DNA of 64,000 bases. It comes from Panopea generosa (Eukaryota > Mollusca > Bivalvia > Adapedonta > Hiatellidae). The stretch covers positions 37,519,458 to 37,583,457 of the forward strand of contig CM055898.1 of NCBI GenBank assembly GCA_029582155.1, in the 5' to 3' direction. Of this stretch, positions 1-64,000 are shown piece by piece. Under the pieces are notes generated by a model. It searched no databases. It saw only the letters and a list, made by a program, of their open reading frames with translations, and was not told where the DNA came from. The position numbers and the translations under genes are program-made. How positions within the stretch are numbered: position 1 is the stretch's first letter; every line of letters begins with the position of its first letter.

Positions 1-835
1 CTCGTTAAGTTGTATAGTTCCGTGGAAAGTTGAGAGAATTAAAGCAATTTTGCACTCTTGAAGCCATGATAGAGATATATTTTAAGTGAAGAAATACAGT
101 TTAAGTATTCGAAACTCATGTAAGAAAACCAAATGAATTGAATTAGAGTTGCTCTCCACCTTTCTACCTATTAAGCGTATTTTTGTCCAATTTCAGTTAA
201 CTACAGTAACGACTTCTACATGAACAAGGGCGATTTGTCAAAATGTACTAAGATATCTCGTAAAAGGTGAGAGCAAATATAATTATATCTAACCTGCCGT
301 TTATTTTTGGTAAAAGTCTTTACTCACATTCGGAAAGTCACATATCAGAATTGTAAGAAAACACTGTCTTCCTCTATTTTCTTCTATTATAGTGTATACT
401 ATAGACTCATATATATATTATATATATATATTTACCAAGTATTCATATTTGATACAGTAGTTAAGAAATAAAATGCCCATTAGGAAATGGGTAGCAATGC
501 ATTATACCATGGTCTTAATCTTTAAATGCATTTTTGACATATACTATAATAGCATTTTGCATGAAAACACAGGTCATTTATGTGTTAAACTATATATCGA
601 CTACCAACACAAATAAATGAAATATTAATTTAAAATTATTTATATCACCATTGTAAAAAAATAAAGCTATCTAATGAGCAAAATGAAAAAATATTAGAAA
701 GTAGTATTTATTGAATTGAAAATGTAGAATCTGCATGTTTCACCAATAAAGATATTACACCTATCAAGGTTCATGTTAACGTTGCTTCATATATGTATGT
801 TTGAATGTTAACCGTGTTTATATTATCCAACAACA

Positions 836-1340
836 AACATGACAACAATAATAGTACTTTTATTCGCCACCATCATATACTGCAACAAAAACAGTCGTGC
901 TTATGTTTCCCTATAATTATCCACCAAAGCAATAATTATAATTAGGTTTATATTCTCTGACGTCGTATACTACAACAATAATAGTGCTTGTATTCTCAGT
1001 CATCATGCACTACACCAATAATGGTGACTATATTCTCCATCATTCTTATGCTGCAACAACAACAGTCGTGCTTGTATATACACCATCATCATATGTGCAA
1101 CAAAAATAGTCGTGCTTGTATTCTCCATTATCATATACTGCAACAACAACAGTCGTTCTTGTATTCTCCGGTATTTTCTATATATTCTACAATATATATA
1201 TATTGAAACTCTAGTAATCGTACTTACATTGTCAAAAATCACACACTATACCAATAACACTCATCATGTGCTCTCACACTAGCTTCATTTTCTAGCAATA
1301 TTTAATGCAACAAAATTAGTTGTGCTGCTTTTATTTTCCA
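836..1340. repeat. Minisatellite of about 45 bp, CAACAA/TATTCTCC-rich (arm A)
   Basis: Repeated blocks of the form ACTGCAACAACAACAGTCG followed by TGCTTGTATTCTCCATCATCAT recur roughly every 40-60 bp with much divergence. The reverse complement of the same array lies at 30290-30680 in arm B, so the array predates the duplication. Short open frames on both strands here are by-products of the repeat. Confidence 0.8.
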
Positions 1341-1443
1341 ACGACATATACTGCAACAATTTAAAACAAGCATGTAAAAGTAGCTACTTTAATAATATAG
1401 TTAATAACATTGTCCTGACGCCATTGTTTATCTCTCACTCCAG

Positions 1444-2538
1444 ATTTGAATGGATAGTACGCTCTCTGGTAGTTGGTCTCCGCAAAGACATACAAGCACT
1501 GATACGCGGTGAAACGACAAGGTAAACTATTTTCCGACAATAAAAAAGTGTATATTAATAAAAACAAATCATAGATATTTAACACGTTTATAAATTGATG
1601 TTATCAAACCTGCGACACGCGATCCATAAAATGTATACGTTAATGATAACTAGGGAATTATCTATTTTAATGATTGTCATGACGATTTTTATGTAAATAG
1701 TGTTATGTCAGCTGAAGTAATACTGTAACAATCTTTGTTTGTTCCCATTATTTTAATTGTTTTACAGTCATACTAAAGCGCACGTATTTGCTTTACGTCT
1801 TATGACATTACTGGAAGGCGGTATGACTGAATTTGAAACGATATTCAACAATGCAGATCTTATAAGAAATAAACTTCGACCGGAAGACAAACGGGTGAGT
1901 TATTGTTGTTGATTAACACACAATCGATCAATACTGTCGTCAGTTATTGTTTCACTATCGCACATCATTAAAACATAAAGCACGATTTAATATACATATT
2001 TATTTCTTACATTGTTACACTGTCATTTAAACTTTAATGAATTCTATTAACATATGTGCAGTTTCTAAAATATAGTTCAAAATACGTTTCCCTTTTTAGT
2101 ATTAGTTCCTACTTAAACATCAACCATTATCTCAATCAAACCATGCAACTAAACTACGCCCCCCCCCCCCACTTTCCAAGGTATCCTACGATCTTTAACC
2201 TCTCGCATCACAAAGTAAATTTTCCGCTCCCCATCTAACCTGTCCTATTTAAAGGCCTCGCTAGAATCCTATACAGTCGCACCTTGACCATTAAAAATAC
2301 ATAAGCCAGGGCTTCATCTCTGAATGCTTACATTTGGTTAATTATCAACATGTAAAACTCTTCGGAATTGATCACCTGTCACTCACTTATTGTATACACC
2401 CAGTCAAAAGGAGTACCATACATTTTTAACATGACATTTGGTTTTAGTTAATACACTATATTTCGCTTTAACAAGTACTCGCCGTCAATCATCTGGACAT
2501 CTACTAAGAGTGTGTCCATTTTAGCTTTATTGCAAAAG

Positions 2539-2588
<50 letters not shown>

Positions 2589-3671
2589 GGAGATAATTAA
2601 ATTCACAACAACGGAATTTACGATTTATAGGATATTTTCAGATGCTCATTCACAATGCATGATATATATATGGAGATAATTATTTGTGAATAACCAAGAC
2701 ATAAATGTACAGACCAGACTACGGCGAGTGCGCCCAGCTACAATGCAAACCATAGATACAATATCAAGGTCTCTGCCAAACCAATAAATTTGGTGTCGAC
2801 CATGACTTATATACTATGGAATTACATGCAACACATCTGGACAGGGTGGACAAATTTACATACATGAAGTGATAGCTTTAAATGAGTAGGATCCAGTTAA
2901 GGATTCATGACTACTCACAAACTATATAAAGGACAGTTTTATAAACCCGTTGGATCATATAGATACAGTAAATTCATATATATTTAATCTCCCTTTATGA
3001 AATTAAATATATATGAATTCACTGTATCTATTGTCTACATTGTCAATTGCACCTTAGCTAATATAACGTTACATTGTCAATGGCGAACTTGCACCTTAGC
3101 TTATACATCGATACAATGTCAATGGCGGACATGCACACCTTAGCTTATATATCGATACATTGTCAATGGCGAACTTGCACCTAAGCTTATATATCAAAAC
3201 ATTGTCAATGGCGAACTTGCACCTTAGCTGATATATCGATACAATGTCAACGGCGAACTTTCACCTTAGCTAATATATCGATACATTGTCAATGGCGAAC
3301 TTTCACCTTAGCTAATATATCGATACATTGTCAATGGCGAACTTTCACCTTAGCTAATATATCGATATATTGTCAATGGCGAACTTGCACATTCGCTTAT
3401 ACATGTATATCGATATATTAGCATTGGTGACCTTGCATATTATGTAATATATCGATACATTGTCAATGGTGTACTTGTATATTGAAATTGTTATTGCAGA
3501 TCATTTTTCATATCATTACGTTTTAAATAATATTTATATGGATGCTAAATACGAAATTTGTGTTTGTAGAGCTTCACAATGGATCCGAGAGAAATCGACT
3601 GGGAAGCATACATACGACTGAATTGCACACTGGTAGCCAATGAATACGAAGACAGAATAAAGAAACATTGA
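1444..3671 (+). CDS. Fatty acyl-CoA reductase, C-terminal exons (partial gene, 5' part outside the window)
   Basis: Three exons fit canonical splice sites and compatible phases: 1444-1521 (after CTCCAG, before GTAAAC), 1768-1894 (after TTTTACAG, before GTGAGT) and 3570-3671 (after TTTGTAG), with TGA at 3669-3671. Exons two and three encode the FAR C-terminal (Sterile-type) domain: KAHVFALRL, then LRPEDKRSFTMDPREIDWEAYI, matching the family pattern L-x-PEDK-x-F-x-x-D-x-R-x-x-D/H-W-x-x-Y. FARs reduce fatty acyl-CoA to fatty alcohol with NADPH, usually at peroxisome or ER membranes. The usual G-x-K/R-K-Y-x-L tail after YI is replaced by a short end, KKH. The first small exon is the least certain. 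The last intron contains a (TA)n tract, a short inverted-repeat element and the 42-bp array. The catalytic half would lie left of the window. I cannot tell whether it is expressed. Confidence 0.7.
2159..2170. repeat. Poly(C) run
   Basis: An uninterrupted run of about 12 C inside the last FAR intron of arm A. It is a simple mononucleotide tract with no other sign of function. Confidence 0.8.
2540..2584. repeat. (TA)n microsatellite
   Basis: A run of alternating TA about 45 bp long directly precedes the AAAGGGAGATAATTAAATTC end of a putative short element. (TA)n tracts often flank or serve as targets of small DNA elements. Confidence 0.85.
2582..2999. mobile_element. Putative short inverted-repeat element with ATAAAGGGAGAT ends
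   Basis: The left edge ATAAAGGGAGATAATTAAAT and the reverse complement of the right edge (ATAAAGGGAGATTAAATATA) share about 12 exact bases and further partial similarity, giving an element of about 420 bp. There is no coding capacity. A related AAGGGAGACAACTC stands at 10311. Target duplications are not clear because the left flank is a (TA)n run. It lies in the last FAR intron of arm A, and I do not see a counterpart in arm B. Confidence 0.45.
2961..3029. repeat. Near-perfect hairpin, 28-bp arms
   Basis: AGATACAGTAAATTCATATA continuing to 2988 is the reverse complement, with one mismatch, of the sequence ending GAATTCACTGTATCT at 3029. The loop is about 12 nt and contains CTCCCTTTATGA. The hairpin straddles the right end of the putative element at 2582-2999 and the start of the 42-bp array. 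Confidence 0.8.
3028..3500. repeat. 42-bp tandem array (ATCGATACATTGTCAATGGC unit), arm A
   Basis: About ten copies of a 42-bp unit containing ATCGATACATTGTCAATGGC followed by GAACTTGCACCTTAGCTAAT. Its reverse complement forms the longer array at 27930-28900 and 29250-29400 in arm B. It lies within the last FAR intron just upstream of the terminal exon, an arrangement conserved in both arms. Confidence 0.9.
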
Positions 3672-4348
3672 AATTGATGAGACAAGGAAGGATGAGCTGT
3701 AACACGTGATCGAAATGATACTGACCTTTGACAAGTCAATGGAAATAACCAAAATATTATTTGAATTACTCGAATGCGACCTGCCAATTATGAATATTAA
3801 TCTATTATTAAAATTAAATTATTACAAAATGCACAAAGTGGGCATATGGAATAGATCTATACAATACAATTTAGAAATTATTTCTTTTGAATGATGAATT
3901 TGATTTCTTTCAATAAATATTATGTTTAACTGTACATAAACTTTAACATAAGCATATCCTAAATATTATAAAACATGTATCTATATTAAAACAATAAATG
4001 GTCTTATACATACCTTTGAAAATTGTTAACAGTATTCATTCATCCCATTCGGTCTTTGTTTAGGCAAATGCGTAACGCTGTACGAGGTAGAAATATGTTT
4101 CTTTAAAATTATGATTATTCTGCCTGAACGAAACTCACATGGTCTTTCATGTAATGGCATAGGTAAGAATTGACAACTTTCTTGATTAAGAGCGCATTGT
4201 CTGTCCATAATCAACGCTCACCATATTTCAATGAAAATTATGTAATGAGCACAAAAAGGCAAGAACGCCAATAGTCATACAAGATATTATGTTAACCCGA
4301 TCATAAAAAAACAGAGGAAGACAAAAGGAATTGCAGAAACGTTTTTAA

Positions 4349-5149
4349 GGTAGTTCGCGACGTTCCTATCGGATATTTTGACATCTGGCGTAATTGATAA
4401 AATATCTGTACACTTGATCTATGAAATCTAAGCTTTCGTTTAAGCTTTGTTTTTTTGTTAATATATTACCGTTATATCTCGATACAGCATCACCTAGTGA
4501 TACATAGTTTTCTGAAAAATGCTGTTTTTCTCTTGTAAAATAATCAATATTAATTCAACATTGCTTTTAATAACATTCGTTAAATTACTTATTTTATTTC
4601 TTGTGTTAAGATTTTTACTGTCATGCAAAAAACAACAACTACTATTTGTTTTACCTTTACATCTAATCATTACGCCCTGGTTGATATAAACGAAGGTTTA
4701 TAAACACGGAATTTTGAACATTTACGGCTGATTGCGCAAAAACGCTCTGGTACAAGTTCTTGAATTTCATATATTATGCTTAACTTTACTTATTTCACTT
4801 AAATATGAACAAATAAAAAAGAGTAATTTTGCGGAATCAAGCGTGAATGATCAAAACATTTGCATTTTAATCAACTAGGGCATATCGAGTAATAATCTTA
4901 TCACAGGAAATAAAATATGTAATTTAATAACGTTATTAAAACAATTATCAATTAAAAATTAACCATTTTATAAGGAAAACGGTGAAAAGCTTCCGAAAAA
5001 CACGAACCGCTAAGGTTAACGAGATTCTATGGTACTGTATTTAAATAAAAAAGATAAAACAAACGATAATACTTCTTAGTATAAGTGTACACATTTTTTA
5101 TTATTTACGCCAGGTGTCAAACAATTCGATAGGAACGCTGCAAACTGCC
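4349..5149. mobile_element. Non-autonomous TTAA-flanked DNA element (piggyBac-like target site), 801 bp
   Basis: The left end, after TTAA at 4345-4348, reads GGTAGTTCGCGACGTTCCTA. The reverse complement of the right end, followed on the plus strand by TCAA, reads GGCAGTTTGCAGCGTTCCTA. Similarity between the ends extends about 75 bp inward through a TTTGACAYCTGGCGTAA stretch. The homologous site in arm B (about 26395-26430) lacks the element and joins the two flanks at a T-run plus TCAA, so this is a real insertion. No transposase frame is present, so it would have to be mobilised in trans. A related copy is at 61010-61480. The piggyBac assignment rests only on the TTAA target. Confidence 0.75.
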
Positions 5150-7887
5150 TCAAATTGAAGTTGTTGTTGAATTGGACGAGAATTACGGTAGTTTTGTAAT
5201 AATAATTTAGAAAATTTTACGTAATTTATTGAACATTTCTATTGCACTTCTTGATAGATTTTTTTATGTAGATTTCTGTTAAATGATTGCATGTGGAGCA
5301 TTTTATGTCTATATTATCTTGAGGATATGAAAGAAACAAAGTACGTAATACTATTTAAGAAAGAACATACTAGAATACTCAATGTCTCATGTCAGATGTC
5401 TCATGTCAGATATAACATTAACACGTTACCGTTCCACAACAATAGTATACTTAATAGCCACATTGAATAAGTTCTTCAATATCAATTGAACAGAAATAAT
5501 AAAATAAAAAAAACGAGCCGCTGCACAATACGCATTTATTGTGAATGTCACTTGTAAATAATAAAATTTCCCTTTCCCTTGAAAATAACGACTTTCATGG
5601 AAGCATATAAAACTTGCCTCTTTCGACAAAATCTTTATAAAATAACATATAAGGAATTGATGATTTGACATATCAATCATTCAAATAATAAGCCTCTAAT
5701 TTCCTATTTGAAAAATGTAAATTTTTGTAATAGTAACTACTCCAACATTTTTAAATACAATTTGCTGAGAATTGTTTCATTTTGTGATGAATTCCATTGT
5801 GCAAAGAAAGAATTTTGATTTGTGTAACATTTGTATAAAATAAAGGTCAATGTAAAATATATGTTTATTAACCAAGCTGATGAAGCATTGGCATACAACA
5901 TTTATACATACAACACTAACAATGTATCATTGCAACTCTGGAGAAACAGATAGTATATAACATATTATACAGTATAGTTCATATCATTACAATTTGTATT
6001 TCTGAGATGAACAGAAGTTAGGATATCTAAAAACGAGATTTTGCGAGTTATTTCGTGAATTCGCTAGATTTCTTAACATCTCAATCTGTTGCTTTTTCAA
6101 CTCTATATACGTCTTTGGAAACACAGACAAAACCAAGAAAATAACATAACATAATAATATTTTTATGCAATAAGTTCAGGATGAATAATAAATAATGAAT
6201 ATTCACTACCACAATCTTTTATCGCCGTAAGCACTTTTCTATCTACGACCTTTATTGCATATGCTCCACTTCTTAAAAAAAAAACAGAAATAAAAGAAAA
6301 CTCTAGGGTCAAATACGGGGTGACATTCTATAACCCTGACAAAATAAGCAATTATTATTTGTAAAATATAACTATGCTCCTAAAAATGTTTATCTTCATA
6401 TAAATCGGCGCTGGCACAGTTATAATGCGACTGTTTTGTCATCACCTAAACGTAAAGTATATTGAATCACATAATTTCTAACGTATTTGTTTTCTTTCTA
6501 TATTACAGCCTTTACAAAAGGTAACCATTAAAACATATTTTATAGATTCCGCTATTAAGTCTTGAAGACGGTGCAGTTTTAGTAAAAACATTAGTGCTGG
6601 CAACGATAAATGAGTAATATTTAAAATAATTCTTCTTAAGATAACATACGTACACCCTGAAGACAAATAGCTTAAAAAGTTGTCCATTTGATACAATGAA
6701 ATTGATTTAGCAAAAACATTTCTCTATATAATCTTATTCTTTAACAGTTGTAAAGTACTGTCTACATTGTTAAATATAACAATGTATGTAAACATCTTAC
6801 AACTGCAAGCTATTATCATAGCTATGTTGCCATATACATATAATTTTATTGCAATTAATTAATTTTGGTTTCAATTTAACATGAAGCTATAGTTAGCACA
6901 AACTTACAATGAATTAGAGCTTTGTTTCATTTGTTTTATCTAATTCATATTTCTTAAACACGACCAAAACTAGTGTTATCTATTTACATATAATTTTTGA
7001 CGGATCAGTATTTACATTATTTTCATTTAGTTTATTACATCAGCTGAACATCTGAATGCTAGTACATGAATTTATATTCTGTTTAACGTGTGCTAATGAA
7101 CATAACCTGTAGCAGAATGATTTAAATATATGATTGATAAATGGAGATTTTCTGAACACATTGTAGAGCATTGCCCCCGTTACTATTGTTCTAACATGTT
7201 TGTATATTATGTAATTAAAGGTTTGAAGATTTGTTCTCATTTGATAGGTACTTGGAGAGATGTTCATAGAATTTTAAGACATCTTGTTAACAATGCAAAT
7301 GAATAACGAGAACTGTTGTCATTAACTAAAAAAAACAAAAACAGTTAGCTTAACTCTTATAAATAGTTAATTAAACTGTTTGTTTCCGTTACTGAAAAAT
7401 GATTCCCTTTTTGGTGTTTGTAATTCTTGTGATTGACGTCGCTCGTGAAATCACATTCACAAATGTTCGCATTCAATGTAAGAAAAAACAACACCAATAT
7501 AAACTCTATAACACATAATATGTTACAAAGGCAGAACTAAATTCTTTTCTAAAGAGTCAGCGCTCAAAAACATCAAATACAAACCGCTATTCATAGTGTA
7601 AGTAATTCGGAAACAAATCACATTCAATATACGATGTTGTCCCAGTAAATTTTAGAATTTGCATAATGCATCGAAACTTAAATACACATTATATCCATTT
7701 TTTTTTCTAACATTTAAAACGCCATTTCTATGTATGTTAAATTATATATAAAGATAAACTTTCTACTAAAACTACAATGACGCCATTTAACGCCGAACGG
7801 TGCACACTAACGTCAAACCTGGAACTAACAACATTTACAGTTTACATACTCTCGAATTCATTAACATTTCGCTGACCACCAACTGTC
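5150..7887. other. Non-coding part of arm A, conserved with arms B and C
   Basis: No gene is recognised. Anchors include 5160-5230 (with 26330-26400 and 60950-61000), 5850-5950 (with 23312-23390 and about 59298-59375), 6090-6130 (with 23100 and 58680, TTTTCTTGGTTCTGT on the other strand), 6480-6600 (with about 22660-22830) and 7780-7880 (with 21290-21400 and 59670-59780). The piece at 6478-6696 keeps a 72-codon open frame on the minus strand that resembles the frame at 22629-22865; see findings. Confidence 0.6.
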
Positions 7888-8493
7888 TTTTAAAGTCAGT
7901 CACTCAGTAATTATTAATTTTATTTGTTTGATATAATAATATTTTACAGCCAAGATATAATGCATCTGTAAGATATAAGTTATAAAGCGAATGGTCATTA
8001 GTATACAGTGATGTCTGTATTTGGAAAACCATGGGTGCATGGAGGACACTTCTTATGAGTGATGGGCTGTCAGCAGTATAACGTGTGTCCAATTTGATAT
8101 AGCGTAAACAAGTCTTAAAATAGAGATGTAATCTTGTGTTATGATTAGTTCGCGGTCACTAAAGCGAACATATGTCAAGCATGTACATGAAAAACATGAA
8201 TTGTATATTAATTAGCTGACTTTTATGACATTAAGTGTGCATTACAGATGATTAAAAAGTTAGGGTTTTAGTTTCAGTTGGGATTGGAGAGGCAGATATT
8301 TAGGTCTTGGTGTTTAGGCAGTGAGATTCGTGTTTAGGCTCGAAGATGGGGATGTTGTCTGAACTATGTTTTGATACGTATATCGTGTTTAAGTAGTGAC
8401 CATTGCAGTTTAAATGAAAGATGTAATAATATAGAATAAATATATATCGAAAAGGAACTGCGCTTTCTTTTAGTTAGTCTGTGATATTGGAAA
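7888..8493. mobile_element. Putative 606-bp insertion private to arm A
   Basis: Arm B reads without interruption from CTGACCACCAATTGTC (complement of about 21285) to TCTCATACTCTCACC (complement of about 21255). In arm A the same landmarks are separated by about 606 bp and flanked by a 7-bp direct repeat AACTGTC (7881-7887 and 8494-8500). No terminal inverted repeats or coding sequence are obvious, so the class is unknown. Confidence 0.5.
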
Positions 8494-8540
8494 AACTGTC
8501 AAATTTGTTTTACGTAACTCTCATACTCTCACCCGTTCTC

Positions 8541-11209
8541 CAGTACAGCTCCTCACATCCTATATTTTACATGATAATGATGGAAAAACGTATTGATGCA
8601 TAAAATAAAATACAGAAATATATCACTGTTTAAATGTGTTTACTTTTCTTAAAATAAATATTAGAATGTAGTTCATCGATTCATTATGTTCTTGTATTTG
8701 CTATTTTGAATACGTAAAAGTGTGAATATTGATCATTTTACGATGGGCGTATGTATACCCTATACCACACATAGTATTTGCGTTAACAAATGTTCTAGGA
8801 ATTTGAATAATTTTGAACAAATCATAAACATGCATCAAATAAATAGGGGTCAATATGCACGACACGTTAAAATAGAATAACACATCAGCTTTAATTTATC
8901 TTACAGAACCATATAACAATCTACGTGTAACAAATTGGTAAAATGGCAAATTGTTTTCTTTTGAATTCAATCACGGAAAGAAAAAAAATGAATGTAGGAC
9001 TAAAAAGGTTTTACAGGCTAGCCTTTTGTATTATAATGTTCGGTCTACAGTATATCAAATGCTACAGACTAAAACAATTAAGAATTAGCGTCAACGATAG
9101 AAGAAATATATATGTCGATCAGGTTTAAAAGCCTACGAATATATACAAGCATAAATTAGACATTATTGAAGAAAACCTTTTTGTTGTTTAATGAAAAAAG
9201 TCTGTTCTATATATGAAAAGAATATCTTGAACAAACAAGAATGGATGTTAATGACCTTATGGTATTGAACAATTAAATAAACTATCCCGTTAACATAAAA
9301 CTATGTTTAATGGGACTGTTCATTATGAACTTCAAAACATCTTACCAATAAAGTTTAAAAACACGGCATATACAAATGATATTGGTTGTTGTTTTGAGAT
9401 TCCTTTATAATTCATTTGTAAAGGAGTACTTATTTACATAGATATGCAAAGTAACATTATGAAACACCATAATGCATAAATGGACCGATTTAAAGAATAT
9501 GTTCAACAAAATAGGTATACTTATTCGTATTTAAAAAACACAAGTCAAAGATTGTTTTTACGAATATTAATTAACATTTAAGACTAACTATGTATAAAAA
9601 AAACATATTATGGTTTCAATAGTGAAATATTATTTATGTATTTTTTTATAAATATATATCAGGCAAATTCAAAAAACCTAGGCGTTAAATTAGACGTTAT
9701 TATAATATAAAGTAAAAAAATCATTTCAGTGTTTCATTCATATCATCAAATTACTTTCGAAAATCTTAAAAAAAAATGTAAAAATGCTCTTTTTAAAAAA
9801 TATCATTGCATTATTGAAACATCTGTAGGTGTCACAGCTTTTTTTCATACGCAAAATCCTTACAAAGTATAGGAAACGGGTCTCTAAAGTATAAGGATAT
9901 ACGCAAATTGTTTTGAATGGAATAACGTGTTATTTCACTAATATTAATAACACGTATAAATATTAATAACACGTGAAAAAAAGTTTATTATAGACAGAAA
10001 CGACTATTCCTACTTTGCATTACCACACAAATAATTAGTTTGATGTATACACTTATAATCATTACAACACTTCATATTGATTAAATATTACTTTAGGTTG
10101 GAGATAAACTAGATATAGTCTGTTTTAACAAAAGTTATAAGACACATTTAAATCATAAATATTGTTTTGAGGAAAGATCGCTTGTGGAAACACATTTCGG
10201 ATTTCTGTACACCAATCAAGGGAGGACATTGTTTCTGTAAATTCAAAAGGTGCTATTTTCGGATAAATTGTTGTTGTGGAATTAAATGACTTATTTCTTT
10301 AGTTTATATTAAGGGAGACAACTCTAGTCAATATATATATGTATATTTACAGACGAATGTTCTCTTTTACAAAACAATCATCGGATGTGTTTTATCTATA
10401 TAAAAGGAGATCCATATTCATAATGTCACACAGGAATGTTCGTCTGTTCCAGTATGGCAGTTGCGAAATAAATGGTTAGTTTTACACAGAGGATTGTACG
10501 TCGTAACAGATGCTTGTTCTACTATGAAATCGATTGAAATCGTATGAAATCTTATAAACAGACTATTGGATTACTCAAATCAGTTTACAGTGGAATATAC
10601 CTCACTTATTTTATTGGTATATGTTTTAATAAAACGCAATAAAATGCGATTTTTTTCATCTCTAGCACTTCTTACGGAAAACTGACACTGTGGAAATTCC
10701 TTGTATTTTTTGAAAGGCCTTCATGGGAATCAATTTATCTCAATTTGATAATGTTTTTAATTTATTTGTCTTGGTATTCAAACGTACATCCGGCAGTATA
10801 ACAGCATTGACCAATCTCCTGAAATAGAAATTCCATGAGAATACATGTGCATAATACGGACAATGCCCGTTCAGTAGAAACATATCTTCAGACAAGAAGT
10901 AAACGACAGTCGGGCGCTAATTAAATATTTAATAACATGATGTACCAAATCGTCTAATGGATTGGGTTATGTGAAACGTATTTTCCAAAATGGGACTTAA
11001 ATAGCGCAATGAAACCAACGAAATGTAATTTATACAACGAAATGGATAACCCAAATCGCTACTTTTACGCTTATTTTTCAGGGAGGGAATTTTATCAGAT
11101 GCTCATTATCAGTTTGTTTATTGATTTCTGACATCTCAGATTAATACAATTATATGGTTATTCAGGTGACACCTATTTCAGATTATCTAGTAAACAAGGG
11201 ACGGGCAAG
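8541..11209. other. AT-rich stretch, no gene seen
   Basis: I find no coding similarity, RNA gene or long tandem repeat. Small items are a twofold repeat of ATATTAATAACACGT near 9940-9975 and the molluscan-repeat-like motif AAGGGAGACAACTC at 10311. Several short open frames are consistent with chance. Confidence 0.6.
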
Positions 11210-12325
11210 TGGTCGCCCTTCTGAAACTGTAGCGCCCCGATGATGCCTGCGTAACTATTAAATATAGGAAGGCCAATAAATCACCGTCCTGAAACACACG
11301 TTCCACTAGGATGCCTATATATCTGGTAAATATAGGAAAGCCAAGAAATCACATTCCTGAAGCAGTAGTTTCAGTAGGATGCCTTTATAACTGGCAAATA
11401 TAGACATGCCAAGAAAGCACCTTCCTTAAGCAGTAGTTCCGCTAGGATGCCGATATATCTGGTAAATATAGTAAAGCCAAGAAATCACATTCCTGAAGCA
11501 GTAGTTTCAGTAGGATGCTTTATATCTGGTTAATATAGAAATGTCAAAAAAGCAGTAGTTCCGCTAGGATGCCTATATATCTGATAAATATAAGAAAGCC
11601 AAGAAAAAATCACCTTGCAGAAGCAGTAGTTCCACTAGGATGCCTCTATATCTGGTAAATGTAGGAAAGCCATGAAATCACTGTCCTGAAGCAGCAGTTT
11701 CACTTAGATGCCTCTATATCTGGTAAATATAGGAAAGCCAAAAAATCACTGTCCTGAAGCAGTTGTTTCACTTAGATGCTTATATATAGTGTATATATAG
11801 GAAAGCCAAGAATTCATCGTCCTTAAACAGTAGTTCCACTAGGATACCTCCATATCTTGTAAATAAAGGAAAGCATAGAAATCATCGTCCTAAAGCAGTA
11901 GTTTCACTTAGATGCCATTATATCTGGTAAATAAAGGAAAACCAAGAAATCATCGTCCTGAAACAGAAGTTTCGCTAGGATGCCTTTACATGTGGTAAAT
12001 AAAGAAAAAACAAGAAATCATCGTCCTGAAACAGTAGTTTCGCTAGGATGCCTTTATATGTGGTAAATACAGGACAGCAAATAATTCACTGTTCTGAAAC
12101 AGAAGTTCCACTAGGATGACTATATATCTGTAAGAGTAAGGAAGGCCAAGCAGTAGTTCAACGAGGATGCCTATATAACTGGTGAATATATGAAAGTCAA
12201 GATATCACCTTTCTGAAGCGGACATTCCACCATGATATCTATGTATCTGGTAAAAATAGGAAAGACAAGCAGTAGTTCCACGAAGATGTCTATATAACTG
12301 GTAAATGTAGGAAATACCGTTCAGT
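11210..12325. repeat. 67-bp minisatellite array
   Basis: About 16-17 diverged copies of a unit containing AGGAAAGCCAAGAAATCACC, CTGAAGCAGTAGTTCCACTA and GGATGCCTATATATCTGGTA. Period is about 67 bp, with some shortened units near 11520-11560 and 12130-12320. The array is unique in the window and lies outside the three duplicated arms. No long frame survives through it. Confidence 0.9.
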
Positions 12326-13111
12326 ATAATACCTCAGTGGATGATCGAGTATAATCAATGCAGCCAAAGGTATAACAACTCAAATTGTTTCAGAGAGAGT
12401 TGTTTGTAGTCATGTGATGAGAGCCCATATTATGAACCTCCATGTCACTTTTTATTAATACAATCTTGTCTAAAGCATCTGGCATTGCTCTAGGAATCTT
12501 GTTAAATATCTGTAAAATATATATAAAAAGAATGAATAGGAAAGGACTTCATTTTCAAAAAGTTTTATTACTGGGTGGTTTACCATTAAAATAAGTATTT
12601 GAAAATTTTTAAACAAAGCTTTTCGTAACACATACGTTAACTTAGCTTAAGCTATTCCGAGATTTTAACTTGTATAGCATGGAACGATAATTTATGACAG
12701 TGGTATAGAAGAACATCTGCTCACCCAAAAATCCACTTATCACAATGCAACATCTCAGGTGTGTATCAGACCAAAGCTCACATGCACGTATGTTTATCAC
12801 TACGCTATATAAAAGCATATAGGCAGCAGTCATTACAGATTCTGTGTATAATCTGGGATAACATGTGTAACTTTTAAAAATTTTGATAGGCATATGAGAA
12901 AAGGTTGATATTAAAGAAATACAGAGTAAACTTAAAACCAGAGGGTAAATCAGCAAACATCAAGCACTAAGTGATACGCCTGAGTCGCATACAAACAACA
13001 TAGAGCGTACACACTCTTCGACAAATGATAAAAGACATAAGTACATATTGTACATGTATCATTCTAATAACAATAAATACATTTTCACAGCTAGACGACA
13101 CTTTTGTATGT
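12326..13111. other. Intergenic stretch with one unrecognised 104-codon frame
   Basis: A 104-codon frame on the minus strand (12642-12956) is the only notable item. It is rich in hydrophobic and Cys residues, has no motif I recognise, no splice signals that tie it to a gene, and no duplicate elsewhere in the window. I treat it as probable chance. Confidence 0.5.
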
Positions 13112-13115
13112 TTAA

Positions 13116-14685
13116 GGTATTAGATCTGTAACACCGTGATCAATCGTTACTTTCCGGGACGAATTTCCGACAGCCGGAAAACCATTCGTGGTAGCTAAAT
13201 TTAGTTAAATTGTCACATGACATGGTGTTTTCGGCGTGTAGTGACGTCACATTGGATTTTCCATCATAGAAGAAGACGCTAAAATAAATTTCGATCGTCG
13301 AGGTTGTTGTTCAAAATAAAAAGAAAACAGATCAGAATAACGACTATGATATCATTGTTGACTACATCTATCTTATGGGTAAATATAATCGAATTGCGCA
13401 CCATCATGTGGGTAAAATATCGATGGGATTCCACGCAGCAACACGGAATGTCACATCTGTTTTCGTCATTTATATTGATCGAACCGAAACCGTAATGTTA
13501 GTGTAAGCGTCACAATTTCTTACTTTTCATATATCTAAATTAATTGTAACTATACGGACGTTGCAGTCTCGTTAGTAAAAAGGTAAGAGCGTTGGATAAG
13601 CAGAATAGAGTTCGTGGGTTCGGTCCCGACTCGCACTCACTTTTTTATAGTTTATTTTATTTACAGAGATGTATTGCTCAGCACATTCAAATGTTAAAGA
13701 CATACACGTGTCGCAAACACAACCATTTTTAGATAAAAATTCCAACACCTGACCCCCAACCACTCCAAATTTATTTTATTGGTGTAGCTACCAGTTCTAG
13801 TTTTGCATATCATTTGCCAAGTCAAACCAATAAATACACAATTATAACTAAAGATAAAAAACAAATTTATATGTAATATTCTATTAGCAATATCAACACC
13901 TAACATTTAAAGTTTTCAATAGAAAAGTATCCAGTGTTTGATGAAAATGTAGGTTCCTAATTTTTATAAAATATTTCACCCTTTGGCAAAGGTTATGGCA
14001 AAAGTTTGCTTTGTTTTCGTGCATTTATTACTTTTAACAATGTAGTATAGTTCGATTTACAATATAAGAATGGTTTTGTGATAGTGGTGGGGCTAAAATA
14101 TTAGAAAATAATTATTTTTGTCACAATTTTTGGAGAAAAAAAACAACTTTATATTTGGGTGGGTGGGGTTATATTTTAAATTTATTAAACATTCCAGTCA
14201 AGCTATAAGAGTATGAAAATAGTTTCTTATGTGTCATTACACCAGCAATATTGTTTTAATAAAAACAGTTGCCTAAATACAATATTTAACAAGTACACAT
14301 TATCTGTTTGCTGTTCGTAGATGTTGAAAAAACACTATGTCGCTAATATGGCTGCCTTTTATTTTTTTACTTATCCTATAAAATACCATATTATGAGAAA
14401 ACAAGACGGTAATTTTTTTTTGATTTTTTCGCATTTCTCACTTCTAACAATGTAGGAACTATTGGCATACAACATTAGTGGTCAATTATAATAGAAATGA
14501 TGATAGAACATTTTAAAATATGAAGTTTTAGAATATTTTGTGAAACAAGTAACAATTCGAAAGTGGGGGTAGGGTAAGAATTTTTAAGATTGATAAAAAA
14601 TTAATTAATATATGTTAGTTTCCTTAGAGAAGTCTATTCAGCGGCGTTGATGTGATGTAAAAATGCCTTTTATATATCATTTATA

Positions 14686-14723
<38 letters not shown>

Positions 14724-14927
14724 ATTATAGCTATTTCATTGTGTTTTGTAGTTGTTCACTTTTGCCGTTTTGAGGTTATAGGCATTTGACACTTAAAATA
14801 TAAATAATTTTCATTTTAGACGGTAAAATCTTCTAAAATTTCAGAAAAAAATCCGTCATAGGATGGTGATAACTAAGATACGAAGTTTAGGCATGGTTGC
14901 GATATTGACCATTACAGATCTAATAAC
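13116..14927. mobile_element. TTAA-flanked 1.8-kb non-autonomous DNA element
   Basis: TTAA at 13112-13115 is followed by GGTATTAGATCTGTAA. The right end reads TTACAGATCTAATAAC (complement GTTATTAGATCTGTAA, 15 of 16 matching) followed by TTAA at 14928-14931. Exact TTAA on both sides plus matching 16-bp inverted ends indicate a piggyBac-type cut-and-paste insertion. The interior has no transposase-sized frame. It contains a CRE/CCAAT-like cluster near 13238-13256 (GTGACGTCACATTGG), a tRNA-like stretch near 13560-13640 and a (TA)n tract near 14690-14719. The ends lack the CCY start usual in piggyBac, so the superfamily is tentative. Confidence 0.65.
13560..13640 (+). other. tRNA-like sequence (possible tRNA-derived promoter)
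   Basis: The stretch contains GTTAGTAAAAAGGTAAGAGCG, a weak A-box-like segment, and 30-40 bases later GTGGGTTCGGTCCCGAC, a good B-box and T-arm-like segment, followed by a T-run. I cannot pair a convincing acceptor stem, so it is more likely a decayed tRNA or SINE head inside the TTAA element than a functional tRNA. Confidence 0.35.
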
Positions 14928-14931
14928 TTAA

Positions 14932-16290
14932 TACCTAAGTCAAAATATTGATACGTCATAAACAGACAATTTTGTATGGATTTTATTCAACAATGTTCTC
15001 TCTTGTTCAAATCAAAATAACAACAAAAATTTCTTTGATACCCTTTGAGAAATACATATAATGTCAGGTACATAAAATATCAGGTGGAGTGTTTTCAGTT
15101 CGGGTCAGTACAATATTTTTGCGCTTAATATGAATGATATCCCTATCTTCATTTTAACAATATATGACGATAAAAATCCTACCTAGAAAACATTTTTTAT
15201 CTTTAAAAAGACGTTGATTGATATTGTTTAGAATTTTTTCCACCGTGTTTGTAAATATGAGTGAATTTAAATATATATGTATATATCAAATAAGAGTTAT
15301 GGCTCCTTTCAAACGTTTATCAAAGGTCTGATCGTTTTCAAAAGAAAATTAATTAAAGGCATGTACACATACTGGTTAAATTTGGTTTATCAGGAAAACA
15401 CGCTAGAATCTTTTTGAAAATAAAATAATTATTAAAATCATCTCATTATCATTAATTAATCAAATCCGAATTATTTGGTATGGCAAATCCACCAAACCGT
15501 GACAAACTCGATATTTAAATTGGAAAAACACACTTGAAACGATATCCCAATTCTAAAATTAGACAGCACTAAACTACTGCTTGGCGTCATTCGAACTGTT
15601 TTTAAGATGAAACAAATTTTACTACGTGTAAACCTGTATCAATTGCGGATCTACTCTTTAAAAAAACTGGCATACGCCACCTCACCCCTATACCCCCTAT
15701 ATACAATATGTTATCAAAATGCATTATATTTCTACTGAAAACGTGTTTGCCTGTTCAGATTTTGTGTTGCACTCCCGCGTCTCAACTGAAATCCTAAATC
15801 CACCTTTGTGTATAACGGGTCAATATGCAATCAAAATGAAATCACGTGACTCATTTAATACGTCACAAAATATATGCACTTTTAACCGGTAAATCTTTTT
15901 TAGTCGAACTTAGGCGCGTAGCCCAAGTTATGAAATCTCTTTGTAATATATTACATTGACAAGTTTGAATATATATATTTTGGCAATACGTGGTCAGTGA
16001 GTTTATTGCATGATAAATTGAAAAAAAATATTTAAGCCAATTTTAAAAGCTTGAAAAATGCTGATAAATTCCCTTTAATGTCATATTTGCATCAGATTTG
16101 TCTTTCAAAATACAAAAATAAGAAGATATAGTTGTAACATGATTCAGTTTGTGGTATTCGCATTGACAGTTCTGAAAACATGACACTCATTTAGTTTACA
16201 ATACGTATCCTATCGCTTTCTCTTTTTTTTTCTTCAAAGAGTTTAGGGTTTTAGTGCGAGGATGAAATTTATGTCACAAATACTAAATAC
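14932..16290. other. AT-rich stretch, no gene seen
   Basis: No coding similarity, RNA gene or repeat array is visible. The sequence leads up to the decayed FAR-like exon at 16297 and may include more of that decayed locus, but I could not find upstream FAR exons in it. Confidence 0.5.
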
Positions 16291-16296
16291 TAAATT

Positions 16297-16480
16297 GATC
16301 CACGTGAAATCGACTGTGAAGCCCACATACGAATTTGTAGCGCGCTGGTAGCCGAGGAAAACGAAGAAAGAAAAAAATAATTCATATTGAAATTAAAATA
16401 ACATTACTATTCTTTAGACAAGGATGACCTTTAAAACGTGATTACGTTGCTTCCGACATGGAACAGACCAATGAAAATAA
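16297..16480 (+). pseudogene. Decayed copy of the FAR terminal exon with its 3' flank
   Basis: The frame at 16297-16380 reads DPREIDCEAHIRI, then ALVAEENEE, ending in TAA. It is clearly homologous to the exon at 3570-3671 but the conserved Trp of the DW pair is now Cys. Upstream, an in-frame TAA (16291-16293) stands where the exon should continue and no AG acceptor is present. The flank to about 16480 (AGACAAGGATGACC, ACGTGATTACG, AATGAAAATAAC) also matches the sequence after the exon in arm A, so a genomic segment, not an mRNA, was copied. It sits outside the three main arms and is therefore a fourth FAR locus. Confidence 0.75.
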
Positions 16481-19400
16481 CATAAAACAACAAACAGTGT
16501 GTCAATCAAATTAAAGATAATTGAATGAGTCGTTTTACAAATATGATTTCAAAATCAATGGTTATTTGCAAAAAACAAATTTGCGTGACTGTTTAATTTA
16601 ATTGTTCAGTAAAACATAGTTGAAAGTAAACTTTTAGATGTTTTTATCCTAATTGTCCTCATTTACACGAATACATATCTTTTATACAAAAAAATGTGTC
16701 AAAATGCTTTCACTGGACAATTAAATAAGTAAAAGGCGCATAATTCTATATTCTCCAGTAAAGAACATTTCAAGCTAACATTCATTACTAATGATAATAC
16801 TGAGTCTGAACATTTTTTGAAACAATAAATTTATCTTTAAATTTACTTAAATTTATCTAACGATCAAGTGTAAAGTTTATAGTTTCGATATGGAAATTAT
16901 TTTTCGTTGGCAGATTTCCATGACCTGTTTATTTTGAATAATGATCGATTTGACCGACCGTTAGCTGTCTATGATTAATTGTAACAGATATGTTTTCCTC
17001 TTATACTTTTATTGCTCCTTTAACGTTTAAAGTTCATCATTCAATTTGAATTTAATATACTGAACGGAACAACTAGCCTGCAATTTTTGATTTTCTTATA
17101 GCTATTAAAGTTTGTATATGACATTAACAGACACTTAAGTATTTTCACGTAGCTAAAATGTTCTTTCTGTTTAAGTCGCAGGAGTGACTCCTATTTGTAT
17201 TCCAGATCATTCTTTTATCACATGGGGTATTAATCTTAAATGTAGTGTCAGTGACCTCACAGTAAATAAAAGTAAACAAACATATATAAAACATGATGTT
17301 AAGAATATTCCAGATTCTTTTTGACATGGTGATAAAATAGAAACGGATCTACATAATACTGTTTTCAATCTCGAGTCGAGTCTACGTATTCTGCATAACA
17401 TTTATACTACATATAATGTGTTATGCAAACATATAAATCATGAAATGTCACAACAACTGCATAAACATACTATTGTAATAAATAATGCCTCATCCAATAA
17501 AGGTAGGAAAATTGGAAAACCTTAGTGGAACGAATATCTCAGATTTCAAATATGTCAGATTTATTGAATTAAGTATATTTTGCAGATTAAGTGTCTTGAA
17601 ATGTCATAACATATTTCAAAAGAAAATTCTTCGTATTACTTTTTTTACAATGCAGAAAAGATTTTAATAGAGAAGTTCAAAAATCTAAATGACTATATCT
17701 TTGAAGATTTAACTGTTTTGTCTTAAGATAAAAGAACAGATGTTCTGAAAGAACTTCATAAAAGTCTCGTTAAAATCTGGTTCAGACATATTGTTGATTA
17801 CAGTAAGCCACGGGTAAATAAATGCAGATTATTGGCCAATCTTACTAGGGGTAGATAGTTAGACCCAGAGCTCCAGTCGATGCCCTCTAAAATCCAACAA
17901 GAAGTACTGTTTCTAACTTGGACATGAACTCTCAAGAGGTGATCATGTAAGCTTTCTTCATAATCGAGTAAAAATAAATTTGTACCAATACAAAATAATC
18001 TTATTTGATTGGTAGGCATGGTTTATTTGTTATTGTGTGTCTTGGTCCGTCTTATATTTCTATTATAATTTTAACATAATAAAACATGGATATTTGCCTT
18101 ATAACACAGGTGTGTTTAGGAGCTCATTAATTTTCAAAAAATCGGTCGTTTTAAGTTATAACTTAAGACGGTTTTGCTCTTCCAGATGATAGATTAACGT
18201 TTCCTCAAAATAAAACATAATTTTTTTGTCGTGAACGTTAACAATTATTCCTCATACTTTTTAATATTGATCAAAACGAAACCAAATTGGCTCAAATCAT
18301 GCGGAAAATGATATTTGTTCTGAAAATCCAACCATTTTGAATGTAAATTAAAAATTTGAACTTACAACGGAGAAGTTGTCAAATGTATATACGATGATTT
18401 TTTGTCGTAAGTTATTATATGAATCGCAGCTCAAGTTTATCGAAACATTGAACCGTTGAAAAAGAATGCAAATGACATATCAATAATATGTTTATTATTC
18501 TAAATAATTATGAACGGGTGTTTGTTTACAATTGGTGGTCGTCTCCTTCTGGTAAACAACTTCGGCAGATAACGGGGAGTCGAGAAATACGTCTAGAATC
18601 GCGTCTGTCGGTAATTTATTCGCATGGTGGGATTATAATTTATTGCATTAAAATTACAAAATGTTAATATGCATAAAAAATAAGCAAGAAGAACGTAAAA
18701 GCCTCTCAATATTGACAGCGAGAAAGTGATTAATTACGAAATGAGTCTTTATAATGGAAATAATTTTAGGCTAAAATGTGTCTCACATGCATTAGATATA
18801 ACCAAATCGTACAAATTTTTAGAGGGAGAAAAGTTTTTGGTTCCAACTTACATAATATATAGCCTTTGTTGCGCATTGATTTCCTCAATGGCTTCGCCCT
18901 TGAAATGCATTTTTGTGTGACTTTGAAAGAGTCCTTGTTGATGAGTATAAAATATAAAATATGACAGTCGGATCATGTTTAAGAGAGAAGAGATCTGGAC
19001 ACACCCACATGAAATGCCGAATATACCTAGATATGGCAGAATGTTTTATGACAATGGTCTTAATATTTTCTCTTTTTCATGTATAATTATCATATCCTAT
19101 AACTCATGATTCCCGATATTTAACCAAAACTATAAAATAGATTATAATTGCAAATGTATACAGTCGTTAAACATTATTTATGACCCAACGGTCTTAATCT
19201 GCCAATGATTATCTGGCTTTCGCTTAGAATAAACTGTTGCGTCACTTGAATATAGCACATTGCAAACTTATAAAAATTTTCTCATGTAATAAAATTTAAC
19301 AGCAATGGATAAAAATAAATGTATATTTCTTACGGAAAGAATATATTATTTGTACTGATACTCATTTACTGGCGTTTCACTCTTTTTTTTCACCAAATTT

Positions 19401-20060
19401 TAGAATCCAGATACCATTGTGCGCGTCAAACGACACGAGTGTAAGCGGAATACAGAATGTTAACAAACAGCTTTAATGAGCGGGGTGCTCTTTTAAGAAT
19501 TGCACATTTCAATAACCGAAGTTATTTATTGTGTTGTTGGTTTTAAAAGCAGTCAATAAGGAGACTTGGAAATGGCTTTGTCAATAAAACAACATATTTA
19601 ATTGGGCTTTAATTTTACCAAGTCTTACATAAAAGTAATGTTTGTTTGTTTACTATTTTTCATAGACATCCGTTTTCAGTTTCTTTTAAAACTATTAATA
19701 TATGCTTATACGTGAATTTTCACGTGAAATTGAGAAGGTTTTATATTTGCTATTGACACACTTCCGCAAGAATATGTTTCCTTAAACTGAATGACCATAC
19801 TTCTTTTCTCGATACTCGTTTCGGGTTTTGTTAAGTTTTATTTTGTTTCATGTAAACGAACTCTATTTCTGTTTCATATTTACAAATTATATACTATATA
19901 TCTGTTATAACTAATTTCAAAATGTAGTATCGTGATAGAAACACGACATGTTTACAATACTTCTAATGAAGCAGGTACCCGCAAGTTTACTACAGCACAT
20001 AGGCTTATGTATCATATATCTTTTATCAAAAATACAGCTTGGGTACAAAATATGATGAAG
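16481..20060. other. AT-rich stretch, no gene seen
   Basis: No coding similarity is recognised. The frame at 17798-18019 (minus) contains EGIDWSSG, which superficially resembles FAR but has no surrounding family pattern. A 22-bp near-palindrome TTTTAAGTTATAACTTAAGA lies near 18149-18170. Confidence 0.5.
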
Positions 20061-20062
20061 AA

Positions 20063-20225
20063 TCTGCTTAGCTCCGCCAGTAGCCGGACTGACTGTCATT
20101 ATAAGGGTCGTGAGTTCAAATCGTCGACCGACCACAATCTCCGTGATTAATGTGTAAAACTGGATATGATACGTATATCCCAGAATGTGTTGAAAATGGC
20201 GTTAAACCCCATTCCGATACATAAG
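20063..20225 (+). mobile_element. tRNA-derived SINE
   Basis: An A-box-like segment TTAGCTCCGCCAGTAG (20068-20083) is followed by a B-box GAGTTCAAATC (20112-20122) and then a body ending in ATGTGTTGAAAATGGCGTTA near 20187-20210. The same tail occurs in the SINEs at 28930-29164 and 63670-63900 behind different tRNA-like heads. RNA polymerase III boxes plus a shared 3' tail are typical of SINEs that borrow a partner LINE's tail. Target duplications were not resolved. Confidence 0.75.
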
Positions 20226-21239
20226 TATTCTAGTTGAGAGTTAACTTAAGATTAAGTAACCCAGTTGCGGGTTTAGTATAAACATTCAAGTTCCCGAATT
20301 TCTTCCCTGCACTGCGGATAATCAAAGGTATAAATAGTTAAAGTTGAAACTCATCAATATAACTGTAAAAGTACAGACGTGACACACAGATTGCTATACC
20401 GTTATATAAAGCCGTAATGTCAGTATTAGATGCCAGACGTAAATGAAAGCCAATAACCATGGATGTATTGTCTGCGGAAGGCATAGAACACTTTTAGCGG
20501 TAATACGATTTATTACATAGGTTTGTTCTTTGCCCAAGTGCATCGACTGACGGATTACCAACTTGTCACAGTGATTGACATACTGAGTGATGTGATTCTA
20601 CAATAATAACATGTTTCCACTTGAAAACTGACCATTAAAGTACATAAATAGGTTTACGGCTGCAAATACTGAACTAATTTATCTAAATGTATATACGAAT
20701 GTACGAATCATTCACTGTTTTTTTTCTCCATCAAAACGATTTCCAATGGTTTGAGCATGATATATACACCTTATATTATAAAGAGAATGACCTAAATAAA
20801 GAAAAAGGCTCACTACAGTCTGTTTTATATGTACGTTTGTGTTTTCACTTAATATATCCACATTCAGTGCCATCTTGGTCAGAACAATAACAACTATACT
20901 TGCTGAATTTTATTGAGATGCAGACGCTTTAAACTTAGTTATAGCTCTACAGTGTGGTGCCCATAAGAGAGTTAAAACAATACACCGCGCCATTAAGGAA
21001 CAAGAGGTAACGCAAAAAATATTACGTACAGGCAATAATAAAATGTATTTCTTCCTGCCCCACCCAGAGTTTTAAAACTTTTCCGTTAATTGAAAAATTG
21101 CTATGCACTTGTAATCAAGATATAAGACTTGCACTGAATAACAATAAATTACAAATGTAAGGAAACAATTCGTAAAAATCTTTTTTAAATATTAGATTCA
21201 TAAAGAAAAAAACATTTAGCTCACTAACGTCAACGCTAA
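20226..21239. other. AT-rich stretch, no gene seen
   Basis: No gene, RNA gene or long repeat is recognised between the SINE and the start of arm B. A 67-codon frame at 20687-20890 has no recognisable motif. Confidence 0.5.
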
Positions 21240-21909
21240 AGCTTTACTTGAGAAGGGGTGAGAGTATGAGAGAACTTAAAAACTGTCTGACAATTGGTGG
21301 TCAGCGAAATATGAATTAATTCGAGAAGGTTTGAGCTGTTAATGTTGTTTCATTTCATGTTTGATGTTAGTGTGCACCGTTCGACGTTAAATGACGGTGA
21401 ACTTATTGTATTTTAGTAGAAATGTTATCTTTAGAAATGGCGTATTTAATTTCTGTGGCAATTTGGATAAAATGCGTTTATTAATTTGACGCAGTTCACA
21501 AAATCTATGATTTACTGGGACATATTCATATAATAAACATAATTTGTTTCCGATCACCAAAGCTTGTGATGCTTGTGAATTACATGCCCCATAAAGGGAA
21601 TTGAATTTGCTGTATTTGAGCGCTGTCCCTTTGTACAAAGCATTCAATTCTTCATTTTAACATTTTGCGTGTTATAGAGTTTATTATATAAGTGTTGTTT
21701 TCTCTTACACCGAAAAAGAGTTACAATGTATTTATGGATAGGGTTTCGTGAGCAACGTAAATAACAAGTAATCCAAATCTCGAAATATGAGCGAATTATT
21801 GTTCAGTAACTGAAACAAACAGTTTAATAAACTATTCATAACAGTAAAACTAACGTTTTAGAAATAAGTCTACGTGGGTAGACTGAAATGAAGACTGAAA
21901 TGATTGCAA

Positions 21910-21958
21910 AAATACTCGTTAACACACGCACGCACGCACGCTATCACGCACGCACGCA
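21910..21958. repeat. (ACGC)n-type microsatellite
   Basis: Imperfect repeats of ACGC with one interruption (CTATC). Simple sequence within arm B. Confidence 0.85.
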
Positions 21959-22242
21959 TTATATCTTTACTAAAGGGGACAACTGGTACTCTGCAGGAAA
22001 TGGCGTGATGATAATGGAATAATTATATATAATTATATCAACTCTTGATGTATTTTCAAAACTAAGTTAACGTTCATTAATTCATAAGTTATGGAAATAA
22101 AAAAACGTGTACTTATTTTTGAAAATGCATGGATATAAACACATACAGGTAGAACAATAATAAAATTTAAACTGCTTATGATTTCAGTCTAGTATAATTT
22201 ATTCGTATTAACTGTTTCAGCAACGTCTGGCACATATACAGC

Positions 22243-22476
22243 GAAAGGAAAAAGAAAGTATACATACCTATAAACGTAAAATGTAAAACGTAAATGTATT
22301 GCATACAAATTTTGTATATTTATATTTCATCATATTGTTGAATAAAACAACAAACATTTAATTGATTTCAAAGCAAAACAATAAGAAAAATTCAATTAAT
22401 TTTCCATCATATGAATAAACTAAGCCAATAATGAAATAATTTTAAAAAACAAAATGTATACTTTCTTTTTCCTTTC
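22243..22476. mobile_element. Short inverted-repeat element (234 bp, 23-bp perfect ends)
   Basis: GAAAGGAAAAAGAAAGTATA plus CAT at 22243-22265 is the exact reverse complement of 22454-22476. The 188-bp interior is AT-rich and non-coding. A perfect 23-bp match separated by about 190 bp is unlikely by chance and points to a miniature inverted-repeat element. No convincing target duplication was found, and I did not see it in arms A or C. Confidence 0.6.
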
Positions 22477-22628
22477 AGTGTACAATTGAAATATATAAAT
22501 CATAATATAATATATTATTCATCTTGATCCATTTGTATAAAATATTACGTACACTAGTGTAACTCTAAATGCTGCCATGGGATATTACTAAAGCTGCAAG
22601 CAACCTTCTCCTGCTGCATGACTAGAGT

Positions 22629-22865
22629 ATGCTGTATAGGGAATATGAATATGCTGCAAACGATCGTAACTCTTTATCACTGCCAACACGTAATGTTTTT
22701 ACTGAAACTGTACTGAACCCTCATTTAGACCTAACTGAGGAATCCATACAAAATGTTTTAATGGTAACATTTGGCAAAGCCTGTAATATAGAAAGAAAAA
22801 AAAATGTTAGAAATACAATTCAATATATTTTACGTTTAGGTGTTGGCAAAACAGTAACAATATAA
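22629..22865 (+). CDS. Unrecognised 78-codon open frame, partly conserved in arm A
   Basis: The frame contains ESIQNVLMVTFGKACNIERK. On the minus strand of arm A, 6478-6696 encodes ESIKYVLMVTFCKGCNIERK at the homologous place, with most differences conservative. Downstream the frames diverge (stop in A, further codons in B). I recognise no family. It may be a real exon of an unknown gene that preceded the duplication, or simply conserved non-coding DNA that happens to stay open in both arms. Confidence 0.2.
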   Translation: MLYREYEYAANDRNSLSLPTRNVFTETVLNPHLDLTEESIQNVLMVTFGKACNIERKKNVRNTIQYILRLGVGKTVTI

Positions 22866-23311
22866 CTGTGCGAGCGTCGATTCACATGAATAAAAGCATT
22901 ATAAGAAGAATAGATATGTTTTACAAATTATAATCACTTATTTTGTCAGGGTAACTACATGTAATAGAATGTCACCCAGTATTTGAACCTAGTGTTTTAT
23001 TTTATTTCTTTCTTTTTTAATCAGTGGAGCATATGCAATGAATGATATGCATTTAACAAAGCCTACCATAAACATATTGCATAACAATAATTATATAATT
23101 TTCTTGGTTCTGTCTGTGTGTTCTAAGGACGTAAATAGCGAAGAAAAAGAAACTGATTGAGAATGCTTGCGTATTCACACAATATCTTGTTTTTAAATAT
23201 CCTAACTTCTTTTCATCTGAGAAATATAAATTCTTATTATATTAACTAAATTATCTAGTATGCTGTTTCTCTACAGATATAATGATACATAGTAGTCAGT
23301 CTTGAATGTGT

Positions 23312-23390
23312 GAATATTGAATGCATATGCCTTAATAACTAGATTAATAAACATATACAAACTGACCTAGTCTTTTATATAAACATTACA
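23312..23390 (+). repeat. 79-bp direct repeat, left of the Gypsy remnant
   Basis: The segment from GAATATTG to TATAAACATTACA is repeated at 25494-25571 with about 85-90 percent identity by eye. In arms A and C the homologous segment is present once. It includes AATAAA. It may be the end of an LTR, or a host segment duplicated when the element inserted. Confidence 0.75.
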
Positions 23391-25493
23391 TGTCATCAGA
23401 AGGAAACTTATCTGAAAGGTGGAAGAAATGGAGGAATACTACAGAGTCGTTTTGAGATTGTGCTTTAAATGATAAAAAAATGGAAATGAGAATTGCAAAC
23501 TATTTTACTTCTACGAAAGGAAAATCTCATACTGCATTGAATAAAAGATGCCATCAATGCAAAAGAAAAATATATCATTTTGCTAAATGCTGAATGTCGG
23601 ACGCAGAAACATAAAAGGGACGTGGATGTTATAAATTACTCTGAGAGTGTAAACGAAGAATACGTTTACGTTGGATTTATTAACATGTCACGTGAAACTG
23701 AAATCAGAGAAAATGAATGTTTTTCAACATTACAAGTCAATAAGAAAAGAGTGCGATTCAAGATTGACACTGGGTCAAAAGCAAATATTATGTGCAAATT
23801 GGTCGAAAACAATAACACACACATACAACCCACAAGAACAAGACTTAGAAGTAACATTGGAACTACACTAACTGTTCTTCGAAATGTAACTTTGGAATGT
23901 ATGGGACAAATCAAATCAGATATATTGTTTGGATTTAAAACCTCGCATGCTCTTGAATCAATTAAAGTATAGTCAGTGGATAAAAATGACAACAATTCTT
24001 TAATTATGAAAAACAAAAAATGGACTTCGATGTCTACAAAACACAGACAAAATTGACATCGACCCAGATGAAACATCAAGATAAGTCTTTTTAGGAAACT
24101 CCAGTTGCATTACGGTATATATTAAGATTAGAAAGTCTAGAAGTAATCAAGAAAGTAGAACAAACTACAGAATGGGTTTCGAACATGCCATAATAGAGAA
24201 AAAGACAGAAGTTTTATATTGATCCAAAAGAACTAAATTAGACCATAAAAAGAAAAACCTGTCCTCTGCCAACCTATGAAGAAATCACTAGTCGAATGTC
24301 ATATGCCAAATACTTTTCAAAACTTGATGCTTATCAAGTGCATTATCAGCTAACATTGCATGAAGACAGCTAGTTACTTACGACATTAATAACGCCATTT
24401 TGTAATTTTTTTAATTTGGAGTAGATTTTTTACAATAAATATTCCATAAAAGATTAAGTCAACATTAAGAGGATGTCGAAGGGGTAGAAACTTATATCGA
24501 CAAAAAGAGCACGACGAAAGAATCGAGCATTACAGAAAGACATTTAATAAAGATAAATGTGTGATCAATGCCAATTCCATCATCTACTTAAAGCATCATT
24601 TGAGTGGTGTAAATATTAAACCCAGTGATAATCATGCCAAAGCTTTATTAAAAATGCCTGCACCGAAACATAAAAAGGTGTTAAAAATTGCTAGGAACAG
24701 TCAAATTCTTAACAAAATATATTCCGGACGATATGCATAACCAATAAAACAATTGTTGCAATTGAATGGAGATATTATCAAGAAAAATCATTAAAGTAAA
24801 TTAAACAAATACTGACAAGTAAACCTATATCAATGCATTACGACCCAAACAGATCCATCACAATCTGTTCAGCTGTGACAGTAGCAAAGATGATAATGGA
24901 GATTTCGACAATGACATTCAGTTACTAGTGCACAATATGATTATTGAACTACCAATAGCAGATCAAAGAATTAAGGAAATCAACCATCACAAAACACATG
25001 ATGACACAATGAGGTCATTGAAAGAAGTACAAATAAAATGTTCATCAGAATCAAAAGATCATTATCATTATGAAAGGAGAGATATAAGAAACCACTAACA
25101 AAAAGCATGCCAGAAAGCTTCATGAAGGCCACTTGGGCATCGAAAATAACAGCATTAGTTAGAGATATAATATAATGGCAGGAAGGCACGGAAATATTCA
25201 TGATCATAAAAGAAATTGTCGTACAATTGTAGTAATTTAGACATCTAAATAAAAAAGGAATCATTAATATTATCAATGATTAGTGAACTGCCGTGGCAAA
25301 AAATTGCAACAGATCTGTTCGAAAGTACGAGTGCAAACTTCAAATGTATATATTCACTAAGCTGGATTTCGGGCTTTCGCTAGAAAAGTATTCAACCAAC
25401 ACTTTCATGGAAAAAATGTGTCATTCAGATATAATAACAGGCAACAAATAAACGCTGAAAGAGACTGTTGTTTGTAAACAGGGTTTCTGTAAT
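23391..25493 (+). pseudogene. Decayed Ty3/Gypsy-type LTR retrotransposon (gag-pol remnant)
   Basis: Domains appear in normal order on the plus strand. They are a degenerate zinc knuckle CHQC...H...C (23549-23590), a retropepsin core KIDTGS (DTGS codons 23766-23777), reverse transcriptase segments YFSKLDAYQVHYQL (about 24309-24353) and EGVETYID where YxDD would be, the RT-RNase H connection near 24560-24720, an integrase segment KLHEGHLGIE (25115-25144) and PWQKIATDLFE (25291-25323). The reading frame is broken many times, for example TAG at 24371-24373, and about half of a full element is missing, so it cannot encode working enzymes. It is absent from arms A and C, and therefore inserted after the copies separated or was lost from them. 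The family within Ty3/Gypsy is not determined. Confidence 0.85.
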
Positions 25494-25571
25494 GAATATT
25501 GTAAGCACATGCATCATTAGCTAGATTAATAAACATTATACACTGACCTAGTCTTTTATGTAAACATTACA
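25494..25571 (+). repeat. 78-bp direct repeat, right of the Gypsy remnant
   Basis: Right-hand partner of 23312-23390. After it the sequence rejoins arms A and C (AAATCTTTCTTTGC and onwards), so the Gypsy remnant sits exactly between the two copies. Confidence 0.75.
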
Positions 25572-26639
25572 CACATCACAAATCTTTCTTTGCTCAATGG
25601 AATATCTTACCAAACGAAACCATTCCCAGCAAATTGTATTTAAAACTGTTGGAGTATTTATTATTACAATATGTATATACTGCAACTCAAAAATCACGGA
25701 AAGTACCTGAAAAATTAACTTCAAACTGCGTTTGTTTTTAAATTCAAGATAATTTGGCGTGTTTAGTTATATAAGACACCTAATTGATATGCTATGTTAT
25801 TTTTTGTAGAGAGATGCACGTTTCCTATACTTCCATATATGTCCTTGTTTTTCAAGGGCTCCTGATTTTAACACCACTTACGTTTTGTATAGCGGCTGTA
25901 ATATGACAACTTGTCTCAGTTTTGTTATTATTTCTGTTCAGTTGAGATTAGAGAATTCAATGTGGCTAGTAAGTATACTTTTGTTGAGACCGATGCTGTG
26001 GAACGTTAACTGTTACATCTGACATGACCCCTCTTAAATAAACTCTAAGGAACATCGAGTCTTCTATTGCAGTCTTTCTTAAATATTATTACGTACTTTA
26101 ATTCTAAAATTGCCTTTATCAGATATTAAAGACATTCAATCGTTTACCAGGCAAACTATACAGACAAATCTACCAAGCAGTGCAATAATTTACCATTTGA
26201 AAGCTATTAGAATAGTTAAATTATTCAGAACAATTGATTATCAGTAACAATATGTCTGCAGTGGGAGTCGTTCGCATTCAAACAATCCAGAATAAGTGTG
26301 ATTGCAATACATTACAGTGAAATGTTTAATAAATTACGTAAGATTTTCTAAATTATTATTGCACTTCTACCGTCATTCTCGTCCCATTGCAACAACAACT
26401 TCCATTTGAAAAAAAAAACGTTTCTGCAATTCAGTTTGTCTTTCTTTGTTTTTCATGATTGGGTTATACAAACTATCTTGCATGACTGTTTGTCATTGAC
26501 GTTTTGTATATTTATAATTGTTTAAAACAAATGATATCTAATTCTGCAGCCTATTGTATATCTTGCGTTCTTTCTTTTTTGTGCTAAATATATAATTTTA
26601 TTTGTAAAATGGTGAGCGATGTTCGTCGACATACAATGC

Positions 26640-27560
26640 TCTTTTAATCATGGAACAAACGTGTCTCATTTACCAATTAGCTAGCACTTTGAGACACTCA
26701 GTCTAAAATAATTAAGCTAACAAGTCCTATTGACCTTTTATCTATCATCTCTATATACTTATCTGTAATAACTGAACAAACAAGTCCCATTTATCTATTA
26801 CATGTATCAATTATCTAGTACCTTTATACACACAATCTATAATTTCTAAACCCATATTTCCCATTTATCTGTTATCAATAATCTAGTACATTTATACACA
26901 ATTTATTATAACAGAACAAACATGTCTCATTTATCTATTATCAATTATCTAATACCTTTCTACACACACTCTTTAATTACTAAACAAACATGTCCCATTT
27001 ATCTATTACCAATTATCTAGTACATTTATATACACAATATATAATAACAGAACAAACAAGTAACATGTTTCTATTATGATCTATTATCTACAACCTTTAT
27101 ACACACAATCGGTAATAACAGATTAAACATGTCCCCTGTATCTATTATCAATTATTTATAATAAAATAAAAGTTGCCTTTATACAAAAAATTATAATGAC
27201 TAAACAAACATGTCTCATTTATCTATAAATAATATTCTAGTATCATTACACACTCTGTTTTAACTAACTACATGCAAACACATATGTCCAATTTCAATAA
27301 TGTTGACAGAACTTGTGGTCTAACTCTTCTTCCTTATATATGTTTGTAAATTAACATACAATCATACTATTATTGTAATGATGTTGAATCGCTATAAGCA
27401 ATTAAAATAATTTACATGTAACTATTTAACATAATTGTTAAAAAGCATGTCCCATTATGTATTATCGAGTATTTGATACATTTATACACCCTGTCTATAA
27501 TGACTAAACAAACATATCCTATTTCTCAATTATTTAGCACCTTTAAACTAAATAGAAAAA
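26640..27560. repeat. 68-bp tandem array (arm B)
   Basis: About twelve diverged copies of a unit containing GTCCCATTTATCTATTATCA, ATTATCTAGTACCTTTATAC and ACACAATCTATAATAACTAA. Arm C carries the same array at 62460-62530 and 62830-63330. Arm A has no comparable array at the homologous place, although a single unit may survive there. Confidence 0.85.
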
Positions 27561-27737
27561 ATAGATAAATAGCTACTATTTTGGATTTCCTATTTCTCAC
27601 ACGACACGTATCACCCATCATTTAACAAGTTATTTGTTGATTGGCACAACATTTGCTGTTTTGGTTATTTCCATTGACCTTTCAAACGTCAGTATCATTG
27701 TGATCCCGTGTTACAGGTTATCCTTCCTTGTCTCATC

Positions 27738-27842
27738 CAGTTTAATATTTCTTTATTCTGTCTTCGTTTTCTTGGCTACCAGTGTGCAGTAAAGTCATAG
27801 GTAAGTTTCCCAGTCGATTTCTCTCGGATCCATTGTGAAACT
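27738..27842 (-). pseudogene. FAR terminal exon with nonsense codon (arm B)
   Basis: On the minus strand the exon begins after TTTGTAG and encodes SFTMDPREIDWETYL, the same C-terminal FAR segment as 3570-3671. The next codon, CGA in arm A, is TGA here (27795-27797). A 1-bp deletion follows, so the remainder is out of frame. The change is a CpG transition. The exons that precede the terminal exon in arm A (1444-1521, 1768-1894) have no visible counterpart between 29400 and 30190, so this FAR copy is a pseudogene. Confidence 0.8.
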
Positions 27843-27929
27843 CTACAAACACAAATTGTGTATTAAGCATTCATATAAATATTGAGTGTGTAATGATCTG
27901 CAATAATATATATCAATATACAAGCTGAT

Positions 27930-28900
27930 GTGCAAGTTCAACATTGCCAATGTATCGATATGCCTGTATTAACGAATGTGCAAGTTCACCATTGCCAATG
28001 TATCGATATGCCCGTGTTAGCTAATGTGCAAGTTCGCCATTGACAATGTATCGATATTTGAGCTAATGTGCAAGTTCACCATTGCCAATGTATCGATATG
28101 CCTGTGTTAGTTAATGTGCAAGTTCACCATTGCCAATGTATCGATATGCCTGTGTAAGCTAATATGCAAGTTCGCAATTTACAATGTATCGACATGCCTG
28201 TGTTAGCTAATGTGCAAGTTCACCACTGTCAATGTATCGATATGCTTGTGTTAGCTAATGTGCAAGTTCGGCATTGACAATGTATCGATATATTAGCAAA
28301 TGTGCAATTTCAGCATTGACAATGTATCGACATGCCTGTGTTAGCTAATGTGCAAGTTCACAATTGCCAATGTATCAATATGCTTGTGTTAGCTAATGTG
28401 CAAGTGAGCTATTGACAGTGTATCGACATGCCTGTGTAAGCTAATGTGCAAGTTCACCTTTGCCAATGTATCGATATGCTTGTGTTAGCTAATGTGCAAG
28501 TTAGCCATTGTCAATGTATCGATATATTAGCAAATGTGCAAGTTCGGCATTGACGTTCTGACAATATAAACGTATTAGCTAAGATCCAAGTTTACCATTG
28601 TGATAGTGTATAGATCGATATACAAGTACGCTATTGACCATGCATCAGTATATTAGTTACTTTTCAAGTTCACCATTGACAATGTATCGATACTAAGGTG
28701 CAAGTTCAACATTGTGACAGTGTATAGATCGATATACAAGTACGCCATTGACAATGTACCGATATATGAGCTAATGTGCAATTCGCAATTGACAATGTAT
28801 CAATATATTAGTTACTGTGCAAGTTCACCATTGACAATGTATCGATATATAAGCTACTGTGCCAGTTAAACATTTATATTTTATCGAAATATTAGCTAAG
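27930..28900. repeat. 42/48-bp tandem array (arm B)
   Basis: About twenty copies of a unit containing CAATGTATCGATATGCCTGT, then GTTAGCTAATGTGCAAGTTC and ACCATTG. Units of about 48 and 42 bp are mixed. It is the reverse complement and an expanded form of the array at 3028-3500, and it continues after a SINE at 29250-29400. Confidence 0.9.
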
Positions 28901-28929
28901 ATGCATGTTCACCACTATTTTTTTCTGTT

Positions 28930-29164
28930 TTTTTAAATTAGTTTAACGCCATTTTCAACACATTTCAGGTTATATATATGGCATATCAAGTTTTAATGGT
29001 GGAGGAATACCTTAGACTGAGCAGAACTACCGTCCTTCTGCAAGTAACTTGAAACTTTCACACATAAAGTTTTGGAGCGAGCGGGATTCGAACCTACGAC
29101 CTTAGCGATGAAAGGTTAGTGTTCTTGAGACAGCGCCTTAGACCACTCGGTCACAGAGGACCCA
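28930..29164 (-). mobile_element. tRNA-derived SINE inserted in the tandem array
   Basis: On the minus strand the head reads GTGACCGAGTGGTCTAAGGC (A-box TGACCGAGTGG at 29143-29153) and GTAGGTTCGAATCCCGC (B-box at 29084-29094), resembling a Leu/Ser-type tRNA. The body ends ATGTGTTGAAAATGGCGTTA near 28930-28970, as in the SINE at 20063-20225. The tandem array resumes beyond it, so the SINE split the array. Confidence 0.85.
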
Positions 29165-29249
29165 CTCACTAAAAACAAATAAAAATAAAAGAAGAAAAGA
29201 TGATATATAGGCGTGGATTAAAAACGTCTGATTAAAAGGGTTAAATTTT

Positions 29250-29400
29250 CAGTTTGACAACGCATCAAAATGCAAATTGATATACAAGTTCAACATTGGC
29301 AACGTATCGATATATTAGATAATGTTCAAGTTTCCCAATGACAATGCATCGATATGCAAACAGTTCTGTCAAGCACATCATTGACAATTTATCGAAATGC
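29250..29400. repeat. Continuation of the 42/48-bp array after the SINE
   Basis: Diverged units (GTTCAACATTGGCAACGTAT, ATCGATATATTAGATAATG and similar) continue the array of 27930-28900 on the far side of the SINE. Confidence 0.7.
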
Positions 29401-30289
29401 CAGCTGATATGTCCATTGTCCTTTATACCCATAAACTTAACTCATAACAGAATAATGTTCTAATCATTTTCGGAAGGTTAAAAGGATGATATGGAGACAA
29501 AACGTATTTAGTTATATACACCAATTCAAAATGTACTTTAATAGGAGACACTGTGCGATTATATACCATCATGGCGCTTCAAAGGAGATAATAGAAAGAG
29601 AACAAATAGTTTGAGGTCCTATTTGGTAACAAGAAAATGATTATCTTATCACACTATTCTGCAGAGAATCCAAACTCCCTAAATTTTCTTTCAATAGATT
29701 TCTGTTGTGTTAGAATATTGCCCTAACCCTCATAGAAAATAGTATATGCACTTGAAATCGTCAACGTATTTACAATTCTATAATACGTGACATTGAACTT
29801 CAAACAAACCCGACTGAAAGTTTTCTAAGTGTTTCATTTCAAGAAACCAGAAAATTGAAAGCAATTAAAACAGCCTCTTTCACGAAGGAATAATGTGATT
29901 GGGGAATATTAACAGTCACTATGAAATACACGCTATCAGTAGAATACACATTTGTGTTGACAGTGACAAGAAACTTGCTTAACATTATCTCAATAAAAAA
30001 GTAAATACATTACACGATTCAAAGAAAAAATGAGTTACCATGGTGCAATAGTACCGAGGTAATTTGAAAATTGTTAGCGTAGAAACTGAGCATAGCAAAA
30101 AAAAAACGTGAAAATATTTAAGATATGAAAATAAACACCAACAGAAGACTTACCAATCAACACAACACATTTTGTTTCAGTATTGAATATAATCATGACA
30201 GCTAGTGTTAGAGAACATGCTGAGTGCTATTGGTGTAGTGTGTGGTTTTGGAAAGTGTAAGCACGGTAACTAGTGTTGCAATATATATT
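29401..30289. other. Part of arm B without recognisable exons
   Basis: By position this should correspond to the part of arm A that holds FAR exons 1444-1521 and 1768-1894. I find no counterpart of either exon. Similarity to arm A resumes near 30195 (AGCTAGTGTTAGAGAACATG against the complement of about 1290), so the exon-bearing stretch was lost here or diverged beyond recognition. Confidence 0.5.
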
Positions 30290-30680
30290 ATAGAATATAT
30301 TATAGAATATATTGGAGAATACAAGCACGACTATTATTGATGCAGTATATGATGATGGACATTATAAGCACCATTATTGTTGAAGTATATGATGATGGAG
30401 AATATAAGCACCATTATTGTTGTAGTATATGATGACTGAGAATGCAAGCACCATTGTTGTTGTAGTATACGACGAAGCACCATTATTGTTGTAGTATACG
30501 ACGTCAGAGAATATAGGCACCCTCATTGTTGTAGTATACGACGCCAAAAATATAAGCACCATCATTGTTGAAGTATATACGCCAGAGAATAAAAACGTAA
30601 TTATTTGCTTTTGTGGACGATTATTAGCATGGCTGCTTTTGTTGCAGTATATGATGGTGGCGAATATAAACACGACAAAC
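30290..30680. repeat. CAACAA-type minisatellite (arm B, reverse complement)
   Basis: Repeats such as GCACCATTATTGTTGTAGTA and TATGATGATGGAGAATATAA form the inverted counterpart of 836-1340. Open frames on both strands through it reflect its near-trinucleotide composition. Confidence 0.85.
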
Positions 30681-31498
30681 GTTTAAACATATATGTAAGA
30701 AGCAAAGTTAACATGAACCCCTATACGTGTATTTTCTTTATACGTGACACATGCTTGTTCTACATATTCAATTCAATAGATAATTCTTTTTAATGTGTCA
30801 TTTGCTTCATTAGATAGCAATGACTTTATATAATGGTGATATAAATAATTTTAAATAAATTCTTCATTTATTTATGTTGGTAGTCGATATATAGTCTAAC
30901 ATATAAATGAGGTTCGTGTTTAATTATATTATAGTATAAGCCAAAATGCATTTGAATGTTATGACCATGGTAAAAGACATTGGTACCAATTTCCATATAA
31001 TTATTTTATTTCTTAACTACTGTATCAAATATGAATACTTACTTAATATATATAATATATATACGAGTATGTATATTAAATTGTATACACTGTAATAGAA
31101 GAAGAAAGTGTTTTCTTTATTTACAATTCAAACCTAAAAAATCTTTATCTAATTTTTGACTTCAGAATGTGAGTTAAGACCTTCGCCACAAATACAGGGC
31201 AGGTGAGGTATAGTTATATTTGCACTCACCTTTAACGAGATATCTTCATACAATTTGACGAATTGCCCTTGTTCTTAAAGAAATCGTTACTGTAGTTCAC
31301 TGAAACAGGAACATACATATTCGTTAATAGGTAAAAACGTTAAGATCAACTTCAATTCAATCAATGTGGTTTTTCTAACATGACTTACGAATACTAAAGC
31401 TGTATTTCTTTACTTAAAAATATATTTCTATTATGATTTTATCAGTACTTTTTTTTTGCATTCTCTCAACTTTCCACGGAACTATACAATTTAATGAG

Positions 31499-32100
31499 TA
31501 TTCGAGAGTAAAAGAAAACGGAGACTATACGTACGTCTCCTGATATTGTCTTCTATCTATCTAAGTTTACATATGATTAACTTGCTTTATTGCATAACAT
31601 ATGGAGAAAAATGAATTTCAATTGTCGTAATATTTTGTTCTTAATGCACATGTTCTTTGCTGCAAAAGTGTTGCAATACATCATTATAATCGAAAGTATC
31701 AATGGAAAAGAAAAACGCAATCGTGAAAATCTAGATACTGTTTGCGTACCATGCATGGTGGTACTACGGAATATATGACACTATTATTTTCCGTTCCAAT
31801 CATTGACTTAATGTCAGGAATAAAGAAAGCATACAATGAATTTTGTCAACACGCTTAATAAAAGGCACATATTTTGGTTGCAACTGAATGCAAACCGTAC
31901 ATGAATCTCGTAACAACGGGAAGTGGCACAAATAATACTATATCTCAGAGTAAAGATAAATCAAAGCTCCGTCTAGGTGAGAAGGTGCAAAAATATGTCA
32001 ATGCGAAATGAAATGCAGATTATTTAGACAAATATTCATCATTTTATTGTGTGTGAAACCAGGCTTATTGTTAGTTATCAAATTACATAATGACAACAAC
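31499..32100. other. Non-coding flank, no gene seen
   Basis: A 62-codon frame at 31590-31778 has no recognisable motif. The stretch would be the intron downstream of the FAR exon at 32121-32323. Confidence 0.5.
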
Positions 32101-32120
32101 AAAACAGGAATGTGAAATAC

Positions 32121-32323
32121 AATCTTATCAAATTCTTTCAGTGCCACTTTGTTGACTGTACCAGATGTGTAATTGACAACAAACGGTTCATCAGCTGGTT
32201 GTGTGGTGTGTTGTTTAGTCCCGGTGAACCAGGCGCTTGCTAATATAGTGTTGACAACCAGGCCGACGGGAATCATTTCTACAGCACAATCGGGGTTCCC
32301 ATAAAATCTCGGAAGATACCCCT
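32121..32323 (-). CDS. Fatty acyl-CoA reductase, middle exon (partial gene)
   Basis: On the minus strand, after acceptor GATTTCAG, the frame reads GYLPRFYGNPDCAVEMIPV followed by GLVVNTILASAW and VNYTSG. This is the FAR segment just before the C-terminal domain, where family members have G-x-x-R, then PVDxVVNxxIAAAW and YNCTSG. The Asp of PVD is Gly here. The donor I prefer is GTATTT directly after the codons for DKI, giving 203 bp, but this end is uncertain. The exon is open throughout. It lies upstream, in minus-strand sense, of the decayed terminal exon at 27738-27842, so both could belong to one disabled FAR copy whose earlier exons lie at higher coordinates. Confidence 0.75.
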
Positions 32324-32769
32324 CTGAAATCTAGTTGTTATATCAAAACAATATTAAATCAGCTGGAGGTCAATAAATAGGGTATACTGAACTTATTAAG
32401 TGCAAAACATATCGATAATCCTGTCACAGAATATATAGAGAAAATGAAAAAAAGCTTTTAACTTTGCGGTCACAGTCATTAGTACATACTTTATGCTAAT
32501 TTTACAAATAAGAATTAATTCCGAAAATGAGGAAACTGCTGTATATATATATACTACTTAGATTATTTTTTGTCGAACAACGAGTTTGCATTTTAATGTT
32601 ACATGACTATAATATAATCTACACAGCGACAGCAATGACATTTTCTTCTATTCATAAATAATCTGCTTGTGTTTTGATCAACTATTAAGTTGATATGAAC
32701 AATTATTTTTTTTAATAGCATCCGTTGATTATTTAATTATTGCATTGGTTTCCAGTCAGGTAAGTCGGG

Positions 32770-33005
32770 TCTTGTTAGCTCAGTCTGTCACCAATCCAGG
32801 AGTCGTAAGTTCGAATCCCTTCCCGGTCATAGTCTTCGTGATAGGCTATATTGTCTCAGTGACAGTCGCCTTTAAGACATTTGTCAGTAACTTGCGGATA
32901 TGACTTGTTAATTTTCCAGAAAAGAATGGCCAGGGTAACTGATAGTTTGAAAATCCTCCATGGCATAAAATGACATTAAATATTCAAATACATTCTTGTA
33001 CAATT
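32770..33005 (+). mobile_element. tRNA-derived SINE of a second type
   Basis: The head contains GTTAGCTCAGTCTGTC (A-box-like) and AAGTTCGAATCCCTTCCCGG (B-box), followed by a body ending CCATGGCATAAAATGACATT and an AT-rich tail near 32960-33000. Its tail differs from that of the other SINEs in the window, so it probably uses a different partner LINE. Confidence 0.7.
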
Positions 33006-33627
33006 TCAAAACTGAATCTATTCACGTCCATGACACAATTAATTGTTAAAACACGCCGTTGACACTTGTAATCGAAACAATTGGTTTTGCGTAAATAAAT
33101 ATGTATTTCATACTTAATGGTTCGATATGAACACTTACAAAATAAAGAAAAAAATAACTACATAAATTAGTTTGAAGATAACTTACCATTTTTATAATTC
33201 CATTTTATCCAACGAAACCGTATTTCCAACCATGGACCTATCTTTGAATGTGGTATATTTTTATTATTTTCATTGTATTTCTATTTTAGGAAATATATAT
33301 GTGTGTATCAATATCTTACTATATATTCATATATGTATAGGGAGAGCTGGTCTTTGTATTACAGTTTCAAATTATTATTTAGGTTACATATAGAGATGAC
33401 ATGGAACCTGTATACAAAATGCACCACCTGTTCAAATCAAGTAAATGTTCTGCAGTATGCGACGTTGGGTATATCATTTCATCTATTTTCTCTATCCCCG
33501 AATAACAAAAGTACGTTTACACATGTACAAATACCAAGTAAAATAAAAACAAATTATAAGTAAAAAACAATATTCACTTACACTTTTTATTCGTGACATG
33601 TAAGTGTGCAATGATTATAACATTGAT
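33006..33627. other. AT-rich stretch before the large minisatellite, no gene seen
   Basis: Two overlapping open frames (33172-33393 and 33273-33563) run through low-complexity TATAT-rich DNA without recognisable motifs. Confidence 0.5.
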
Positions 33628-36600
33628 TGGTAACGCTGTGTGGATTTTGCATCTGATGATACGCAGTTTGGTAACGCTGTGTGGATTTCAAATCAGGCTG
33701 TAAGGAATTTAAATAAGGCTGTTTGGATTTTAATAAAGGCTTTGTGGATTTTGCATGACGATGATAAACGTTTTGATAACGCTATGTAGGGTTTACATGA
33801 TGGTGATACACGTTTTAGTGATGCTATGTGTATGTTACATGATGATGAAACACGTTTTTGTAACGCTATGTGTATGTTACATTATGATGATACACGTTTT
33901 GATAACGCTATGTCGCCTTACATGATTTTGGTAATACTTGGCGGATATTCTATGATGATAATATACATTATGGTAACGATGTGTGGATGATACATGATGA
34001 TTATATACGTAACGGTTTTGTTAACGCTATGTTGATGTTACATGATGCAGAGACATGTTCGGTAACGTTATGAGGATATTACATGATGTTGGTACATATT
34101 TTGGTAACGCTATGTGGACGTTACAAGATGACAATAAATGTTTTGGTAATGCTATGTGTGGTTTCCATAATGATTATAAAAGTTTTGTTAACGCTTTGTG
34201 TATGTTACATGATGATGATACATGTTTTGGTAACGCTAAGTGGGGTTTACATGATGATACACGTTTTGGTAACGTTATGTGGATGGAACATAATGCTATT
34301 ACACGTTTTGGTAACGTTATGTGGATGTAACATAATGATTATACACGTTTTGTTACTGTTATGTGGATACTACATGATGATTACGAATATATTGGTAACA
34401 CTATATTAATGTTACATGACGGTGATAAACGTTTTGTAAATGATATGTGGATGTTACATGAATATGATTTATATTTTGGTAACGCTTTGTGAATATAACA
34501 TTATGATGATACATGTTTTGGTAACGCTATGTGGGGTTTACATGATAATGATACACGTTTTGGTAACATTATGTTGATGTTACATGATAATTGTACCAGT
34601 TTTGCTAACGCTATGCGGATGTTACATGATGATGATACACGTTTTGGTAACGCTACGTGGATGTTACGTAATGATGATACACGTATTGGTAACACTGCAT
34701 GGATGTTACATGATGATGGTACATGTTTAAGTAACGCTATGTGGATGTTACATGATGATGATACACGTATTGGTAATGCTGTGTCGATGATACATGTTGA
34801 TGATATACGTTTTGGTAACACTTTTTTGATGTAACATGAAGATGGGTCTTGTTTTGGTAACACTATGTGGACTACTTGATGATGATACACGTTTTGGTAA
34901 CGCTATGTGGGGTTTATATGATGATGATTATACACGTTTGGTAAGGCTATGTGGGGTTTACAAGATGATGATACACGTTTGGTATGGCTATGTGGGGTTT
35001 ATATGATGATGATATATGTTTGGTAAGGTTATGTGGGGATTAAATGATGATGATACACGTCTGGTAAGGCTATATGGGGTTAACATGATGATGATACACC
35101 TCTGGTAAGGCTATTTGTGGTTAACATGATGATGATTCACGTTTGGTAAGGCTATATGGGTTAACATGATGATGATACACGATTGGTAAGGTTATATGGG
35201 ATTTATATGATGATGATACACGTTTGGTGAGACTATGTGGGGTTTACATGATGATGACACACGTTCGGTGAGTCTGTGTGGTTTAAATGATGATGATACA
35301 CACTTGGTAAGGCTATGTTGGGTTTATATGATGATGATACACGTTTTGTAAGTCTATGTGTAGTTTAAATGATGATGATACACGCTTGGTAAGGCGATGA
35401 TGGGTTTATATGATGACGATACATGTATGTTAAGGATATTTGGGTTTTATATGATGATGATACACGTTCGGTAAGTCTGTGTGGTTTAAATGATGATGAT
35501 ACACGCTTGGTAAGGCTATGTTGGGTTTATATGATGATGATACACGTTTGGTAAGTCTATGTGTGGTTTAAATGATGATGATACACGTTTGTTAAGGATA
35601 TGTGGGGTTTATATGATTATGATACACGTTTGTTAACGATATGTGGGGTTTACATGATGATGATACACGTTTGGTAAGGCTTTGTGGGGTTTATATGATG
35701 CTAATACACGCTTGGTAAGGCTATGTTTGGTTTATATGATGATGATACACGTTTGGTAAGGCTATATGGGGTTAATATGATAATGATACACGTTTTGGAA
35801 AGGCTATGTGAGGTTTATACGATTATGATACACATTTGTTAAGGCTAAGTGGGGTTAACATTATGATGATACACGTTTAGTAAGACTTTGTGTGGTTTAT
35901 ATTACAATAATACACGTTTTGTAAGGCTTTGTGAGGTTTATATGATGATGATAAACAATTGGTAAGGCTATGAGGGGTTTAGAAGATGACGATACACGTT
36001 TGGTAAGGTTATGTTGGGTGTATATGATGATGATACACGTTCGGTAAGTCTATGTGTGGTTTAAATGATGATGATACACGTTTGTTAAGGATATGCGGGG
36101 TTAACATGATGATGATACACGTTTGGTAAGGCTTTGTGGGGTTCATATGATGCCAATACACGCTTGGTAAGGCTATGTTTGGTTTATATGATGATGTTAC
36201 ACGTTTGGTAAGGCTATATGGGGTTTATATGATAATCAACACGTTTTGGAAAGGCTATGTGAGGTTTATACGATTATGATACACATTTGTTAAGGCTAAG
36301 TGGGGTTAACATCATGATGATACACGTTTAGTAAGGCTTTGTGGGGTTTATATTACAATAATACACGTTTGATAAGGCTTTGTGAGGTTCATATGATGAT
36401 AATAAACAATTGGTAAGGATATGTGGGGTTTGGAAGATGACGATACACGTTTGGTTAGGTTATGTTGGGTGTATATGATGACGATACACGTTCGGTAAGT
36501 CTATGTGTGGTTTAAATGATGATGATACACGCTTGATAAGGCTATGTTGGGTTTATATGATGATGGTACACCTTTGGTAAGGTTATATGGGGTTTATATG

Positions 36601-39600
36601 ATAATGATACACGTTTTGGTAAGGATATGTGAGGTTTATATGATGATGATACACGTTTGGTAAGACTAAGTGGATTTAACATGATAGTACACGTTTGGTA
36701 AGGCTACGTGTTGTTTACATGATGATGATATACGTTTGGTAAGACAATGTGGATTTTACATGATAGTACACGTTTGGTAAGGCTATATGGGTTTTACATG
36801 ATGATGATACACGTTTGGTAAGGCTATATGGATTTGACAAGATGATGATACACGTTTATCAAGCCTATATGGGGTTTACATGATGATGATACACGTTTGA
36901 TAATACTATGTGGGGTTTACATGATGATGATACACGTTTGGTATGGTTATGTGGGGTTTACATGATGATGATACACATTTGGTAAGGCTATGTGGGGTTA
37001 CATGATGATGGTATACGTTTGGTAATGATATGTGGGGCTTACATGATGATGATAGACGTTTAGTAAGGCTATGTTGGGTTGACATGATTATGATACACGT
37101 TTTGTAGGGCTATGATGGGCTTACATGATGATGATACACGTTAAGTAAGCCTGTATTGGGTTAACATGATGATGATACACGTTTGATAAGGCTATGTGGG
37201 GTTAACATGATGATGATACACGTTTGGTATGGTTATGTGGGGTTTACATGATGATGAAACACATTTGGTAAGGCTATGTGGGGCTTACATGAAGATGATT
37301 CACGTTTGGTAAGGCTATGCCGGCTAACATGATGATGATACACCTTTGGTAAGGCTATGTGGGGCTTACATGATGATGGTACACGTTTGGTAAAGATATG
37401 TGGGGCTTACATGATGATGATAGACGTTTGGTAAGGCTATGTTGGGTTGACATGATAATGATACACGTTCGGTAAGGCTATGTGGGGCTTACATGACGAT
37501 AATACACGTATGGTAAAGCTAAGTAGGGTTAAGATGATGACGATACACGTTTGCTAAGGAGATGATGGGTTTATATGATATTGATTCACGTTTGGTAAGG
37601 ATATATAGGTTTGCACGATGATGATACACGTTTGGTAAGGCTATGTCGGGCTAACATGATGATGGTACACCTTTGGTAAGGCTATGTGGGGCTTACATTA
37701 TGATGGTACATGTTTGGTTAGGCTATGTGGGGCTTACATGATGATGATAGACATATGGTAAGGCTATGTGAGGTTTATATGATGATGATACACGTTTGGT
37801 AAGCTATGTCGGGTAATATGTGATGATACACGTTTGGTAAGGCTATGTGGGGCTAACATGATGATTATACACCTTTGGTAAGGCTATGTGGGGCTTACAT
37901 GATGATGGTACATGTTTGGTTAGGCTATGTAGGGCTTATATGATTATGATAGACGTTTGGTAAGGCTATGTTGGGTTTAAATGATGATGATACACGTTAG
38001 GTAAGGCTATGTGTGGTAATATGATGATGATACACGTTTTGTTAGGCTATGTGGGGCTCATATGATGATGATACACCTTTGGTAAGGCTATGTGGAGCTT
38101 ACATGATGATGGTACATGTTTGGTAAGGCTATGTGGGGTAATATGATGATACATGTTTCGTAAGGCTATGTGGGGTAGTATGCTGATACACGTTTGATAA
38201 GGCTATGTGGGGTAATATGATGCTACCTGTTTCATAAGGCTTTGTGGGTTAATATGATGGTACATATTTGGTAAGGCTATGTGGGGCTTACATGAAGATG
38301 ATTCACGTTTGATAAGGCTATGTGAGGTTTACATGATGATGGTACAGGTTTGGTAATTCTTTGTTGGGCCTACGTGATAATGATACACGTTTGGTAATGC
38401 TATGAAGGGCTTACATGATGATGATACACGTTTGGTAAGGCTATGTTGGGCTTACCTGATGATGATACACGTTCGTTAAGGCTATATGGGGCTAACATGA
38501 TGATGATACACGTCTGGTAAGGCTAAGTGAAATTTAGATAATGACAATACACGTTTGCTAAGGCGATGATGGGTTTATATGATGTTGAGTCACGTTTGAT
38601 AAGGTTATATAGGGTTTACACGATGATGATACACGTTTGTTAAGGCTATGTGTGGCTTACATGATGATGATACATGTTTTGTTAGGCTATGTGGGGATAA
38701 CATGATGATGATAGACGTTTGGTAAGGCTATGTTGAGTTTACATGATGATGATACACGTTTGGTAAGACTATGTGTGGTTACATGATGATACAGGTTTTG
38801 ATAAGACTATGTGGACTAAACATGAAAGTACACGTTTTGTAAGGCTATATGGGGTTTACATGATGATGATATGTGGACTTAACATGATAGTACACGTTTT
38901 GTAAGGCTATTTGGTGTTAACATGATGATGATACACGTTTTGGTAACGCTATATGGAGTTAACATTATGATAATACACGTTTTTGAAGCGTTATATGAGG
39001 TTAACATGATGATGATACACGTATTGTAAGGCTATATAGGGTTTTCATGATAATGATACACGTTTTTGTAGCGCAATATTGGATTTACACGATAATGATA
39101 CCCGTTTTATTAGGTTAAATTGGGCTTACATGATAATGATACACGTTTTGGTAGGTCTATTTGGGGTTTACATGATGATGATACACGTTTTGGTAACGCT
39201 ATGTGGAGGTAACATTATGATGATACCCGTTTTTGAAACGCTATATGGGGTTTACATGATAATGATACACGTATTGTTAGGCTATAAAGGGTTTTCATGA
39301 TAATGATACACGTTTTTGTAGCGCTATATTGGATTTACATGATAATGATACACGTTTTGTTAGGTTAAATTGGGCTAACATGATAATGATACACGTTTTG
39401 GTAGGGCTTTTTGGGGTTAACATGCTGGTGATACACGTTTTGGTTAGGTTATTTGGGGTTTACATGATGATGATACACGTTTTGGTAAGGCTATGTGTGG
39501 TAATATGATAAGATACGTTTTGGTAAGGCTATATGGGGTTTACATAATGATGATTAACGTTTGGTAAGGCTATATGGGGCTTACATGATAATGATACACG

Positions 39601-40578
39601 TTTTGGTAAGGCTAAATGGGGTTTACATGATGATTATAAACGTTTGGTCCGCTATGTGGGGCTATAATGATGATAATACACCTTTGGTAAGGCTATGTGG
39701 GCTTACATGATGATGGTACATGTTTGGTTAGGCTATGTGAGGCTTACATGATGGTGATAGACGTTTGGTAAGGCTATGTGAGGTTTATATGATGATGATA
39801 CACGTTTGTTAAGGCTATGTGGGTTAATATGATGATGATACACGTTTGGTTAGGCTATGTGGGGCTTACATGATGATGATACACCTTTGGTAAGGCTATG
39901 TAGGGCTTACATGATGATGGTACATGTTTGGTTAGGCTGCGTGGGGCTTATATGATGATGATAGACGTTTGGTAAGGCTATGTTGGGTTTACATGATGAT
40001 GATACACGTTAGGTAAGGCTATGTGGTGTGATATGATGATGATACACGTTTTGTAAGGCTATGTGGGGCTTACATGATGATGATACACCTTTGGTAAGGC
40101 TATGTTGGGTTTATATGATGATGATAGACGTTTGGTAAGGCTATGTTGGGTTTACATGATGATGATACACGTTAGGTAAGGCTATGTGGTGTGATATGAT
40201 TATGATACACGTTTGGTAAGGCTATGTGGAGCTTACATGATGATGGTACATGTTTGGTAAGGCTATGTGGGGCTTACATGATGATGATACACCTTTGGTA
40301 AGGATATGTTGGGTTTATATGATGAAGATATACCTTTGGTAAGGCTATGTTGGGTTTACATGATGATGATACACGTTTGGTAAATCTATGTGGGGTAATA
40401 TGATGATACATGTATCGTAAGGCTATGTTGGGTAATATGGTGATACACGTTTGGTAAGGCTATGTGGGGTAATCTAATGATGATACACCTTTTGGTAACA
40501 CTATGTGGATGTTACATGAATGATGATACATGAATTGGTGAGAGTCTGTTGGTTTACTTGGTAATGATATTTGTTTTG
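33628..40578. repeat. 7-kb minisatellite, 41-42-bp unit with nested higher-order repeats
   Basis: About 165 units of the form GATGATGATACACGTTTGGT then AAGGCTATGTGGGGTTTACA. Units near the left end (to about 34900) are mostly 42 bp with GGTAACGCTATGTGGATGTTA; most of the rest are 41 bp with GGTAAGGCTATGTGGGG. Distinctive variants recur at fixed offsets of about 250 bp (39039 and 39289), 451 bp (35697 and 36149, 35951 and 36402), 1004 bp (37561 and 38565) and 2011 bp (37702 and 39712, 37948 and 39960). No RNA or protein gene is indicated. The array is not part of the three arms. Confidence 0.95.
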
Positions 40579-42045
40579 TATAAAAACAAATCCATCTTAA
40601 TAAATAGAATTTTAGAATAATAATAAAAGACGAATACAAATTTTTATACTACACAAGTTTAACAAAAATAGAATAATATTTTATTCTTTGTTTGCAATTG
40701 GTAATTTTTTATACTGTTATTTTTTATTGCCTAGTTCTGTGTATTACATTACAAGTCTTACAGAAAATGATTGTTTATAAATTAAATCCTGATCCTGATG
40801 ATGATATATAAATATTTAATTTGAGACTACTCGAGTGAATGGAAAAAATTAGATCTATACGCTGCAAAGTAAATGCATTGATGTATAAGTAATTCTCTGA
40901 AAGAGAATGTTGTAAAGCAAAATACCAGTATATCTGATATAATAACCACATTTTATATTTTCTTTATATTTCTATACACAAAAGCAAAATATTGTCTGTG
41001 TACTCGTTTCAGGTGATTTCTATTTTCACAAGCATTTAAACAATCGATAGCGCGATACTAAACGAAATAACTTTTAACTACTAGTATTCTATTAAAAGAT
41101 CTCAATGCTTCCACTTGCTTTAACGTTGACCTTAAAACACACTTGATTTATTAAAGTTGTCTAGTAAATGAAATGTTCATCCAAGAATACGTTTTGGATA
41201 CTCGCATCTAGCCCCATACATACTTTAACAAATTTTCTGACTGTGTCCATTGGTATTAAATTTCCTGCAATAGCTTCTCTGTAAAATACCAGCCAATCAA
41301 TTGTATTTTTAAAATTCCAGTAACAATATCACAATATAAACATGCAAGAAAGGTACGGAATAAGTTTAAATAAACATGATAGAAATTAAGTTAACATCGG
41401 CATAAAGTGTATATGAATACAGCAAATTATATCTCAGTTGTTTTAATAATGATTTTTGAACTGCGTTTGGTGGCCTGAATGTTTTAGAAATATTTTACTG
41501 TTTCCTAGAAATTGTGACAAATGTATGAATGTTATTATTTTGAGTATTCCATTTAATGATGAAGGTATTATAAAAGTTAAAGGAAAACTATGAACTTGTG
41601 TAGGTTTAAAAATTTTTACCGAAAAACTAGAAGTAAATCAAATTGAAATTTCCGTTCAAATTCCAATTGAAAAGGCATTTTGTTATGGAAATATTTTAAA
41701 GAAGAATTTTAGACAAGTAATTAAGAAACATATCTAATCATTGGATAATAAAATATCTAATGAGTAGCAGGGACACAACCTTTCATCGTTTCATATGTTT
41801 CCTAATTGGTTTGTAAGAAATAAGAAAAGAAAAATAGCACGATTTTATATTTATCCTATTAAAGGCAATGTGAAAAATGGGACTTTCCGAACTGATGGTG
41901 GTGAGCGTAACAGTGGTGTAACTTTTTCATTGATTGATTAAGTTACAGTTATGAATTGTTCATACAATAATATTTACATTCCCACTGCAATAAGCCTAAA
42001 TGAACTATATAAAATTACTGCATTTCATTTCTCAATAAAAAACAG
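40579..42045. other. AT-rich stretch after the minisatellite, no gene seen
   Basis: No coding similarity, RNA gene or tandem repeat is visible here. Confidence 0.6.
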
Positions 42046-42049
42046 CTGC

Positions 42050-42200
42050 ATCTGGGCGGAGCTAAATAGGACCAGTTTGCATTTCATTGGTTGCACGATT
42101 TTGTTTTGCTGGTGAGACGTCACGTTGCCGTTAGTTTCACGTGTTTTTTGCCGTTAGTTGTCCAACATATGCGTGCACTTGTTCAGTATGTTAACAACGT
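42050..42200. promoter_or_regulatory. Promoter-like cluster of common transcription factor sites
   Basis: Within 130 bp lie GGGCGGAGC (GC-box-like), GTTTGCATTTCATTGG (octamer-like plus CCAAT complement), GACGTCACG (CRE-like) and TTCACGTGTT (E-box). Local G+C is higher than in the flanks. No gene is recognised on either side, so this may equally be part of an unknown repeat. Confidence 0.25.
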
Positions 42201-42354
42201 CGCCATTACATTCACGTCATTGTGATTTAATGCGTATTATTTGATTTCTAAATATCAAAATGGCAAATAGTTTTATCTAAAATAGCTGATTAATATAATG
42301 CAAATATAAGGATAAAAAGCCAAATTTTGAGTTTTAATCGGGTGATTAATGTTG

Positions 42355-42560
42355 CCTAACTATCCGGATTCCAGGCAAAAACCAGGCGGAATTCACACGG
42401 AATCCCTTTTTTCCGCTCGGATTCCAGGCGAACACGAAATTCATGGCAAAAGTCCGTGTGAATATTTTGTTTTTCCGCACTGACTTTTTTATCCGCCCGG
42501 AATTTCTGCTTGTCCGTCCGGAATGTCTGCTTTAACACGGATTTTAATACATAAACGTTT
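42355..42560. repeat. Short degenerate repeats of the type TCCG-CGGAAT
   Basis: Segments such as CCGGATTCCAGGC, GGCGGAATTCACACGGAAT, CGCTCGGATTCCAGGC, CCGCCCGGAATT and CCGTCCGGAATG recur at irregular spacing, in both orientations. An 86-codon frame on the minus strand (42356-42616) through it has low complexity and no motif I recognise. Confidence 0.5.
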
Positions 42561-42616
42561 TGAGAGCACGGACATTTCATACTTTGAAAATAAGCAGCAA
42601 CAATGTTAAAATTCAT

Positions 42617-44610
42617 ACGGAAATTTCATACATAGAAGTGTTTCAGCACCTGCATTTCAACAGACTTAGAAAAAAAAACCAGCAAATTTTAACGCACATG
42701 TCTGTAAATCATATTAAATAAAAGGCAAGTGTCAGAGTTTTACCAGTTTTCACAGGTCACTCATTTCCATATTTTGATAATCATCTGCGATCATATAGAT
42801 TTCCTGTGCCCTTACTCATTGTTTGAAACAATAAGAAATAGAAGAAAAAACATGATTTCCTGTTTTTCCATAGTATTTCTGTGTAAAACTCGAAGTCCAC
42901 TAACTAAGACCCCATTTGACCCTAGCCCCTTTTTCTGAAGTAAATCCCAAGCTTTCTTTAACTGTAACTCGGGAACATGTACACAAAATTTCATCAAAAT
43001 ATGTAAAAGAAAACAAAAGTTGTTAGAATTTCTTTTTTTATTTTTAAAAACAATGACCTTGACCATGACCTGATTTACCATAACATCGATCATAATCTTC
43101 CTTCTCCTAGAAGGAACGTATAAATAAATTTTCAATCAAATATAATTCTAAGAAAACTAATTGAATAATTTATATTTCAATATCCAGTTTACATAATTCT
43201 ATAATATTAATCGTCTTACCATACAATAATTTAACCATTGTCTTTTCAATACATCACAAGTTCACATGGTACCAAATCTACTCTAAATTATATATTTACC
43301 ATGTTGCGACAACAACGAACTCATTAGATAAAACTAGCCCTATTCACATCAACTAGCTTTGATGTTACATTTTATTTCATTGATCCTACTCAGGAAATTT
43401 AATCAATCGGATTGTGGCTTACATAGGAATAGCAGTTGTAATTCAAAGTGAAAGAGAAATTGTTTTGAGCAAATTTGAAACAACAACTTTTGTGTTGTGT
43501 GGCCATAATAAGGATTTTGTGATGCTGAATATGGCAAGGCACCAATGGACCAACTGTATATGTTAATACATTATCTGGAGTCACGATATGTTGAAGTTTA
43601 AAGATTATGTCAGAATATCGCCAGCCATCAGCAGAGCCATAAACCATGTTACCATTATTCATCCACCAGGGAAGAAACACATGCATGAAATTGGTAATTA
43701 GTTGAAGTTAGTTTATTTATTTGTAATGAATTGCATTTGTTTGCAAGTATATGCATACTTTCATACCCTAAGTGATAATACAAAAATCAGTTCCGACATG
43801 CTTTCAGATCTGAAACTTATAATCACATAAATCCTCAGACATTCCATAATTGCCTTTGTTTTGATAATCCCACCCATGCTTTCACAGCTTAATACATGTT
43901 AGACCAGACAGATTTTGTTGTGTATTTTCAGTCCTGACTGCTTATCATGTCATGCACAATTGACTCCCCAATTATCAAACGGCCGATGCCTGTTTGTTTA
44001 TCTGGTTTTTGGTCAATAATTGTTATTAATTGGTTTAAATTAATTGATTTGGCAGAATTTAAAGGACTCTACTATATAGTTAAAGAAAGTTTGTGAGTGA
44101 AAATGTTGAATTAATAAGTCTTGTAAATGAAAATAATTTGTAAACAAAAAAAAAAGCATGTTTGTTTTCATTAATTTAGTGTTCTAATTTAGTTTCACTA
44201 CAATGATTTAGTTTTATTACAAAGTGAATTTGTAATAGATGTTGAAGCTCATAAATAAAGAAATGTATATTTGGAAGGGTTATTAGTTATTTTCAAATTC
44301 TTCATTTTTAATAATTGCAAAACAGACATTTAACATAAATAACTTATGTCTTTACCTTGTGGTTCACCAAGAACAATTTTAAATGTACATCGTCACTTGA
44401 TTTGACCTCTATTCATCATATTATAAGAGTGTGGTTTTTTTACATAAGTTTTTTTACATAAACAATGACATATATCTACATGCAATCAGGGTATGACTTT
44501 TTTCTGGTGGGTGAGGGGTGGTTTAATATTTTTAATATAGTTTTAAATGCTGTGTTCAACACTATTAAGATTTTTTTATATGACGTGTCTTATTTTTTAG
44601 GTGTGGTGGT
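42617..44610. other. Stretch with unrecognised open frames only
   Basis: Frames at 42812-43135 and 43399-43686 (both minus) are open for 107 and 95 codons. The second contains PWWMNNGNMVYGSADGW, which faintly recalls the FAR segment with PxxGWxDN. It lacks a splice acceptor or donor in the right place and I do not call it. The remaining sequence is AT-rich. Confidence 0.4.
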
Positions 44611-44639
44611 GGGGGGGGGGGGGGGGGGGGGGGGGGGGG
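44611..44639 (+). repeat. Poly(G) run of 29
   Basis: Twenty-nine uninterrupted G after GTGGTGGT. Such a run can form G-quadruplexes and is prone to length error in both replication and sequencing. Confidence 0.9.
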
Positions 44640-44954
44640 AAAGGTGGGAGGAGCTTTTTATTCATTATTTTTATCTTTTATCCATTCAAAATATTAAAAT
44701 CTCGTTTAAATAAAAAAGAATTAACAATTAATATTAGTAGTGAATAATTTTTCTTAATTTTGTAAATTTCATGAGTTTTTGTTATTGAGAGAGGCACAAT
44801 TTGGAGTTCCATTTGTTCCTTTATCCAAGTCCAGACCATAAAATATAAATATAACCACAAGTTTTGTATGTTTTAGTTACAACTTACAACATTTGTCAAG
44901 TTGAACATTTTTTTTTTTTTTTTAACATTTCAGCTGCCACCGATGATGGAAAGG

Positions 44955-45055
44955 GACCAGCAAGGTCGAAGTGTATTTAATTGAATAACAGTAACCCAGC
45001 CAGATGACCAGCATGGTCGAAAGGTAATTAATTGAAAAACAGTAACCCAGCCAGA
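44955..45055 (+). repeat. Twofold tandem repeat of about 55 bp
   Basis: TTAATTGAATAACAGTAACC and CAGCCAGATGACCAGCATGG are followed about 55 bp later by TTAATTGAAAAACAGTAACC and CAGCCAGAG. A short local duplication. Confidence 0.7.
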
Positions 45056-45539
45056 GTTCGAATGAAGACCAAATAAAGTGCAACTCAAAAGTACTCACAC
45101 GCATTGAGTCAAATTTAAATCATGGCATTCCAGACTATACGAAATCTAAAGAAAGCTTAGCAGAAGGTATTATTTATAATGAAATAGTTTTATATGTATT
45201 GGTTTTAAGTGGGGTTGAAACGCAAAGAAAACAAGATAGATTTTCCGAAAATTAAAGTTTGCTAGACTTAAGAGCTAAACGCGTTTTGAAAAACGAGATT
45301 AAAGCAAGCCGAAATAACATATACATGAAATACGTTTATAAGAAAAGATAAGGATAACAAAAAGTATAAATGATAATACTGATATTAACAATGATCAATG
45401 ATGAAGATGTTTTGAATAATTGAGCCATTAACATTGTCAAACAGAGAAAAAAGTTATTTAGAATGTCGGACAAATCCGAGGATGGAACGTGGTACACGAA
45501 TACGTTCAATCTGAGATTGCTTGTGACGAGATTGACCAA

Positions 45540-45760
45540 TAGGAATCCATGGAGCGTAGGCGAAGTCCACCAGAAAATTCAAAAGCGATAGGTCTAAAGG
45601 GGCAAGACGAATTGCACCATACAGTTACTGGGCTCAAACAAACGACCATCAAATTAGGCAGGCAACAATCGAACAGCAACAGAAGAAGTCATGTGGTTCT
45701 TGTGTGGTCAGGATGGTCATTGGATGAATAAGTGTTTGAAGAACACAAAGAGAAATTTAA
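45540..45760 (+). pseudogene. Possible retroelement gag relic with a zinc knuckle
   Basis: One frame reads WFLCGQDGHWMNKC near 45690-45736, matching C-x2-C-x4-H-x4-C except that the first Cys appears only in another frame. The sequence upstream (ESMERRRSPPEN in another frame, Gln-rich) would fit the region preceding a gag knuckle. No protease or polymerase follows within the next kilobase, so this is a faint relic at best. Confidence 0.35.
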
Positions 45761-46909
<1,149 letters not shown>

Positions 46910-47363
46910 TTATTTAAAGAGGGTTATTAAATTGGTAAACCAATCTTCCTTGAGGCGCATAAACATTATACATATACATTTTCAAAGAGGTAGAAAATAA
47001 CTTTCATTCATCTGCTGCATATATCACTCATTAAAGATTACCATGCTCCTGATTACAGCTCTCATTTACGCGCACGCATACACATACACACACTTTCGCT
47101 TTTTATATTCGTATAAAGAACATATTTCAATTTAGATACACATGCAATTGTACATGTAAATTGAATATAATAGAGGACAAACAACACAACAATAATAATA
47201 TCGATAGAAACAAAATAAAAATCTTTTTTCTTTACAAAAACTAATAACGGTAAGGTATTTTTTTAAGCATATGGCTGTTAGAGGTACATGTATTTTTAAT
47301 TTCAATTTCCTTTTATCCAAATCAAATCATTCCTTGCAGAAACATTTAACGAACACGCGTTTC

Positions 47364-48040
47364 TTATACTTTGTGGAATACTATTCCAAATAACTGCTCC
47401 CGAATATGATAGACTACCTTTAAACAGTTCAATTCAAGGTTTCGGAATAAAGACATTTTTATTTGAGCTTGAACGCAACATGATGGATGTATTATTGATT
47501 GATTCACCGAAGTTGAATAGTTCACACAAATATGGCCGAGCTGTACCATTTGCTATGTTATACATGAGTTTTGCCGTTTGTAGAAAAACAGTTTGATCGA
47601 TAGATAACATATTCAGTGTTTCGAATGAAATTTAAAGACTTTCATTTTCATTTCCTTAAATATATTTGCATGCTCTCGTCTGCAGTTTAATTAACTTATT
47701 TATATCTTGTTTGAAGTATTTCCCCAAACTGTACAACAATAATTGCAACGTGGTTGAATGTATGCTTTGTAATATAACGTTTTATGGTTGATAGAAAGAT
47801 AATCTTTTACCTTTGATAATAGCCAGATATATAATGATTATTTTAGAAAGATTGTAAATGTTTATTCCATAGCATGCAATCGTCAATAAATATTCCAAGG
47901 ATTTATCGCCTTTTGTAGTAGTTAATTCTGTACTGTTGAACGTAAGTTGTAAATTGATTTTATTTAAATGCTGTTGTTTCTGACGAGAGGTGATTAACAT
48001 TACTTTTGTTTGTCATAATTAAATACCATACCATTTTGAA
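47364..48040 (-). pseudogene. LINE C-terminal region in fragments
   Basis: Minus-strand pieces include VMLITSRQKQQHLNKINLQL followed by a segment corresponding to the LINE thumb region (47782-48000), then INKLIKLQTRACKYI in another frame (about 47670-47720), and MVQLGHICVNYSTSVNQ (47364-47549). These follow the order seen at the C-terminus of CR1/L2-type polyproteins but are interrupted by several frameshifts and stops. Confidence 0.65.
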
Positions 48041-48044
48041 TGCA

Positions 48045-48802
48045 TCAAATATTAAGACGATAAATTGAAGTTTGCAAGTTACCTTTTGAAATATCTATAT
48101 TTGATTGTTTGTCATATAACGTTGCGTTGTCTGCATATGAGTCAGTTGTTGAAACGTTATTTATAAACAATGGTAAATCATTTATGAAAAGTAAAAATAA
48201 TAATGGACCTAAAATAGAACCCTGTGGAACCCCTGATGTTATACCATTGGTGCTTACAGTTGCTGAATTTATAGACACAACTTGACCTCTGTTTGTCAGG
48301 TAAAATTTCATCCACATCAAAAAACGATCACTACATTTATAGTACTTTAGTTTTGCTGGTAAAATAGTATGACTTACGAGATCAAAGGCCTTTCGAAAAT
48401 CGACAATGACAGTCCCAACTAACTTGCTATCATTAATTACTGTCAGTAATTCATCAGTCATACGAATTAATGCAGATTCAGTTGAATGAGCTTTCCTAAA
48501 ACCACTTTTTGTTCTATGCAATAAGTTATATTTATTTATAAATGTAACCAAATTAATATGAATAAATTCTTCTATAAGTTTTGGTAATGTTGGCAAAATT
48601 GATATAGGACGATAATTATTTTCGTCATCCTTTCGGCCGCTTTTATAGTATGGTTTTATATTTGCCTGTTTCCATATATATGGAAATATTTCATCTCGCA
48701 GACTTTTATTCACAATAAACATAATACTTTCAGATAAAACAGGGGATGCTAGTTTTAGCAACCCTGGACTAATGCCATCTAATCCTGTGGATTTGGATGT
48801 AT
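48045..48802 (-). pseudogene. LINE reverse transcriptase domain
   Basis: The frame begins with KSTGLDGISPGLLKLASPVL and continues through NYRPISILPTLPKLIEEFIH, SGFRKAHSTESALI, VDFRKAFDLVSH, GVPQGSILGPLLFLLFINDL and SYADNATLYD, the standard order of RT motifs. The catalytic Y-A-D-D is Y-A-D-N here, which would abolish catalysis. The frame is otherwise open for about 250 codons, the longest in the window. The enzyme would reverse-transcribe the LINE RNA at the target site. Confidence 0.9.
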
Positions 48803-49608
48803 CTTAATTAGTTAAATATTTTGAAACAAAAATTAATCTTATATCTGGGACGTCAAAAAATATGATTTGAGGCATATTAGAGCTGACAAGAGTGTAAAGT
48901 AAATCAAAATTTGAATGCTTTATCGGATTTTTAATTTCGAAGCTTTGTTTACAAAATATTCATTAAATAGACAAATCCATATCTAAATCATTAAATATAC
49001 AATTTTCATTTGTTTTTATCCCAAGAATTTGATTATCATCTAAGCTTTTAACGGAGCCGTATTCTTTAAACAACTTCCATATTGACTGTGGATCATCTTT
49101 TCCCTGTTCTATTTTTGTACTTTATTATTTTTTCTTTGCACCGTGTATCATTTGTGAAACCTTATTTCGTTCTGCTTTATATTTATCTATATCTCCGTTT
49201 ATTTCATATTTATTTCTAACCTTCTTGCTATCTAAAATGCTAGTACTTATTCAGTCTGGTTGTTTGTAATGCTTTGTTCTCTGTTTATTTATTTGGGCAT
49301 ATTTGTCTACCACTTTTAAGAATAAATTGATCCAATGTTCTAGCATGTCATCAACATTTGTATGATAAATTATTGTTTCCCATTGGATTTCCCTTAGGTC
49401 GTTAAGAAATTAAATTCGTTAAATAAAAATTAAAAGATCTATAAGTAATGAAATTGTGATAATTTTTTGTCTGGGTACAGTTAAACTAACGACTACACAA
49501 TATCGCGTAGTGATCACTTATAGATAATTTTTTAACAAACACGTTCGAAATATTGTCTTCCCGGTTACTATAAATATGATCAATAAGTGTACTTGACTGA
49601 GCAGTTTC
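48803..49608 (-). pseudogene. Decayed LINE linker between endonuclease and reverse transcriptase
   Basis: No long frame remains. By position it joins the endonuclease and the RT. Fragments rich in Lys and Asn are compatible with a linker but cannot be matched residue by residue. Confidence 0.6.
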
Positions 49609-50061
49609 CTAGTTAGGGACTAATTTTCTTAAACCTAAAGAAGAAACAAAACTATTCAAAACATTGTTTATAACAGTATTCAAAAGATTTATATTAATAT
49701 CGCCTAATATAATAATTTCACTATTTTCCTTTGATGCATTTTCAATAAGACCTTCAAATCTATCATTCCAATCAATTTTAGAATCTTGGACACGGTAAAT
49801 TGTGCCTACAAGGAATGATTTCCCCCTTTCCGCTACAATTTCCAACATTAAACATGATACATCATTTATTTCTAAATATTTTCTACGACTGACTTGAAAT
49901 CCATTTTTTACATTCACTATAATACCTCCACCAGCATTTAACATATTTTCTTTTCGAAATAACATTTGATATCCTTCAGTTTTAGAAACATTTGAATTTT
50001 TATGATCATTAAGTTTAGTTTCACTCAATCCAAATATATGCAATTTCTTGTTTTCTGGCAT
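49609..50061 (-). pseudogene. LINE AP-type endonuclease domain
   Basis: The 150-codon frame contains IFGLSETKLND (the ExK-type metal site), GGGIIVNVKNG, LVGTIYR and IILGDININLL (the GD-x-N site), all landmarks of the exonuclease-endonuclease-phosphatase fold that nicks target DNA. The C-terminal catalytic SDH motif is not in this frame, so the domain is truncated or frameshifted. Confidence 0.85.
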
Positions 50062-50135
50062 TGTTAATTATATCTTAATTCATGAAAATTTTGTCAGTTT
50101 TTTTCCCACATAGACCTTGAATATTCATATATTCT

Positions 50136-50411
50136 CTAATAAATTCTTTTTTCATTAAGGCACAAATTTAAAACATCGCCCGAACTATTTTTACTGTTAT
50201 CATGCTTAAGCATATTTGTGTCTTCTTTGTCATTGAGCGTCGTTTTCTCATTGGCTTCAATTACTGATTGTGTTTTAATAACAATCAATATTTTATCTTC
50301 ATTACTTGATAACTGTTGATTATATGTTCCGTCATTTCCAGGTAAATTAATTGTTTCACAGGCGCATTTTAATAAATTGCATGTTTCACATATAAATGAT
50401 AAATTTATCAA
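50136..50411 (-). pseudogene. 91-codon frame in the LINE between ORF1 and the endonuclease
   Basis: The frame includes CETCNLLKCACETINLPGND, a Cys-rich start, then a hydrophilic Lys/Asn/Asp-rich stretch. It lies between the ORF1 relic and the endonuclease and probably represents the end of ORF1 or the start of ORF2. I do not recognise the domain. Confidence 0.45.
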
Positions 50412-50459
50412 TTTAACTTTTATAAGAATGGCGCCATTTATTTCGGCAGTAATGCCGAA

Positions 50460-51290
50460 TTCCTAATTACTAGCAATCTCTTTCATTATGGCCAGTAATT
50501 CCACAGTAACAATATCGTATTGCTCGAGATATATGACCTCCGTGTGCACGGTTGAAAGGCCTATTATCTACGTACTCATAATGGCATGCTACACGATTTG
50601 GTGAAGCACTACCACGTGCATAACTAATAACTTGATTTTCCGCATAGTCGTTTTCTCTTGAAGGCCGGGCTTGGGTTGTAAAATCATTGAAATGTGGCCG
50701 ATTGTCGTGAAATTCACCTATTTTGATCTGCGCGATGTTGATATGTTTGTATGATACTGCTCCGGCCGTTTGTTCTGTTGGCCATTTCTTATGAAATATG
50801 ATTTATCTTGCAAGCCAAATGTCCATGTTTTGAAATTGACTGAAATGCCTATTTTTCTACTCTAACTGTCTAGTAGCCGTTTCGTTCCAGACTGAGACAC
50901 GTGTATTCCATCTTAAGTAAAATATCTTGGTTCCGGATAATGATCTTTGTCGTAAAACATATCACTTGTTACTGAGATGCATCGTACCCCGAAGCGTCCC
51001 CATTAAGCACCCATTCGCTTAATTAACGTGTTAAGATATTGAACATCAACGTCTTTTCGTGGTGCTATAAAACATAAATACACTTGGCAGTCCTGATTTG
51101 CTGATTTTATGAGACTCAGCAAGCGTTCAAAGTCTTCTTCAAATGTGTCCTGGTCCGTGCCTTTTGATGCATCATTTCCTTCAGCCATTACTATAACCTT
51201 ACTTAATACTTTCATATCATACAGCCATTCTTGGATTTTAAAGACAATGTTATGTATTGATAGGGCGGATTTCAGCGTAGCTTGCTATTC
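50460..51290 (-). pseudogene. LINE ORF1 relic: SGNH-like segment and zinc knuckle
   Basis: On the minus strand LSIHNIVFKIQEWLYDMKV continues to VIVMAEGNDASKG (a block III-like G-N-D), QVYLCFIAPRKDVDVQYLN and, in a shifted frame near 50880-50910, DGIHVSQSGTKRLLD with the D-x-x-H of SGNH hydrolases. Further on, CYCGITGHNERDC (about 50465-50510) is a near-CCHC knuckle. ORF1 proteins of CR1-type LINEs often carry an esterase domain and RNA-binding knuckles. Several stops and frameshifts separate the parts. Confidence 0.65.
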
Positions 51291-51435
51291 ATCTACTTCA
51301 TGTAGGACATACTTGTTTATTTCTGAAGATATTGCATGTTTTACTGCGGTAGAATGCGAATTCCTTTGTTCTCTGTTTCACAACAAATGTTACGCAACGA
51401 TGATGGCTGCCAGACAACTGCAAGATGTAAATACC

Positions 51436-51990
51436 GTTGCATGTTTTGGGCATAGTTTTATGAATGATTGAATCATTTTTTGAATAAAATGCATAACGAA
51501 ATTCCAGTGTATACAGAAGATGCACAGTAAACGATTCATTGTTACGGGACTTAAAGTTTAAAAATGACGTTCATCACCGACTACACAAGGCATATCAGTT
51601 TTTGCTGGGGACCGATATAGTATTTATAGAAATTGGATCCAATGGTATGTGTGATCCTGATTATGACGCCAGACAGTTTAGTGAGGACTATCTGTCTTAT
51701 GTACAGTATTTTCAGGAAGGGTTGGGAGTAAAGGCTGTATGCCTCCTGCAACTCTTACCAAGACACTCACCTCCATATGTAAAAAACAATGCACATGTCG
51801 TTCAGGTTAATGTGTTGCTGGAAAAAAACGTGTACTACATTAATGTATAACTTTGGAAACACCGACAGGGATTATGGAATCCAAAGATGGACATATATGA
51901 AAGAGATTGTGTCCATTTGTCATATGAACTTGGTTACCCGAAGTATTATCGTAGTGTGCGTGATTGTATCAAGCGACAGTTGAAATGGTA
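51436..51990 (+). pseudogene. SGNH/GDSL-hydrolase-like relic, opposite strand to the LINE
   Basis: Plus-strand pieces in normal domain order are VACFGHSFM near 51436-51465 (block I-like GxSF), then a frame at 51539-51850 with DIVFIEIGSNGMCDPDYDA (block III-like G-S-N) and VKAVCLLQLLPR, and finally, in a shifted frame from about 51850, LWKHRQGLWNP and ERDCVHLSYELGYPKYYRSV with D-x-x-H. Stops between block I and III and a frameshift before the last block show that it is not functional. Such modules accompany mobile elements in mollusc genomes, but the parent element is not identified here. Confidence 0.6.
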
Positions 51991-54151
51991 CATATTTGTT
52001 GTGTAACAATCAACATACTTTGTAATAGCGAGCATGCTGGGTTTTAACTATATAGCAGTGGCGTATTGCCATGCATCATGCTCAGCTTGTTTGAATGGGC
52101 TCAGTTTAGCTGTATCGTCTCTTTACACATACACATACACAATACTCTGTGCTCTGTCTCGATTTACAGCGGATAGCCTTACTATCCATGTCTGCTGACT
52201 GTTTTCTGGTAGCTAAAGTTTGGCTATGTATAGTCTGAACGGACTTGTTCGAGATATGTTTTGTATGTTCCATTTCTGTATTGCCTCCCCAGACTTAACA
52301 ATGTACATTTATAACATTTAACTGTTTAATGATTTCTGTTATACAGTTAGTTTTGTATCAGATAGTTTGAAATACATCAATGTTCATCATTTTCACATGC
52401 TGCAGGTTTAATTTATTCTGTATTAGTTCAGATTATATGCTACGCCTGAATATGTATCTGCTAGGATTTCTACGTTATGCAATTAAATAATTTGTATTAC
52501 TAATATCACACCGAGCAAAACTATATTAGTATTAGTGGTGCCATATGAGACAGGATATTGAGAGAAATGTGTCGTTTTAAGAAAAAAGCACATGGATAGT
52601 TGCCTATTTTAAGATCGAGATCCAGTGCAAGACTGTCAGAATGGCAGGAAAATCAACTGCTTTTTATCAGCCCTTATTTACAGTATTGAATAAAATCTTT
52701 AACTCTTTCTCTTTACAACCAGTTTAAAAATTTAGGTGTATATTTATATGTAATTATTTTAAGAACATTTTTTAAGCGTAGGACTAATGTTACCGTGCCT
52801 TGGATAAAAGGGGCGTAACTGTGTAGTGAGACGTTAACAATGCTTTCGATTATACATGTATATGTGTGCATTGCAGTTTATAATGCGAAACACATAATGA
52901 AATATTGAAGTAAACATACCAACAACATACAGAACATACTCTTCAATACAGAAAGCTAAATCTGATTGCTGAAACGCGAACGTTTGGTTATACGAAATTA
53001 ACATTTTCACAATTAATACCATTTGATTTAAACAAAAGATGAAATATATTAAAACTATTTACAGTTACAATACGACACAATCAGAGAAACGAATAAGAAG
53101 ATCTATTCCTGATAAACGAAATTACGATATCGATATGATCCAGCGAATATACGTTCCGGTGACAAACTTTGCTCTCTGTCATTAACTTAAATTTCTCCAA
53201 ATCTCAGATAAGTCTTAAATGGACCATTCTTCGGTTATGGTTTTGATTAATCAAGAAATGTAGTTGCAGATGCAGTTTGAATGTTTTGAATGGATGAATT
53301 ATAGACGGGTATTCACACTTATTTTTCCATAAATTTACAGTTAAAACATGGGATGGTATTTCCTTGTATTAAATCATAAATTTATGAATAAAAATAGATT
53401 TCCAAGGACTATATCGTCGAGCCTACCATTATAGATATGAGATCGAACGTTGATTATGGTGAATATTTTAGGCAACTTATTTTAAAATATGTCAATGCTT
53501 TACGAGATAAAAAGCGGACACAAAGTTTAATATCTATTTCATACATTTAAGTGTGACACTGACCTTTGAGCTACATAACTGGGTCTTTGGTGCGATATCG
53601 TTTGATAATGATGAACATTTATTTTGTGCCATGATATTTTTCCTGATTTTTGGATTACAAGATATGGAGCAGACCCAAAATTGTGTACCTATGTCTGACC
53701 CTAAACCTCTGTGTGACCTTGACATTGGAGATCTGGACCTCCGTAGGTGTTAAGATTTCCGTTCGAAAAAGATATAACACTTAGGAACGTTACATCTATG
53801 CAGTATAATTCCAAATTTTAAAAAGTATACTATATACATAGCTTACGAAAGTTCGTAAAACGATACAAGCGAAACACTACACAAAATGAATTTCCCGCCC
53901 TCTTTTCGAAACTTCAAATATTACACTTAGCTAAGTGAAACGGACCACTGGACCTTGCGTATATACGTTGACTCAATATAGTGAGCGTTTATGCGAAAGA
54001 TTGGATTTACTGACTGTGTTAAAACTATATTTTAATTAAAAGAAAAAATAAAACGAACAGACAGACGATGACCAATTTAGGGCGGCGATGGGATTATTGC
54101 AATAGTTCACGAAAGTTAAAAAGCGTAAATGTCTTATTGAAAATTGCATAC
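51991..54151. other. No gene recognised
   Basis: The piece around 53550-53760 (TGTGACACTGACCTTTGAGC, TGTGTGACCTTGACATTGG) resembles widespread GACCTTGACC-type repeats and has an open frame on each strand without a protein match I can name. No FAR exon following the one at 54152-54460 was found. Confidence 0.5.
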
Positions 54152-54460
54152 CTCGAAATATTGTTTGAATCTGTAAGCTGGTGCTTTATTCTTCTTTCCT
54201 CTGACTATAACATATATCTTCTGTACACCAGAACAACTTCTTAGTAGCTTTTCTACTAATGCCTGGCCAACACATCCAGTGACGCCTGTTATCAATATGC
54301 TTTTGTTTTTATAAAACTTCGGAATGCTAGTCGGCCGCCCTTTCACCTGATGCGTGATTGAGCGACGACATATCGGCGTCATGTATGGCGCAACAGTAGA
54401 GTTACAGCGGTGGACATGTATCGATACAAATATGACATTTCGAATTAAAGAAATAACCAT
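54152..54460 (-). CDS. Fatty acyl-CoA reductase, N-terminal exon (NADPH-binding)
   Basis: On the minus strand, from ATG at 54458-54460, the exon encodes about 40 residues of leader and then IPKFYKNKSILITGVTGCVG, QALVEKLLRSC and VQKIYVIVRGK. This is the start of FAR: a conserved I-P-x-F-Y lead-in, the Rossmann T-G-x-T-G-x-x-G dinucleotide site and the V-x-V-R-x-K end of the next strand. It ends with donor GAG|GTATGC at 54151. The leader before IPKFY is longer than the few residues usual in FARs and begins with a hydrophobic stretch, so the real start may be internal or the exon has been extended. Later exons with the YxxxK site are not found downstream. Confidence 0.85.
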
Positions 54461-54689
54461 TTCTATACTTTACGTTCCTATGCACAACTGAAGAACACCA
54501 TATGGTATCACAAACAGCTTCAAATAAGAGTGTATGTAAACATTTTTACGGTAATAAAAATCTCACGCTCATGTGTTATGACTGTTCATGTGTGTTACAA
54601 TACATTATGTAAATATCGTATATAGTTTAGTTACAAAGTGGGACAGACTACTTTAGATGAATGCTAAAAACTTGAATGACATACATTAT

Positions 54690-55830
54690 AGTCCTAGAGA
54701 TAGAGGGGTGTTTATTTATTTGTATGTCCAAAAAGTTTAAGACTTTTTTCTAGAGGTAAATTTTACGCTTAGTTCGAAAATCCATTTCTTACCAACCGCT
54801 GTTGAGGTGTTTAGTCACAAATTGGCCGCCAAATATTGAAATTCATGTTATAATACAATTATATAAACTGACAGAAATCACTGCAAAGTGTTTAAATTTA
54901 GATTTATTGTATTGTTGTAAGTTGTATGACATGTTTAAGGGTAATAAAGAATAAAAATATGGTTGATTCAAGTAAGAAAACGTTTTAATAAGGGACAGAT
55001 GACTGCCTAAATATAAAAAAAAACACCTCATTTTCTGTAAATATACTTATGTTATTGAATGATTTTTTTCTTATTTTTATTTATAAATGCTTATGTCTGG
55101 AGGTAAAATGTATCCGAAAACATATTTCTTACTAACGGTTGCTGGGGCATTTGGTCACAAATCCAAGATGGCTACCAAAATGGTAGCCAAATATTGAAAT
55201 TCATGTTAAAATATATAATCTGATAGAAACAATGCAAAGTATTAAAACTTAGATTTATGATGTTGTTGTCATTGTATAACATACTTTAGGGTAAAAATGA
55301 GTAAGAAGATGGTTGATTCGTGAACATTAAGTCTAGATAAAGGACAAAATGGCTGCCAAAATATGAAAAAAAAAATTCTGTAAATATACGCATTTAGTGA
55401 ATGCTTTGGCCTTAGTTTTATTTACAAATGGTTCTGATAATACTGACCATGTTAAAGGATTATTCTGTGTTACTTCTACTTAATACGAACTGGAATAGTT
55501 ATATCTTCTTCATGTTATGTTTCTTTCAATTTAACAAAGCAATGCAATTAAAAAAAAAAAAGTTTATATGAAAATGCTATATTTAAGATAAACTCGGAAA
55601 AGAAACTGTTGAGTCATGTTTCTTAAGATAAAATGTATGTCATGTTCAAAAATTCATTTCTTGCTAAAACTGTTGGGAGTTTTGTCAAAAATATAAGATG
55701 GCCGCCAATATGGCCACCATGTATTGAAAATCATCAATAAGGCTATATTACCTGTTAAAACGCTACATATTTTAAAATTCAGGTCTATTGTGTTGTTCTG
55801 TGTTGTGTGACATGTTTCAGTTTAGTTTTT
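54690..55830. repeat. Direct repeats of about 350 bp, three or four copies
   Basis: The block with CATTTCTTACCAACCGCTGT (54785), ACAAATTGGCCGCCAAATAT and ATTGAAATTCATGTTATAAT recurs near 55122 (offset about 342) and, shorter and more diverged, near 55651 (offset about 529). Each copy carries an ATGGC-rich core such as AAGATGGCTACC or AAGATGGCCGCC. The offsets differ because the third unit is preceded by extra sequence. Confidence 0.75.
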
Positions 55831-57216
55831 TTCTACTTCTGCTTTATAAAAACTGGAATATATATACGTTTTCAAATTAAACTTCATTCACTTTAACAAA
55901 ACATGTAATAAACATGTTTATAATTACGTTTTATGTTATGAATTCATATTCATTAGATATTGTGTTTTCAAGTTTTCTTTTGGTCTTACTATATTTCCTT
56001 CAGCCATAATGCAGGAATAGTTGCCCCGTATCATTAAGTCATGATGTTACTTTAGTTTAGCATGATGCATTTTAATGAATATTAATGGTCATAACTTTTT
56101 GCGTCATAATTACTTTAGCGCATCAATATTAATAGTTATTTATCATTTTAGGCTTATAGCTAGTATGATTGAACATAGTTTAATATTTAATATCCCTTGA
56201 ATTCCCGACATTAATTTGAGTATTATCATAATTACAGGTTACTGAGTAGCATAAAATGAACATTGTCATTGACCACCAATTTCAGCACGAACATATATTC
56301 AAATTAACATCATCATTACTGCTTAGTGCAAAACTAAACAAAACAAAGTGTCACACATCGTATTTAGAGCGTACTAATCATATAACTTTAAAGTCATTTT
56401 CTTAATATTCTATCATACACAACATCTGAGCCACCAGGCTCTTAAACATGTAAATTATCATCAGTTCCAGCTTCAAAAGTATCATTGAAAAGGACATCAT
56501 TGGCTGACCCTGGCTATCAGCCTTCAATTGCCTTCGTAAGTTGACATAATGATATTATGTTTGCTTATTCATGTCTACATTGTTAATGCCTTCAGTTGTC
56601 CTCTGCAGCTATATCGGCTATATAATATGACATGTTTTAAAGCAGAATTGCATATGGACGATGCCTTTCATTATGGGAGAAAAGTCTGAAGAATATCATC
56701 TTAAACGACAAAGACTTAAATGTTTGTTGTCATTTTTTAAATCCTGAATATGAGAAAGTGGTAGTGTAACAAAGTTGGGAATTAAATTTAGATTTATAAG
56801 AGTAAAATGGATTTCTATAATAAACTAATTCTTACACAAATTAAAACTCGCATAAAAAAACCCAAACACGGAACATAGTATACCGCTTCATCTGACCCAT
56901 TTATCAAAACGTCTATTTGCACATTTAACGACCGTTAAGGCAGTTAATAAAACAAATTGTCACCGCTAATGACTGGTAACGGGCAGACCATTTGCGTAGT
57001 AATTGCTAAAACAAAGTAGATGTCACCCTTAATAGTAAAAGATAGGAGCATCTAGCAATTAGCAATTTATAAAAGTTGTTAATGATCAAAACAACTTTGA
57101 CAGCCGCATGGGGAAATCTGTATTTAAGAAACTCGTTATTACTAATGCGGGTAGTCGGATTTTAGAATACATTGGTTTGCTCAAACTAAATTAGATTAGG
57201 TCGCTGTGATCAATAA
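55831..57216. other. No gene seen
   Basis: AT-rich DNA without recognisable coding, RNA or long repeat content. Confidence 0.6.
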
Positions 57217-57400
57217 TGTTAGAAATCTAACTTGTGATAATTTTAGAAATTGAACTTGTTATAACTTTAGAAATTGTGAACACTTTGGAAATTGAACTTG
57301 TAATAACTTAAGAAATTGAACTTATAGTAACTTTAAAACTTGTAATAGCTTTGAATTGGACTTGTGATGACTTAAGATTGAACTCATAATAAACATCAGT
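57217..57400. repeat. Short degenerate minisatellite (about 22-30 bp unit)
   Basis: About seven diverged copies of TTTAGAAATTGAACTTGTAA and TAACTT. Confidence 0.8.
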
Positions 57401-57466
57401 AATCTCAATTAACTTTTGAACTTTTGTGTTTTATCCACATTACGCTATAGTAGATTTTCCATTAAT

Positions 57467-57736
57467 TTACGTTTTCCTGCATCTGAGCCAATGTGTTATT
57501 GATATTTTTCCTGTATGCTTTTGACGTTTCTCATATTTGCTTGGATCGGACTGATTTAATAACTGCTTCCTCTTATAATGGATACTCCAAAAACACCACC
57601 AAAACATATCCATGTCCCTAAGACAAACCCTGTTCCAGTTTAAAACGTAATTTTTTACATCTTCCAACTGACATAAACTACAATAAATCCAATCATAAGG
57701 TTGTATTCCTGCCGTAGTTGTTGGAGAAAGGATCAT
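57467..57736 (-). CDS. Unrecognised 89-codon open frame
   Basis: The frame contains IYCSLCQLEDVKNYVLNWNR and DMDMFWWCFWSIHYKRKQLL, unusually rich in Trp and Cys. A second frame through the same DNA is also fairly open and hydrophobic (FVLGTWICFGGVFGVSII). I do not recognise a family. It could be an exon of a membrane protein or chance. Confidence 0.15.
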   Translation of the reverse strand: MILSPTTTAGIQPYDWIYCSLCQLEDVKNYVLNWNRVCLRDMDMFWWCFWSIHYKRKQLLNQSDPSKYEKRQKHTGKISITHWLRCRKT

Positions 57737-58569
57737 CTTTCAACACTTCCTCGACAAAGTTAGTAGAGGGTCCAGGAGAAACCATTTTACCTTCGATATT
57801 ATAAGTTGGTTATTGGAAATGAATGTACTATAACAAATTGTATGCCATAAATTGTTTTGATATCGCCAGTGTCATAATCGAAAGTGTTAATTCTATCAAA
57901 ACTGTTAATTTTGTCAAGAACTTCTATGCTGTAGGTATCAAATAGTATTCTACGAATCTCAGATAACTTTAACTAGTTTGGTGAACAATTAAGGTTATTT
58001 GATTACATAATAATATCTCTCTTTCATTTTCATTTACTTTTAATCCAAGATATATATTAATACATATATATTCATAATTATTATTTCTACAGGAATCTCA
58101 TTTCAGTTGAAAAAGAATTTATGACAGTACTATGTTTCAGTGTATCATCGTCTTTTGTAGAACATACAACGTTCAAGCATACAACTTATTTTAATAAGAG
58201 TAGTTTTAGTTTTGTATCTGCAAAGATAGATGTAACATTTAAGGTTATAAACAAATCGTATATTTGCAAATAAAAAACAAATAGTGAAACTTTCCACAAT
58301 TTTTACTTTAAAATGCACTTACAGAAACACAGACATGCTTCATTATACTTAAAATATATGCTTTATTTTCTTTTAAAATAAATGTTTCATTAGACTTTTC
58401 AACATTTCATTAAAGAAAACAAAATATATAAAGCAACATAATTGTAATATTAGCAACAATAATTTATATACGCTATCGTTTTGTTAATTTTTGCACCTCA
58501 TTGACCATTGACCTCAACTATGCCCTTAAAACGCAATTTCTTGAGTGGCATCCTCCATCACACGATGCT
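57737..58569. other. No gene seen
   Basis: AT-rich DNA leading into arm C. Confidence 0.5.
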
Positions 58570-59440
58570 TTTCATATTATGGAATGGTGTTATGGTAATG
58601 AAACAATTCTACTTAAAATACCATCAAAAATTAACATAAGCGTCATCTTGCTATTTGGATGGCCTTTTATATGTTATTATATTTTCTTGGTTCTGTATGT
58701 TTTTCCAAGGACGTATATAGAGAATGAAAAAACACACTGATTAAGATGGTATGAACGTTTGCGTATTTACGCAATATATCGAGAAATCTCGTTTTCAAAT
58801 ATTTTCCATTCAACACAGAAATGCAAAGAGTAATGATATGAACACTTTATATAGATCAACACACCCCCAATGTGACCATATGTTGCTATGTTGACTCTAA
58901 TACAGTGTAATGGGTGACTTTAGTGTAGAAGGTATTATTACTGGGATAGTAACCGTACATAATGACAGAAGACATATGACCTCAATCTTCCCATTTGCAT
59001 CACTCGTGATTCAGGGATTAACTGCATGATTTCATTTGTACATGCTCCTATTCGAAAACTGTGGGGTTTGTCGTGTCTGTCGTTTCTATAATGCTGATTA
59101 TAATGTTAGCAATATCGGAAGAACAAGTATATCAATTTCACATTAACTCAAAAGATAGGGTCATTCACCGGTCAGCTTTATTTAAATTAAATAGATATTA
59201 ACTCAGGACATTGTACTAATGTTATCTTATATGTTATTATTCCATATGTTTCTCTACAGTTATAATGATATAATGTAGTGAGTCTTGTATGTATGGATGT
59301 TGTATACACATGCTTCATTAGCTATATTAATAAACATATGAATATTGATTTTGTCTTTTATATAAACATTACACAAATCAAAATTCTTTCTTTGCACCAT
59401 GGTATTCCATACAAAACGATACATTTCCCAGCATGTATTT

Positions 59441-60160
59441 AATGAATGAATGAATAGGGTTTTACGTTATATCAACACATTATAGGTTATTTGACGCCAA
59501 CAGGAAGCTAGGTTGCATGTTCACTCTACGTGTACAACAAATTAACATACGTATGAAAAAATACAACAAATAATGAATATGCAGAATAAACCTAGAACCT
59601 TGATACCTGCAGAACTGCAGAGTTTCAGCAAATTCTATCATAACCTTTGGCCAGTAGAAGTAAAACTAAATGTGACAGTTGGTGGTCAGCGAATTATTTA
59701 TGAACTCGAGAAGGCGTGAACTGTAAAATGTTGTTTATTTGTTTAACGTTAGTGTTCGCCGTTCGGCGTTAAATGACGTTATTGTATTTTAAGTAGAAAT
59801 ATTATCTTTAGAGATATTCCGAACATACTTGAAAATTGCGTATCTAAAAATATACAACAAATAATGAATATGCAGTATCAACCTAGAACTTTGATACCTG
59901 CAGAACTTCAGAGTTTCAGCAAATCTATCATATTACTCAAATTGTCGCTTCTTAATACATGCATGAGCCACAGTGATCCTATTCTTGCCATCACTCATAT
60001 GGCTCTTTGAAACCACACAGGGGTTGGTAATTAAACCGCAATAATGACTATGACATAAAATGATAAAATGAACATAACACCCATTCGGAGGATTCCTACC
60101 CCTTTGCATAGATCGGCAGTGATTCTATTCTTAGCCGGAACCACACGGGCTGCATGCATT
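59441..60160 (-). mobile_element. Retroposon insertion private to arm C
   Basis: The sequence is flanked by GCATGTATTTAAT and GCATGCATTTAAT, an imperfect 13-bp target duplication. Arms A and B have the uninterrupted site (CAGCAAATTGTATTTAAAAC in B). The minus-strand 3' end is (CATT)n at 59441-59453, after ACGTAAAACCCTATT. A short tandem tail plus a 13-bp duplication indicates LINE-mediated retroposition. The interior also holds an 82-bp direct repeat and a segment shared with arms A and B, so it is composite. Confidence 0.6.
59560..59935 (+). repeat. 82-bp direct repeats around a segment that also occurs in arms A and B
   Basis: AACAAATAATGAATATGCAG through GAGTTTCAGCAAATTCTATC occurs near 59562-59643 and again near 59853-59933. 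Between them lies about 210 bp with GACAGTTGGTGGTCAGCG and GTTCGGCGTTAAATGACG, matching 21290-21440 and the complement of 7780-7880. In arm C this segment sits in a different order relative to the other anchors. Confidence 0.8.
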
Positions 60161-61009
60161 TAATATTGTTGAAGTACTTATTATTAAAACATGTATACAC
60201 TGCAACTAAACTATCAAGGAAGTAGTTGTATTTTACATAAACTGCATTTCTTTTAAAATTCAAGATCAGTTTGCGTATTTAAAACATAATTAAACACCTA
60301 AGGTTACATACACCTTACATTTTTAATAAAGGAAATCAGTTGACTGTATGGTTTGAATGATTAATATGCCAAATAATTAATTTCGCACATGCTATCTTAT
60401 TTACATTTTGTATTGAGAGACAAGTTTCCTTTACTTCCATATAAGCCTTGAGTGTTTCCAAGGGATCATTTTATTATTTATAAATGACATTCATAACAGT
60501 TACGTATTGTATAGCGGCTGTAAAATGATTTGCCTCGGTATTATTATTATTTCGGCTCAATTGAGATTGGTAAACTCATTCAATGTGGCTAGAAATTATA
60601 CTTTTGTTGAGGAACGTTAACGGGTTACTGTAACATCTGACGTTTCTTCTTTTAAATAGACTCTAAGAAACACCGAGTCTTCTAGTGTTATCTTTCTTAA
60701 ATAGTATTACCTCTTTAATTCTAAAATATCCATTATCAGATGCAATCATTTAATAGGCAAAAACTACAGACAAATCTATCAAACAGTGCATAAGTTTACG
60801 TTTGAATGCTTGTAAAATACTTCAATTATTCAGAACAATTGATTATCAGTAAGAATATACCAGCAATGGGACTCGTACGTGTTCAAACATTTCAGAATAA
60901 GTGATTGCAAGACATTTAAGTAAAATTTTCAATAAGTTCCGTCAGATTTTCTAAATTATTATTGCACAACTATCGTAATTCTCGTCCCATTTCAGCAACT
61001 TCAATCTTA

Positions 61010-61480
61010 GGCATTTCGCGGCGTTCCTATCGGAGTGATGGGCACCTGGTGTAAACAATTAAAAATGTGTTTACTTATACCATGACATATCATCTTTCGT
61101 TTAAGCTTTGTTTTTTTTCAATACAGTGTCACAGAATATCGTTACGTGTTTGTTTTTTTAAAATTTTCATCGGTTTTCTCCTAAAAAATGGTAAATATTT
61201 AATTGTTTTTATAACATTATTAAATAACTTATTTTGTTTCTTGTGATAAGATTATAACATTGATACAGATAAAACACAATTTGTGTTAGCTTTGCATCTA
61301 CTCGTTACGCCGGGGTTAATTAAAAAGCAGGTTAAAAAACAGCAAATTATGAACATTTACGCCTGATTGCGCAAAAAATGTTCTGTTACAAGTTCTTAAA
61401 ATTAACATATATTCAACTTTATCAATTGCACTATTATATGATTAAAAAGAAGAAGTGTTCCCGCTATTATTACATAAATT
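61010..61480 (+). mobile_element. Partial TTAA-type element related to 4349-5149
   Basis: It begins GGCATTTCGCGGCGTTCCTA after ATCTTA and follows the same flank as the right side of the element in arm A. Its interior (TTTCGTTTAAGCTTTG, TTTACGCCTGATTGCGCAAA, ACAAGTTCTTAAAATT) matches 4430-4800 of arm A in plus orientation. The far inverted repeat is missing; a 144-bp palindrome at 61491-61634 takes its place. Confidence 0.75.
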
Positions 61481-61490
61481 CGAATTAAAC

Positions 61491-61634
61491 TTAAAAATGA
61501 AACACTTAAAAACACACGACGTTAATCTGCTTTTTCGGACGAAGTCGTATTTTAAGTTATTATTATATGGCATTCTTTTGACGTCGTCTGAAATCACAAG
61601 AAAACGTCGTGATTTTTAAATGTTTCATTTTTGA
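61491..61634. mobile_element. 144-bp palindromic miniature element
   Basis: TTAAAAATGAAACACTTAAA through ACGACGTT (61491-61523) is inversely repeated at 61603-61634 with three or four differences. The interior also has partial symmetry (ACGAAGTCG and TTTGACGTCG). It has no coding capacity, and it replaces the right end of the TTAA element in arm C. Confidence 0.65.
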
Positions 61635-62459
61635 TAAATGTAATAAGGTGAACGTTGATCGTCGATAGACAATGCGGTCTTAATGAAGGAAGTTGTCATT
61701 TCTTACTTATGTCATAACATAAAATACAACGTGAGTTTCGTTCAGGCAGAATAATAATAAAATTTAAAGAAACATATTTTCCCTCGTACAGCCTTACGTA
61801 ATTGCCTAAACAGACCGAATGGGATTGAACACTGAATACAAATTTTAAGTAATGTATTATACCATTAATTTTTTTTAATATACACTATATATATATATTA
61901 TAAAACATGCAGGCCGCATTCGAGTAATTTGAAGAATATAAGTCATTGAAATTGACAACGATTTTTTATCGATTTTTGGAACATGCGTCACTGTCTATAA
62001 AGATGCTAAATTACATTTCATATTATATGATATTTCATCAGTTTCGGGTTGCTGATGAAGAGTCAGTATCTTTGTTTCATTTCTTTTAACAGTATATTTA
62101 AAATTGAGATTTACTCATTGTCTGTCCATAGGTGTCAATCTTAGTTTCAACTTTTTTATATCACGTAAGTCATTTTCTTCTCATACCAATATTCAAATCG
62201 GACAATGAGACTTTTTTTCTTTGCTGTATCAAATTCATACGCGGTGTTCTTTGTACTGATATTCCAAAAAAGGAGAATTAAATCTGTACGAGATAGTGAG
62301 CTTTTTCTTTTTGTCATACAGTAGACCGAGGGCTCTATAAATATTATGATAAGAAATACGTGTTGTTAATAATATTGTATATTTACTTATTTTAATAGGA
62401 TATGAAATTATTACCCAAATTAGAAAATATTTTACCAATAACAAAATATTTACAATAAC

Positions 62460-63330
62460 TACAAACACACGTGTCCAATTTATCAATAATCTACTGTCTG
62501 TCACTTATACACTCAGTCTATAACTACTTAACATACCGTCCATTTATCAACTGTATAAGTTTATTTAACAGTGTTTTGTACAATATGGGAATATATTGTA
62601 CGAGTATGTATTGTGGTGAATACTATATTGGAAGAGACGCCGTAGGCACCGGGCCGAATACGGTTTTCACCACAATACGCATGAGTACAATATAATACCA
62701 CATGGTACAAAACAATCTAAAATGGTATTTTTATTCTATACCTCAATCTGAAATAAATTTTTCATTAGATTAAAGAAAAATCTTTTTAAAACAAACAACG
62801 TGATTTCAAAGCAGCAGACGTATGCAATTGCAGTAACAGATATTCGGATTTACCCAGTCTGTAATAGATAACTAGCCGGCACTTCTATGCACCTAGTATA
62901 TAATTACTGAGCTTACAAGTCCTATTTACATATTATCTAGTATCTTTATATACTTGCTGTAATAACAGAAACAATACCCATTCATCTATTATCAATTGTC
63001 TATTACATTTATACAAACATTATATAATAAGCAAACAAACAAGTCACACATGTCCAATTTCAATATTGTTGGCAGAATTTGTTGTTCAACTCTTCTTGCT
63101 CATATACATTTGTAAATATATATAGTCGTGCTATTATTGTAATGTAATGGAATTGTTATAAAGAATTCATATGTTTTAACTAAATAAAACTATTTATTAA
63201 CTAGCTCTTTCATACTATCAGTCTATAATAGTTAAAAACATATTTCATTTATCTATTGTCGATATTTTAGTTCCAATATACACCCTGTATATAATGACTC
63301 AACACACATATTCCATTGATCAATTATGTA
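62460..63330. repeat. 68-bp array units in arm C
   Basis: Units like those at 26640-27560 occur at 62460-62530 and 62830-63330 (TCTATTATCAATTGTCTATT, ACACCCTGTATATAATGACT). The foldback element at 62571-62714 and about 100 bp of other sequence interrupt them. Confidence 0.75.
62571..62714. mobile_element. 144-bp foldback element with GC-rich tip
   Basis: The left arm GTGTTTTGTACAATATGGGA to TATTGTGGTGAA (62571-62620) pairs with the right arm TTCACCACAATACG to GGTACAAAACA (62667-62713) over nearly 50 bp with a few mismatches. The tip, AGAGACGCCGTAGGCACCGG GCCGAATACGG, is far richer in G+C than its surroundings. It lies in arm C next to the 68-bp array and is not seen in arm B. Confidence 0.75.
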
Positions 63331-63669
63331 GCACATAAACAGAAAAAAGGGGATGCATTGATTCCTTTAATATGTATTTATTCATTTGTTTATTCATTTG
63401 TTTGTTTATTTATTTACTTTTTTATTTGTTATGACAGTGGTAGACAACTTGCCATAAATGTAATGCAAAAATGCTCTGTTGTAGGTTATTGAGCTGGAAC
63501 CAACAAGAACATAATTATGCTTTAATAAATGTTATTTTCTTCCTGTCATTTTCAAGTACAAATTAAAAACAAGGGTTTCTGTGACACGATTAATTATCTA
63601 AATTGTATGACTTGCATAATCTGATATATACTATTATTATTACTTGTATTTTTGGGATGCTATTAAATG
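63331..63669. other. No gene seen
   Basis: Low-complexity TTTATTTATTTG-type sequence and AT-rich DNA after the end of arm C. Confidence 0.5.
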
Positions 63670-63900
63670 CCATTTTCAACACATGTCATGTTATACACGT
63701 ACGTGACATATCTAGTTTTATTGGTGGTGGAAGAACTGGTGGACCTGAGTAGACCCGCCTCCAACCCGCAATTAACTGGAGAACGTTCTCACATCAAATG
63801 TTTTGACCGATCCAGTCTCAAACACAAGACCTTAACAATAGGAGGTAAGCAGTCCATGGACTGCATCGCAAATCGGCACGATTGCCATATTTTTTATTTT
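63670..63900 (-). mobile_element. Diverged SINE of the same family as 28930-29164
   Basis: The plus strand starts ATGCCATTTTCAACACATGT (complement of the shared SINE tail) and continues with TCTAGTTTTATTGGTGGTGG, matching the body of the SINE in arm B (AAGTTTTAATGGTGGAGG). The tRNA-like head is decayed, with only a B-box-like GTGTTTGAGAC left on the minus strand. Confidence 0.65.
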
Positions 63901-64000
63901 GAATCTACAAACTTACTTGATTTAAAACAATGAAATGTAATGCAAATTCAGTTTTCGATCAATAGCTATTGATCCATAGCTATTTGTTAAACGACACGTA

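Follow-up and report, generated by a model that had tools for sequence, protein, structure and literature searches.

The repeated arms in this stretch of DNA very probably belong to a local cluster of fatty acyl-CoA reductase (FAR) genes, built by repeated duplication of one 26-33 kb unit that comprises a gene and its flanks. The window (the whole stretch of 64,000 nucleotides that was analyzed) spans positions 37519458-37583457 of its contig, in a genome of 1,474,161,289 bases in 39 contigs (1.47 Gb). With tandem repeats masked, it was compared with itself together with 100 kb on either side, a region of 264 kb with zero N; coordinates follow window numbering, with negative values lying before the window. 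Four units, each about 26-33 kb long and each built on one FAR gene, were found in the 264 kb. Their chromosome order is A (+), a spacer with FAR relics, B (-), C (-), and D (-), placing A and B tail-to-tail:

About -17165 to 8550, plus strand (inverted relative to B, C, and D): unit A, with an intact FAR gene, from collinear chains and the gene model.
1 to 8550, plus strand: the 3' part of unit A, with the last introns, exons 7-10, and 3' flank of the intact FAR gene, from the A-B, A-C, and A-D chains.
21240 to 54470, minus strand: unit B, a FAR pseudogene and its 3' flank.
58281 to 87965, minus strand: unit C, with an intact FAR gene.
58281 to 64000, minus strand: the 3' flank of unit C that falls in the window; exon 10 of C, at 64124-64225, lies just outside.
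88408 to 116094, minus strand: unit D, with an intact FAR gene, outside the window.

Duplication of neighboring units is reflected in collinear exons, introns, and flanks, with chains recovered for all six unit pairs: A-B (13 blocks, 6.0 kb aligned), A-C (19 blocks, 9.2 kb), A-D (21 blocks, 8.9 kb), B-C (18 blocks, 6.5 kb), B-D (20 blocks, 5.4 kb), and C-D (13 blocks, 21.4 kb). The collinearity of B is interrupted by long private stretches. C and D also have in common some 7 kb of sequence 5' of exon 1, and no match of B to this shared 5' flank was seen in the 264-kb self-comparison or the unit chains. Differences in unit size are due to private stretches (a retroelement and DDE_3 transposases), deletions, and the lengths of minisatellites at matching intron positions. 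A short part of the 3' flank is found again at 116982-117414 (self-BLAST of the 264 kb).

The initial annotation had proposed that one ancestral segment is present three times in the window, once inverted. Self-BLAST and chaining agreed with this, at nearly the positions proposed: self-comparison and pairwise alignment yielded collinear blocks, rather than only short dispersed repeats. Within the window, positions 1-8550 are collinear and inverted relative to both 21240-31498 and 58.7-61.9 kb, and 23.1-29.1 kb is collinear and direct relative to 58.7-63.8 kb. When the arms were chained, A and B (inverted) shared eight blocks covering 3,709 of the 8,540 A bases, with a score of 2,395 (best of 20 shuffles, 36.8); A and C (inverted) shared three blocks and 903 bases, scoring 643 (best of 20, 38.3); and B and C (direct) shared eight blocks and 1,682 bases, scoring 1,034 (best of 20, 0). 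The control consisted of 20 shuffles per pair of the query in 3-base blocks. Arm A was thus aligned to B over less than half its length at the sensitivity used, and the A-C match was thinner still. Chaining in the opposite orientation gave scores of 52.5 (A-B), 243 (A-C), and 0 (B-C), the A-C value being consistent with a small inverted duplication within A. There, a segment that is single in C is doubled, face to face, at 4348-4808 and 4889-5238, with about 80 bp between the two copies.

The proposed arm coordinates were nearly correct within the window, but the arm ends mark the edge of the window and not the edge of homology, which reaches about -17.2 kb in A, 54.5 kb in B, and 88.0 kb in C. 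Arm C begins nearer 58,281, as judged from the C-D match, than 58570, and continues beyond the window end. That the three arms are the 3' parts of FAR gene units lies beyond the view afforded by the window alone, as do the fourth copy, D, and the pseudogene status of B.

Gene models were built by six-frame comparison of the units, followed by inspection of exon edges for AG/GT boundaries. Genes A, C, and D have complete, open 10-exon frames of 493, 495, and 495 residues, respectively, and intron ends are GT/AG in 27 of 27 cases. The exons of A that fall in the window include the FAR terminal exon that had been recognized in arms A and B, and which was indeed found in both (for B, see below):

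197 to 266, plus strand: FAR gene A exon 7, with AG/GT splice sites and a frame that joins exons 6 and 8.
1444 to 1521, plus strand: FAR gene A exon 8.
1768 to 1894, plus strand: FAR gene A exon 9.
3570 to 3671, plus strand: FAR gene A terminal coding exon 10, with the stop codon.

Whole-gene dN/dS values of 0.325 (A-C), 0.267 (A-D), and 0.372 (C-D) indicate constraint on all three genes, whose synonymous divergence from one another is 0.095-0.231. The D protein is 87.6% identical to that of A and 92.1% identical to that of C. A candidate extra exon after exon 5 and before exon 6 (A -1581 to -1315; D 98142-98231) was dropped because it coincides with a roughly 250-bp element found repeatedly in the 264 kb and because the reading frame runs straight from exon 5 into exon 6.

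The intact genes resemble the animal FAR family (PF07993 plus PF03015) in several respects. The exon-joined D protein, the one FAR protein submitted to the Pfam domain scan, matched NAD_binding_4 (PF07993, the male-sterility NAD-binding domain) over residues 55-330 with 212.7 bits (cut-off 20.1; E = 6.4e-63), and its best relative among solved structures was the fatty acyl-CoA reductase 7eoz (E = 5.7e-32). The motifs ITGATGFVG and YLYTK or YVYTK were seen by eye in A, C, and D; we take TGxTGF (here TGATGF) to be the nucleotide-binding motif of FARs and YxxxK to be a further FAR motif. A difference from the family is that D matched the FAR C-terminal profile PF03015 weakly, below the curated cut-off (24.9 bits against 35.4; E = 2.4e-5), and only over profile positions 49-82 of 93. 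Judging from the family, the products of A, C, and D are putative NAD(P)H-dependent enzymes that would convert fatty acyl-CoA to fatty alcohol.

Unit B, the sole copy lying wholly in the window, is a FAR pseudogene with in-frame stops and missing exons, and counting it among the intact FAR genes would probably be an annotation error. The ten exon peptides were searched against the 264 kb by tblastn (matches of at least 24 bits), which detected seven of the ten exons in B; exons 2, 8, and 9 were not found in B at that threshold. The remains of the gene are as follows:

54149 to 54403, minus strand: B exon 1 from residue 18 on, open, with TGVTGC replacing the TGATGF of A, C, and D.
41197 to 41277, minus strand: B exon 3 (tblastn).
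33430 to 33534, minus strand: B exon 4, with an in-frame stop (tblastn).
33187 to 33231, minus strand: the last 15 codons only of B exon 5, with a stop (tblastn).
32130 to 32330, minus strand: B exon 6, open (tblastn).
31235 to 31300, minus strand: B exon 7, with a stop after its end (tblastn and exon-edge inspection).
30155 to 30164, minus strand: breakpoint of a deletion that removed exons 8 and 9, about 0.7-0.8 kb by comparison with C and D.
27762 to 27842, minus strand: B exon 10, with a stop (tblastn).

At the deletion breakpoint the alignment jumps from 66437 to 65636 in C and from 95946 to 95246 in D. Over exons 1, 3, 4, and 6, with stop codons skipped, dN/dS of B against A, C, and D was 0.33, 0.39, and 0.36, near the values for the intact pairs in the same exons (A-C 0.31, A-D 0.28, C-D 0.25), a similarity suggesting that B remained functional through much of its past. 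The length of the B branch was 0.257 for the exon 1 segment, 0.261 for the exon 3 segment, and 0.052-0.192 for the other seven of the nine four-way segments described below; B and A differed at 28 synonymous sites among about 75 in exons 1 and 3, and at 16.5 among about 67 in exons 4 and 6. From these few sites, compared without an outgroup, B could be a mosaic without one simple history, its 5' half being older than its 3' half, a reading that is unproven.

Non-coding divergence (K2P) in aligned blocks was 0.108 for C-D (19.4 kb), 0.20 for A-C, 0.21 for A-D, 0.24 for A-B, 0.25 for B-D, and 0.29 for B-C; these values are lower bounds, as only BLAST-alignable blocks were measured. In nine segments chosen where all four copies align, 119 sites grouped AB|CD, 7 grouped AC|BD, and 16 grouped AD|BC, with AB|CD the commonest pattern in every segment. 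On the strength of these alignments, C and D are sisters; the comparison is unrooted, made without an outgroup FAR, and does not fix the order of the events that produced A and B. The simplest account would be repeated tandem duplication, in one orientation, of the unit of gene and flanks. Older copies would have arisen first, and the youngest event seen would be a tandem duplication, in direct orientation, from which C and D arose, while either (i) one inversion, or (ii) the inverted insertion of a copy, would have placed A tail-to-tail with B.

The initial annotation had placed a spacer of about 12.7 kb between arms A and B, in agreement with the interval recovered here. Two fragments of FAR exons were found in it:

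8551 to 21239, no strand: spacer between the tail-to-tail units A and B, with only short self-BLAST matches in the 264 kb, including FAR exon 2.
12332 to 12509, minus strand: relic of FAR exon 2, in three tblastn pieces that are 66-91% identical, with one stop.
16294 to 16377, plus strand: relic of FAR exon 10 (tblastn, 71% identical, E = 1.3e-9).

At the DNA level, the exon 2 relic matches the corresponding region in C and D with 76.5% identity. Together, the relics of exons 2 and 10 imply that at least one more ancient FAR copy, now broken up, was probably once present in the spacer. A match to exon 6 at 65742-65885 (+; 29% identical, E = 0.024) was dismissed as chance; apart from it, the FAR exon matches listed at 24 bits or more in the 264 kb all fell in the four units or the two relics. 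A 68-bp minisatellite at 11184-12314 adjoins the exon 2 relic.

The same annotation had raised the possibility that the inverted repeat formed by A and B destabilizes the locus. Units of 26 and 33 kb do face each other across 12.7 kb, and the spacer carries FAR relics on both strands, as might be expected if the repeat were an active source of instability or conversion. Its arms have nevertheless diverged to the K2P of 0.24 given above, and the longest exact match between them is 54 bp, making recombination between them now unlikely as judged from their alignment; C and D, in direct orientation and with a longest exact match of 113 bp, are likelier recombination partners. Present-day instability was thus not borne out, and we consider it highly improbable as an explanation of the locus.

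Slightly less probable again is an assembly artefact in which alternative haplotypes (haplotigs) were laid in tandem, one of them inverted, a possibility that the initial annotation had already judged unlikely. Very divergent haplotypes of one locus are conceivable in principle for C and D, which differ by about 10%. Allelic divergence in heterozygous animals is usually a few percent, and the K2P values of 0.108-0.285 exceed that range, a generic one for animals rather than the species' own; both the 0.108 of C-D and the 0.20-0.29 of the other pairs are too high for ordinary haplotigs. Also arguing against haplotigs are the synonymous divergence among the intact genes, the private stretches of the copies (C, for instance, carries 1.17 kb including a DDE_3 transposase at a place where 92 bases stand in D), and the unbroken sequence, without a single N in the 264 kb of a 93-Mb contig. 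The divergence and the private stretches thus upheld the earlier judgement.

An equally slim chance is given to a regulatory role for the tail-to-tail pair, in which read-through from A would produce B antisense and the resulting small RNAs would tune A, C, and D. Such small RNAs would be generated either by fold-back or by pairing in trans with FAR mRNAs, and the six longest exact A-B matches, at 33-54 bp, exceed small-RNA length. Least probable of all is that the shared blocks represent a dispersed repeat or large transposon rather than a gene duplication: minisatellites and transposon pieces are abundant and the 250-bp element is recurrent, but what is conserved among the copies is at its core a gene of exons and introns that is under constraint, and a single 3'-flank probe gave strong matches at this locus only. 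That 1-kb probe, taken from the 3' flank of B and searched genome-wide (40 of 98 candidates scored), had at least 46 matches, of which at least three were strong (itself, A, and C); the remaining 43 of the 46 listed reached at most 84 bits, many of them on one short stretch of the probe. D went unmatched because its 3' flank does not have that piece.

The FAR units contain tandem arrays and mobile elements, of which the following lie in the window:

3047 to 3477, no strand: A intron-9 minisatellite, 42 bp in 10 copies, within an A-B match.
34017 to 40530, no strand: B intron-3 minisatellite, 41 bp in 159 copies.
48045 to 50067, minus strand: decayed retroelement with reverse transcriptase, between B exons 3 and 1.

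Arrays at the place matching that in A intron 9, assigned by position and with the repeat unit judged by eye, occur at 27922-28867 in B, 64334-64879 in C, and 93500-94556 in D. The intron-3 array has 17.6 copies in A, 6.1 in C, and 10.1 in D; its growth in the intron of the pseudogene may have followed from loss of constraint. With copy numbers between 6 and 159 at one intron, these minisatellites should be useful for studying change in dead copies and in the repeats within them.

In the retroelement, the reverse transcriptase domain RVT_1 was matched at 48045-48803 (2.6e-19), the sole Pfam match among the 6 of 14 window ORFs scanned. No Pfam match was obtained for 23541-23972, 49609-50067, 50470-50802, 51097-51471, or 51497-51850; by eye, 49609-50067 is endonuclease-like and 23541-23972 resembles a retroviral-type aspartic protease. 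Rfam (gathering threshold) and ARAGORN returned no matches in the window. A search for terminal inverted repeats flanking the stretch private to C (79289-80463) gave none that was clear, only internal pairs of 16 bp and 12 bp, and the ends of the element are therefore putative. ORFs matching DDE_3 lie at 79485-80288 (C only) and 84521-85036, and helix-turn-helix matches below the curated cut-offs were noted at 85081-85623 and 112932-113342. The positions 84521-85623 and 112932-113342 occupy matching places in C and D, indicating that this insertion predates the C-D split.

The cluster of four FAR copies, one inverted and one a pseudogene, together with its relics, is real, old, and an ordinary kind of gene-family expansion, and the threefold, once-inverted segment of the window is explained as its edge. 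Dead copies are usual in tandem gene-family expansions. In the Hymenoptera, and bumble bees in particular, FAR genes are reported to have multiplied, some of them clustered and with transposable elements nearby (PMC6361591). The present case concerns another animal and a single small cluster in which one copy is inverted and another is a pseudogene, and a pheromone role is not implied for it. Bivalve C1q-domain genes are reported to form a family grown by tandem duplication (PMC6835236), the same mode of growth in a different gene. Our literature search found no report of FAR tandem duplication in molluscs, and we do not claim that the cluster is unpublished. The locus offers a divergence series of one gene, from the young C-D pair through the older A and B to the relics.

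Two further features were noted outside the window. Upstream of FAR exon 1 of A lies a palindrome (-16770 to -14075) with arms of about 850 bp that are 95.8% identical, far younger than the units, and inside it a second self-complementary stretch of 672 bp. About 22 kb beyond D, at about 138218-158079 (-), is a large lipid-transfer protein gene, with Vitellogenin_N, Vit_open_b-sht, and VWD matched in three ORFs and one further open frame of 3,331 codons that lay outside the Pfam scan; the proximity of a lipid transport gene to the FAR genes is probably due to chance.
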